A stretch of 64,000 nucleotides of DNA from Rugalucina vietnamica (lineage: Eukaryota > Mollusca > Bivalvia > Lucinida > Lucinidae). Both the position numbers and the translations under genes were made by a program. The notes under the pieces are model-generated. The model had not been told where the DNA came from, did not search any database, and was given only the letters and a program-made list of their open reading frames with translations. Location: assembly GCA_964017185.1 (NCBI GenBank), contig OZ024871.1, positions 8,982,214-9,046,213 of the forward strand, given 5' to 3'. Of the stretch, positions 1 through 64,000 are shown in pieces. The number at the start of each line of letters is the position of its first letter. Position 1 is the stretch's first letter.

Positions 1-112
1 CACATGAGGTGCTCTTAAGGATATAGACAACTTCGATTACTACCAACCCACTTTAAATTCGCTACTTGAATTGTGCCTTCACCTTTAAAGGTTACATTCA
101 AACAATTTGCAG

Positions 113-3100
113 GTGTAACTACCACGACCAGTACTATACGACCAATGGTGAAAGTCCAGATCCCCGGTTCTACCGTCACCCTTCGACCTGCTGGCACGAC
201 CGCTGTCCTGGCTCCTAAACCTACGCAAGATGCCACTACGACAGTAAACAGTGTGGCTACTCCTACACTGACAGCCATCAGGATGCCCAGGATTGTGGGG
301 CAGCCACAGACAGGTAGGCTTCCAGTCACTGGGTAGTTGTTAGTGTATTGTGGGGCAGCCACAGACAGGTAGGCTTCCAGTCACTGGGTAGTCGTTAGTG
401 ATTGTGGGGCAGCCACAGACAGGTAGGCTTCCAGTCACTGGGTAGTCGTTAGTGATTGTGGGGCAGCCACAGACAGGTAGGCTTCCAGTCACTGGCTAGT
501 CGTTAGTGTATCTTTAATAGACACTCACTGACCTTACTTTGAGCACATGGCAATTTGAATGAGGGCTACAGGCTCAGATTGCTTCTTTCAACAAATGTAG
601 TGAAAGTAACATTTTTCAGCAGACTTAAAAACTGGCTTCAATGATTTACATCAAATAATTCCATTCTATGAACAGCTAAGCTGATTTTAGTACATCATAA
701 TGGCACAGACTTGATCAGTCTCATTCAGTGGTAAAGTCTGACTTTACCACTGAATGAGACTGATCCAGTCTGTGCCATTATGATTTAGTCTAGTACTTTG
801 GACAAAGGGGTATCTGGTTTGAGCCTCAGCCTTGAGCAAGTCAGATTTCCACAGTTCCTTGGGTAATGATTGGAAATTGATTGACCCAGTCCACAATAAA
901 AAAAAAAAAAAAGAATTTATTAACTTGTGGGCCAGATTTATTATGTTTTCTTTCTGTTAGGGGGTGGTAACACAGTCTCGATACGTCCCAATGTTGTAGG
1001 TGTTGCGGGAGGTAACCCAGGTCACGTCCAGAATGTTCAGATTGTACGGGGACCTCAGGGACAGCTACAAGTCAGTGGGCTCATGCAAGGTACAGTTGGC
1101 TCATGTAACTTACTTCATTGCTTTAGTGAACCATTAAATATCTTGATGCATATAAGTATTACTGCAAGATGATAGCCTTCAGTTTAAGAATTCCATTTTG
1201 GTGAGGCCTTTAACTTCATATGAATTTTCTCATACCTAATCATTTAACATGAATTGTATCTGTTTAGATCAAAATGCTTTACAAATGAAATTAGATGAGA
1301 TTTTTCTTGTCAGCTCTACTTATATTCCACTAGCCTATTCTATAAAAGTAATAGCCGACTAAAGTATCTACTATTGGGCTTATGCTGATTTCTTCCACTT
1401 TAAATGGTTCAGCGTGCGCATTTCACAGCATTTTTAACTAACAAGCATATAAAAGAAGCGTGCAAATGAAAATGCAAAGCATATAATTAATAGAAACTTT
1501 GAACAATGATTTCAGGTCAGCAGATAGTTCGCCTACCTGACGGTCGTCTACAGTTGATCACTCTGGCCCAGCAGGCGGGACAGGTCGCGGCCTCCTCAGC
1601 TCCACAGGCATCCACGCCTGCGTCCCCTCTCAACGCAGTGAGGACCCTGCAGGGCCAGCCTGCTGTCGCACCAACACAGACGGTCCTTGTCAGTAGTACC
1701 CAGGCCCAGTCGGTGATCAGTCCGGCTACATCCCCTGCCAGTACACCACAGACCAAGGTCATCATACCATCCCAGGGTATCACATCACTGCCAGGGTTGT
1801 CCTCAGGGGCAGTGGCTGTGATGAGCTCACCCCAGGGAGTACAGGGGACTGGGACAATCAATGTCATCAGCTCGGGGGGACAGACTGTGGCCAAGATTAT
1901 ATCTCCTACAGCCATCAAAGGTGAGGCATCTATAAGGTATACATTCAATTTCTGTCTGCTTAGCTTCTTTATATGAAAGCTTCCAACACTGTGAGGATAA
2001 ATATTGAATATTTAAATTGATAGCTCTCCAGTCTTATAACACTATTCTGAAATATTCACAAAAAATTTGATCTTTGCTAAAATTTTCTGGAATTCATTTT
2101 TGGCAAATTAAAGGAAATCAATAATAAGAACATGGTCTTAAAGTAATGATTTTGGTGATTTTAGTCCCTTTATGATTAAATTATCTTCATGTTGAAACCA
2201 CACAACTCTTTTTGATTAAAGATTTGACCAAAATATCAAACCTTGCATAAAAATATCTAATAAGGGGTTCTTTAACTCATATAAGCCTGTCATCCTTTTT
2301 GTGCAGTATAGCCCCAGATGTGACGTTTTAGAATGCGGTGTCCCATCTGGGGCTATTCTGTTTGCTTAGAGGATTTTCATCGGAAAAATTGAATAAAATT
2401 TTAGAATTACTCCTAATTCTCCTAAAATTTTAAGTGGACTCATCCAAATGATGATGAAGGGAAAGTCCATACATCCTTGTTCCCATTACTTGTACACTGC
2501 AACCCTTCTCTTCCAACAGGTGCCACTCCAGTCATACAGAAGGTAGCAACCGGTGGCCAGGTGGTCGCCCTGGCCAATACACCATCTGGTGCTAGGATCA
2601 TACGCCAGATCACCCCACAGATCATCACAGGCCAGGCTGCAGCGGCCCAGATAGTGGGCCAGCAGAGTACGCCACAGATTATAGTTGGCGGGCAGCAGAG
2701 TACACCGCAACTGGTTGTTGCCGGGCAACAGGGCGCTGCCGGGATCGTGGTTGGAGGACAACAGAATCTGATCCAGAAACAACAGCAGCTGCAACAACAG
2801 AAACAACTCCTGGCTCAGCAGCAAGCCCAGTTACAACAGATACAGGCACTGCAGCAACACACAGTCAAACTGACTCCGGGGGGACAGGCCGCGGGGCAGA
2901 CTACGGTACAGGCTGTGGTTGGCGGACAGCCACAGACAATCACAGTTACACCACAGCAACTAGCAGCACTTCAACAGCAGCAACAGATTAAGGTATGATT
3001 ATGAAATGCTGTGGGGGGTCAGTAATGGATAAAACACACCTTGACCTGTTGAAGTTGACAGTGACTGTTGTAGATTTTGTAACATACTTCCAGTTCTGAT

Positions 3101-6100
3101 GTTTGAACAACGTTCAAAACACCTTCATCATGTTCATGAAACTATGTTTTAGAAAAATAAGACATTAACTTAAGTGACAGAAAATGAGAATGATAACGTG
3201 TTAAAACTATTTAGTGATATTCCATTTTTAGCTCACCTGAGCCGAAGGCTCACAGGTGAGCTTATAGGATAGGCAGGCATCCGTCGTCCGTCGTCGTCGT
3301 CGTCCGTCCACAATTTCAAAGAAGAATATTTCTGAAGCTAGTTGGCCGATCTTGATCAAATTTAATGTGAACCATAATTGGGTTGGGGGATTGATGGCAT
3401 TAGGTTTTGGAGCAGATTGTATCAAAATTGTGGTTTCCATGGCAACAGATAGGTCCCATAGACTTACAATGGGAAAAACTAAAAAAATCTTCTTCTCTGA
3501 AACCACTAGGCCCACAGCTTTGATATTTGGTATGTGGCAATGGCTAATGGTCCTCTACATAAATTGTGCCATTCATGCCCCTAGGGTCAAATTTGGCCAC
3601 GCCCCGGGGGGTCGATAGTCTCCATAGACTTACTATGGGAAAAAAATTGAAAAATCTTCTTCTCTGAAACCACAGGGCCCACAGCTTTGATATTTGGTAT
3701 GTGGCAATGGCTAATGGTCCTCTACATAAATTGTGCCAGCCATGCCCCTGGGGTCAAATTTGGCCACGCCCCGGGGGTGGATAGTCTCCATAGACTTACA
3801 ATGGGAAAAACTAAAAAAATCTTCTTCTCTGAAACCACTAGGCCCACAGCTTTGATATTTGGTATGTAGCAATGGCTAATGGTCCTCTACATAAATTGTG
3901 CCATTCATGCCCCTGGGGTCAAATTTGGCCACGCCCCGGGGGGTCGATAGTCTCCATAGACTTACTATGGGTAAAAAATTGAAAAATCTTCTTCTCTGAA
4001 ACCACAGGGCCCACAGCTTTGATATTTGGTATGTGGCAATGGCTAATGGTCCTCTACATAAATTGTGCCAGCCATGCCCCTGGGGTCAAATTTGGCCACG
4101 CCCTGGGGGTGGATAGTCTCCATAGACTTACAATTGGAAAAACTAAAAAAATCTTCTTCTCTGAAACCACTAGGCCCACAGCTTTGATATTTGGTATGTA
4201 GCAATGGCTAATGGTCTTCTACATAAATTGTGCCATTCATGCCCCTGGGGTCAAATTTGGCCACGCCCCGGGGGTTGATAGTCTCCATAGACTTACTATG
4301 GGAAAAAAATTAAAAAATCTTCTTCTCTGAAACCACAGGGCCCACAGCTTTGATATTTTGTACGTGGCAATGGCTAATGGTCCTCTACATAAATTGTGCC
4401 AATCATGTCCCCGGGGTCAAATTTGGCCACGCCCCGGGGGTGGATAGTCTCCATAGACCTACAATAGGAAAAAAACTAAAAAAGTCTTCTTCTCTGAAAC
4501 CACTAGGCTAACAGCTTTGATATTTGGAATGTAGCAATGGCTAATGGTCCTCTACATAAATTGTGCCATTCATGCCCCTGGGGTCATATTTTGTATGTGG
4601 CAATGGCTAATGGTCCTCTAATGGTCCTCTACATAAATTGTGCCAATCATGTCCCCGGGGTCAAATTTGGCCACGCCCCGGGGGTCGATAGTCTCCATAG
4701 ACCTACAATAGGAAAAACTAAAAAAAATCTTCTTCTCTGAAACCACTAGGCCCACAGCTTTGATATTTGGTATGTAGCAATGGCTAATGGTCCTCTACAT
4801 AAATTGTGCCATTCATGCCCCTGGGGTCAAAGGACTAGGGCATTTAACGCCTGATTTCGGCCTCAGATTTTGCTAAAAAATAATTTTTGGAATTTAGGTG
4901 AAAAACTATTCCTTAAAACAGCCATATGTCTCCTCTACTAAAAACAAGAACAAGTACTTCATTTATCCTACAAGCGTTGCCATGGCAACACCCAGAAGAA
5001 CCATAGATAGAGCAAATTCTGCACTTTTTGGTCTATTTTTAGCTCACCTGAGCCGAAGGCTCACAGGTGAGCTTATAGGATAGGCAGGCATCCGTCGTCT
5101 GTCGTCGTCCGTCGTCGTCCGTCCACAATTTCAAAGAAGAATAATTCTGAAGCTAGTAGGCCGATTTTGATCAAATTTAATGTGAACCATAATTGGGTTG
5201 GGGGATTGATGGCATTAGGTTTTGGAGCAGATTGTATCAAAATTGTGGTTTCCATGGCAACAGATAGGTCCCATAGACTTACAATGGGAAAAACTAAAAA
5301 AATCTTCTTCTCTGAAACCACTAGGCCCACAGCTTTGATATTTGGTATGTAGCAATGGCTAATGGTCCTCTACATAAATTGTGCCATTCATGCCCCTGGG
5401 GTTAAATTTGGCCACGCCCCGGGGGGTCGATAGTCTCCATAGACTTACTATGGGAAAAAAATTAAAAAATCTTCTTCCATGAAACCACAGGGCCCACAGC
5501 TTTGATATTTGGTATGTGGCAATGGCTAATGGTCCTCTACATAAATTGTGCCAGCCATGCCCCTGGGGTCAAATTTGGCCACGCCCCGGGCCCCGGGGGT
5601 CGATAGTCTCCATAGACTTACAATTGGGAAAACTAAAAAAATCTTCTTCTCTGAAACCACTAGGCCCACAGCTTTGATATTTGGTATGTAGCAATGGCTA
5701 ATGGTCCTCTACATAAATTGTGCCATTCATGCCCCTGGGGTCAAATTTGGCCAGGCCCCGGGGGTTGATAGTCTCTATAGACTTACTATGGGAAAAAAAT
5801 TCAAAAATCTTCTTCTCTGAAACCACAGGGCCCACAGCTTTGATATTTTGTACGTGGCAATGGCTAATGGTCCTATACATAAATTGTGCCAATCATGCCC
5901 CTGGGGTCAAATTTGGCCACACCCCGGGGGTCAATAGTTTCCATAGACCTACAATAGGAAAAAAACTAAAACAATCTTCTTCTCTGAAACCACTAGGCCA
6001 ACAGCTTTGATATTTGGTATGTAGCAATGGCTAATGGTCCTCTACATAAATTGTGCCATTCATGCTCCTGGGGTCAAATTTGGCCACGCCCCGGGGGTTG

Positions 6101-9100
6101 ATAGTCTCCATAGACTTACTATGGGAAAAAAAATCAAAAATTTTTCTCCTCTGAAACCACAGGGCCCACAGCTTTGATATTTTGTATGTGGCAATGGCTA
6201 ATGGTCCTCTACATAAATTGTGCCAATCATGTCCCCGGGGTCAAATTTGGCCAAGCCCCGGGGGTCGATAGTCTCCATAGACCTACAATAGGAAAAACTA
6301 AAAATATCGTCTTCTCTGAAACCACTAGGCCCACAGCTTTGATATTTGGTATGTAGCAATGGCTAATGGTCCTCTACATAAATTGTGCCATTCATGCTCC
6401 TGGGGTCAAATTTGGCCACGCCCCGGGGGTTGATAGTCTCCATAGACTTACTATGGGAAAAAAATTCAAAAATCTTCTTCTCTGAAACCACAGGGCCCAC
6501 AGCTTTGATATTTTGTACGAGGCAATGGCTAATGGTCTTCTACATAAATTGTGCCAATCATGCCCCTGGGGTCAAATTTGGCCACGCCCCGGGGGTCGAT
6601 AGTTTCCATAGACCTACAATAGGAAAAAAACTAAAACAATCTTCTTCTCTGAAACCACTAGGCCAACAGCTTTGATATTTGGTATGTAGCAATGGCTAAT
6701 GGTCCTCTACTTAAATTGTGCCATTCATGCCCCTGGGGTCAAATTTGGCCACGCCCGGGGGGTTGATAGTCTCCATAGACTTACTATGGGAAAAAAATTC
6801 AAAAATCTTCTTCTCTGAAACCACAGGGCCCACAGCTTTGATATTTTGTATGTGGCAATGGCTAATGGTCCTCTACATAAATTGTGCCAATCATGTCCCC
6901 GGGGTCAAATTTGGCCACGCCCCGGGGGTCGATAGTCTCCATAGACCTACAATAGGAAAAACTAAAAAAATCTTCTTCTCTGAAACCACTAGGCCCACAG
7001 CTTTGATGTTTGGTATGTAGCAATGGCTAATGGTCCTCTACATGAATTGTGCCATTCATGCCCCTGGGGTCAAATTTGGCCAGGTCCCGGAGGTTGATAG
7101 TCTCAATAGACTTGCTATGGGAAAAAAATTCAAAAATCTTCTTCTCTGAAACCACAGGGCACACAGCTTTGATATTTTGTATGTTGCAATGGCTAATGGT
7201 CCTCTACATAAATTGTGCCAGCCATGCCCCTGGGGTCAAATTTGGCCACGCCCCGGGGGTAGATAGTCTCCATAGACTTACAATGGGAAAAACTAAAAAA
7301 AACTTCTTCTCTGAAACCAAAAGGCCCAGAGCTTCTATATTTTGTATGTAGCAATGTTTTGTAGTCCACATTATAAATTGTGCCAGTCATGCCCCTGGGT
7401 CAAATTTGGCCATGCCCCGGGGGTCAATAGTGTCCATGCATAGACTCTCAATTAATTTAAATCTCATGAGCTTACAATGTGATAATCTCTCAGGTGAGCT
7501 ACAGGACCAATGGTCCTCTAGTTTTAAGAAAGCTCTAATTTCCTGTTTATTTCACAGATTTTGCAGAAGTCAGACACCGGGGCTACCACACTGGTTGGCC
7601 AACCGACCGTGGCAGAGCAGCTCATGAAATCCCAACCTGTCAGCAGTGCCGGGACAGAGGGGGCTAACAAACTCGGGGAGGGTCTGACACCCACATCCCC
7701 ACCCCCGACAACACCCAAGACTACACCAACATCAGCACAACAGAAATATGCTGTAACACCATCTGTGGTGCAGGAAGGTTTGTAATAGCTATTTTACTTG
7801 TTAAGCAACATGATGAGGCTTAAAAAAGGTAGCATTCATTAAATGAGCAGTCCCGTGGGAAAACCCAACAATGTGGTTTTCGAACAGGTCTGATACAAAT
7901 CAGGCTGTACAGTCACAGAAGCAGGCTAGAAGCTTGAAGTTTCGGATTTAAGAAGAAGGGGAACTACTATCCGTGTAGCGAAAACAAAGACTTTGATCAG
8001 CTTTGCGGTTACTGCGAAGCTGATCTGCATCTTTGTTTTCGCATATGCAGATTGTTGGTTTTGTCATGAGGCGGCCCAAATTATTGCAGAGTCAAGATCA
8101 GAGTTGCTACCTGTTTCATTGTGTATGTGACATTTGTGTATTATATTTTCCTGACTCATATGTTTAGCTCACCTTAGCCATAGGCTCACAAGGTGAACTT
8201 AAAGGATTGAACTTGAGTCATTGTCTGTGTGTGCATCCTTGGGTGCATCTGTCCACACTTTGAAACATGTATATCTGTGAGACCAGCAGGACTTTATCAG
8301 AAGCATCACTGTGGTGGGGGATTGCCTGCATGGACCTCCTGTTAGATGAAATTTCTCATGTCTTGATGTAACTTATGTATTTTCAGTTGTTCGCCAAGCC
8401 CTGCTCCAGAACCAAGCCCCTGAGATCCAGGCGAAGCTTCTGGCCCTACAGAAACACATGACCCAGCAGAAGCAGCCAGCTGATGGCAGGGACTCGGTGT
8501 CCCCCACCCCCACACCACCAGAGGTGACCAAGACTGAGACACCAGTAGTAGATACATTGAAGACTAAACATAAACCACTGACACAAGAACAGAAAGATGA
8601 ACAATCGAGGTTGGTAAATGGACTCAGTTTCCTTGTACCGGATATAATGAAATGATGTTGAATGCTAAAAAGTAGAGCTGCTATAGGGCCACCTACCAAA
8701 AATGGTAATGAAACATGGAAAGAATTCTTAACTGAGGCCAAGATGCTAATCAAATTGCATCTGTACATGTACACCCTTATAGTTTTTAGCTCACCTGAGC
8801 CGAAGGCTCACAGGTGAGCTTATAGGATAGGCAGGAATCCGTCGTCCGTCGTCCGTCCGTCGTCCGTCCACAATTTCAAAGAAGAATATTTCTGAAGCTA
8901 GTAGGCCGATCTTGATCAAATTTAATGTGAACCATAATTGGGTTGGGGGATTGATGGCATTAGGTTTTGGAGCAGATTGTATCAAAATTGTGGTTTCCAT
9001 GGCAACAGATAGGTCCCATAGACTTACAATGGGAAAAACTAAAAAAATCTTCTTCTCTGAAACCACTAGGCCCACAGCTTTGATATTTGGTATGTAGCAA

Positions 9101-12100
9101 TGGCTAATGGTCCTCTACATAAATTGTGCCATTCGTGCCCCTGGGGTCAAATTTGGCCACGCCCCAGGGGTCGATAGTCTCCATAGACTTTCTATGGGAA
9201 AAAAATTAAAAAATCTTCTTCTCTGAAACCACAGGGCCCACAGCTTTGATATTTTGTATGTGGCAATGGCTAATGGTCCTCTACATAAATTGTGCCAGCC
9301 ATGCCCCTGGGGTCAAATTTGGCCACGCCCGGGGGGTCGATAGTCTCCATAGACTTACAATGGGAAAAACTAAAAAAATCATCTTCTCTGAAACCACTAG
9401 GCCCACAGCTTTGATATTTGGTATGTAGCAATGGCTAATGGTTATCTACATAAATTGTGCCATTCATGCCCCTGGGGTCAAATTTGGCCACGCCCCGGGG
9501 GTCGATAGTCTCCATAGACTAAATATGGGAAAAAAATTCAAAAATCTTCTTCTCTGAAACCACAGGGCCCACAGCTTTGATATTTGGTATGTGGCAATGG
9601 CTAATGGTCCTCTACATAAATTGTGCCAGCCATGCCCCTGGGGTCAAATTTGGCCATGCCCCGGGGGTCGATAGTCTCCATAGACTTACAATTGGAAATA
9701 CTAAAAAAATCTTCTTCTCTGAAACCACTAGGCCCACAGCTTTGATATTTGGTATGTAGCAATGGCTAATGGTCCTCTACATAAATTGTGCCATTCATGC
9801 CCCTGGGGTCCAATTTGGCCACGCCCCGGGGGTTGATAGTCTCCATAGACTTACAATGGGAAAAAAATTAAAAAAGTCTTCTTCTCTGAAACCACAGGGC
9901 CCACAGCTTTGATATTTTGTACGTGGCAATGGCTAATTGGCATAAATTGTGCCAATCATGCCCCTGGGGTTAAATTTGGCCACGCCACGGGGGTTGATAG
10001 TCTCCATAGACCTACAATAGGAAAAAAACTAAAAAAATCTTCTTCTCTGAAACCACTAGGCCAACAGCTTTGATATTTGGTATGTAGCAATGGCTAATGG
10101 TCCTCTACATAAATTGTGCCATTCATGCCCCTGGGGTCAAATTTGGCCACGCCCCGGGGGTTGATAGTCTCCATAGACTTACTATGGGAAAAAATTCAAA
10201 AATTTTCTTTTCTGAAACCACAGGGCCAACAGCTTTGATATTTTGTATGTGGCAATGGCTAATGGTCCTCTACATAAATTGTGCCAATCATGTCCCTGGG
10301 GTCAAATTTGGCCATGCCCCGGGGGTCAATAGTCTCCATAGACCTACAATAGGAAAAACTAAAAAAATCTTCTTCTCTGAAACCACTAGGCCCACAGCTT
10401 TGATATTTGGTATGTAGCAATGGCTAATGGTCCTCTACATAAATTGTGCCATTCATGCCCCTATGGTCAAATTTGGCCAGGTTCCGGAGGTTGATAGTCT
10501 CAATAGACTTGCTATGGGAAAAAAATTCAAAAATCTTCTTCTCTGAAACCACAGGGCACACAGCTTTGATATTTTGTATGTGGCAATGGCTAATGGTTCT
10601 CTACATAAATTGTGCCAGCCATGCTCCTGGGTTCAAATTTGGCCACGCCCCGGGGGTAGATAGTCTCCATAGACTTACAATGGGAAAAACTAAAAAAAAC
10701 TTCTTCTCTGAAACCAAAAGGCCCAGAGCTTCTATATTTTGTATGTAGCAATGTTTGGTAATCCCCATTATAAATTGTGCCAGTCATGCCCCTGGGTCAA
10801 ATTTGGCCATGCCCCGGGTGTCAATAGTGTCCATGCATAGACTTTCATTGGTCGATTCTCAATTAATTTAAATCTCATGAGCTTACAATGTGATAATCTC
10901 TCAGGTGAGCTACAGGACCAATGGTCCTCTAGTTTTATACCCCCGGCATTTATGCCGACGGGGTATATAGTTTTCGCCTTTCCGTTTGTCCGTTCGTATG
11001 TTCGTTTGTTTGTTCGTTCGTTCGTTAGTTCAGTAGAATTTGCGTCAAAGTTTTGGTTAAAGTTTCTCTAATGGTGTATATCTCAATCACCAATGGTCAG
11101 AAACTATTCATATTTGGACCATAGGTACCCTATAGGGTTTGCTTTATATCCATCACTTTGGGCCCCTGGGTCCATGCCCGGGGGTGGGGGTAGAGATCAA
11201 AATCTAGGTCACCTTTAGATTGCGTCAAAGTTTTGGTTAAAGTTTCTCTAGTGGTGTATATCTAATACACCAATGGTCAGAAACCATTCATATTTGGATC
11301 ATAGGTACCCAATAGGGTTTGCTTTGCTTCCATGACTTCGGACCCCAGGGTCCATGCCCGGGGGTGGGGCTAGAGTTCAAAATCTAGGTCACCTTTAAAT
11401 TTTGTCCAAGTTTTGGTTAAAGTTTCTCTAGTGGTGTACTTCTCATAAAACAATCATCAGAAATCATTTATATTTGGATCATAGGTACCCTTTAGGGTTT
11501 GCTTTGTTTCCGTCATTGCAGACCTCTGGGTCCATGCTTGGGGGTGGGGCTAGAGGTCAAAATCTAGGTCATCCATGAAGTCTGCTTTTTTAATGTGTTT
11601 TTTCCCCCCTATAAATCTATATCTAAATAACAAACATTATTCCGCTTTTGGATCATAGATACTCTGTGGGGTTGACTATGGCACCGAACCCTATGGGGTT
11701 CCCCTGGGGTGGGGATAGAGGTCAAAATCTAGGACACCTTTTTAATATGCTAGTTTTTGTAAATACGACATCATACTCAAGGATCTTAGAAGTCAACATT
11801 TTGGACATCTTAGTTACATTATTTTAGAATGACATTCTATTTAAATTTTCGATCTAGGATGGAGGACCTGACCCTTAATGTCCGTGTATGTTAAGTCCTA
11901 GATCGAGTATACAAGTCAGCTCTGTATACTACTGTAAATTTTATAGATGTCATTCTAAAATGTAGGCAAAGTACTTTGCAAATGTACATTTCTATGATGT
12001 ACTTGTGAAGGGTACTTGTAAATCTTTGATTCAGGACTTGAGGTTTAATGGTCAATGTGTGTGTGTGGGGGGGGGGGGGGGGGGGGGTATACGTGCCTCT

Positions 12101-15100
12101 CAAGGCACTTTTTCTAGTTTTTTTTTTTTTTTTTTTTTCGTTTGACTCCAGAGTTTCAGATCAGCTGTCTGGTCATCCTTGTTTCATATTGTCTATCTTT
12201 GGTCACATGATCATGAGAGTCTTATTTCAGATTGGCAATCTGTGGTTGGGATTATGTGTACCTTGTTTCATATTGGCTATCTATGGTCATGTGATGATGA
12301 GTATCTTGTTTCAGATTGGCTATCTGTGGTCATGTGATCATTAGAATCATATTTCAGGTTGGCAATCTGTGGTCATGTGATCAAGAGTATCCTGGACAAG
12401 ATTGACAAGGAAGAGAAGCAGGAACAGAAGCGACAAAAGAAGGCGGAGTCTGCAGAGGAGAAACAGAAGAGGATCGCAGCAGCAAAGATACAGGGGATAC
12501 TCTTCAAACACAAGGAAGCCCTCAAGAAAGAGATACAGAGAAAAAGAGCTCTCAGTGAGAAAAATATAAACCATGAAATTCAGGTATTAATCTTTTCTAG
12601 GTATTTGAAGGTTTGTTTAATAGGAAATTATGTAAAGAACTGAAGTCAAAGAAACTGTGTCACTCTTTTATTTGGTAGAATCTATATTAGCATGCTAATG
12701 TAGTGACAATATGAATAACTGACATGAATCTTTGTTATCTTGACATGGTGTTTTCTGTATTTTCAATCATCTGCAAATGGTAAATCAAATTAGCAATAAA
12801 TACAAGAATTGAAACTAAGTTTGCTTGTCAGTACTTGAAATAAATTGAGCCACTGCATAAGAAAATCAACAAAATGCTTGGGCGAAAACAAAGGCGCAGA
12901 TCAGATTCGCGGTAACTGCGAAGCTGATCAGCGCCTTTGTTTTCGCTGCATGGATAGTACAATCTTTCTTCTTCCTAAATCCGAAATTTCAAGCTTCTAG
13001 CCTGCTTTTGTGACTGTACAGGCTGGTCTGTGTCAGACCCGGTCAGAACCCAAATTGTTAGTTTTCTCATGCACAGGCTCAATTTTAAATTTTGTTTCAT
13101 AAAAAATGCCATACTGTGGCTACCAACATGACAAAGTGTATAACATTCTCTAATATTTGCCCTCACTGTAGATGGAGATAGGTGAAGTCCTACAGCAGCA
13201 ACAGCCAGCAGGAGCCAGGAAGAAACTCCAGCAGACTGCCAAGGGTCTGGTCCTGGTCCACGACAAGAAGGGCGGCCCAGGCCTGCCCCCGATGCCTCCG
13301 ACAAGCGCCCAGGTCGCCGAGGCTGCCAAGGCAAAGAAAAAGAAGCAGAAGATAATCTCCACTGGGGGAGTGAAGCCGCTGAACCCTAAGAAGAAACTGT
13401 ACTGTATCTGTAAAACACCATATGACGAATCAAGGTAAATATACTTTTGGGGTCCAAGTTTTCTGACAGACGGGCCTTGGTAACAGTCACGATTCCTGAT
13501 CAGACTGCTCCTGCTTTGGTCCACACTGAATGCCATTTCAGTTTCTCCTTAAAGCATTTAGACAATTTTTGTGTGGAAAATGCATCCGAATTGTAGGTCA
13601 GTTGTGAGACAAACTTAGCAAAATTAAGTAGTAGGATGTATTTACTATTCAATAAAGAGAAATTTTATTTACAACTTAATATGCTCAACATGATTTGCTC
13701 AACATGATTTGAAAGAATTAATTTTATATAAGCACTTTTATGAAACCCTTTATCCTGCCTTCAGGTTTTACATTGGTTGTGATTTGTGTTCTAACTGGTA
13801 CCATGGAGAATGTGTTAACATATCAGAGGACCAGGCCAAGTATATTGACACATTTGTGTGTGACGACTGTAAACGTCAGCAGGAGACGGCAACAGAGGAA
13901 CTGTATTGTCTGTGTAGGACTCCCTATGATGAATCTGAGTAAGTTGATTTACATTAAATTGTCTATTCTATAGTCTAATCTCTAGGCTTGGTTGTGATTT
14001 TGAGGGCTGTAAAAATTGACGAGTAATATGAAAACTTCATACACCACAAATTGCCTAGAAGCTTCCTTGATGTAGCATTTAGGCCTCTTGTAAATCAGAG
14101 GTTTATGGTTCGATTTTGGGCTTCTCCAGTCTTTCAGATTAGACTTAGACTTTAAACAAAGGTCCCATTCTTTCTTTTAGCCAATTTAAGATTAACATTT
14201 TGTCAGTTTCTTGCAATATAGATTTGCACTAAGTAGCGGTAATCTGCCACCTGGAGGCTTGGAAAAAAAGTAGTTAGGATAATTAATGGCTAGAGCTGTT
14301 GATGTAAAGCATTAAATCACACCATTGATTATTGTAGGTTTTACATTGGCTGTGATCGTTGTCAAGACTGGTTCCATGGCCGCTGTGTGGGTCTCAGTCA
14401 GAAAGAAGCTGACCAGCTGGATACCTATATCTGTCCTAACTGTCAGAGGAAAGACTCGGCCGACCCCACCAACCTGAAAGAGTTGACAGATGATGACTAT
14501 GTACTGCTACATAGACTCATGAAGAGTTTACTGGTGGGTAGTGATTACTTTGAAAGTAAAATTTATTTGTGTGTTTCAGTGAATCAGTTGTGCCGCAGTT
14601 CAAGAAAAGTGGTATTCGGGGATTCCGTCCAGGTCTGACACAAACTTGCCTGTGCGGCCACAGACGTTGGCCATACATGTGATATCTCCCGATCTCGGCG
14701 TATTTTAGGGATTTCAAGGGCCCACTCCCGACGGTCCCCCGATCTGCCGAAGTCCCCTATTTGAGCTGTTTGCAGTTGTTTTTTTTATCCAACAGTCCAA
14801 TTTTTAACTTATAGGATGGTAAATACGGTAATTGACTTGAAGACGCTGCGTGATATCTTGACCCAGATTATGTGTATATTACCTGTGGCTATTTTCGGAT
14901 GTGTCATAACGTGTGAATAATTGGACTATCAATACTTGATGTTTTTACAAGAGGGATTAAATCTGATTAATTGGCTTAACAAGTCTAGTGTCAGCTATTT
15001 AATTGCTCATCAACATGTGTGTTCTGAAAGTGTAATGAAAATAGACCCTGTGTTAAAATAACTGTAATCAATAACGGAATGACAAAAAAACTATCATGGA

Positions 15101-16619
15101 GTGTACCGCAGTGAGTCCAAAGAAAATCCCTTTGTAGTACTGACATTGGATTTAAGCGCTTCAGTATTCGAATGTCTGTATGTACAATTTTTATTTTGTT
15201 ATAATAGAATGGTATGAATATACAAGCTATTCATTTTTATTCTTCATTCATAAGCTTCAAAAGCATCTACAAAAAAAGAGAATAAGCTTGATCAGCCTCA
15301 GTACAATTTGACAATGTAATATCAGTCATGACCACGAGAAAATAAACCTCTAAACCTCCCGATATGAGAGCAAATAATACGATTTCAAATTGGAAATCTC
15401 CCGACCGTGAAGAAAGAAAATATCACATGTATGACGTTGGCTAGAAGCTTGAAAATTCCTACTTAAAAAGAAGAGGAATTATATTATCCATGTAGCGAAA
15501 ACAAAGGCGCTGATCAGCTGTGCAATAACTGCACAGCTGATCAGCACCTTTGTTTTCGCATAGGCAAAAGTTTGATTTTCTCCTGACGCAGCTCAATTAT
15601 GAGCACTGGTACTCAATTTTTAAGTCTTGAAACTTTTTGTCTTACAATCTATGTAGTATGTTATACATAACATAATACTGATGAGTAAATTTTAAACTTT
15701 AGAGGTTGCTCTGTGGTCCTGAATGATTGATTTCTATAATGAGAAAACCAACAATCATGAGAAAACCAACAATCTGCATATGTGAAAACCAAGACGCAGA
15801 TTAGCTTCGCGGTAACCGCGAGGCTAATCAGCGCCTTTATTTTCGCTACACGGATAGTACACTTCCTCTTCTTCTTAAATCCTAAATTTCAAGCTTCTAG
15901 CCTGCTTCTGTGACTGTACAGGCCGGTTTGTGTCAGAACTGTTCGGAAACCACATTGTTGGTTTTCCCATGAGGAGGCTCATATTTTTAATTTCAGTCTC
16001 ACAAGATGGCGTGGCCGTTCATTGATCCTGTAGATCCTGCTGAGGTTCCAGACTACTATGATGTCATCAAAGATCCTATGGGTAAGGATTGGGTTTAAGT
16101 TTCTGGCTTATTCCTATCAAATAGAGGTGAACTAAATGAGCCATAGGCTTTTTCATTTATACATCAAATTTGTATGAACTCTGTTAATTCTACTGTGTGT
16201 GAATTTTGTATAAAATGATGCTTGACAAGTTATATTGTAGTTATTTAAAGTAACTTTATCCTTTTAAGTCGACTGTCCTTACATGACCTACTATTTACAG
16301 CGTGTGTAAAGGAGGCAAAAAAAATATATATTTTTGTATACCATCCATCCCTGTTGGTCACGAACCTAAGATAGGCATTTTTGTAATGGTTTGAAACTTC
16401 TATTTTGTCTTAGATCTATCTACTGTGGAAGTGAACCTGGACAACCGTGTGTACCGCCGACTGTCAGACTTCATCAAGGATGTGACAAAGATCTTCAACA
16501 ACTGTCGACTGTACAACCCAGTAGACACGCCATTCTTCCAGTGTGCCGAGGTTGTAGAGACATTCTTTGCTCAGAGGATGAAGGCACTGAAAGATAAACT
16601 ACTGCATACACTGTCTTAA
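113..16619 (+). CDS. BPTF: BPTF/NURF301 nucleosome-remodeling factor subunit, C-terminal part (5' end outside window)
   Basis: Exons: 113-313, 961-1089, 1516-1920, 2520-2992, 7558-7777, 8387-8609, 12358-12583, 13172-13434, 13765-13938, 14338-14533, 15997-16081, 16414-16619 (stop TAA at 16617). All have AG/GT borders and the phases join exactly, giving about 932 residues; the first exon starts in phase, so the protein continues upstream. Order: a low-complexity Gln/Thr/Val region (residues 1 to ~480) with [16 protein letters not shown]; a charged helix with [11 protein letters not shown] and LFKHKE; PHD finger 1 (~700-748, starts [13 protein letters not shown]); PHD finger 2 (~759-805, starts [13 protein letters not shown]); bromodomain (~820-925) with the WPF shelf and the YNP acetyl-lysine asparagine. 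Known of the family: BPTF is the large NURF subunit that recruits ISWI remodeler to H3K4me3 and acetylated histones in the nucleus. The paired C-terminal PHD fingers recall fly NURF301; I remember human BPTF as having one there. Introns hold many mobile elements. Confidence 0.95.
292..508 (+). repeat. Four tandem 54-bp copies of a BPTF exon end plus its splice donor
   Basis: The unit, beginning ATTGTGGGGCAGCCACAGAC, covers the last ~22 nt of the exon ending at 313 and ~32 nt of intron. It repeats at about 292, 347, 401 and 455 with only a few differences. Every copy carries the same CAG|GTAGGC donor. Only the first donor keeps the BPTF frame, because an in-frame TAG follows at about 334-336. 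Confidence 0.9.
694..784. repeat. Fold-back sequence with ~44-bp arms
   Basis: The left arm 694-737 is the reverse complement of 741-784 with one visible mismatch and a 3-nt loop (CTG). It lies in the BPTF intron 314-960 and no larger element is evident around it. Confidence 0.85.
785..912 (+). repeat. SINE-like sequence ending in poly-A
   Basis: Contains GGTTTGAGCCTCAG and GCCTTGAGCAAGTCA, followed by TTCCACAG and an A-run at 897-912. The same string order appears at about 29925-30125, so this is a dispersed family. A tRNA-like B box is arguable (GGTTTGAGCC). The rest of intron 314-960 shows nothing else recognisable. Confidence 0.5.
1090..1515. other. BPTF intron with no recognised element
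   Basis: AT-rich intron between the exons ending at 1089 and starting at 1516. I see no repeat family or coding segment here. Confidence 0.6.
2290..2485 (+). mobile_element. Miniature element, CCCCAGATG hairpin family
   Basis: GCCCCAGATG and CATCTGGGGC form inverted arms around a ~28-nt loop, followed by CTATTCTGTTTGCTTAGAGG and an AT-rich tail ending near GGGAAAGTCCAT. The same order is seen near 38825-38985 and 56885-57065, with partial copies near 18415, 24930 and 38612. It ends about 35 nt before a BPTF exon (2520). The upstream part of the intron, 1921-2289, shows nothing else. Confidence 0.7.
3226..4830 (+). mobile_element. Helitron/Helentron-like element, 5' part with 165-bp tandem core (3' truncated)
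   Basis: Starts TTTTTAGCTCACCTGAGCC, a hairpin pairing AGCTCACCTG with CAGGTGAGCT, followed by a GTCGTCCGTC microsatellite (~3280-3310). The core holds about eight ~165-bp monomers that alternate two types. It stops inside a monomer at about 4830 without the 3' terminal hairpin. Located in the 4.6 kb BPTF intron 2993-7557. Confidence 0.8.
4831..5035. other. Unclassified spacer between two copies of the 165-bp element
   Basis: About 205 bp with no similarity to the monomers on either side. It separates a 3'-truncated element from a complete one. Confidence 0.5.
5036..7521 (+). mobile_element. Helitron/Helentron-like element with 165-bp dimeric tandem core, complete
   Basis: 5' end TTTTTAGCTCACCTGAGCC hairpin, then a GTC/CGTCC microsatellite, then about 13 monomers alternating a TAGGCCCAC type and an AGGGCCCAC type (dimer ~331 bp). 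It closes with CTCAGGTGAGCT (an inverted copy of the 5' arm) and the hairpin plus tail AGGACCAATGGTCCTCTAG at 7503-7521, followed by TTTT. This architecture resembles non-autonomous Helitrons/HINEs and bivalve pearl elements; class is inferred, since no Rep/helicase is present. Confidence 0.8.
7845..8077 (-). mobile_element. GAGCCGC-family palindromic MITE
   Basis: Terminal inverted repeats of the GAGCCGCcTCRTGRGAAAAC type and a strong internal hairpin built on GCGAAAACAAAG. Flanked by a perfect AAAT/AAAT target duplication. In a BPTF intron. Confidence 0.85.
8164..8330 (+). repeat. Degraded 5' end of the AGCTCACC element family
   Basis: Begins TTTAGCTCACCTTAGCC and keeps a weakened hairpin (GGCTCACAAGGTGA), but has neither tandem core nor 3' end. 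An old fragment. Confidence 0.6.
8783..10932 (+). mobile_element. Helitron/Helentron-like element with 165-bp dimeric tandem core, complete
   Basis: Same organisation as the copy at 5036: 5' hairpin AGCTCACCTGAGCC, CGTCC microsatellite, about 11 alternating monomers and the 3' hairpin ending CTCTAG at 10932. The last two monomers share private variants with those of the 5036 copy (GGCACACAGC, then AAAGGCCCAGAGC), so the whole array was copied as a unit. The next element starts directly at its 3' end. Confidence 0.8.
10933..12117 (+). mobile_element. Second Helitron-like family (TATACCCCCGGC hairpin, ~179-bp tandem core)
   Basis: 5' hairpin formed by TATACCCCCGGCATTTATGC and GCCGACGGGGTATA, then a TTCGTT/TCCG microsatellite, then four increasingly degenerate ~179-bp monomers starting near 11041, 11220, 11399 and 11581. 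The 3' end has GGGGGTATAC (inverted 5' arm), hairpin GTGCCTCTCAAGGCAC and TTTTTCTAG at 12117, followed by a T-run. An inverted copy lies at 22954-24098. A G-run (12067-12087) sits inside. Confidence 0.8.
12175..12400 (+). repeat. ~43-bp tandem duplication across a BPTF splice acceptor
   Basis: Four degenerate intronic copies of the exon start plus acceptor (ATTGGCTATCTGTGGTCATG types) precede the real exon at 12358. TTTCAG sites lie at the ends of copies at 12230 and 12314 as well as the true one at 12357; the copy end near 12271 reads TTTCAT. Use of the cryptic sites would shift the frame. Confidence 0.8.
12847..13080 (+). mobile_element. GAGCCGC-family palindromic MITE
   Basis: Palindromic hairpin (GCGAAAACAAAGGCGCAGAT arm) near the left end and GTTTTCTC TIR on the right; AATT/AATT target duplication. 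In a BPTF intron. Confidence 0.85.
14050..14175 (+). repeat. tRNA-derived SINE-like fragment
   Basis: Contains TTTATGGTTCGATTTTGGGC (B-box like) followed by TTCTCCAGTCTTTCAGA. The same tail follows a tRNA-like head at 40546-40625. In a BPTF intron; not a functional tRNA. Confidence 0.4.
14590..15594 (-). mobile_element. GAGCCGC-family MITE split by a nested insertion
   Basis: The left third (14590-14671) and right two thirds (from 15434) together match the ~236-bp family. The right part carries the CAGCTGTGCA...TGCACAGCTG hairpin subtype. The outer ends are degenerate, so no target duplication can be read. Confidence 0.75.
14672..15433. mobile_element. Nested 762-bp DNA element with 14-bp TIRs
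   Basis: CATACATGTGATAT at the left end is matched by its reverse complement ATATCACATGTATG at the right end. The element is flanked by an 8-bp direct repeat ACGTTGGC (14664-14671 and 15434-15441). A CTCCCGA motif recurs near both ends in inverted orientation. It carries no long ORF, so it is a non-autonomous element. An 8-bp duplication is typical of hAT, P or MULE groups; I cannot choose between them. Confidence 0.8.
15740..15980 (+). mobile_element. GAGCCGC-family MITE next to the bromodomain exon
   Basis: Left TIR scrambled and partly duplicated (GAGAAAACCAACAATC twice), hairpin at about 15790-15850, right end GAGGAGGCTC at 15980. Only 16 nt separate it from the BPTF exon at 15997, so the splice acceptor region directly abuts the element. 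Confidence 0.85.
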
Positions 16620-18291
16620 GGGATGGGATACATATGTATGGAGCTTGATCTTTGAAAAAAACTACTGCATACACCGGCCTAGGGGATGCTATTTCTGTAT
16701 ATTGAACATGTTCTGGGGTTGAATAGGTCGTGGATGGAAGAATTGGGCTTATTGCAATGAGTGAATATATGGAACATGATCTAAGGGAGAGAAGGTGTGC
16801 CCGGTACTTTGCAGACAGGCAGTAGCTTTGACGATTTCTGTGTATGAAATTTCAGACAGAGGTCTCTTGATGAATGGATTGTATTCAGTGTTTCATCTTG
16901 GCCCTTATAATTTGAAAGACTTCCTTTAAAAGTCAGTCACCTGTTAAGAATGTGAATGTATTTTGAATGTGACCGAGTCTTCGAAGTTTGGTTCATAAAG
17001 TAGAATGTGTTTCAGCTTGACAGCCTATTGGAAGTGCTAAAAAGAAGTAAAGATCAGAAGCAAAATGTTTAGCTGTAATTAGCTTTTAAGTTTTCTGCTT
17101 ACAACATTCAAAATTGTAAGAAATAATGTATTATAAATTGCATACCCTATTTGAATATAATTTATGTTGTACAACTCTTGAATATTCAACTGTATAGACT
17201 GTATGTGAAGTTATAAGGCAGCGTTGTTTGTTGTTTGTTTTAGGTATAGATATTTTTATGGGTAAGCGAGGAAGTGGGTAGTGTGGCATTAATGTTATTT
17301 ACACCTTGTAAAGCATGTGAACAAATTATTTAATGCACTGCACAAAGTTTGAATTGTCTTTTGATGTTGTAAGTGTATGCCGCATTAGATTCTTATTTCA
17401 TATGAGCCGCCTCATGGGAAAAACAACAATCTGCCTAGGCGAAAACAAAGGTGCAGATCAGCTTCGCAGTAACTGCGAAGCTGATCAGCGCCTTTGTTTT
17501 CGCTACTCGGATAGTACAGTTCCTTTTCTACTTAAATCCGAAATTTCAAGCTTCTTGCTTTTCTGTGACTGTACAGGTCGGTTTGTGTCGGACCCGTTCG
17601 GAAACCACATTGTTGGTTTTCCCAGGAGGCGGCTCATATGTGTCCATAGGAAACCTGTTTTATGCTTACTTGGACAAAAAAGAAACTTGTGCTTAATAGA
17701 TCTAAAGGCATATATTTTTGCATTTGGCTCAGCACACTCAAAATTTGGTGCTTGTATGAAGCAAAACCTCTAGGTTGTGTATGTTAGGTTCTTGCTGTTT
17801 GGCTATGCAGGCTGGTTTCAAACCATCGTGTTCAGAAACAGATCTAGTGTTAGTGTAGATTGGGATGGGAATTGATGTGAAATAGTTTGTGTAAATTTTT
17901 CTATTTATTTTCTCACTTTCATACTGAATAGTTAGCAGTTCAAAACTCAGTAATACTGTCAATGGATCTGGACCAATTGAATTATGAATAGTGTCATCAG
18001 TTGCGGTTTGATGTCATTTGATAACAAATTGCATCAAAAAAGATTGGTTTTGAGTATTTTTAATTGTCATCTATTCATTGTGACTACTGGAATCACATGC
18101 AGTTGTTTTGAATGAAGGTAGGGTCGGGTAATAGCCCAGTTGGACATGCATTTGTGTATGTTCATACAATTCTGAAGACTAAAATGAGGTAGTTTGATTG
18201 ATTTAGAGAGAGAAAGGTGCACCTAAGCTTGTTCTGCTAGAAACATTTTGGTATTGGCAACCTATTGATGACAAATGGACTATTCAATAAA
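16620..18291 (+). other. Probable BPTF 3' UTR
   Basis: Non-coding sequence after the BPTF stop. An AATAAA at 18286-18291 is the first convincing polyadenylation signal I noticed. A GAGCCGC-family element (17404-17635) would lie inside the transcript. The true transcript end is not determined. Confidence 0.4.
17404..17635 (+). mobile_element. GAGCCGC-family MITE in the BPTF 3' UTR region
   Basis: Near-complete TIRs, strong hairpin and ATAT/ATAT target duplication. The open frame through it (17333-17773) is an accident of the palindrome. Confidence 0.88.
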
Positions 18292-18774
18292 GTCCACTTT
18301 AATTTTTGGGGCTTCAGGAGGGATTTTTAATGTATATTTCATACTATATATCTCCCTTTGAATGTTTTTATTGCTTCCAAAGGATAAAACCATTATATTT
18401 TATTCATTTTAAGATAAAAATCCTCTTAAGCAAACAGAATAGTCGCAGATGGGCTTAGTGCTTTAGAAGTTTGTTCATTATGGTTAACTTCTTATACCTG
18501 CAATAACCAAAAAATGTTTTGAAGGCCATACATGTCAATCAAATCTTTCATTTCAGCTTTTGTTGATTTTTGGCCATAATCATTCTCCTTTGAAATAAGT
18601 GTAGCAGAAAATCAGAAATGCATCAGACATCAATCATCATTTTTGTAAATGCATTGCCATTGTATCTTTTCCCCATAAATTCATTTTTCAGACATTCGTT
18701 CAATATAATGTATTTTGAATTTCTTAAGTTATTCACTTATTACAAGCTTCAGTTTTTTGCCAATACACACATTT
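18292..18774. other. Intergenic DNA, little structure
   Basis: AT-rich sequence with a short fragment of the CCCCAGATG family at about 18415-18485 (AAGCAAACAGAATAG...CAGATGGG). Nothing else recognised. Confidence 0.45.
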
Positions 18775-19008
18775 GAGCCACCTCGTGGGAAAACCAACAA
18801 TGTTGTTTCTGAACAGGTCCGACACAAACCGGCCTATATAAGCACAGAAAAGAGCTAGAAGCTTGAAATTTCGGATTTAAGTAGAAGAGGAATTGTATTA
18901 TCCGAGTAGCGAAAACAAAGGCGCTGATCAGCTTCGCGGTTACCGCGAAGCTGATCTGCGTCTTTGTTTTCGCCTATGCAGATTGTTGGGTTTCCCATGT
19001 GGCGGCTC
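18775..19008 (-). mobile_element. GAGCCGC-family palindromic MITE
   Basis: TIRs at both ends, hairpin at the right, ATTT/ATTT target duplication. Intergenic. Confidence 0.88.
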
Positions 19009-19134
19009 ATTTAATATTCATTAAGATGAGCTTGTATATTACCATTTTACCTATAATAATAATTTAATTATCAATTTGCCTTTTTCGAATTCAGTAAAGT
19101 CATTTTATATGTCATTGTAATCATAAAAATAATT

Positions 19135-19370
19135 GAGCTGCATCATGAGAAAACCAGCACATTGCATAAGCAAAAACAAAAGGCACAGATCAGCTTTGCA
19201 GTATAAACTGCGAAGCTGATTAGTGCCTTTGTTTTGCTTCATGGATAATACAATTCCTTATCTTTCTAAATCCAAAATTTCCAACCTCTAGCCATCTTCT
19301 TTGCTTGTACAGCTCGGTTTGTGTCGGACCTGTTGGGAAACCACATTGTTGGTTTTCTCATGACATGGTG
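19135..19370 (+). mobile_element. GAGCCGC-family MITE, degenerate right end
   Basis: Left end GAGCTGCATCATGAGAAAAC, hairpin with a 2-nt loop insertion, right end TTTTCTCATGACATGG lacking the final GGCTC. AATT on the left only. Confidence 0.8.
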
Positions 19371-19641
19371 CAAAGTATTAAAGAACAGACTTCAGAAATC
19401 GATATGAATTTAAAAATTATCAAATGAGTTATCAATGTTCATGAAACTTATGAAACCAAGGCAGGATCTTTGGTCAGACAGACTGAATGTTTGCCTGACC
19501 AAACAAAGTTTTACCAGAATTTTTTACGAAACTTAAACATCTGGTCCTTTGTTGCAAAAGCATGGTCTATCCGAGGCTACTTTTTGTCTGGCATTTCAGA
19601 GGCTGTCAGACACTTTCATGAACACCTGTTTGTTATTTTTT

Positions 19642-19872
19642 GAGCCCTGTCGTGAGAAAACCTGTCTTAGGGGTTTCCATCCAGCTGCCACACTCACTGG
19701 ACTGTACAGTCACAGAAGAAACTGAGGGCTTGAAATTCTAGAATTACTAAGAGGAATTTTAATATCCATGATGCGAAAACAAAGAGGCTTATTAGCTGTG
19801 CAGTTACTGCACAGCTGATCTGCGTCTTTGTTTTCGCTTGGGCAAAAATCCGGTTTTCTCATGATGCGGCTC
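19642..19872 (-). mobile_element. GAGCCGC-family MITE, GTGCAG hairpin subtype
   Basis: GAGCCCTGTCGTGAGAAAAC at the left, GATGCGGCTC at the right, TTTT/TTTT duplication. The hairpin core is AGCTGTGCAGTTACTGCACA, unlike the TTCGCGG subtype. Confidence 0.87.
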
Positions 19873-20576
19873 TTTTGAAGATTGGTATTGGTAAATTTGT
19901 GTCAAATGGGAAAGATTCAACAGTTGACAGATACACACTCCTTATTCAGAGAAAATTAACACAACTAAGTACAACCAACGCAGAGAAATAAATATAGGAG
20001 TGTACATGTAGTATGCCAATAATTGTCTGGGAACAACTTTCCATCTGAGAATAACTTTCCAAGGATTATTCCAAACCATGGAATGTTGTTCCCAGATAGG
20101 TATTTATTACCTATAGGCTCATATTGATTTCAGCCGCGGTTGTCAGCAGCTGCGTTGGTTGTCTCTGGATAACTGATGTGAGATGGAGAACAATATGTTT
20201 GTAAAGACTGGAAAATGGGCAGCCTAAAACAATACAAATTTAAGATAGAAATGTGCATTAAATATAAATCAGTTGCAATCAATTGTACAGTGTAAATTAT
20301 AGATTGGTTTTATATCTAACACCATAGATCATCTAATCATCCCACACCCTGTACTTCATTGTATCATTTTACACCCTGACATTATCATCTCATTGTCTCA
20401 ACATTAGAATAAACACATAGATTCTCTCTATGATTTTGTTTGTATCATATCCTTCTACAGTTTTGTTTGTATCATATCCTCATTTTGTGTATTGATACTT
20501 TGTCTATGCAAGATAAAACTTGTAGTCTTACAACATGAAAGCTGTAAAACATAAATGAAGCATAGCTTGAAAAAAA
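19873..20576. other. Intergenic DNA without recognised element
   Basis: I see only short local repeats (CATTATCATCTCATTG and TTTTGTTTGTATCATATCCT, the latter twice near 20435 and 20460). Confidence 0.4.
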
Positions 20577-20660
20577 AAATCATGTACCCATGTCGGGATT
20601 CAAACCCAGAATCCCATAGACAGAAATTCAATACTCTACCCATTGAGACAGAGTCCACTC
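20515..20660 (-). repeat. tRNA-derived SINE-like element
   Basis: The minus strand reads TCTCAATGGGTAGAG (A-box like), then GGGTTTGAATCCCGAC (B box), then a T-rich tail with CAAGC and GCTTTCATG. The head is at about 20655-20581. Mismatches in the arms and the shared tail with the 20845-20975 copy argue for a SINE, not a working tRNA gene. Confidence 0.55.
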
Positions 20661-20844
20661 TCAGAGCCTATGTATTATTTAAAAGCTTTATAGAAGCTAC
20701 CCATCTGGGTCTATAAAACCTACCACCCATGGCATATAATCTTCAATGCATGAAATGCAATGGGACATAACACAGCCCTATTTGGAGGAAGTAATCGTTA
20801 TGATTATGAAAAACCATTTAATGGCTCATTATATTCAAATTCGA

Positions 20845-20975
20845 TGAAGCCACATCTTACGGTATGAAAGCCATAAGTAAATGAAAAGCTTGAGGAAAAA
20901 AATGCATTCCAGACAGGATTCGAATCCACGATCTGGACGGAAATCTTATGCTCTATCCACTATGCAGAATGAGAT
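20845..20975 (-). repeat. tRNA-derived SINE-like element, second copy
   Basis: The minus strand has CATAGTGGATAGAGCATAAG (A box), GTGGATTCGAATCCTGTC (B box) and a tail TTTTTTTCCTCAAGC...GGCTTTCATACCGTAAG matching the neighbour at 20515-20660. Confidence 0.55.
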
Positions 20976-21387
20976 TGTACTAAAGCAGAATGGATCAGAG
21001 CTTGTTGCTATGGGAACACATTATTCCCATAGACATTGTATGGAGAAAATATTAACCAAACAGAGCTTGGACGAATTTGAATTCAGCCAGATATCGAACC
21101 AGGCGTATTGAATCTTATTTCAGTCAAATCCACTCGATGTGTACAGGAAAATCTGTCATAATCATTACAGAGTAAGCTAACGTAGTAAAATGCATGTTTA
21201 TATGCAGGTGAGCATATAAGGACCTTTGTTAAATTGGGAGGTGATATATGGCAGCACATTGGGATGGCATGACCTGATAACAGAAGTCTGATGGTAAAAA
21301 CATATGAAGTCCCGACATGACTATAGCTAATGACTGGGGCGTTGAACAACAACAAACTAAAATCCAGATTTGTATTGATGATAACAT

Positions 21388-21621
21388 GAGCCGCCTTGTG
21401 GGAAAACCAACAATGTGGTTTCCAAACAGGTCCGACACAAACCGGCTTGTACAAGCACAGAAAAGAGCTAGAAGCTTGAAATTTCACATTTAAGTAGAAG
21501 AGGAATTGTACTATCCGAGAAGCGAAAACAAAGGCGCTGATCAGCTTCGCGGTTACCGCGAAGCTGATCTGCGTCTTTGTTTTCGCAAATGTGGATTGTT
21601 GGTTTTCTCATGAGGCGGCTC
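21388..21621 (-). mobile_element. GAGCCGC-family palindromic MITE
   Basis: Complete TIRs (GAGCCGCCTTGTGGGAAAAC / GAGGCGGCTC) and a near-perfect TTCGCGG hairpin; flanks ACAT/ATAT. Confidence 0.88.
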
Positions 21622-21651
21622 ATATTTTTATGATCGCCTCCTGATATGTTT

Positions 21652-21702
21652 GAGCCCCATCATGAGAAATCCTGTCTCCGGAGTTTAGCAAGGTCTGATG
21701 TT
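21652..21702 (-). mobile_element. Truncated GAGCCGC-family MITE
   Basis: Only one terminal ~50 bp is present (GAGCCCCATCATGAGAAATC and CTGTCTCCGGAG). The hairpin half is missing. The following 21703-22371 holds nothing I recognise. Confidence 0.6.
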
Positions 21703-22371
21703 AAAGGGGCTGTCCAGCCGCATACGTTTAATATGATTTTATGAATTAAGAAGTGGGATTTTTTTTCTCTGAAATTACAATTCAATTTTTTTGTGGGATC
21801 AAGAACACAACCAATATGTTTTATATTCAAAAAATAGATATTTTTCTAATACAAAGTTATCTACATAGTATGGGTCAGATCAAAACACATTCATGCAAAA
21901 TACATAACAGTTTCCAAACATATTCAGTAGCTGTTCTTTTATACATCAAATTGTTCGAAACAGGCTAGCTCAATGAACACAAGTGGTAACATTTCATGGC
22001 TTTCTATCACCAAAATAATGGGCTCACTAGCTCAATGCCTGGAACAGGCACATTCAATTAATGGTGAAAGAATGAATACGAAGTACTGGTTAACTACTTA
22101 TAGCTGCTCAAGATATCTGTTTTTAGTAACATCTTGACCTCCCCATTTGCATTGAATTTCCAGACAGACATCAAAACATACTTTTGAACTTTATAAAAAT
22201 ACTATTATGCCATTGTTTGGATGCGTAAGTCTGCAAAAACATTTATGCAGTCATTTAAGTGTTGGATCTTCAATGATTGTTTCTTTCACTTACAACTTCA
22301 TATACAAGACTTGTTTCAATTCTAGTGTTTTCAGGAAAAAATGTGCCCTTTACACTATTGTCCTGCATTCA

Positions 22372-22590
22372 GGACCCAGTTGTTCAAAGTATCGTTAAGC
22401 ATAACGATATCGTTAAGACAAAAATTTGTTAAGCAAATATCAGCTAAAGTAACAAATACACTGTTATTTTTGTTGAAAAAATGTGAGAATCCTTTGCAGT
22501 AAATAACAGTGTATTTGTAATATTAATGTTTGAAATTTTAACGAAACGTTAACTAACGACGTCGTTAGTTTTGAACAACTGGGCCCAGGT
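22372..22590. mobile_element. MITE with CCCAGTTGTTCAAA ends
   Basis: Left ACCCAGTTGTTCAAA and right TTTGAACAACTGGGCCC are inverted copies. Internal arms ACAAATACACTGTTATT and AATAACAGTGTATTTGTA also pair. A related copy lies at about 49115-49350. It ends ~28 bp beyond the PIGX stop, so it probably lies in that gene's 3' UTR or just outside. Confidence 0.75.
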
Positions 22591-22617
22591 GTTCTTAGGT
22601 AGAAACTTTCTGGAATA

Positions 22618-25600
22618 TCACTGTACTTTTTGATGTGATTCAGTATGATCTTTGTTAATGACATACAGCCCTAGTAGTAAACACCCTGCAACAGTGAACA
22701 GCAGTGTTACTATGGTAACCAGGTGATAATCATTGGCTCTGCCGACTGGAACACTCACTGTTATACTGTCTTGCTGGAAACATATAGAGACACAAAATAA
22801 ATTAAAGCATTGTACTGGTTAAAGCTTTAAACAGTTTTAATAACTGCACAATGACGAATATTTAAACTTTGATACAAAGGACACATTTTACCAATTTCTA
22901 CAACAAGCTTCGGCATAAACTGAGATGAGGAAACCTGATCTATACAAAAACAACTAGAAAAAGTGCCTTGAGAGGCACGTATACCCCCGGCTGGTAGCTC
23001 CCCTACACCTCTAGGCCCACAGCCCCCAACCCATATATGCTCACTGACGCTAATACAATGAACCTGCATTCCCAAATAAAAGAGAGCAACCTCAACAAGT
23101 ACTACTTATAAATTTGTGTATGCAAAAGCACTGTCTAAAACCATGGGGAGGAAGAGTGAAGTAGAATGACAGATCTATTTCATAACAGTATACAGAGCTG
23201 ACTTGTATACTCAATCTAGGACTTGATCGCGGACATTGAGGGTCAGGTCCTCAGTCCTAGATGGAAAATAGAATGTCATTCTTCAATAATATTAATTAAA
23301 AAAAAAAGAAAAAAAAAAAAGATGTCCTAGATTTTGACCTCTTGCCCCACCCTGGGCATGGACCCTAAAGTCTAATGTCATTAGGCACAAGGCAAACCTT
23401 ATAGAGTACCTATGGTGCAAGTATTAATGATTTCTAAACATGGTGGTGAAGAAAAGTACAGAAAATAAAATATTTAAAGAAGTTCTAGATTTTGACCTCT
23501 AGCCCCACCCCCACACATGGACCCTAGAGTCTGAACCTTACATGGTACCTATGTTCTAAGTATGAATGCTTTCTGACAAGACTTTGTGATCCTAGATGTC
23601 AAGAAAATAGACTTACAGAAAATTTATCATGGTATCTATCATATTATAAATGTGTCCTAGATTTTGACCTCTAGCCCCACCCCTGGGGATGGTGACATGG
23701 AATATGAAAGCAAACCCTATCGGGTATCTATGAACTAAATAAGAGCACATCCCTATGATTGTGTGTTAAGATATGGACTAAAAGAAGAAACATTAACATA
23801 GTAAACAGCACATTTTAAAGGTGACCTAGATTTTGACCTCCAGCCCCACCCCTGGGCAAGGACCCTGGGGTCCGAACTCATGGAAACAAAGCAAACCCTA
23901 TAGGGTACCTATGGTCTAAATATGAATGGTTTCTGACCACTGGTTCATGAGATATACACCACTAGAGAAACTTTAACCAAAACTTTGACGTAAATTCTAC
24001 GAACGTTCCGGAATTACGAACGAACTAACTAACTAACGAACATACGAACGGAAAAGCAAAAGCTAATATACCCGTCGGCATAAATGCCGGGGGTATAATG
24101 ACACAGATTAGCTGTGCAGTCACTGCACAGTTAACAGTGCATTTTATCATTTCATTTCTTTAAAAGGCTGTGGAAACTAGGGCATTGCAATGAAACCAAT
24201 TTCTCATGAGATCTCTATTGTAAAACACAAAAGATTCAAAATCCAGTCTTCGGTTCTCATTGCATATCAACATTACAAGATATACCTGGCAATGTTGCTT
24301 CAAGTCATCATTCACGTCTGGAACAATCAGTTGATCATCACATACAGCTGTAGTCTCTATCACAGTCCAGTCACACAGCTGCTCACTCACACTGCTGCAG
24401 AGGCTGGATTTTACCCTTGTCACTGCACCAGTGTAGCCTATAAGAAAAATAACATTAAATTTTACTCTAGCATTTGTGCAGAGGTGTAAGATTTTTACAT
24501 CTGAGCCTGTGCGTGAGAAAACGAACAATTTGGGTTCCGACCAGGTCCGACACAAACCAGCCTGTACAGTCACAGAAGATAGCTAGAAGCTTGAAATTTC
24601 GGATGAAGGAAGAAGAGGGATTGTACAATCCATTAAGCGAAAACAAAGGCGGTAATGGCGAAGCTGATCTATGCCTTTGTTTTCGCCTATTCAGATGGTT
24701 GGTTTTCCCATGCGGCAGCTCATTTAATCTACAGCCAATGTCATAATGACAGCACTTTTGTATTTCATCTGAAATACTAAGAATGTGAAATAAGCCAATT
24801 CAGCAACCATTTACCCATCTCTAAAGAATGGTTGTTCTCATAATAATTATTATCATATAGGTGAGTTCACTTTCATTTTAGGGACAGAAGGAGAAATCTT
24901 TTTTTCTTTTTTCGATGAAATGATTTCAAGCATTCAGAATAGCTCCAGATGGGACACCGAGTTCTGCAGTGTCACATTCCAAGGTTATCATGTTTGTCTA
25001 TGTCCCATAAATAGAACTCCATGCTTATAATGAGCTTCACGACTTACTGTTTTGATGAAGTTCATTTGTAGTATTCCAGCATCTGACAGCCATCTCAGGT
25101 CTCGTAAATGACACGAAGGCAAAGTCTGCAGTCTCTGATATGGCATGGTATCTGAAAATATTAATATGGCTGCACTGAGAAAAAAAACAACCTTGATTAA
25201 AATTTCCAACAAGCTTTAAACTGAGATAAGAGATCATAAGAAAGCCTGATTTTGCAAAAACCAAGAAGATCAGCTGTGCACTAACTGCACAGTTGATCAG
25301 TGCCCTTCTTTTCACTATATACGAGTACATGTAGATAGTACAGTGATTCTTCTAATTTGAAATTTCAAGCCTCCAACCATCTACTGTGGCTGTACTGCTG
25401 TGCTTTGTCTGGCCTGGTTGGAAACCCCAAAGACAGGTTTTCTCATGACACAGCTCAGATGGCTGAAGGAATGGACTGATTTGAGCCGCCGCATGAGAAA
25501 ACCAACAATCTGCATATGTGAAAACAAAGACGCAGATCAGCTTCGCGGTAACCGCGAAGCTGATCGGCGTCTTTGTTTTCGCTACACGGGTACTACAATT

Positions 25601-27086
25601 CCTCTTCTACTTAAAAGTCGAAATTTCAAGCTTTTAGCTCTTTTCCGTGACTGTACAGGTCGGTTTGTGTCGGCCCTGGTCGGAAACCACATTGTTGGTT
25701 TTCCCACAAGGTGGCTCATTTATTGCTCTTTGATCATGGTCGAAAGAATTAACAGGTTTAGCATTCATGAAATGAGATGTGTTTTGACCTTCTTACCTGA
25801 GGTGTACAGGTAATGTATAGTTGCTGATCCAGACCTCCCCTGTCCTGTGCAGTCTGGTGAAGACCTCCACTGTGAGGGGCTCTGACAGGTACTCGGGCTT
25901 CTCAATGTCTACTCTATCCTGCACTACAGCCTGCAATAAATAAATACATTTGTAGCTTTTAAGTGTTCAGGATAACTTGCAAAAACTGTTAAAATGTGTT
26001 TTTGAAATAAGCCCTAGCAGTTTCTGACATACCAAACCAATACTGTACATGCCTAGTAACTTGAAATACAATTTAAGAAGCAGATGGGTTCAGCTTTCTT
26101 TATCTGAGGATCTATGGAATAAAAATAGAGATGGATCATTTATTAAATTTGATTATCTCAAAGCTGATCAACTTTCTTTTCGAATATGCATTAATATTCC
26201 GAAAGAAACTAAACAACTTCAATTATATTTATATGCCTGCCTCAGCTGATTCAGGAAAATTGGGAGAAAACTCCAATTAAAATCTGATACATTCATTGTA
26301 TTTTTCTTGCTGGTAAAAGAGTGAAATGTATGAGCCGCATCGTGAGAAAACCGGATTTTTGCCTAGGAGAAAACAAACGCGCAGATCAGCTTCGCGGTAA
26401 CCGCGAAGCTGATCAGCGCCTTTGTTTTCGCTACACGGATAGTATATTTCCTCTTCTTCTTAAATCCGAAATTTCAAGCTTCTAGCCTGCTTCTGAGCTT
26501 GTACAGCCCGGTTTGTGTCGGACTTGGTCAGAAATCCCGAAGACCGGTTTTCTCGCGTCGCGGCTCGTATGTTTTTAAGCATATACAGTCTAAAACAGAT
26601 TATAGGGCTTACATCAGGGCCTCCAAATGGTCTCAGTGAGGCTATCTGGTAGGGGTCAACATAGGCCCCAGATGGAATAGTCTCTGTAAACAGCAACAGG
26701 CAACTGGTCTCTGCAGAGTCCACATTCTTGGCTAGCAGTCCTACTGGTATTGATATACTTGTACTCAGTTCTCTGTGAAGCAAAAAAAGGCAAACAAAAA
26801 ATATCAAAATAAAGGAAAAACAATGAAATGTACATGCACAAATATTACACTGATAATTAGTTTGATGTCATTTGAAGAAAATTTTAAATGAAACTTTAAC
26901 AGAGGCTGTCAGATACAAAATTCTGTATTGTACGTTTCACAAATAGCAGTAAATTGAGAATCCCATAGTCTATAAGCAGGCTATTCTGTACCTGTGAAAC
27001 CCAGACTTGCCCACCCTTCTCAACAGTTCAGGTGTCTCTCCCAACACTGTGAGAATCAAACACAAGAAAACAACATGATGTCTCAT
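22618..27086 (-). CDS. PIGX: PIGX, stabilising subunit of GPI mannosyltransferase I
   Basis: Six exons on the minus strand, in transcript order: 27086-26992, 26772-26613, 25930-25797, 25151-25048, 24437-24286, 22773-22618. All splice borders are canonical and the sum is 801 nt, encoding 266 residues. The start MRHHVVFLCLILTVLG is a signal peptide. Family signatures: GFHRELSTSISIPVG, then LLFTETIPSGAYVDPYQIAS, DIEKPEYLSEP, LPVHLRYH, and a C-terminal VPVGRANDYHLVTIV running into a single membrane helix (TIVTLLFTVAGCLLLGLYVI) and a short polar tail. Known: PIG-X is a type I ER membrane protein that binds and stabilises PIG-M, which adds the first mannose to GPI precursors in the ER lumen. Length is close to the human protein. 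Introns hold several miniature elements and one Helitron-like element. Confidence 0.92.
22954..24098 (-). mobile_element. Helitron-like element, TATACCCCCGGC family (inverted copy)
   Basis: Minus-strand copy of the 10933-12117 family: 5' hairpin TATACCCCCGGC...GCCGACGGGTATA at 24095-24066, TTCGT/TTAGT microsatellite, ~180-bp monomers, then GGGGGTATAC, hairpin GTGCCTCTCAAGGCAC and TTTTTCTAG ending at 22954. It lies entirely within the last PIGX intron. Confidence 0.8.
24503..24721 (-). mobile_element. GAGCCGC-family MITE with deleted hairpin arm
   Basis: Both ends are present, but the hairpin is asymmetric: GCGAAAACAAAGGCGG runs straight into GGCGAAGCTGATC, losing ~20 nt of one arm. In a PIGX intron. 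Confidence 0.8.
24925..24990 (-). repeat. Fragment of the CCCCAGATG hairpin family
   Basis: CAGAATAGCTCCAGATGGGA followed by CACCGAGTTCTGCAGTGTCA matches the core of the 2290 element in reverse. Confidence 0.45.
25222..25456 (+). mobile_element. GAGCCGC-family MITE, degenerate left end, GTGCAG subtype
   Basis: Hairpin core CAGCTGTGCACTAACTGCAC, right end TTTTCTCATGACACAGCTC. The left TIR is worn. In a PIGX intron, 26 bp from the next copy. Confidence 0.75.
25483..25717 (+). mobile_element. GAGCCGC-family palindromic MITE
   Basis: TIRs GAGCCGCCGCATGAGAAAAC / GGTGGCTC, TTCGCGG hairpin, ATTT/ATTT duplication. Next to the older copy at 25222. Confidence 0.88.
26332..26566 (+). mobile_element. 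GAGCCGC-family palindromic MITE
   Basis: Ends GAGCCGCATCGTGAGAAAAC and TCGCGTCGCGGCTC with a GTAT/GTAT target duplication. Because GTAT is not palindromic, this is the clearest evidence for a 4-bp duplication. Confidence 0.9.
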
Positions 27087-27659
27087 CTCCTCATCTGGTC
27101 AGGACGTATACTGCGGCTTCTCATTCGTAATCTGTAATATTTGAAGCATATCATCAGACAAAAATAGGAACATGATTCTTCCCTTTCAAGCAAACTCAGT
27201 ATACACAAATCTATTACTTCAGTGCTCACATGTACAGTAATGGAGCGAAAAAACATAATTTAGACATCACAGTTCAACAGATTCCCCTCCCGGGTCAGAG
27301 GAAAATCGACATATTCAACCACCAAGGATGGTTTACTGTTCTTAGATATGCAACCTTAACTCATTTCACAAACTAACAAGTTTTCATTTTGCATATCAAT
27401 AGCACACTGTCCTATCACCCCCCACTCCATTGACCCCCAAAAAGTCTTGTCCCAAAAATTGATTGGACAACATAAACTGAGGCTCCAAGCTGCCACCTAC
27501 CACTCTCAAAGCAGATGCTCTACCATATGTGCCCCTGGGACCGGTCAGTTAGTGGTTACAAAAACTTGCTCCAAATATTGGCTGAAAAAAAAGATTGAAC
27601 AAGTATGTGAAATGAGTTTGTACAGTGAAAGAAGAGAGTTAGTACAGTTAAAGGCTAAA

Positions 27660-29250
27660 TAAAAGCGCTGCAGGCATGCATGATACCCCGCCACACAAAT
27701 TTAATTTAGCAAAAATGTTTGTCAATAAATTCTCAAGATAAAGAGCAGAACAAAATTTTGTCATAAATGAAGGACCATAACTCTGTATACTTTGATAAAA
27801 TTTACCCATCTTCAATCCCAAACCACTACTTCCTGATTTGAACTTTTATACAAAGTTTGAAGGAAATTGGTTGATAAATGCACAAAACAGAGGCAGAAAA
27901 TGAAATTTTAATGTAAATCATGGGCCAAAACTCTGTACTTATTTAACGTAATTTATTCATTTTCAATCCCAAACCACTCCTTCCTGATATGAACTCCTAT
28001 ACAAAGTTTGAAGAAAGTCGGTCAATAAATGCTCAAGACAGAGTCCGGAAACAAAATTTTAACGTAAATCAAGTGCCATAACTCTGTACTTATTTGACAA
28101 AATTTACCCATCTTCAATCCCAAATCATTCTTTCCTGGTATGAACTCCTATACAAAGTTTGAAGAAAATCGGTCAATAAATGCTCAAGATAGAGCCCAGA
28201 AACAGAATTTTAACGTAAATCAAGGGCCATAACTCTGTACTTGTTTGACGAAATTTACCCATCTTCAATCCCAGACCACTCCTTCTTAGTATGAACTTCT
28301 ATACAAAGTTTCAAGAAAATCGGTCGATAAATGCTCAAGATAGAGCCCGGAAACAAAATTTTAACATAAATCAAGAGCCATAACTCTGTATATATTTGAC
28401 GAAATTTACCCATCTTCAATCCCAGACCACTCCTTCCTGGTATGAACTCCTACACAAAGTTTGAAGAAAATCGGTCAATAAATGCTCAAGATAGAGCCCG
28501 GAAACAAAATTTTAACGTAAATCAAGGGCCATAACACTGTACTTATTTGACGAAATTTACCCATCTTCAATCCCAGACCACTCCTTCATGATATGAACTC
28601 CTATACATAGTTTGAAGAAAATCGGTCAATAAATACTCAAGATAAGAGCCCGGAAACGAAATTTTAATGTAAATCAAGGGCCATAACTCTGTACATATTT
28701 GACGAAATTTACCCATCTTCAATCCCAGACCACTCCTTCCTGGTATGAACTCCTACACAAAGTTTGAAGAAAATCGGTCAATAAATGCTCAAGATAGAGC
28801 CCGGAAACAAAATTTTAATGTAAATCAAGGGCCATAAATCTGTACTTATTTGACGAAGTTTACCCATCTTCAATCCCAGACCACTCCTTCATGGTATGAA
28901 CTCCTATACAAAGTTTGAAGAAAATCGGTCAATAAATACTCAAGATAGAGCCCGGAAACAAAATTTTAACATACATCAAGGGCCATAACTCTGTACTTAT
29001 TTGACGAAATTTACCCATCTTCAATCCCAAACCACTCCTTCCTGATATGAACTCCTATACAAAGTTTGAAGAAAATCGGTCAATAACTGCTCAAGATAGA
29101 GCCCGGAAACGAAACGCTGACGGACGGACAGACAGACGGACGGACGGACGGACGGACGGACGGACAGACGGACGGACGGACACTCGAACGCAATTTTTTT
29201 TTTTGAGGGTATAACATAATACCCCGCACTTTTTTAAGTGGCGGGGTATA
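27660..29250 (-). mobile_element. Third Helitron/Helentron-like family (TATACCCCGCCAC hairpin, ~151-bp tandem core)
   Basis: On the minus strand: 5' hairpin TATACCCCGCCACTT...AAGTGCGGGGTATT, a TCCG/TCTG microsatellite (29120-29185), about nine ~151-bp monomers (period points near 28070, 28221, 28371, 28523, 28675, 28825, 28976), then GGCGGGGTATC (inverted 5' arm) and a GC-rich tail ending TTTTAT. Borders are fixed by the empty site at 29706. The target is a run of six A/T pairs with at most a 2-bp duplication. No coding capacity. Confidence 0.82.
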
Positions 29251-29269
29251 AAAACCTCTACCTCTACCC

Positions 29270-29369
29270 AAAACTTTCAAGATTCTAACTTTCCTCTGAG
29301 ACTGTACAGGCCAGTTTGTGTCAGACCTGGTCGGATACCCAGAAGACCAGTTTTCTCACGTCGCGGCTC
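29270..29369 (+). mobile_element. Half of a GAGCCGC-family MITE (hairpin missing)
   Basis: Only the right ~100 bp is present (GACTGTACAGGCCAGTTTGT to TCGCGGCTC). The same truncated copy is repeated at about 29730-29829 as part of the duplication. Confidence 0.7.
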
Positions 29370-29427
29370 ATTTGATTCTGAACCCATTAGAATGGCTCGC
29401 GGCTCATTTGATTCTGAACCCATTAGA

Positions 29428-29853
29428 ATGTTTTCATTTTGCATATCAATAGCACACTGTCCTATTACTCCCCACTCCATTGACCCCCAAAAAGTCTTGT
29501 CCCAAAAATTGATTGGACAACATAAACTGAGGCTCCAACCTGCCACCTACCACTCTCAAAGCAGATGCTCTACCATTTGTGCCCCTGGGACCGGTCAGTT
29601 AGTGGTTACAAAAACTTGCTCCAAATATTGGCTAAAAAAAAAAAGATTGAACAAGTATGTGAAATGAGATTGTACAGTGAAAGAAGAGAGTCAGTATAGT
29701 TAAAGGCTAAAAAACCTCTACCTCTACCCAAAAGTTTCAAGATTCTAACTTTCCTCTGAGACTGTACAGGCCAGTTTGTGTCAGACCTGGTCGGATACCC
29801 AGAAGACCAGTTTTCTCACATCGCGGCTCATTTGATTCTGAACCCATTAGAAT
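29428..29853. repeat. Second copy of the local duplication with intact (empty) insertion site
   Basis: Reads ...AAAGGCTAAAAAACCTCTAC... where the first copy is interrupted. A short 33-bp repeat (GCGGCTCATTTGATTCTGAA and following) links the two copies at 29363-29428. Confidence 0.85.
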
Positions 29854-29924
29854 GTTTTGCTTGTGCGCATGGTGTGTTAGTACTTAAGAAAGATAAGAGG
29901 TGAAGAAGTCCAGAGATAAAAAGG

Positions 29925-30125
29925 AATGGCGCTAACTTGTGGAGCTGACTAGTACAGTGAAAGTGTAGAGGTCCTAGGTTTGATCCTCATGCAGGGTGCC
30001 GTTTGTTGTGGCCTTGAGCAAGTCACAATTCCACAGCTCCTGAAGTAATGGTCAGAAATAATTGATCTACTCAGTATATACAGTAAAAGAAAAAGAAAAA
30101 AAAAACAAAAAAACTTGTAGTCTGG
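29925..30125 (+). repeat. SINE-like sequence
   Basis: Has CCTAGGTTTGATCCTCATGC (B-box like), GCCTTGAGCAAGTCACAATT, TTCCACAGCTCCTG and an A-rich tail. Same family as 785-912. Confidence 0.5.
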
Positions 30126-30357
30126 CTTCAACGCGTGTATGCCAGCTAATCTAAACTTTTTCTTTCTCTATATAGATACATACTGCAACACCCTCTTGAT
30201 CGCGAGGATAAAAACATAACTCATGGTAACATGCACGCCAAGAGGCAACTTATAACTGGCACCAAATAATAGCATGTCCTGGCTTCAACTCGTGTGTGTC
30301 AGGCCCCTTACTAGTAAAGTGCTAAATAAATCCAGTGACCACATGCAATGCTGAAAA

Positions 30358-33310
30358 TTACCTTGACGATACCTTGACGATCGTTTCTGGGCTATGAGGG
30401 AAGGAGATACCTCCTTTTTAAGCCCACTTCTTGTAGAAATCATTCTGTCACTGTGTCTTGGTATTTTCTTAACTACTTTGATTCACATCTTACATGTACA
30501 GGTTTTCGTTTTGCAGATTTTTTTTCACTGGTAGGAATATGTCATATGGTAGACATATTACTGATCAATATTCGTACACAACTTCATGGTTCCAATGTTG
30601 GTCAATTCTTGTTTTGAAGGCATTCACGTCTTTCGCTGCTACAACTCGTTCAGGCAATGAATTCCAATCATTTATAACTCTTTGTGAAAAGTGTTGTTGT
30701 CTAGTTGTTGTTCTACAGCGCGGTTTTTCTAATTTGAGACTATGACCACGGGTTGATGATTGTTTACAGAATTTGAAAAATCTTTCCGTTGGTATATCTT
30801 CTAGACCTTTCACTATTTTAAATGTCTGAATCATGTCACCCCTTCTTCTCCTATGAGCTAGACTAGGCAATTTCAACCTTTTCAATCTTTCTATATAAGT
30901 CAAATCTTTCAATTCAGGTACTAGTTTTGTGACACGTTTCTGTACTTTCTCAACACTTTCAATGTCTTTTCTTAGAAATGGATGCCAGATTGCATTACCG
31001 TATTCAACAACAGGCCTGATAAGGGCCTTGTAGAGAAGAATAAATGATTCCTTTTCAATATAATCAAAAGTTCTAACTATGAGAGATAAAACACTGTTGG
31101 CTTTATTGACTTTTTCAGCTATATGGCCACTAAACTTCAAATCTTGTTGAAAAGTCACACCTAAATCTTTCTCCTCACTAGCTGTTTCTATATCCTCAAA
31201 GTTCAAAGTATACTGGTAACCTTCATTGTTTCTACCATAATGAATAGTCTTGCATTTTTTCACATTGAATCTCAATTGCCATATTTCGGCCCAAGTGAAT
31301 AAGGCATCTAAATCTTGTTGTATAATATCACAGTTACTGTCTTTGTTGTAGAGTTTCGTATCGTCAGCAAATATTTTGACGATGCTGCTGACGATCTCTG
31401 GAAGGTCGTTGATATACAGAATAAACAAGATTGGCCCCAGGACGCTGCCCTGGGGAACTCCGCTCAGAACATCCTTCCATGAAGACGACTCACCGTTTAT
31501 TGATACATACTGTCTACGGCCGGTTAAAAAGTTTCTTATCCACGATAAAACTGATCCTCTAATGCCGAAGGCTGAAACTTTCTGTAGCAAACGTTCATGA
31601 GCTACAGAATCAAAAGCCTTGGCAAAGTCCAAGTATATAGTGTCCCAACTTTCATCATCCTCAATGTACTGTGACCAATCTTCCATTACATCAATCAACT
31701 GTAGTATACACGAACGCCCCGAACGAAAACCAAATTGAGCTTCAGAGATATGCTTGTTTCTGACTAAGTGTTCAAGTATTTGAGCCCTAATAATTGTTTC
31801 TAAACACTTACAAACAATGGAGGTCAGGCTTACAGGCCTGTAATTCCCTGGATCACACTTCTGTCCTTTCTTAAACAAAGGCGTTACACGTGCGTCTTTC
31901 CAAACTTTAGGTAATGTTCCTGATGTAAGAGATTCTTGGAAAATGCGAGCCAGAGGCACAGAGAACACTCTTGACATTGTTTTTAACAATAATGGGTTAA
32001 TTTCATCTGGCCCCATGGATTTTCCCGGGTTTAAACCTTTTAAGACCTTCTCTACTAGTTCAGCACTGATAGTTATATTGTCCAAAGGCTTATCAAACTG
32101 TTTATCGTCAATAGTTGGTATTTCATCCTGATTTTCCCGGGTAAATACACTCGCAAAAAAGTCATTCAACACTTCTGCTTTATCTTGATCTGTATTTGTC
32201 ATTGAATAGTCATCTTTCTTAAGATTAGTCACTGAACTATGGGATTTCACTTTACTTCTCACATATTTCCAGAACTTTTTACTCTCTGTTTTAGCTTTTC
32301 CAGCAATTTTTCTTTCAAAGTTCCTCTTTGCTGTGCGTACAACTTCATTTGACTGATTTCTTATTCTCTTATACCTTTCAAAGTCACATCGCCGTTTTGT
32401 TGCAACATACTGAGACCAAGCATGTCGTTTTTGTTTGATACTATTCAGAGAGTCAGCTGTCATCCACTGAGGTTTGGGTTTACATCCCTTCTTTGGAGTA
32501 TATTTTGGTACATATTTTTCAACACTTTCATGGTATTTCTGCGCAAAACAGTTCCACATATTGTCAATGTTCAGTCCTTCAAATCTCTCTTCCCAATTTT
32601 CACTTTCCCAATCTGCAGTAAATGCTGCAAAGTCACAGTTACTATATTTTACTCTTGGTTTCCCTGTATAATGCTCACTGAAAGAGCATAAATAGTCAAA
32701 TTTAATGAGAACATGATCACTTACTCCTAATGATGGTAAGATAGTAATATTTTCAATGTCATTTTCATCCTTTGTAAATACCAAGTCTAATATATGTGGA
32801 TTTTGATTTTCTCTGATTCTTGTGAAGTCACTTATATGTTGAAACAAGAAATTATCTCTTATACATTCTATAAAGTTATATTCATAATGAGTCTCACTGT
32901 GGATTGTAGTATAATTTCCCCAATTTATGTCCTTCATATTGAAATCTCCAGTTATCAACAAGTTTTGACTTAAATTAGCTGCTTCACTCAGAAGTCTATT
33001 TATAGTAACACATGAATCATTTGAGGATGGACTCCTATAAATGGCCCCCAGAAGTACTTTTTTATTGTCCACTATCCAATCACACCATGACACATCACTA
33101 TAAATGTCATTTAAGTATACATTTGGCGAAACATTAAAGTCTGACCTGGCATAAATTATAACACCTCTATTTCCATCTTGACTTAGGAATGTGTTGTAGC
33201 CATCTATTTGATACAGAACTGATGAACAATTTACATCAGAATTAACTTTTGGTAAAAACTTCCGTAACAAAAATAAAGTCAATTTGATCCTGTCCTAAAT
33301 TAAAATTTAT
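30358..33310 (-). mobile_element. Non-LTR retrotransposon (CR1/jockey-like LINE), 5'-truncated
   Basis: An open frame 33282-30565 of 905 codons on the minus strand encodes most of an apurinic-type endonuclease (LGAIYRSPSS, LLITGDFN, VSDHVLIKF) and a complete reverse transcriptase (VTPLFKKGQKCDPGNYRPVS, YLDFAKAFDSVAH, SGVPQGSVLGP, IFADDTKLY), then a C-terminal region ending near EVVYEY. The endonuclease N-terminus is missing. A fragment DFIFVTEV is readable in another frame just upstream (about 33285), indicating a 1-nt frameshift and truncation. The 3' end (~30358-30385) has a short tandem repeat of the CCTTGACGAT type. The copy lies between PIGX and CHMP6. It is probably a dead but young copy. 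Clade is by resemblance only. Confidence 0.9.
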
Positions 33311-33670
33311 TTTAGAACATTAGAAGTTTTTCAATATATTAAATTTTCAATCATTGCATGATCTTACCATGCTTAACAGCTAAATGAGAACAATTTTCTT
33401 ATCTCTTTCATCAAATAACCTCCTGTCAAAACGACTCAGCTCAACTCAACTCAAAACGAAAGTAGAAAAAGACACGATGGTTGAACCAATAGCAACCGGT
33501 GTCGCCATACATTTTAACCCAGCATCTGTCAAAACAGAAAGCATTTCAAAAAAATTTAATCGAACATGATGGTGACATTCTAGATTTTAATCATTATTTC
33601 TTTTGTATTTGTACACAATCCTGTGTATATTTTCATTAGTTTCTGGTGGTGTTAATGCCCATAAGTGATA

Positions 33671-36600
33671 ATGGGAGGCCTTTTCAGCAAGGGATCCAAA
33701 ACCCAAAAGAAACCCCAGTCCAGAGTGACAGACCAAGACAGAGCAATTCTGGTAGGTAAATGTATCATATTTAAAAATCCAGAAAATTTATCTGTGTAAC
33801 CATTTGCTCAATGATCAATCGCTCTTAATTCCTGGAAGCATGGAGCAGACTGGCACCCCACACCTGAGATGATGATGATCAGAAAACTGATCGACTCGGT
33901 ATAGATAGCTTCCGTCATCAGACAATGATACTATTTTCCGGTATCGAATGTCAATGTCCGGTGGATTGCAAAACATCAGTATCGGCAAAAGTGGCATATG
34001 GAAAGTCTGTGTAAATTATTTCGCCTAATTAACTGTTTTTCATTTGAAATAGATTTGATAATTGTTAATTTACTTATCTAATCCATATTTGACGAAGTAG
34101 GTCTTTTTATAAGATTTCCATCGATTCTTTAATAGATTTTATTGAATAAAAATAGTCCTCATTTATTGACAATATTTCCGAAATATCTGACCCCAAAAAT
34201 AACATAAATATTTAATTTAAAATGTGAAATTGGCTGGAACTTACATTTAAAGATGTTTATTTATTCATTCATTGTCTTTATACAAAGATTTTATTCGATA
34301 TTTCTACAAAATAAAGCGATAAATTGAACCTATGTCATAATGTTTTTATATGAAGATCGGCACTTTCTGCCCACCAGAAGGGGAGACAATCCAGGTAATC
34401 CGAGTTATCTCTGGATCTGTGCGCATGCGCATAGCAAATGTAAACACAATCGGAACTGCCTCGTCCAATCAGAGTTCATGATTTTTTATTAGGCGAGGAG
34501 TTCCGAATGATATAAACAAAAACATTGTATGTGTGTATATGAAGATAGATAGACGGTGGTGAAGTTTTGTAAAGCCTGGATTGATTGGTTTATTTCTAGT
34601 ATAAGTGATTAGTCATCTCATTTATTTTAACTTTTCACAGGAACTGAAGAACCAGAGGGATAAACTGAAGCAGTATCAGAAGAAAATAAATGTTCAGATT
34701 GGAAAAGACAGAGAGGTTGCCAAACAGCTACTCAAAGATGGCAAGAAAGAGTAAGATGCATCTGAGCCACCGTACAAAAAAAATTAACAGTCTCCATTTG
34801 CGAAAACAAAGACACACTCTGATCAGCTGTGCAGTAACTGCACATTCCTACAATTCCTCATCTAACTGCAATTCCTCTTCTACTTAAATCCAAAATTTCA
34901 AACTGCTAGTGTTCTTCTGTGACTGTATGGGCTGGTTTGTGTCTGACCTGGTCAGAAACCCAGATTGGTGTTTTTCTGATGCGGTGGCTCATTTATGAAA
35001 CTTTTTTAGTAAATTTGCTGCAAGTTTAGTCACTTACATCTCAGATTTCAGCAGTTTAAGTAGATGGTCAAAGGAGTGTCATAAAACTATCTGCTTAATC
35101 CTAGAACTGTCATGTTATGGACGGAAATATGGTTTATCAGCAAAACGATTTCCAGCAGTTGGGCCCAAACTAAGTCGAATACAGTAATCTATACTCAATT
35201 ATAAAGCCTACTTAATTGATTTTTAAAGGGACTACAGGTTTCAGAATTTTTAAAAGCTTGGAAAATTAGTACGTCAACTTAGAATTTTATAGACCCATCC
35301 ATCTTACTTTCAACTAGGAAAGCCAAGTTACTCCTTCGGAAAAAGAAGTTTCAAGAGAGTCAGCTAGAGAAAATGGATGGCCAGTTGGATAATATAGAGA
35401 AAATGGTAGGTCACTGAATTATTTCAAGAATTAAATACATATGTACACAGCTAAGGTCAACATTTTTTTTCAATTTCAGTTCTAAGGCTTGTACAAAAAC
35501 TTGCCCATGCAATACAGAGAATTTTTTGAGCTGTAAAAATTGAAAATTTCAGTGGGGGAAAAAATATTATTTTTTAATTTCTATGCTCAAAACATTGATC
35601 TTGGGTATACGTTAGAACCGCCTTAGGAAAGAGGTTCTAACGAGTACCCACAATCTATGTTTTGGATCAAAAATGAGAAAAATAAGTATACCCCTGTAAA
35701 CCCCAGTTTTTCTAAATAAAAGTGGGGTATGAGGGGGTATACATTTCACAGACATATTTTCCTGATGATGATTCATGTATATACGCTTCATATTCATGAC
35801 CATAATACACCCCTGAAATATAAGAAACACATAAATAAATATGAAACAGGAACATAATCAACTATACTTGGAATAGGAAAAAATAATATCAGCAATTGTT
35901 TACTTTTTTTTATTTATTTATTTATTTATTTATTTATTATTATTATTTTTTTTTGTTTTGGCAATATAATAAAAGAAATGAAAATCAGGTTGATTGGTTC
36001 ATATATATTATAAGTGTTTTCATTCTAACCTGAAATTTGGAGGCAGCTCCTTCTGTAACATGTAGATGTGTGTTATGTGTTAAGTCCAAAGTATAAATTG
36101 TGTCATCAATATCATCATTACATACATGTACATATCTCATTTTCAGGTTCATGATCTAGAGTTTGCTCAGATAGAGAATGAGGTTGTACAGGGTCTGAAG
36201 AAAGGAAATGAATCACTCAAGAAGCTACACCAGGTATGGCCATGGTACTATAAGTTGGTAAATTTTGGTGTGACTTTTTAGCTCACCTGAGCCGAAGGCT
36301 CATAGGTGAGCTTATAGTATACCCATGCTCCGGCGTCCGTCCGTCCGTCCGTCGTCGTTCACAATTTCAAAGATCTTCTTCTCTGAAACCGCTGGGCCGA
36401 TTGTTCTCATATTACACATACACCATCTACAGGTAGGGGGAAAGAATAATTGTGTTTTTTGTTTTGATCGGATAAGGACTCTGGTCGCTATGGCAACTTA
36501 TGCTTCCCATAGACTTATAATGGAAAAAAGTGAAAATTGCCAGTTTTTGCTGTCTTGTTGGAGATATTTGAATTTTGTTTTTGCAGAAACGTTTATTGAG

Positions 36601-39600
36601 TAGTCCTCTACGTTTCATGTGACTTTTGTCCTAATCCTTCATTTTGATTGGTTGCAGGGGCCCCATATAGGGCAAAATTTTGAAAAACATTCAAAAATCT
36701 TCTTCTCAGAAACTGTCAAGGGGATCAAGCCTATACTTTGTATACATGTTCCTGACAGTGGCCTCTACATAATTTGTGTTTTTTATTCCAGGCGGATAAG
36801 AACTCTGGTTGCTATGGCAACTTAAAGTTTCCATAGACTTATAATGGGGAAAGTGGAAATCGGCTATTTTTCCGCTATAATTGCAGACATTTGAATTTTG
36901 TTTTTGCAGAAATGTTTATTGAGTAGTGTTTGACGTTTCTTGCGAGTTTTGTCCTAATCCTTTATTTTGATTGGTTGCTGGGGCCCCATAAAGAGCAAAA
37001 TTTTGAAAATAACATTCAAAAATCTTCTCCTCAAAAACTGTCAAGTGGATGAATCCTGTACTTTGTATACATGTTCTTGACACTAGCCTCTACATAATTT
37101 GTGTTTTTTATTCCAGTCGGATAAGAACTCTGGTTGCTATGGTAACTTTAAGTTTCCATAGACTTATAATGGGAAAAGTGGAAATTAGCTATTTTTTGAA
37201 AACTATTGCAGCCTGAGATCTGAAAAGTGGTAGATGCAAACAACTAATGGACTAGATGAAGGTATATGATTAATTTAGGTCAAGGTCATCTCTTGACCTT
37301 GGCCGGTCTGTCGTCCATACACACTTTTCAAAGATTTTTTTCTCTGAAACCACTTGGCCAATCAAAGCCAAATTTTATATGAAGCATCTATAGGAAGTGG
37401 GAACCAATGTGTATATAAATACTCCAAGTCACATGACCAAGATGGCCACCATGCCCATATATGGTAAAAACCCTTAAAATATCTTCTTCTCCAGAACCGG
37501 TGAACGGATTTCAACGAAACATTGCATGTAGTATGGATGACTCAAGTACTACAATGTATATATAAAACATGACCCTGTGGTGACCTTGACCTATTTTATG
37601 GCAAGGTCAACATAGGTCATCAATGCATTTGAATGGGGAAAAGTTTTAAAATGTCATTTTAAGTGAAAGTCTTGCAGGAAATAATGGGCAGTAGGACTGA
37701 AATTTAATGATTCTGAAAAAAAAATGGACCCCAGGGGCTCATCTGCTTTTAAAATGTTATTTGAAGGGGAAAATCAGCAGGAAATTGGCAAATGGACAGA
37801 ATATTGATTATTCTGAAAAAAGAAAATGGCCCAAGGGCTTCATCTGCCCCTGCACTGGGGTTAAATCCATAATATTCAAATAATGTTTATTGGTATATGA
37901 AGCAGATCTCAGGTGAGCGTTTATAGGACCATTGGTCCTCTGGTATTTTGAGAATTTTCTGTTTCAGAATTATTAGTGAAATCATAAATTTGTGAGTGAG
38001 TACTTGTGCAGTCTCTAAAGCTTATAGTAGCTCTTCAACATTGAAAGATTGAACTTCAAATTCAAAAAGCAACAAATTGTCAGTATTAGCCCAAAAATGT
38101 ACTCGCAAACATCTACAAATTTACAGTACTTGTCATTTTGTGTTAATCCAAGAATAAATAATATTGGCTACAAAAAAGAAACATCTTGAAATTTGATTGT
38201 ATCATTGTAAATAAGTTGTTAACTGTATAATTCAATGATATGTCCCTGTAACTTCATCATCCAACTCATTGTAAAACACTCTTTGCTTTAAAATATACAG
38301 ACATATCACACAACAGACATATCACACAACTTTACAGTGTCCATATTGTTGTAAAATTTAAATGAGTGTCAAAAGTTGTTGATGGTATTTCAGATTTGTT
38401 CCCTTGAAGATGTTGAAAGAATTATGGATGAGACCAGAGATGCAGTAGAATATCAACAGGTAACAAATTAGCTGTGTTATGAGAAAACCAACAATGTGGT
38501 TTCCAAACAGATTCAACACAAACTGAGCTGTATGAAGCACGGAGGATGGCTAGAGTTTGAAAATTTTGGATTCAAGAAGAAGAGGGATTGTACTATCTAT
38601 GTAGCAAAAACAAAGGATAATCCTGGTGCAGAATGAGGTGTCCCATCTGGGGATATCACTCTGATCAACTTTGAAAGTTACAAAAATTAGTGATAAATTT
38701 TGTCAATTTTTGTGTAAAATTTCGCATTTAATCAGAAATTAAAATCTCTCCTGATGCCCCTAAAAATCAAAGTGGATGCACCCAAAAATGATAATGATTT
38801 TAAAGTCTGCATATGAAATGACATAGGCTGTTGCAAACAGCCCAGATGTGAAGTCACAGAACGCGGCATCCCATCTGGGGCTATTCTGTTTGCTTAGAGG
38901 AATTTCATTGAAAAATTGAATAAAATTTAAAAATCACTCCTGAATCTGTCTAAAAATGAAAGTGGTCTTACCCTGTTTTATTCCCGTGTTGTAGGAGATA
39001 GACGACCTTTTATCAGGAGGTTTATCACAACAAGAGGAGGAGGATGTACTAGAGGAACTCGACCAAATTATACAGGTAACATTCATTGTGTTGAATTACC
39101 TCTGTTCATAGGAACATATAATATGGTGACTTTTCCCATATATTGCATTTTTTGAAATACATGTATAAGCCTTAATTGTACATAGTTCATTCTGGCCCAA
39201 AGTTCATCCTGGCTCAAAATTTTAGGGAGAAGTGACTTCTCCCTTGAGGGATTTTAGGGAGAAGTTTGCTGATCTTAGGGAGAAGTGAGAGCGTTTACTC
39301 GATACCACCCCCCCCCCTCAAACAAAAAATGTTTATAGACTACAATAATTAAACGCCAATAGAATCTGTTTTGTCTATACACTTAACTTTTATAGCTAAA
39401 CAATAAAACAGCAATAGAATATGTTGTCATATTGAAAGAAACAGAACCAAATAATTTTACAGTGATACATGTAATACTATATGCTATGATGAAATCCTGC
39501 TAGGGTTACAGGTTAACCTAATAACCTAATTATAATGCTATCTTTGGGTCCACAGAATCAGACAGTGATATAAGTGAATTGTTTTATATTGTGGTTGCTT

Positions 39601-41066
39601 ACAATAGACATATAGTACAATAATCATTTTTGGAGCCATAGTATGGCGGTATTATATTGAAAACTGTATTATAGTGAGGCATGTTATAATGAGGTTTAAT
39701 TGTAGTTTGGTCCAAAATGCTTTAGGAAAGCAAATTTTATGAGCTACAAGTGGGCAGACAAATCGTAATTCAAGTGCTCATGGTGTGCAAATATACCACT
39801 TTCTTGGTGCAGCTTATTGTGCTCATGTAACAAAAACTAATCAGACTCAGAAAGACCCACTTTTTTAATGTAACTGAATATAGACTAACAAGAAGCACTT
39901 CTTATATGATTTCAACTTATGAACTGTGATGCTTTTAAGTAGCTTTGATAGTATGTTAGCTGAATCAGTTAAGAGTCTGATCAACAATATTTGATTAAAT
40001 GTTACTTATATTTGAGCCGCATCGTGAGAAAACCGGATTTTTGCCTATGCGAAAACAAAGGCGCAGATCAGCTTCGCAGTAACCGCGAAGCTGATCAGCG
40101 CCTTTGTTTTCGCTACACGGATAGTATATTTCCTCTTCTTCTTATATCCGAAATTTCAAGCTTCTAGCCTGCTTCTGTGACTGTACAGGTCAGTTTGTGT
40201 CAGACCTTGTCGGAAACCCCGAAGACCGGTTTTCTCGCGTCGCGGCTCATTTTGTTTTGTCACTGTGTCCCACTAATTTCAGCAAAGTCTACCAGACACG
40301 GAGGTTGAATTACCTGAGGTACCAGGAACAGAACCAGGAGAAAAAGGTAGGGTGGCTAAATATCATGATAGCTTAGGTACCGCTATGGGTTACTTCTTGA
40401 AAAGGGTCAAGCTTTAATTGATGTTTGCACCTGGATATAAGCAACATTTGAGAGAAAAAGTAAGCTCACTTTTTACTAAGACTTTCTTTACAAGCCTTAA
40501 TAAATATTAACAACAAATTAGGTCTTACATGAAAAGCCTCTGTGGCTTAGTTGTTAAGCCACCCACCATATACACTAGGGTCGCAGGTTTGATCTCTGGC
40601 TTTTCCAGTCTTTAGAATGAAGTATAAAGGTTTGATCCTTTTGAAGCAATAAAACATTTAAAGGGAGTTAGTATGGACTATATTGCGCAATTTCGGGTTA
40701 TGAACCCTCATCATGAGACTCCGAGGTCCCATTTCTATATTGTTTCAGCTGATGTTGGAATGTTAATCCCAAACCATCCATAAAGTAAGATAATACAAGA
40801 ACATTCTGCTAGATCCTAAATGCATGCTCTGTTAGCGCAGTCAGTAGTACATCTCAGCTTTCAGTCAGGGGACTACAGGTTTAATCCCCAGATCTAGCAC
40901 ATTCTTCAAGTTGTTACTAGTGAAATGATTATCAACATGACCTCAAATGCTGAATGTGGACTTCTGGGTAAAAAATCAGATAAAAGCCTGTATCTCTTTC
41001 TGTATTTCAGTACCATCTCGTGCCAAGAGAGAGAAGCGGGAACCAGAAGCTATGTTGGCTTCCTGA
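33671..41066 (+). CDS. CHMP6: CHMP6, ESCRT-III charged multivesicular body protein 6
   Basis: Eight exons: 33671-33751, 34641-34750, 35318-35405, 36147-36233, 38394-38459, 38995-39075, 40283-40346, 41011-41066 (stop TGA at 41064). Borders are canonical; 633 nt encode 210 residues, close to human CHMP6. Starts MGGLFSKGSKTQKKPQSRVT; Gly2 fits the N-myristoylation site of the family. Then the basic helical hairpin (AILELKNQRDKLKQYQKKI, LLLRKKKFQESQLEKM), an acidic helix (EDVERIMDETRDAVEYQQEI, DDLLSGGLSQQEEED) and a C-terminal VELPEVPGTEP that matches the MIM2 motif bound by the VPS4 MIT domain. Known: CHMP6/Vps20 joins ESCRT-II (VPS25) to CHMP4 polymerisation on endosomes, driving multivesicular body formation. 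Introns contain an AGCTCACC-family element and several MITEs. Confidence 0.96.
33855..33910 (+). repeat. ~55-bp sequence shared with the CFAP52 upstream region
   Basis: CCCCACACCTGAGATGATGA followed by TGATCGACTCGGTATAGATA resembles, in inverse orientation, 62385-62442 just upstream of CFAP52. It starts ~100 bp after the first CHMP6 exon. Confidence 0.6.
34764..34990 (+). mobile_element. GAGCCGC-family MITE with worn hairpin
   Basis: Starts GAGCCACCGTAC 13 bp after a CHMP6 splice donor (34750); ends GCGGTGGCTC. The right arm of the hairpin is largely lost. Flanks ATCT/ATTT. Confidence 0.75.
35590..35835. mobile_element. Fold-back element, GTACCCACAATC family
   Basis: Contains GAGTACCCACAATCTATGTT, a TTAGAACC...GGTTCTAAC hairpin, then TATACCCC...GGGGTATAC arms and TTTTCCTGATG. 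Related copies at about 42645-42900, 57070-57300 and 59310-59560. In a CHMP6 intron. Confidence 0.65.
35905..35960. repeat. TTTA/TTA microsatellite
   Basis: Run of TTTATTTATTTATT followed by TTATTATTATT and a T-run, in a CHMP6 intron. Confidence 0.85.
36275..37943 (+). mobile_element. Helitron-like element of the AGCTCACC family with a different core
   Basis: Same 5' hairpin (AGCTCACCTGAGCCGAAGGC), CGTCC microsatellite and 3' end (CTCAGGTGAGC, then AGGACCATTGGTCCTCTGG). The core has ~290-bp monomers (GGTTGC...GGGGCCCCATA) followed by a stretch of the ~456-bp type seen at 53793-56645. Wholly inside the CHMP6 intron 36234-38393. Confidence 0.8.
38469..38616 (-). mobile_element. Truncated GAGCCGC-family MITE
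   Basis: Left TIR (GTTATGAGAAAACC) and middle are present. It breaks off at the first hairpin arm (GCAAAAACAAAGG), where a fragment of the CCCCAGATG family begins (38612). Confidence 0.7.
38612..38985 (+). mobile_element. Two CCCCAGATG-family elements in tandem
   Basis: A partial copy (GGTGTCCCATCTGGGG at ~38640) with its AT-rich tail to ~38820 is followed by a fuller copy (AGCCCAGATGTGAAGTCACA at 38840 to ~38985). The second ends about 10-15 bp before the CHMP6 exon at 38995. Confidence 0.6.
39076..40013. other. CHMP6 intron with no recognised element
   Basis: AT-rich. A short low-complexity stretch repeats TTAGGGAGAAG three times (about 39223-39285) beside a C-run at 39309-39317. Confidence 0.5.
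40014..40248 (+). mobile_element. GAGCCGC-family palindromic MITE
   Basis: Ends GAGCCGCATCGTGAGAAAAC / CGTCGCGGCTC, near-perfect hairpin, ATTT/ATTT duplication. It ends 35 bp before the CHMP6 exon at 40283. Confidence 0.9.
40546..40625 (+). repeat. tRNA-derived SINE-like head
   Basis: GTGGCTTAGTTGTTAAGCCA resembles an A-box region and CGCAGGTTTGATCTCTG a B box. Followed by CTTTTCCAGTCTTTAGA. In a CHMP6 intron. Confidence 0.45.
40835..40905 (+). repeat. tRNA-derived SINE-like head
   Basis: CTCTGTTAGCGCAGTCAGTA (A-box like) and ACTACAGGTTTAATCCCCAG (B-box like) with tRNA-like spacing. No good acceptor stem, so a SINE or tRNA relic. Confidence 0.45.
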
Positions 41067-41717
41067 CACTGACCTCACCAGGACTAGCAATAGTTTATAT
41101 TATATTGTGATATATCATACTTAATAGTGAAACAGGGACTGGATCATGGACAAATCTGTACAGACTTTGTTGGATTTGAATTTTAACATCCTTGTCAACA
41201 ATTTTCACTCATGTTGGGATTCATGCATCGAACCAATTATGTGGAATACGAACAAACCAAGCAGAGGTCAGTCTAAGACCTTTTAATTCTTACATGTACA
41301 CTCTGCCAATAGGCCACTGAGCTCCTTATCTGTACAAATTGAAAAGATATAGCATAATTGAGCCTCAGTATGGCAAATAATGCAAATAGTGCTCCATCTG
41401 ATCTGATATTGTTCTTCTGTGAACTGAATCGTACCCCTCATCTGTTAGTGCTAGCTGGATTCCTCGCCCAATGCATATGTCGAGGTGATGATATTCAAGT
41501 AAGTTGCTGATGTCATATGCTCCATATGACCTGTGGTTGCATTTTTTTTTTTTTTTTAAATTCAGTTTTACGTCCCTTTCAAGATTATTTCAGCTCATAT
41601 GAGACGGGCCAATCAGTAGGTGGGGCGAAAACGGGAGAACCCCCGAGAAAAACCACCTGACACACCCGCAAGCAGAACTTGGCTTGTCTCACGGTTGCAA
41701 TTTTGTATTATTTATAT
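41067..41717 (+). other. CHMP6 3' UTR and convergent intergenic DNA
   Basis: Non-coding after the CHMP6 stop. A T-run at ~41546-41560 and a string resembling a short interspersed repeat (GAGACGGGCCAATCAGTAGG) are the only features. CFAP52 converges from the other side. Confidence 0.4.
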
Positions 41718-41951
41718 GAGCCACCTCGTGGGAAAACCAACAATGTGGTTTCCGAACAGGTCCGACACAAACCGGCCTGTACAAGCACAGAAAAGAGCTA
41801 GAAGCTTGAAATTTCAGATTTAAGAAGAAGAGGAAGTGTACTATCCGTGTAGCGAAAACAAAGGCGCTGATCAGCTTCGCGGTTACCGCGAAACTGATCT
41901 GCGTCTTTGTTTTCACCTATGCAGATTGTTGGTTTTCCCATGCGGCGGCTC
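41718..41951 (-). mobile_element. GAGCCGC-family palindromic MITE
   Basis: Ends GAGCCACCTCGTGGGAAAAC / GCGGCGGCTC with ATAT/ATAT duplication and TTCGCGG hairpin. Between CHMP6 and CFAP52. Confidence 0.88.
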
Positions 41952-42111
41952 ATATATTGACCATTATGTTAAGTGTAACATGTACATTCAGTAAATCATT
42001 TTGCTATAAAACCAGACTGTGGTTACGTTTTGTTCCCAGTTACCATCATTGAGTTCTCTCAAGGTATTTCATTTCTAAAAAATATTTCTGTTGAACTTGG
42101 AAACATGTTTT

Positions 42112-42480
42112 TTGTTGCACCTTAGCCACGAGGCTCACAAGGTGAGCTTGTAGTATATCTATTCTCCATCTGTTTTCTATCTATTTGCCATTTTCAAAGA
42201 TCCTGAAACAGCTTGCCCAATCACGGTCATATGATAAGTTGCCATCATGCCCATATTTGGTAAAAATCTCCAGAACCCAAAGCCCTATCATCATGAAAGT
42301 TTGTATGTAGCATTTTGGACTGAAACTCTAGAAAGTATATTATTAGTCATGTCCCAGGAATGACCTAGACCTACTATATAGCAAGGGCAACTTTAAATGC
42401 CTATGAAATTACATGGGGGAAATTGTGACAATGGCCAGGGATGCAAATAAGTAGGCAAGAACAACAATGGTATATCTGAT
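42112..42480 (+). repeat. Degraded AGCTCACC-family element
   Basis: CACCTTAGCCACGAGGCTCA and CAAGGTGAGCTT are remnants of the 5' hairpin, followed by pieces of the 456-bp type core (CATGCCCATATTTGG). No 3' end found. Confidence 0.55.
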
Positions 42481-42644
42481 GTTTAATTATACACAGAAAC
42501 TATCAATTTTGACAGAAATGCAATGACAGAAAACAATTAAAATAAACTCTTTTGAATAAATGAAAATGAACTCAGCTCTTTAAGGAATACATGTAAACAC
42601 CCTAACAACAGAAACACTGCTAATGTTAAGAATTATTGAAAGGG

Positions 42645-42900
42645 GGCTTCCATCAGGAAAATTTGTCTGTGAAATGTATACCCCTTTATACCCTTCATAC
42701 CCCACTTATATACGGTAAAACTGGGGTGTACAGGGGTATATATTATTCTTATTCTTTGCCCAAAACATTGATTGTGGGTCAAATGGTACCCACAATCAAT
42801 TTTTTGAGCAAAAACAAGGAAAATATCAAAAATAGTCTAATGATTATTTTTCAGTTTTGCAGCTTTAAAAATCTCTGTATATTGCATGGGCATATTTTCG
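42645..42900. mobile_element. Fold-back element, GTACCCACAATC family
   Basis: CATCAGGAAAATTTGTC, TATACCCC...GGGGTATA arms, then ATTGATTGTGGGTCAAAT facing GGTACCCACAATCAATTTTT. Confidence 0.65.
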
Positions 42901-43179
42901 TAATGTATTTTGATTATCACATATCCCTGAAAATATAATAGTAAAATTCACTCAGCAAACTATTAACCAGACTCGATAGAAGTTTATTGGGTCAAATGAA
43001 AGTTGTTTAATGTACATTTAAAATAAATAAAACTAAATATAAAATATGGACGGATTGTCTTGGAATATTATTTTAGATACTAAACTCAAAATGAAAATAA
43101 AATATCAATGGAATGAGATAACATGAAGCAGAACATGAGAATAAAGTGCAAATATCACAGAATTATTAAAAGACCATTA

Positions 43180-43399
43180 GAGCCACGACACGAGAAAACC
43201 AGTCTTCAGGGTGTCAGACCAGGTCAGACACAAACCAGTCTATACATCCACAGAGGAAAATTAGAACCTTGAAATTTTGAGTATAGGTTGAGGAGGAATT
43301 GTACTATATGTGTATCGAAAACAAAGGTGCTGATCAGCTGTGCAGATCTGCGCTTTGTTTTCGAATAGCCAAAAATCTGGTTTTCTCATGACGCAGCTC
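43180..43399 (-). mobile_element. GAGCCGC-family MITE, shortened hairpin
   Basis: ATTA/ATTA target duplication, left GAGCCACGACACGAGAAAAC, right GACGCAGCTC. The hairpin loop is reduced to CAGCTGTGCAGATC. Downstream of the CFAP52 stop. Sequence 43400-43953 shows nothing else; it may include the CFAP52 3' UTR. Confidence 0.82.
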
Positions 43400-43953
43400 A
43401 TTAAACATTAATACTTGTACACATTAGAAAACATACACTCACTCATTCAAACATCATAAATTGGCAGACACAGGACAAAACGTGTTTTATCATTTGCCAA
43501 CTGCAAAAGTGCAATCAGCTTACACACCAATGCAGTCACAGCCTAAATAGTATTATACATGTTTTCAAGTTTGGCAGGGTGGTTTGGATACCACTTCATC
43601 AGGTTTTACCTAGACATTGTTTCTGCCAAATAATTTTTGATATCCACCTGCCAAACATTTGGCAATCAGAAAATAAATTGTCAAAGGCAAATACTGCACA
43701 TTAGCAGGACATTTATCTCTCCATTTAGTTTATATACTTTTTACATAGTTCACTTTGTTTAAATATTATGTTCTATAAATCATTATGAATTTACCTACAT
43801 CTATTCCATTCCAAGACTTTTGTTATTAAGAGTAGCAATTTCAGTCTATTGTATTTCTTGATAATGATGACAGGTGCTATAGATCTAGTTCAGCAACATA
43901 CAACTTAACTTCCTTTTCAAATGAATAAATGTTTATTTCTGTGAGAGTTTATC

Positions 43954-46900
43954 TTAGCATTTCTGTTGGCCAGGTGGGTAGGGGAATTTCCAGCACAGAA
44001 TAGCTCCGTCCTTGCTGACACTGACAATACTTTTCATCTCTGGGCAGATTTTGACCCGCATGATGTTACCGCTGTGACCTTGACCTACTGCCACGACCTC
44101 TCCACGGTCATACGTCCACACCTGGGGAAATAGAACAGACACTATGTAGAAGTCAGGGTGCTCAGAAGTGGAACATGAGAAACCTAATCCTAATAGGACC
44201 TTCTATTATTAAGTGCATGACAAAAAGCAGGAATTTGACCGAGGAAAGACTGATTTTATTTTCACCCCTGTATCAGAGGCTTTTTAATACATATTGAGTT
44301 ATAGATGACAAATGTTTTGATACAGTAAAGAAAATGCCAAAATACTAGAGCAACAAACCTTTAATAATTTATCATCACCACCAGAGACAAAGTATTCCCC
44401 ATCCACAGAGATATCCATAGCATTGACTGCCTCAGTTTTAGCCCCCTCTAACTCTCTGATCAGGGCGGCATTGTCACTTTCCCAGTACGCTATCTTCCGG
44501 TCAGTACCACTGGTTATGATCTGGTTCTCATCTTTGTTGTAGACAACACACTTGAACAAGGTGTTGGCAAACACTGTTTCTCTTCGACGTCTTTTCCTGG
44601 TAAAGTGACAGATTATCTCTTTATACACAATCCTTAATGTGGCCCAAATTTTGTAGATATGTAAATATGATTATTCACATGGCTCTTTGGGTGTATTTTA
44701 CTACAATATGTTGACTTTGCAAAGTTGAGGACTAAAGAACATTTTAAAGCTTGTACTGTCAATCTTACTTCAGTTAAAGGTGTTAACTTTTGTCAAATAT
44801 TTTCGTGTCCCTACCCAAACCTGTGTATCAAAATTGTAAATGGGATAGTCTTCATCACAGAATTTTGAAGACTTACTTGTATTGAAGATTGCATGGATAG
44901 GTAAAAGTCATAAATAGATTACTATTCAAAGAAGCCACATGGACAGAATACATAGATATCTCAATGTCAGAATTAAAATTAAGGTTACAACTTCAGGGTT
45001 TTTTAAACAGGAGGCCTAAAGACTGTTTGGGGTGGTCACTTTCTTAGCATTTTGTTCATTTGATTGCCAACAAAAGCCTTTCAGGTGGCCAGAAAAAATC
45101 TGACCTCTAACTGTCTCTTAAAGAAAACACTACAACTTACTCTAGATCCCAGATGATACAAGTTCCATCCCCGCTGGATGAGACACACATATCGTCTCTC
45201 TGTGTGACCTTGATATCTGACACCAGACCCTTGTGTTCCTTCAGGGTCTCGATGAGCTGGCATGTTGGCTCACCACTCCCCCTCTGTCTGTAGTTCCACA
45301 CACGGACCTGCCCCTCACCTCCACCACTGATTATGTTGAAGTCCCAGCAGCCCTGGTGTGGGGGGTATTGGTTCTTTGTACAGGCAACAGCAGTTACACC
45401 TTTACTGTGGGCATTGGCTATAGTTTTCTGTAGCACTAACTGTCCTGGGGACTTTCCTTTAAACCCAAATACTCGGATCTGACCATCATCCCATGCTGCA
45501 ATATATGGAAAATGTTTTAGATTTAAAACTCCATTATGGCTAAATGACTTGCTACTTTTTACATCATTAGGGAAAACAACTAGAAGATCAACAGCAGAAA
45601 CAGGTCCTGATGTGAAATGTCAAATTATCTTTTCGAAACTATTCATTGTAGGTTTCAATCTGATGACCAATGCCAATGTAAAAGTGTTTGCAAGGCCTTG
45701 AAATCAAACCAGTCATTTCTTGAGACCTACACCAGGTGCTATACTGACAAATAACCTGGCCAGATTAAAGATTTCTTTAAAACATTTAATAGCCTACACA
45801 GGTTCCTACAAAGATTTGAGCGGCCTTATGAGAAAACCAACAATTTGCATAGGCAAAAACAAAGGCGCAGATCAGCTTCGCGGTAACCGCAAAGCTGATC
45901 AGCGCCTTTGTTTTCGCTACACGGATAGTACAGTTCCTCTTCTTCTTAAATCCGAAATTTCAAGCTTCTAGCCTGCTTCTGTGACTGTACCGCCTGATTT
46001 GTGTCGGACCTGGTCCGAAACCACATTGTTGGTTTTCCTACCAGGCGGCTTATTTGTTGTTTTTTTTTGTTGTTTTTTTGTCTTGTCGGTTTTACCATGA
46101 AATCTGGGTTTAAACAATAAGGTTTCTGATCTAGCACAACACAAACCTGGTTGCTATGCCACAGAGTAGGCCAAGAGGCTTGAAATGAACTTAATAGAGG
46201 AATTGCGAGTTACAAGTCAGATTCATCGCTGGTGGTTTACCTGATAGGATAAATGAGCCATCATCTGTGATACAGACTGAGTTACATGTCATGTTAGGGA
46301 TGACATATCTCTGTAGCTCTTTCATGTTCTTCATGTCCCAGATCCTGATCTGTTCCTTCTGACAGGTGATTATCAGCTGGGATGTTTGTCTGCAGGGAAA
46401 TAGTGAAACATTATCAAGAGATATTTAAGTATATATAAAATGACACCTTTTTTCTCATAACATATAATGGAACCATTCCCCATGATGCTGGTATGCCCAT
46501 CAAAGTGGAAATCAGAAGTATTTGGTACAAAATAAACTGCAATGTCAGCTATCTCATAATTTACAGTTTTATGCAACAAATTGAACCTTTGTCTTTGTCC
46601 TCATATATCACTCTCTGTCAGTCAATTTTCACTGGGTGAATTTCTTAGGCTGCACACATATGTTACAGTTCACACCGGTGACTTCTTATATATATCATGA
46701 AAAAATGTTTCAATTTCATGGGCTTAGATGAGCCTGCTTGTGTATATTGAGTGGTTTTTCCCTTGCTTTCGTTCAACAAATGTTGTCCATTCAAGACCAT
46801 AAAAGTAATCTGTCGCTTTCCCATTTTGGTCAAAATGGCATAAACCATCTCGTATCAATAAAGTCAATTTATTTAAGTCGAAAGTAGAATCGTCAGACGC

Positions 46901-49900
46901 TCTGTGTATTTATTCTAATGGTGCTCATGAAAATTTGTTCAAATGGATGTGTTATGTATGATATTACAAAAACTCTTATTTAAGGCCCTGAATTTGATAC
47001 TTACGGTGGGAAGACCACATCCTTGACTTCTGATGAGTGGCAGGTCTTGATGAGTTTGCAGTCCTTGAATTTATCTTCATACAAAAATGAGTACATTCTA
47101 CTGTTTTTGGTGCCTACGTAAAACTGAAATTATAGGAAAAAGGCAAAACTATATGAGCCGCGTCGTGAGAAAACCGGATTTTTGCCTATGCGAAAACAAA
47201 GCCGCAGATCAGCTTCACAATAACTGCGAAGCTGATCAGCGCCTTTGTTTTCGCTACTCGGATAGTACAATTCCTCTTCTTCCTAAATCCGAAATTTCAA
47301 GCTTCTAGCCACCTTCTGTGATTGCACAGGCTGGTTTGTGTCAGACCTGGCCGGAAACCCCGAAGACCGGTTTTCTCACCTCGTGGCTCATATCATACAA
47401 GCTAAGCTCTGCAAGGTAATGGTTAATAACAACTTTATCATAAAATCTTAAGTTTTTTGACTCTAATACACCTTATGTATGATGGTATTTCAATAGAAAT
47501 GTGAAGAAAGCTGTGTCATGTAACTTCAAACCAAATAGCAAGTAAACCATTTAAATTGTGAAAAACAGAATTTGACACTTAAATGTAGTGATATCAGATG
47601 AAATTCAAATCTACAAAAGGCTTGTTTAGTGAGTTTCATATGAAATGCCCACCTTCAGGATTCTCTATTTGTACTATAACATTACTTCAATATTTTGAAA
47701 TTATTTCTATTTGAAAACATTTACGTAAATGAAGGCATAAGCCAAATCACACTGATATTGAGTATTCTGGCATTGAAGTTTGTTGTTAGTGCTTAAAATT
47801 AGGTATATAAGATAGATGATAAATTGCCTTGAATTATACTATGGGTACACAATATATAAAGCAAATATCATAAAAACGAAGTCTCCAGTCATGAAAAATA
47901 AAGGCCTACATTACTCACTGCTACTAAATTCTACTTTTTGAGAACAAACATGTTTTCGAAGTATGCTTCATTATAGTTTGTTCAATACCACGAAAATGGA
48001 AGAGTAAAATGTGTTCAAAAGGTATCTGTGATCAATATCTTCTGGCATTTTAGGTCATGGCATGAAAGCCAAAATCAAAGAAACGTGTGCTGAAAAAATA
48101 TCAAAAGTCAAACACAAATCTATGAAAGGTACATTTTGAAATGGCTTGATCCATAGCTTTAAAAGTTCCTATTTAAAACAGTTTTGAAGACAAACACTTT
48201 GTATCATGTTTCTTCTGCAGACTAAAGCATATTCAGCATGCTGATTAATGAAGCAATGTAAAATCTTTTACAGTTCAAAGCTTTTCTCACCAGTTTTTTC
48301 ATGTTTCTATAAAACAATGTTGACACTTAAGAAAGACCTTAAGTTTAACCCTAAAATACAAATTCATCATAGAAAACATCATTTCATTAACATTGTAGAA
48401 TTGGCAAAACCTAGATTTTGTAGATCCACTATGTGTATTTTAGAGATGCACTACTGACTAATCTAGTCCCTGATTTCCATAAATAACAATAGCATAGTCA
48501 CTTTGTACCCAAATTTTTCTCCGTCCCAAAATTTATACCCTTGCCAATATCCATGGACTATCTCTGCAATTTCAGTCAAACTTTAGGAAAATAAACAGAG
48601 GCATTCAGGCCTATCAATGACAGATCTGTATGAGCATCTGTCCAAACTCTGATATGTCATGCATAGCTCACTGTATGACCCCTTAATCCAATCAGTTACG
48701 GGATCAAACTGTGTGGACACCCAACCTAATCGTAATAACGGATGCGTCTCTAGCCTTATTATTGCCTTTATAAAGAAAAGTTCTCGATAACCATCCCGCT
48801 TCACTCTTAGTGATGAAGTAATGGGAACCTCACTATTACTGTTCACACTAACAACCATTGTCAACGACAGTAACCTCACCAACACCAACCCCTCCCCAAA
48901 CCAAACTCCCTGACCCTATCCCCAGTATATCTACTATATTTACCTGATGTCCTGCTCCTCTGAGTGTAATTGAAGTAATAGGAACCTCATTGTTACTGTT
49001 CACACTGGTATCTTGCCAGCAACTGCAAAAAATATTGTTTCAAGTTATACAGACCATATAGTATAACTCTTGGCATATTTAAACATTTGAACTGTGTCCC
49101 TAAAACCTGCCATCAGGCCCAGTTGTTCAAAATTAATGACATTGTTAGGTAATGATTTATTAAAATTTCGAACATAAATATTACAAATACACTGTTATTT
49201 TTTGTTGATAAAATGTTAGAATCCTTTGCCATGCAAAGAATTCTCACATTTTATCAACAAAAAATAATAGTGTATTTGCTTATGTAGTCGGCATTTACTT
49301 AACGAGTTGAGGTCTTAACAATGATATTAAGCTAATGAAGTTTAGAACAACTGTTAATCTATGTTGTTTTGTCCAATCTATGTAAGTAAATCTCGGGCAT
49401 TCTTTTATTAAATGATTTTCCTACATTATTTCACTTTGACAAAACATGCAAGATTTTTGCATCCAACAATATAAGGCAGTTACAGTATTTACCCAAGAAC
49501 AACAGGTTTACATCCTTTCTCCCCTTTCTTTGGTAGTGGGAACTGTAACTCGTATAACTTGCCACAGCCAGTTCCCACTAGGAACAGGTCTTTCTTTACG
49601 TGGGTGAGGGCAGTCACTCCCTTCTCAAAGTTGTTTTTCAGTGGAGCCTTGTGTTGGAAGTTCTTAGATTTCATGTTGATAGCCAGGACGTCCCCGGATG
49701 AGGTGCCGCAGTAGAAGAACTGTTGTTCAGGGTGTTCTGAGCTACTGTCATCCATCTACAAACATGTACATGTACAATCAAAGTAAGGTGAAATATGTGA
49801 TTGTCGTGAGAAAAATGTTTTGCAATTTGAAAATGAATTAGAGATCAAATGTGTGCTTACCAAAAGCTGATCAACAACATCCATTACATAGTACAGTCTA

Positions 49901-52080
49901 CTTCCAAATAACAAAATTTTATGTCTGAAGCAATCTATGTGGCTGTACAGACCAATTTGTATAAGATTTCTTGATGTGGCTCTGTTCATTTTATCAAAGT
50001 CAAGTAAAATACTGACACTTTTGTTGATGACAGAATACCATTTGAGCTGCATTGTGAGAAAAACAGATTTTTGCTATGCGAAAACAAAGACACAGATCAG
50101 CTTTGCAGTAACTGTGAAGCTGATCAGCGCTTTTGTTTTCGCTACACGGATAGAACAATTTCTCTTCTCCTTAAATACGAAATTTGAAGCTTCTAGCCTG
50201 CTTCTGTAACAGTACAGGGCGGTTTACGTCGGAGCTGGTCCGAACTCCCGAAGACCGGTTTTCTCGCGTCGCAGCTCATTTAATCTTGATTCTTGGATTA
50301 GAAGTTTCAGTTTACTGTTCAGTGACATTCCATTTAAACCCAAAATTTATTCTGAAGAATATGACGATTTTATAACAGCTAGAGACTTACAACAATACAT
50401 TCTATTCTTCTCTTGAGCTGTCCCATAACCACCTCTTCAGCTCGAATTTTTCTGTTTTCGACGTCAAGTTGCCACACTCGTAATGTGGATCTATAAAATA
50501 TTTTCATAATGCAAAATATGCAAGTTGCCACACTCGTAATGTGGATCTATAAAACATTTTCATAATGCAAAATATACATGTATGAGCTGTGTCATGAGAT
50601 GCCCTGTTTTGCTTATGTGAATACTAGGTTACAATGATGCAGATCAGATATGCAGTCAGTAGAACAATCAGAACTTTTGTCTTGATATATTAATATACCA
50701 TCTTGGAGAATGAAAGTTTTAAAAAGATATCACACTAGATGAGCATTAAACTGTCCTTAAAGCCAGATGTACGTAATTGACCTCACGGTAGAAAATTTTT
50801 ATTTTTGGCATGTGAGTGTATTTTGATGTCCTGCATACAAAAATGAAAAGACCAGAGGACCAATGGTCCTGTAAACGCTCACCTGAGATCAGCTGCATAT
50901 ACCAATAAACATGTTTGAATATTATGGTATTTAACTCCAGTGCAGGGGCAGATAAGCCCTTGGGCCATTTTCTTTTTTCAGAATCTTCAATATTCTGTCC
51001 ATTTGCCAATTTCCTGTTGGCTTTTTCCTTCAAATGACATTTTAACAGTTTTCCCAATTCAGATGCACAGGCAACCCATGTTGACCTTGCCATAAACTTG
51101 GTCAAGGTCATCACAGGGTCATGATTTATATATACATTGGAGTACTTTAGCCATCGATGCCTCACGCCAAGTTTCCTTGAAATCAGTCTATTGGTTTCAG
51201 AGAAGATGATTTTTGATGGGTTTTTACCATATATGGGCATGGCGGCCATCTTGGTCATGTGACCTAGATTATTTATATACACATTGATTCCCCCATTCTA
51301 TAGATGCTTCACTTAAAATTTGGCTTTGTTTGGCCAAGCGGTTTCAGAGGAGAAGACGTTTGAATATTATGGAAATATACATGTACGTGTATATTGCCCC
51401 GGGGTGGGGGCACATGAGCCCCTGGGGTCCAATTTTTTTCAGAATCATTAATATCCAGTCCTATTGCCCATTTCCTGCAAGACTTTCACTTTAAATGACA
51501 TTTTAAAAGTTTTCCCCATTCAAATGCATTGGTGACCTATGTTGACCTTCCCGTAAAATAGGTCAAGGTCATCACAGGGTCATGATTTATATACACATTG
51601 TAGTGCTTGAGCCATCAATGCTTCGTGCCAAGTTTCGTTGAAATCGGTCAACCGGTTCTGGTGAAGAAGATTTTTGAACGGTTTTTACCATATATGGGCA
51701 TGGCGGCCATCTTGGTCATGTGACCTGGATTTTTTATATACATATTTGTTACCCCTTCCTATTGATGCTTCACATAAAATTTCGCTTTGATTGGCCAAGC
51801 GGTTTCAGAGGAGAAGATGTTTGAATATTATGGAGATATACATGTATATTGCCCCGGGGTGGGGGCGGATGAGCCCCTGGTGCCCAATTTTTTTCAGAAT
51901 CATTAATATTCAGTCCTACTGCTCATTTTCTGCAAGATTATTCCTTTAAATGACAATTTAACAATTTTTCCCTTTCAAATGCATTCGCGACCTATGTTGA
52001 CCTTGCCGTAAAATAGGTCAAGGTCATCATAGGGTCATGATTTATATACACATTGTAGTGCTTGAGCCATTAATGCTTCA

Positions 52081-52113
<33 letters not shown>

Positions 52114-55100
52114 CGGAGAAGAAGATTTTTGAAGGGTTTTTACCATATATGGGCATGGCGGCCATCTTGGTCATGTGACCTGGATTATTTATATACACAT
52201 TGGTTCCCCCTTCCCATAGATGCTTCATGTAAAATTTGGCTTTGATTGGCCAAGCGGTTTCAGAGGAGAAGATCTTTGAAAATGGTGGACGACGGACGGA
52301 CGACGGACGGACGACGGACGGACGGACGACGGAGCATGGGTATACTATAAGCTCACCTTGTGAGCCTGACGGCTCAGGTGAGCTAAAAACGGTATCGTTC
52401 CGAGCTTGTTTTCGAGATATCGGCCTTCAAAATCGTCAAATTTTAGAGCGACAATACATTGACGTCAATGTAAAATGCCATTTTTAGACCCCCTTTTTGT
52501 TAATTTTCTTGATATATTTAAAAAAATCAACGGTAGGATTTTTTAAAAAATTGATATGTATAAGAGAAATTCCTGAGCTACCGGTAGATAACGAGAAAGT
52601 CCTTAGTTACCGGATTCGTTTTCCTGCTATAAGCGTGCGAAGAGAGGTAGTCGTTGCTGAATTCAGTACGTTTTATGCGCGACGTCGATTTTGCGCCAAA
52701 ATCTCCGACGCTATTTAGTATTCAATTTTGCTAACTGTCGAGCATATGATGTTTTCCTCGGGATAACATGTCCACAATCTATATTTTGAGCAAAAATAAT
52801 AAATAATATCAATTGCTTTACATTTCTGAAGTCCTCTGCATAATTGTATGTACATAGTTTCGTATTCCAAACGTAAACTGACGCTAGAAATGACGTTTTG
52901 AGCGAAAACTGACGTTAAGAATGCGGCGTAAAAATGACGTTTCGACCCTTAGATACGCACGTTCCTTTGAGCGCCTTCAATTACGTACATCTGGCTTTAA
53001 CATCTGATAAACACAAGCCAATTTAAGAGATTTGAAATTCAAATTATTGATGCCTGGCCCCAAGGTTATAAAACTTTTTTCATGCTCAGCTCAGCTGAGA
53101 CTTAAATATATCCTGCTCATAAATGTTAAAATGCCAACAATTGTTGGCATTTTAACATTTATTAGCAAGATTAATTACAGGCTTTGGAGTTCTAAAGTAC
53201 TTCAGTATTTATGAGGATTTGAAATTTCAAGCTCAGCTGAGTTGAACATGAAAAAAGTTTTATAACCTCAGGGCCAGGTGGTAACACTATTTTACACTAT
53301 TTCATCCACTTTTCTTGGCTGTACAATTAAAATCAAATTTAGGATTGGTTGGGTTAAAACAATGTAGATCAGTAGTTACTTACTCTCCTCCTGTTACGAA
53401 GACATTGTCATCTTTCTTTGAGAAACAGATACACAGTGTGTTGCCGGCACTTTTCACCTGAGCCTGGTCTCCGCAGATAGGCTTACCATCAGCCATATTC
53501 CATATCACAACACTGAAATTATATGAGCTCTGCCATTAGAAAACCAGTCTTCGGAGGTTCTGACAGTTTCAACACAAACCAGCCAGTACAGTCACAGAAA
53601 GCTAGAAGCTAGAAAATTCGGTTAAAATGTATATCCGTAAAGCCAAAGCAAAGGTATTACATTATTTTCTTTTCTTTGTTCCATCTTTCACGACTCTTTG
53701 TTTTCCCATATGTAAAAATCAGTCTTTCTCACAAGGCAGCCCATATTTCAAGAACATAATTCTAGGGTACAGACCAAACATTTTTATATCCTTTTTTAGC
53801 TCACCTGAGCCGTTAGACTCACAAGGTGAGCTTATAGGATGGCCATGATCCGGCGTCCATCGTCGTCCGTCGTCGTCCACCATTTTCAAAGATCTTCTTC
53901 TCTGAAACCACTTGGCCAATTAAAGCCAAATTTTATATGAAGCATCTATGGGAAGGGGGAACCAATGTGTTTATAAATAATCCAGGTCACATGACCAAGA
54001 TGGCCGCCATGCCCATATATGGTAAATACCCTTCAAAAATCTTCTCCTCTGGAACCGGTGGACCGATTTCAACGAAACTTGGCATGAAGCATCGGGGACT
54101 AGAGTACTACAATGTGTTTATAAATTATGACCTTTGGATGACCTTGACCTATTTTACGGCAAGGTCAACATAGGTCGCCCATGCATTTGAATGGGGAAAA
54201 TTGTTAAAATGTCATTTGAAAGGCAAATCTTGCAGGAAATGGGCAAATGGACTGAAGGTAGGTAATTCTGAAAAAATTTGGACCCCAGGGTTGGTCTGCC
54301 CCCACCCCGGTGCAATATACATGTATATTACAAAAATATTCAAAGATCTTCTTCCTTGAAACCACTTGGCCAATCAAAGCCAAATTTTATATGAAGCATC
54401 TATAGGAAGGGTGAATCAATGTGTTTATAAATAATCCAGGTCACATGACCAAGATGGCCGACATGCCCATATATGGTAAAAACCCTTCAAAATTCTTCTT
54501 CTCCGGAACCACTGGACCGATTTCAACAAAACTTGGCATGAAGCATCGGGGACTAGAGTACTACAATGTGTTTATAAATTATGACCTTTGGATGACCTTG
54601 ACCTATTTTATGGCAAGGTCAACATGGGTCGCCCATGCATTTGAATGGGAAAAATTGTTAAAATGTCATTTGAAAGGCAAATCTTGCAGGAAATGGGCAA
54701 ATGGACTGAAGGTAGGTAATTCTGAAAAAAAAATTGGACCCTAGGGGTGGGTCTGCCCCCACCCTGGGGCAATATACATGTATATTAAAAAATATTCAAA
54801 CATCCTTTCCTCTGAAACCGCTTGGCCAATCAAAGCCAAATTTTATATGAAGCATCTATAGGAAGGGGGAACCAATTTGTTTATTAATAATCCAGGTCAC
54901 ATGACCAAGATGGCCACCATGCCCTTATATGGTAAAAACCCTTCAAAATTCTTCTTCTCAGGAACCACAGGACCGATTTCAACGAAACTTGGCATGAAGC
55001 ATCAAGGACTAGAGTACTACAATGTGTTTATAAATTATGACCTTTGGATGACCTTGACCTATTTTACGGCAAGGTCAACATAGGTCGCCCATGCATTTGA

Positions 55101-55417
55101 ATGGGAAAAATTGTTAAAATGTCATTTGAAAGGCAAATCTTGCAGGAAAAGGGCAAATGGACTGAAGGTAGGTAATTCTGAAAAAAATTTGGACCCTAGG
55201 GGTTAGTCTGCCCCCACCCTGGGGCAATATACATGTATATTACAAAAATATTCAAAGATCTTCTTCTCTGAAACCACTTGGCCAATCAAAGCCAAATTTT
55301 ATATGAAGCATCTATAGGAAGGGGGAACCAATTTGTTTCTTAATAATCCAGGTCACATGACCAAGATGGCCACCATGCCCTTATATGGTAAAAACCCTTC
55401 AAAATTCTTCTTCTCCG

Positions 55418-55450
<33 letters not shown>

Positions 55451-58400
55451 TGAAGCATCGGGGACTAAAGTACTACAATGTGTTTATAAATTATGACCTT
55501 TGGATGACCTTGACCTATTTTACGGCAAGGTCAACATAGGTCGCCCATGCATTTGAATGGGGAAAATTGTTAAAATGTCATTTGAAAGGCAAATCTTGCA
55601 GGAAAAGGGCAAATGGACTGAAGGTAGGTAATTCTGAAAAAAATTTGGACCCTAGGGGTTAGTCTGCCCCCACCCTGGGGCAATATACATGTATATTACA
55701 AAAATATTCAGAGATCTTCTTCTCTGAAACCACTTGGCCAATCAAAGCCAAATTTTATATGAAGCATCTATGGGAAGGGGGAACCAATTTATTTCTTAAT
55801 AATCCAGGTCACATGACCAAGATGGCCACCATGCCCTTATATGGTAAAAACCCTTCAAAATTCTTCTTCTCTGGAACCACTGGACCAATTTCAACGAAAC
55901 TTGGCATGAAGCATCGGGGACTAGAGTACTACAATGTGTTTATAAATTATGACCTTTGGATGACCTTGACATATTTTACGGCAAGGTCAACATAGGTCGC
56001 CAATGCATTTGAATGGGGAAAACTTTTAAAATGTCATTTTAAGTGAAAGTCTTGCAGGAAATGGGCAGTAGGACTGAATATTAATGATTCTGAAAAAAAT
56101 TGGACCCCAGGGACTCATGTGCCCCAGCCCCGGGGCATTATACATGTATATTACCATAATATTCAAACAACCTTTCCTCTGAAACCGCTTGGCCAATCAA
56201 AGCCAAATTTCATATGAAGCATCTATAGAATGGGGGAATCAATGTGTATATAAATAATCCAGGTCACATGACCAAGATGGCCACTATGCCCATATATGGT
56301 ATAAACCCTTCAAAAATCTTCTTCTCCGGAACCGGTGGACCGATTTAGAAGAAACTTGGCATGAAGCATTGATGACTCAAGTACTACAAAGTATGTATAA
56401 ATCATGACCCTGTGATGACCTTGACCTATTTTAAGGCAAGGTCAACATGGGTTGCCTATGTATTTGAATGGGTAAACTGTTAAAATGTCGTTTGAAGGGA
56501 AAAACTTATATGGACAGTATATTGATTATTCTGAAAAAAAAATGGCCCAAGGGCTTCATCTGCCCCTATACTGGGACTATTTTCTATATCATTCGTATAT
56601 ACAGCAGATCTCAGGTGGGCGTTTACAGGACCTTTGGTCCTCTTGTTTTCATTCTCATCGCCAGTGTATTAGAAGTTTAAGTATATTTTTTGTTGTTGTT
56701 GTTGTTGTTGTGTTTTTTTTTGCTTTAAATTTTATACTACATGGCCAATCACTTGCAAAAGTCTTGAACTTTTAAATCATTTTGATTTATGAAAACTTGA
56801 AATGAATTAAGGAAAACAAAGACAGTTTTAACGCATATATCTATAATCTTTAAGCCTGGTGTTCTATTTATGGGCTATAGGCAAACAGCATGCCTCAGAT
56901 GTGACGCCGCAAAGCGCAGTGTCTAATCTGGGGCTATTCCATTCGCTTGAAGCAATTTTATTGAAAAATTAAATGAAAATTTAAAATCACTCCTGATGCC
57001 CTATAATTGCAAAAGGACTAATCAAAATGATAATGATGAGAAAGTCCATTCATCACAAATGGGTTAAGTTTCGTTCCTTTACATCAGGAAAACATGTCCG
57101 TGAAATGTATACCCCCTTATACCCCAATTTTATATAGTAAAACTGGGGTATGCAGGGGTATACCTATTTTTCTTATTTTTGCTCCAAAACATAGATTGTG
57201 GGTACTTGCTAGTACTTGCTAGAACTGCCTCGGCGAGGCAGTTCTAACGTGTACCCACAATCTATGTTTTGAGCAAAAATAAGAAAAATATCAAAATGTT
57301 TTCTACTGAAAATTTTACAATTTTAAAAATCTCTATATATTGCATGGGCATGTTTTCATAATAACTTACCTGCCGTCATCACATCCTCCGAGAGAGGCCA
57401 GGTAGAGGTTGTTGGGGGAGAACGCCAGAGCCTCAATCTTCACTTTATGTATGAGCTTGAGCTGGTAGAGTTGTTGTCGTGATCGGTAGTCCCATACAAT
57501 AATGGGAGCCTGGACAAGAAATACAATCTCAGAATACAGTCTTCATGAATAGTGCAAGTCTGTCAGACAAAACCAGCAAAATCTTCTTCTGTCTGACAAA
57601 TATTTTATGATTTCAGACAAATGAGCCACCTCATGGGAAATCCAACAATGTGGTTTTCAAACAGGTCTGACAAAAACCGGCCTGTACAGTCATAGATGGC
57701 TAGAGACTGGAAATTTTGGATTTAGACAGTACAGAAACTGTACTATCCATGCAGCGAAACCAAAGAGGCTGATCAGCTTCGCGGTTACCGCGAAGCTGAT
57801 CTGCATCTTTGGTTTCGCATATGCATATGCATATTGTTGGTTTTCTCGTGAGGCGGCTCAAATGTCTGTCAAAAATTACCAAAATTACAATAATTGAGTG
57901 TAGAACTGTCCTACAAAATTGGTTTTGTCCTGCAAAAACTTGAAATGTGCTAGACAGCTGTCCTCCAGATGGAAAAAGATTTTGCAAAGATGAGATTAAG
58001 CTTGTCAAAGGGCTCTTTGAATATGCATTTTACTGTTTTGGTTAAAAAAATGAATATTGGGCAGAGTATAACTATTCTGCCTCGGGTGCAAAAATCAAAG
58101 CATAATAAATTAGCAAAAAGAAAAAGCAACAAGTATAAAGCCACCTAAAAAGTTAACTCAGTTCACTTCTAAACATACATGGTAAGACTGTTCAGACCTT
58201 GCTCAGACCCGTCTAGATGAGCAATGCTATCATTTTGATATGAACAAATTCATATGACTAGAGAGCTAGTGTATACCAAGAAGCCCATGTGTGTCCTCTG
58301 TCCTGAAGCAATGAGGTCTCCATCTTTGTTTGACACAGCTATACAGGTCACATCATCTGTATGACCCCAGAGCAATTCTGGATGTTTCTTGGCACGAATA

Positions 58401-61400
58401 CTTTCTACGACGACAGCACATCCTAGTGGATAGATGATGTGTTCTCTGTCAGGGTGGAACTTTAAACCATTTGGTACTTCACCTGGTAATGTACAAATGT
58501 ATCACTGTAAATGTCAGAAGACAATTTATAACTTATAAATCATATATAAGATAGTTTTAAGCACACTTTTGATCTTAGCCAGGTACTTTACACAATTATC
58601 ATACAATATTATTTCCCTTGCTCACATTTTCACAATGTATAATGCCCTATCCCAAATAATTTTCCAGCCTGAACCGATTTTTCAAATTTTTGTGGCACTT
58701 TTGACGTGCAAAAGGGAAACATAATAAAATTAATTTTTCTTAAGGTGTTTCAGAAAAGTGTGATTTTGTCAGTTTCTGAAAGATGGTGCTTAGACAGTAG
58801 TCTGAAACAATAGTTTCATTCTGTGACAAAAGAACAAATACAAAACCTTTCTGCAAGAAGTTAAGTCTTTTTCTTTTCATTCAAATTACTGGTATACACT
58901 GGGTATCTTTAGAGGCTCCATTTTTTTCCCAGAAAATTACAAAAAACTCTGCCAATTTTGGGGTCAGATTGGTTTGGTTGACTGATCAAAATTGGTGGTT
59001 GGGCATTTATTAGAGCTTGGGTGTTTGTTAGCATTTATATGATATGATGGTACCTCCGAAATTTGGTGTAGTAAATGTTTAAAGTATAGCTCTCTCTAAA
59101 ATCTCCGGTGCAAAACTGTAGTCACATACATGCAGAGACACATGCTCTACCAATACAGAATAAATTGATCGTTTTCATATGTTGACAAAAGTATCCTCAA
59201 TTACAATCGCTGAGGTAGGATTTTCACCTAGACAAAAGTCTTTTCTAAATTCAGTGTAGTGATAAACAAACCTATAATCAAAATTATCCTGTGGTACCAG
59301 AACAGCCCTAACATCAGGAAAACATGTCTGTATAATGAGTACCCCCTTAAACCCCACTTTTATACAGTGAAAATGGGACTTGCAGAGGTATACCTATTTT
59401 TTCTTTTTTTTTTTTTTTTTGATCCAAAACATAGATTGTAGGTACTCGTTAGAACCACCTTGGCGAGGCTGTTCTAATGTGTACTCACAATCAATGATTT
59501 GAGCAAAAATATTAAAAATGTAAAAAAAAATGCTAATGAAATTTTAGATTTTTAACAACCCAAAAATTTTCTGTATATCTTCTGTAATTTTCTGTAATGT
59601 TTCAGCAATTTGTTGCAAAAATCGGGATTCCAATATTCATACATGGGATATTCAAATATTTGAAGATAATATCCCCTATAGACCCATGTTGACAACTTCT
59701 TGATGGTATTGTATTTTAATAAGTGATATGTTATTGCGTTTGGCATTGTAATTGTACATTTACATATTATGCTAAATGCAGGAAAATCAACATGTCGGTA
59801 AACAATTTACCCAATTGACTCTTTAGTTTCCTCATTGCGTATTTGAAACGAAAGGTTTTCACACAATCATGACAATGAACAGGATACCAGTATGATATAT
59901 CTTCATTTGCAAGTGTGTCAAAACATTGACAAATGTTACACTTTTCAATCCGGTAGTAGGATTAGCATATAAATTAATAAACTAACCACTTTTCAAATTT
60001 GGTCTTTGGGTTTTCCCTTGAACAAATAAAGTTTCAAAATAATGTTGACGGGAAAATAATGCAAATATTCCAATCCTGAAATCGCATTTGAATATTTGAA
60101 TGAAACATGAACATTTGAACATTCGAATATTCATTGATATCCCTTATTTGTAGATGTTATGAATGATTACAGGACCAAAAAATGAGAAAATTCTATGAAA
60201 TGATTAAGGATATAGTAAAAATTTAGAAAATAACGAAAACTTCACAGTACCGAAAGAAATTTTTACCAGACAGAATGACTTTTTACCTGACTCGGTCAGA
60301 TGGTCCTGTGACTTTGGGGAACACTGAAAGCACACATGGCATTTGAAATTACATATCCTGCCTGGTTTGTCTTTGGTGTAAATTTGGTATTACGTATTTA
60401 CTTGAATTAAATGGTAAAAAATGTGTGCACTAATATATAAGCTTCTGGACAAGCACAAAATTATAGTTTAGATGCAATTTACAGGGATTTTTCTGACATT
60501 TTGAAAATGGGTCCCGGGTCCCACTGAATTGAAAATTTTTGATCCACCAATGCCCACACTGGTCAACCTAAATGTGGATTTGCAGTGTTTGCAAAAATTT
60601 GCGGGTATTTACGCTGATTTACTGGAGACAAAAAATGGCGGCAACCAGTAAATAAATTTTGGATATTTCATTTTTAATTGTGTTGATGCTGTATACAAAA
60701 ACATATAACATGTCAAAGGGACTATAGATTTATGTTAGTTTTAAGAACACGACATGCACCTGGTGATTAATGTATGCATTTAGGGATGATTTTGAGTACC
60801 GACCCAAAGGTTAAGTCATTTTTTTTAATCATCTACCTCCTTGATCGGTACTCGAATATATTCTCCAATGCTTACATAAATCAACCACAGCAGGGCATTT
60901 TCACAAAATATACATATTTCTACAGTCCCTTTAGCTATGGCATGTTTTTCCTTAGAGTATATAAGCAAATACAGATGAAATAGAACCACTTCCAAGTTTT
61001 AAGCACCATCAAACTTGCGTAAAACCCAACACATATTTTACAGGTATTTTTAACTTGTGTATATACTCTCGCGGTTAGACTGGAATACCAGGGCTCTGTT
61101 GTATTCAATATATTTCATACACAGGTCTCTCACATCCGGGTGTTTGCAAGACTATGGTATGTGAAGTGCATGATTATGTGTCTATTAGTTGGAATAGTTT
61201 CTTGACCATGTTGCAAACTGTTTTGTCAGAAATTGTGAGAAACAAATTACCCTGATTTTTAATTTGTGCCAAATTTTGAAGGTTTGGTACCGGGAGTTAG
61301 CTACAAAGAAGAAATTACCATAAATCTTCATTACCGGTGAGACACTACTGTTGTTCCGACACTGAATCAATGAATCAATGTTTTGTCTATGTTTCATCAT

Positions 61401-62237
61401 ACTTATAAGCTCCTTGTAGCTAGCTCCTTGTGTATATTTTAGACCTGCTCTTTGTGTAGCTCCTTGTGTATATTCTTTTTAGAAAATGACCCCAAAAATA
61501 TACCATTTTCAATTTGGGGCCACGCTTTTCCTTCTTTCCCCGGACAGTAATACAATGGAACCAACTCCCACATCAAATCTGCCTGGCAGTGTCGCTCCAT
61601 ACGAATCAACAATACCTTCAAGACCCAGGTCGCGAAAATCGAGCACTCCAGACTTAATTAATCATCAGACATTTCTTCCATCTCTTTGCCTTCCTTCTTC
61701 TTTTTTTCCTTCAGTCTTTTCTCATCCCTACTTTTCTGACTCATCTTTTTCATTACTTCTCGCACTCCACTGGTGATAATCCTCACAATTAAGGGCATAC
61801 CAGTAAAACGGCAAAAGCAAAAAAGGTAAAAGCCAACTACATGATTTGGTTTGTTGTTCAAAAATGTCTTCTTCTTTGAATTCTTCTACTGAATACCGGT
61901 ATGACTTCATCGCCGTCACTGCGGCTCAGAGAAAATGGTTGTTGGGCATTTATTAGAGCCTGGGTGTCACAATTGACGGTACCGGAAAGAACATAAGCCC
62001 CTTCACCACAAAGTTCAAGATTCTGTCTGCAAGAACTCACTGTTGATAAAGATGAAAACAGTGTGCAACACACAAATAAAAAATTCTGAAAGTTACAGAA
62101 TCTGGAAATTTCTGAATTTCTTCACATTTTCGTTTGTTTTGAATAAATTCTGAGCATAAGAAATTACCATTAAATCCAATGATGCTTGTTAGTTCCAGTC
62201 TTGGAACATCGTAAGGCTCTTCTATTTGCTGTGACAT
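43954..62237 (-). CDS. CFAP52: CFAP52 (WDR16), cilia and flagella associated WD40 protein
   Basis: Twelve exons, in transcript order: 62237-62168, 58482-58277, 57509-57370, 53512-53384, 50490-50391, 49755-49493, 49022-48944, 47123-47005, 46389-46241, 45495-45141, 44596-44359, 44121-43954 (stop TAA). Canonical borders and exact phases give 2016 nt, 671 residues, a little longer than the human 620. Starts MSQQIEEPYDVPRLELTSII, aligning with the family N-terminus; the frame is open to an ATG at 62384, but a 49-residue extension is not expected. WD40 repeats throughout: IIVWDYRSRQQLY, STLRVWQLD, QIRIWDMKN, GEGQVRVWNY, DGTCIIWDLE, SGTDRKIAYWE, GGDDKLLKVWTYDRGEV, GHSGNIMRVKICPE, DGAILCWKFP. Known: CFAP52 is a microtubule inner protein of axonemal doublets, needed for motile cilia and sperm flagella. 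AATAAA occurs 17 nt after the stop. Confidence 0.97.
45818..46051 (+). mobile_element. GAGCCGC-family palindromic MITE
   Basis: GAGCGGCCTTATGAGAAAAC / CAGGCGGCTT, ATTT/ATTT duplication, TTCGCGG hairpin. In a CFAP52 intron. Confidence 0.87.
47155..47389 (+). mobile_element. GAGCCGC-family MITE close to a CFAP52 acceptor
   Basis: GAGCCGCGTCGTGAGAAAAC / TCGTGGCTC, ATAT/ATAT duplication. It begins 32 bp upstream (in transcript sense) of the exon starting at 47123, where a branch point would be expected. Confidence 0.88.
47390..48790. other. CFAP52 intron, AT-rich, no recognised element
   Basis: About 1.4 kb without repeat family or coding signal that I can recognise. Confidence 0.45.
48801..48856 (-). 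pseudogene. Degenerate copy of CFAP52 exon 7
   Basis: The minus strand reads SVNSNSEVPITS, matching SVNSNNEVPITS of the real exon 49022-48944 with about 80% nucleotide identity by eye over ~50 bp. The copy has no convincing splice sites. The open frame continues to 48583 without family similarity. Confidence 0.6.
49115..49350. mobile_element. MITE with GCCCAGTTGTTCAAA end
   Basis: Left GGCCCAGTTGTTCAAAATTA, right TTTAGAACAACTG. Internal arms AAATACACTGTTATTTTTTG and CAAAAAATAATAGTGTATTT pair. Same family as 22372-22590. In a CFAP52 intron. Confidence 0.65.
50044..50277 (+). mobile_element. GAGCCGC-family palindromic MITE
   Basis: GAGCTGCATTGTGAGAAAAA / CGTCGCAGCTC, ATTT/ATTT duplication; hairpin arm intermediate (CAGCTTTGCAGTAACTGTGA). 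In a CFAP52 intron. Confidence 0.87.
50465..50580 (-). repeat. 56-bp tandem duplication across a CFAP52 splice acceptor
   Basis: CAAGTTGCCACACTCGTAAT starts at 50465 and again at 50521. Each copy contains the first ~26 nt of exon 5 and the ...TATAG acceptor. The inner site (exon start 50490) gives the family sequence GESTLRVWQL; the outer one would shift frame. Confidence 0.88.
50582..50665 (-). mobile_element. Remnant of a GAGCCGC-family MITE
   Basis: GAGCTGTGTCATGAGATGCC and GATGCAGATCAG are recognisable; the rest is lost. Confidence 0.5.
50852..52389 (-). mobile_element. Helitron-like element, AGCTCACC family (inverted)
   Basis: On the minus strand: 5' TTTTTAGCTCACCTGAGCCG (52389 down), GTCCGTC microsatellite (52282-52330), about three ~456-bp type monomers (CATGACCAAGATGGCCGCCA motif repeated), 3' CTCAGGTGAGCG and AGGACCATTGGTCCTCTGG ending at 50852. 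In the CFAP52 intron 50491-53383. Confidence 0.82.
53045..53282. mobile_element. MITE with ~45-bp TIRs and a perfect 40-bp central palindrome
   Basis: CCTGGCCCCAAGGTTATAAA (left) and its counterpart ending ACCTCAGGGCCAGG (right) are inverted and extend through CTTTTTTCATG. At 53121-53160 the sequence is exactly self-complementary with no loop; one half is AAATGTTAAAATGCCAACAA. No ORF. Confidence 0.85.
53525..53742 (-). mobile_element. GAGCCGC-family MITE, hairpin lost
   Basis: ATAT/ATAT duplication, left GAGCTCTGCCATTAGAAAAC, right CAAGGCAGCCC. The central palindrome is largely eroded, so an old copy. It starts 12 bp from a CFAP52 exon (53512). Confidence 0.75.
53793..56645 (+). mobile_element. 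Helitron-like element, AGCTCACC family, 456-bp tandem core
   Basis: 5' TTTTTTAGCTCACCTGAGCC hairpin, GTCGTCC microsatellite, then about five monomers of 456 bp; the same frame position recurs at 54421, 54877, 55333 and 55789. It ends CTCAGGTGGGCG, then CAGGACCTTTGGTCCTCTTG at 56645. Since 456 is a multiple of three, spurious ORFs of 68-107 codons repeat in it. In a CFAP52 intron. Confidence 0.85.
56885..57065 (+). mobile_element. CCCCAGATG-family miniature element
   Basis: GCCTCAGATGTGACGCCGCA, TCTAATCTGGGGCTATTCC and the AT-rich tail ending AGAAAGTCCATTCATC follow the order of the 2290 copy. Confidence 0.65.
57070..57300. mobile_element. Fold-back element, GTACCCACAATC family
   Basis: Outer arms AAAACATAGATTGTGGGTAC and GTACCCACAATCTATGTTTT flank the hairpin AGAACTGCCTCGGCGAGGCA. 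It ends ~70 bp from the CFAP52 exon at 57370. Confidence 0.75.
57623..57859 (-). mobile_element. GAGCCGC-family palindromic MITE
   Basis: GAGCCACCTCATGGGAAATC / GAGGCGGCTC, AAAT/AAAT duplication, TTCGCGG hairpin. In a CFAP52 intron. Confidence 0.88.
58483..62167. other. First CFAP52 intron (3.7 kb), few recognised elements
   Basis: Holds a GTACCCACAATC-family fold-back at about 59310-59560 and a short phrase GGGCATTTATTAGAGC present twice (about 58998 and 61945). Near 61400-61480 TAGCTCCTTGTGTATATT is repeated. The rest is AT-rich with no coding signal I trust. Confidence 0.5.
59310..59560. mobile_element. Fold-back element, GTACCCACAATC family
   Basis: CATCAGGAAAACATGTCTGT, then TACCCCC...GGTATACC and AAAACATAGATTGTAGGTAC facing GTGTACTCACAATCAATGAT. 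A T-run (59400-59420) interrupts it. Confidence 0.65.
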
Positions 62238-62384
62238 TTTTAAACATAAAATATTAAACACAGCAACAATCCTCACGTAGAATTTACTTGTTGCTACAGG
62301 TAACGGAAGTATGGGCAAAATGTACTTCCGATTAACAATGGACGTTTCGCTCAAAAGCCAAATTTCTAGCCATTTCGGGGCCAA

Positions 62385-62442
62385 TATCTATCTTCTGATA
62401 CTGAGTCGATCAATTTCTGATCATCACCTCAGGTGTGGGGTG
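62385..62442 (-). repeat. Sequence shared with CHMP6 intron 1, upstream of CFAP52
   Basis: The reverse complement begins CCCCACACCTGAGGTGATGA and continues TTGATCGACTCAGTATC, matching 33855-33910. It lies ~150 bp upstream of the CFAP52 start codon. Confidence 0.6.
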
Positions 62443-62536
62443 GGTGGCTAAATTTAGAATTTAGTCAAGGGAAAATAAAACATTTGGGGTGGACCATTAA
62501 AACTATTTACAAGATATAGATGAGAGGCATACTAAC

Positions 62537-62603
<67 letters not shown>
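62537..62603. repeat. (CT)n microsatellite
   Basis: About 33 uninterrupted CT units, ~300 bp upstream of the CFAP52 start codon. Confidence 0.97.
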
Positions 62604-62607
<4 letters not shown>

Positions 62608-63078
62608 ATTTCTCACCATGGGCCGTGCTGGGAAACTTTAAGTCCCTAGGTCACGAACTGATTGTGTCGACTCCAGGTAACATGCTTATCCTTTAATACA
62701 TTTTAATATTCTAGTTTATTTTCATCGGTTGACAATACTCTAAAATTTTGCTATGCGTTATCTATACAAACATTTCAGTTTTAGTATCCTTTCATTTTTA
62801 ATCTTTTAGAACAAAAACTACATGTACATGGGCGTATAAATCTATGAATTCTATATGTCATGTCAACCCGTTTGGTTTTGAAATCGTTTGCATATACATG
62901 TAATATTCAAAAAGTACTCAACATTTTAGTTTAGAAATTTGATATAATCCGAACTCAGAAACTGTCTGTTCCACAACATATCACTTTTAAAGTCCATGTT
63001 TAGCTTGATAATCATTATTGTGCGTCACAAAAACTACATATATAATTAAAATTGACCCATGTTCACTTCTATATTCCT

Positions 63079-63959
63079 TTAACAACAATGTGGAAGATTC
63101 CAAACTAACAGGGCACCGTCATCGCTGGCACTGACAACTGTTTTGCCGTCAGGGGATACTTTAACGCACGTGATTCCGCCAGTAAGCCGAGTGCCAACCT
63201 TTTCAATGATTCCATCTTCGTAGTTCCACACCTAAAACATTTAATTTAAAAAAGTGGAAATAGTGGCTCTAACTAGGGTCCCCAAAGTATTCCAGATCCT
63301 TTAGATGCTTCTAGGCATCTCATGTTCTAATGATGGACATAAATCACCGAGCTCACTCCCAATATCCCTCTTCTTTTCACATTAAAATAAAGAGATTTGC
63401 TTAAGCCTTATGCACAGACCAATAAACAGTATGGATTTCAACTCAGGGTTTTCATTTTCACTTGCTTTTCCGCCAGCTATATAAACATGGTTGGCTAGAC
63501 GGTGATGCTAACTACTCCAGGGCACTATAGGTGATATAACCAGACTTCCCTTTTGGATATTTTAAAATGCCTGTGTAGCTAGTACTAGCTACTAGTATAC
63601 ATTTCATTGTTGTTCATTTTGGATGTAATGCTTTCGGACTTGCGATATATAAGTATTATGAAGTGCAAATGAGCTACGTCATGCGATGAACCTGTTGAAA
63701 AATATAATGTGCCATCTATACCTTAAGCAGCCTGTCATCCCCTCCGGAGACCATGTATATCCTGTTGGGCGTGACATCGAGAGCATTGACAGTTGCTACT
63801 TTAGAACCGTCTATCTCCCGGACCAGGTTGGCATCCTCAGCCTCCCAGTATGTGATCCTCCGGTCCGTCCCAGTGGTCAGGATCTGAGTTTCATCCGCAC
63901 TGTAGACCACAGACTTGAATACCGTAGCAGCTCGAAGAATTTGTTTTCTGCAGCGGTTT
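63079..63959 (-). CDS. CFAP52-like paralog, last two exons (rest outside window)
   Basis: Two minus-strand exons, 63959-63722 and 63231-63079 (stop TAA at 63081-63079). The first encodes ...[20 protein letters not shown]...[10 protein letters not shown] and the second [18 protein letters not shown]...[18 protein letters not shown]. Both align with the last two exons of the neighbouring CFAP52 (SGTDRKIAYWESD; VWTYDRGEVVAVGQG). The penultimate exon has exactly the same length (238 nt) and the same phase in both genes. Amino-acid identity is about 50-60% by eye, so this is a diverged tandem duplicate in the same orientation, not an assembly repeat. The upstream exons would lie beyond 64000. Frames are intact and splice sites canonical, so it is probably functional. 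Confidence 0.85.
63232..63721. other. Intron of the CFAP52-like gene, no recognised element
   Basis: AT-rich. A short piece GAGCTACGTCATGCGATGAA near 63670 faintly resembles a GAGCCGC-family terminus, but no second end is seen. Confidence 0.4.
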
Positions 63960-64000
63960 CTATAAATATTTAAATGCAATCATGAATAATTTGGACATTG

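Follow-up and report, generated by a model that had tools for sequence, protein, structure and literature searches.

Three repeat families of Rugalucina vietnamica are very probably Helentron-type rolling-circle transposons, one of them with a same-ended autonomous partner

A 64,000-nucleotide stretch of the Rugalucina vietnamica genome (contig OZ024871.1, positions 8,982,214 to 9,046,213; the window) contains three repeat families, A, B and C, built to one plan, and the locus raises the question of what these elements are and what moves them. In this study, they were identified as very probably Helentron-type rolling-circle transposons, of which A would be moved by a same-ended Helentron encoding Rep, a PIF1-like helicase and an endonuclease, and B and C by others. 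The window copies look non-autonomous and similar to HINEs and DINE-1 (Table 1). The Helentron/HINE identity had been proposed in a preliminary description, and it is upheld by autonomous Rep-helicase-endonuclease elements that share the ends, microsatellite and array of family A and by empty sites without duplication.

Table 1. Copies of families A, B and C and an empty site in the window
Feature	Position	Strand	Structure
Family A copy	3230..4831 (right border approximate)	+	5' hairpin, microsatellite, 165-bp array; without 3' end
Family A, full copy	5041..7521	+	165-bp array x13; terminus CTAG
Decayed family A 5' end	8166..8330 (right border approximate)	+	without GTY tract
Family A, full copy	8788..10932	+	165-bp array x11; terminus CTAG
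Family B copy	10936..12117	+	hairpin, CGTT microsatellite, 180-bp array, subterminal inverted repeat, hairpin, CTAG
Family B copy	22954..24097	-	ends as in 10936 copy (CTAG); array decayed
Family C copy	27659..29250	-	hairpin, GTCC microsatellite 29119-29181, 151-bp array 27721-29114, subterminal inverted repeat, end CTTTTAT
Paralogous empty site: tandem duplicate of C's flanks minus C	29430..29854	+	junction 29710-29714
Family A, composite	36280..37943	+	325-bp array, GTCGTCC-like remnant, 456-type unit; terminus CTGG
Decayed family A 5' end and one core unit	42107..42347	+	
Family A copy	50852..52384	-	455-bp array; terminus CTGG
Family A copy	53798..56645	+	456-bp array; terminus CTTG

Six A copies had been listed in the preliminary description. 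The 5' ends at 3230, 5041, 8788, 36280 (+) and 53798 (+) stand, but 50852 is the 3' end of a minus-strand copy with its 5' end at 52384; similarly, the two B copies and the C copy are real, but positions 22954 and 27660 fall at the 3' termini of copies on the minus strand. Moreover, the first A copy stops at about 4831, and two decayed stretches of A, at 8166 and at 42107-42347, had been missed. The B copy at 10936 sits three Ts behind the 3' end of the preceding A copy.

Among 409 candidate Rep matches, 150 were scored, and a 13,071-bp autonomous family A element was found in the same genome (C5:54459549-54472619). It begins with the A hairpin, the microsatellite and a 454-bp array, which are followed by a 2,621-aa Rep/helicase/endonuclease frame, the A 3' subterminal repeat, the hairpin and CTGG. 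Scanned as three pieces, the frame contained PF04843, DUF6570, Helitron_like_N, REP_ORF2-G2P, PIF1 and Exo_endo_phos above cut-off, the last barely so (24.6 against 24.5 bits); PF04843 is presumably OTU-like. The A 5' end (T5, hairpin, TCCG/TCCGTCG tract, 454/455-bp array) was present in all six coding copies read, and the A 3' end, about 6.7 kb downstream of Rep in the first coding copy, was also found in six of seven others (7/8 in total); no A end was found in the 3' slice of L068. The proposed search for autonomous Rep/helicase relatives with the same ends thus succeeded for A. Three coding copies on different contigs were 98.6-99.1% mutually identical over 1,300 bp, and over their first 1,300 bp the window copies at 52384 (-) and 53798 (+) were 91.4% and 88.1% identical to the autonomous copy L078. 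Similarity of the 165-bp subfamily to the coding copies was confined to the vicinity of the 5' end (best piece 74-89 bp) and to the last 3' bases, and no coding copy of this subfamily was seen among those compared. Coding and non-coding A copies have the same ends, microsatellite and array, and the coding copies are, judging from these sequences, most likely the movers of family A.

A second autonomous Helentron (C12:18210437-18227721), which runs from TATAGCCCCGC to CTAG, presents the whole blueprint. The Rep proteins of the A element and of this TATAGCCCC element are only 33% identical and each has its own distinct ends, so the earlier claim that one machinery mobilises all three families is too strong. 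For B and C, the movers are very probably related Helentrons that differ from that of A. A coding partner for B or C did not turn up at the small number of Rep loci inspected on either side; B or C ends were absent over 1.3-2.1 kb before and about 5.3 kb after the frames at the Rep loci of clusters c40 and c45, where a one-mismatch match lies within an unlike repeat. A candidate 10-kb B element (C1:18116685-18126950) was discarded, as no Rep/helicase-like frame was seen by eye among frames of at least 90 aa in the 6 kb read. Pattern scans detected neither A and B ends in viral contigs nor A ends in prokaryote genome contigs. A single enzyme that acts in trans on A, B and C and reads their shared shape (hairpin, subterminal repeat, 3' hairpin) instead of the sequence is improbable, although the architecture and the T-flanked ends are common to all, B and C begin with TATACCCC where the second autonomous element begins with TATAGCCCC, and B and C copies lie directly behind A 3' ends (window 10932-10936; L089). 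Against it stand the divergence of the two autonomous proteins, each with its own ends, and the published rule that the subterminal repeats of one family have 11 or more identical bp in common (PMC4067079).

The 5' terminal hairpins predicted for A, B and C were confirmed, since each was more stable than 300/300 mononucleotide shuffles. All three families contain subterminal inverted repeats of approximately 11-13 bp with a complementary arm at the 5' end, and, as described, the 5' arm recurs in inverted form close to the 3' end. For the 3' hairpin followed by a CTAG/CTGG-like end in A and B, the termini are as claimed, but the hairpin is modestly better than shuffles (as stable in 28/300 for A and 7/300 for B), and the 3230 copy has no such end. 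Corresponding values were 24/300 for the TATAGCCCC element and 15/300 for a fifth family (TATGTCTCC); in the listed A copies, the arms are kept and the loop letters vary. At its 3' end, C lacks CTAG, and folding there does not surpass that of shuffled sequence (125/300 as stable), so C is filed as Helentron-like and not as a proven member.

Insertion among Ts, also described before, is supported for A and C, and B copies have the flanking Ts. A T precedes the 5' end in 16/16 A, 22/22 B and 9/9 C copies with a recognisable hairpin (11/12 C loci by pattern), and a T stands before and after 20/20 fetched B copies. The flanks of the window C copy are 96.2% (27380-27663 against 29430-29714) and 98.6% (29250-29394 against 29710-29854) identical to the empty duplicate, and joined (GAGGTTTT, TTAGCC) they give exactly its sequence, GAGGTTTTTTAGCC. 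At L090, C lies between two Ts of GTTAGAAC inside a repeat, and GTTAGAAC is uninterrupted in nine of the 12 matches examined. At L026, where A lies inside a B copy, joining the flanks gives a sequence whose length differs from that of the closest intact B copy by two junctional Ts. Target duplications of more than 2 bp, named beforehand as contrary evidence, were sought, and the empty sites examined (C has two, A and the fifth family one each) show extra Ts only; A and C thus insert at TT without target duplication.

These ends and targets also bear on two further explanations. Canonical Helitrons (5' TC, 3' CTRR, A^T target) are very unlikely: A and B do have CTAG ends with a 3' hairpin, and mixed-feature elements are reported from oyster (PMC7992393), but the 5' ends are AGCTCACC or TATACCCC, the flanks are T and T, and the coding partner has an endonuclease domain. 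As neither 5' TC nor the A^T target was found, this identity was rejected. Slightly less probable again is a foldback or MITE-type identity of B and/or C, with mobilisation by a cut-and-paste transposase. The palindromic 5' end and inverted 3' copy do resemble inverted repeats, and pearl elements were earlier described as MITEs (PMC5139131), but the inverted copy lies subterminally, the two ends are unlike and both empty sites of C lack duplication. For A and C, a DNA transposon of the TIR/MITE type was rejected, as no terminal inverted repeats with a fixed-length target duplication were found. That ordinary satellites spread by recombination, with the ends as chance neighbours, is scarcely credible: monomers of 151-180 bp match bivalve satellites in length according to the literature, but ends and tract occur together in 20/20 B copies (a sample chosen for having both ends), hairpin and tract in 10/12 C loci (nine of them with the 151-bp array), and the A and C empty sites contradict it. 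The B motif TATACCCCCGGC gave 2542/2560 against 7/3 for the reversed control, and the C motif 424/442 against 3/3.

The microsatellite starts 14-36 bp past the hairpin in the six window copies measured and lies on the top strand of the element. GTY runs spanning at least 20 bp occur in 12/16 A, 18/22 B and 8/9 C copies with recognisable hairpins (window and fetched loci), against 0/47 on the opposite strand, 0/47 in shuffled sequences and 181/20,000 in random window segments. Its position just after the hairpin is therefore as first described, but is not the most unusual part, having been published already: GTCY-rich tracts are a hallmark of DINE-1 (PMC2374699) and are also reported from HINEs of the oyster (PMC7492417).

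The core monomers measure 165, 325 and 456 bp in A, 180 bp in B and 151 bp in C; the lengths of 165, 456, ~179 (180) and ~151 bp given before recur, but ~290 bp was not found and 325 bp is present. The longest arrays have 13 copies in the window (A) and 16 in a coding element. The three A monomers are mutually related (0/300 shuffles as good). The cores of A and C are connected through intermediates, with no link by direct comparison (165-bp monomer against both 151-bp arrays, 137/200 and 183/200 shuffles as good, same orientation), and the 151-bp core of the second autonomous Helentron is homologous to that of C. The supposed lack of a shared core sequence thus fails for A and C; B has no significant link to other cores (8 to 47 of 200 shuffles as good). 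Kinship of the A 456-bp and B 180-bp monomers (2/300 shuffles in one of 20 comparisons) is not claimed, and an HMM of A core units run on the A-masked window (top match an A remnant, B copy E 0.09, C monomers E at least 0.17) is too weak alone.

In the proposed mechanism, Rep would nick the 5' end beside the hairpin, one strand would be displaced, transfer would stop at the 3' hairpin with CTAG/CTGG, and the displaced strand would be ligated into the target at TT. As 5' parts of the element, the GTY tract and the array would be inherited and travel with it, their lengths changing by slippage and unequal exchange. Tract and array already lie inside the autonomous elements, so inheritance plus slippage suffices, and the suggestion that both microsatellite and cores originate from the machinery found no support. 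Tract and array nevertheless follow one order in no fewer than five families with different termini (A, B, C, TATAGCCCCGC, TATGTCTCC) and inside two unlike autonomous elements. This prompts a bolder and rather doubtful idea, that the top-strand GTY tract beside the 5' hairpin and the 150-180-bp array serve a function in Helentron replication and are not passengers, with roles, for example, in strand opening, Rep loading or silencing escape.

Several known elements are similar. Cg_HINE of Crassostrea gigas has a 5' subterminal repeat with complementary arm, a satellite-like array, a 3' subterminal repeat and a palindrome, in several cases a GTCC/GTCY/GTCK microsatellite, and T-rich/TT insertion without duplication (PMC7492417). 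DINE-1 and the Drosophila and mite Helentrons share subterminal repeats, a 5' inverted repeat, the GTCY microsatellite, central repeats, a 3' hairpin, TT insertion and a Rep/helicase/endonuclease partner (PMC4067079, PMC2374699), but differ in sequence and in array length. The bivalve pearl/BIV160-type elements are alike, by description only, in their modular ends and satellite-like core of ~160 bp (PMC5139131). In oyster, satellite-carrying HINEs are abundant, but the authors were unable to connect them with an autonomous Helentron (PMC7492417), whereas family A has same-ended coding copies with tract and array; another oyster study found no autonomous elements and called Helitrons probably inactive (PMC7992393). 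The autonomous partner with the same ends, tract and array is what is new here, and this link is the valuable part.

Should the tract and array indeed serve such a function, a Helentron origin module would generate the satellite DNA of this genome as a side product. As the coding elements carry the same ends together with a satellite-like array, it becomes a testable question whether a rolling-circle transposon that was active recently is what spreads satellite arrays and perhaps also creates them.

In this study, the 1.09-Gb genome (47 contigs; the window is C3:8982214-9046213) was searched with the Rep-domain profile PF14214, and 150 of 409 candidates were scored, with open frames reaching 3,542 aa. 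The region around the Rep hit at C5:54465837 proved to be a complete 13,071-bp element, and the search for Rep/helicase relatives with the same ends, proposed in the preliminary description, thus succeeded for A, one of the three Helentron-like repeat families (A, B and C) of the window. This autonomous element began with T5, the A hairpin, a TCCGTCG microsatellite tract and a 454-bp array (3.2 copies), followed by a 2,621-aa frame, the A 3' subterminal repeat, a hairpin and CTGG. When scanned in pieces, the frame matched PF04843 (which we take to be OTU-like), DUF6570, Helitron_like_N, REP_ORF2-G2P, PIF1 and Exo_endo_phos. Its Rep part shared 80-93% identity with loci L053-L058 and at most 40% with other matching Rep loci. 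The same 5' structure was found in five other coding copies, which fell into two subfamilies approximately 79-81% alike. The A 3' end was present in 6/7 other copies, with differing flanks behind it, and copies on three contigs (L067 on C5, L077 on C4 and L080 on C2) were 98.6-99.1% identical to one another over 1,300 bp. Furthermore, the window A copies at 52384 and 53798 matched the autonomous copy L078 with 91.4% and 88.1% identity, respectively, over about 1,300 bp, array included. Between the 165-bp A copies and the autonomous ones, the best-matching piece lay at the 5' end and spanned 74-89 bp; the 165-bp copies therefore constitute another subfamily.

A second autonomous Helentron was located on contig C12. 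Its 5' part comprised T, a hairpin (TATAGCCCCGC...; 0/300 shuffles as stable), a TTCCGTNA tract and a 151-bp array (16 copies), with a 3,542-aa Rep frame downstream. In the sequence read, which covers all of this frame but about 1.4 kb where the helicase is expected, it matched Helitron_like_N, DUF6570 and a C-terminal Exo_endo_phos (43.4 bits); the frame was followed by GCGGGGCTATA, a 6-bp hairpin (24/300 shuffles as stable), CTAG and T. A 21-bp stretch from its 5' end occurred 519 + 517 times genome-wide (control, 0 + 0), and its Rep part was 33% identical to that of autonomous A. Nested in locus L027 was an element of a fifth family that follows this plan too (TATGTCTCCCCCCGACAGGG, CTGT tract, 156-bp array, CTAG).

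Family A was represented in the window by six copies, one of them truncated, and by two decayed pieces, B by two copies and C by one; long coding frames were absent from all of these, the longest listed overlapping frame being 178 aa. The proposed blueprint was borne out in all three families: a T or T-run, a 5' hairpin (A, AGCTCACCTGAGCC...; B, TATACCCCCGGC...; C, TATACCCCGCCAC...; each better than 300/300 mononucleotide shuffles), a spacer (14-36 bp in six copies measured), a microsatellite, a tandem core and an inverted copy of the 5' arm, after which A and B ended in a hairpin and CTAG, CTGG or CTTG. The microsatellite was built from GTY steps (CGTC/CGTCC in A, CGTT/AGTT in B, GTCC/GTCT in C) and is strand-specific: among 47 copies with recognisable hairpins, a GTY run of at least 20 bp lay on the top strand in 38 and on the opposite strand in none. 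Of the remaining nine copies, eight had a tract that was interrupted or less than 20 bp long, and the decayed A copy at 8166 had none. One window A copy (36280-37943), with a 325-bp array, a GTCGTCC-like remnant near 37305 and then a 456-type unit, looks composite, as though two A elements had fused. By eye, window 1-13500 also held exons of a Q-rich chromatin-protein-like gene whose introns seem to contain A and B elements.

The B motif TATACCCCCGGC occurred 2542 + 2560 times genome-wide (reversed control, 7 + 3). The B copies read carried it twice, once at the 5' end and once in inverted form close to the 3' end, which gives about 2,500 elements if all copies keep both and more if not. In 20 B places chosen from the first 100 listed for having both ends close together (16 short, 4 long), the hairpin, the tract, CTAG and T on both outer sides were present in 20/20. 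In locus L015, B ends flanked an inner arm unlike that of the other B copies, together with a CTGT tract and a 115-bp repeat. The 3,961-bp element L025, also with B ends, held frames of 414, 310 and 219 aa that, by eye, are perhaps a nested retroelement. The C motif TATACCCCGCCAC occurred 424 + 442 times (control, 3 + 3). Twelve C loci were read: the hairpin was present together with the GTCC/GTCT tract in 10, and the 151-bp array in nine. L083 had another interior, L088 a broken hairpin and L094 no array. The C 3' end was found in six of these loci and in the window copy, with CTTTTAT preceding the flank every time.

The families had been described as sharing no core, which held for B, for whose core no link to the others was found, but not for A versus C. 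The A monomers (165, 325 and 456 bp) were interrelated (0/300 shuffles as good for every pair). In a second comparison, 15 pairs were aligned in both orientations. The C monomer matched the 151-bp array of the C12 element (score 154; best shuffle 72; 0/200) and a second array of 151-bp units located farther downstream (66; 0/200); these arrays matched each other (73; 0/200), and the downstream one matched the A 456-bp monomer (76; 0/200), all in the same orientation. The downstream array was followed by an A 3' end; no 5' hairpin of its element was found. Direct C-A comparisons were not significant, and the A 165-bp monomer matched neither 151-bp array. Judged from these sequence matches, the core of A seems to be distantly related to that of C via intermediates.

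The sequence flanking the window C copy is duplicated in tandem, and only one of the duplicates holds C; the flanks of C, GAGGTTTT and TTAGCC in element orientation, join to the empty duplicate, GAGGTTTTTTAGCC, with no bases gained or lost. In locus L090, C split the two Ts of GGGTACTTGT/TAGAAC, in a repeat whose GTTAGAAC was uninterrupted in 9/12 matches in hand; this insertion lay within a copy of the GGGTAC...GTTAGAAC hairpin of a foldback repeat also seen in the window. In L026, an A insertion within a B copy had added two Ts relative to the closest intact B copy and two to four relative to most other aligned copies, and the fifth-family element in L027 had added one. Where the preliminary description named clear target duplications longer than 2 bp as contrary evidence, no duplication other than Ts was seen at these A, C and fifth-family sites, in agreement with published Helentron accounts. 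A B copy (window 10932-10936) and a C copy (L089, 1480-1513) each stood directly behind an A 3' end. The T-run behind an element end is a target for further insertion.

Another repeat family of the window has members of about 230-250 bp that carry a strong hairpin at their centre; they lie in both orientations and are approximately 73-92% alike among the matches listed. The 905-aa frame reads, by eye, like a non-LTR retrotransposon endonuclease/reverse transcriptase.

Coordinates of the second autonomous Helentron and of other repeats and frames in the window
Feature	Coordinates	Strand	Remark
Second autonomous Helentron	C12:18210437-18227721		17,285 bp
GCAGATCAGCTTCGCGGT... hairpin repeat	7839-8086, 12833-13092, 15754-15984, 21369-21630, 25475-25725, 41702-41958, 45808-46059		listed matches; at least about a dozen more
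Foldback repeat	35536-35767, 42648-42779, 57082-57324, 59311-59555		TATACCCC-rich arms beside GGGTAC...GTTAGAAC hairpin
Open frame, 905 aa	30565-33282	-	by eye

The microsatellite position, previously regarded as the most unusual part, is not new: in the sections consulted, the same plan, including this position and a GTCY-type motif, was already published for DINE-1 (PMC2374699), Calliphora (PMC3630058), Helentrons and HINEs (PMC4067079) and oyster HINEs (PMC7492417). In its consulted part, the oyster study described 10 autonomous Helentrons but could not relate them to the HINEs there (PMC7492417); in that of another study, no autonomous element was reported, and just one of the subTIR-bearing elements had a microsatellite (PMC7992393). 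No later link between a HINE and an autonomous Helentron in bivalves or other molluscs appeared in the titles or abstract beginnings of the literature searched.

Coding and non-coding A copies had ends, tract and array in common, element ends were T-flanked, and the empty sites of A and C lacked duplication. In the proposed mechanism, Rep would nick the element, strand displacement would follow, the 3' hairpin would terminate transfer, and the displaced strand would be joined at TT. The GTY motif recurs across families. In coding elements, the order of hairpin, GTY tract, array and gene makes the tract and array part of the parent element. Where one machinery had been proposed to seed both, this order says that inheritance from the parent would be enough, with no need of new seeding at each insertion.
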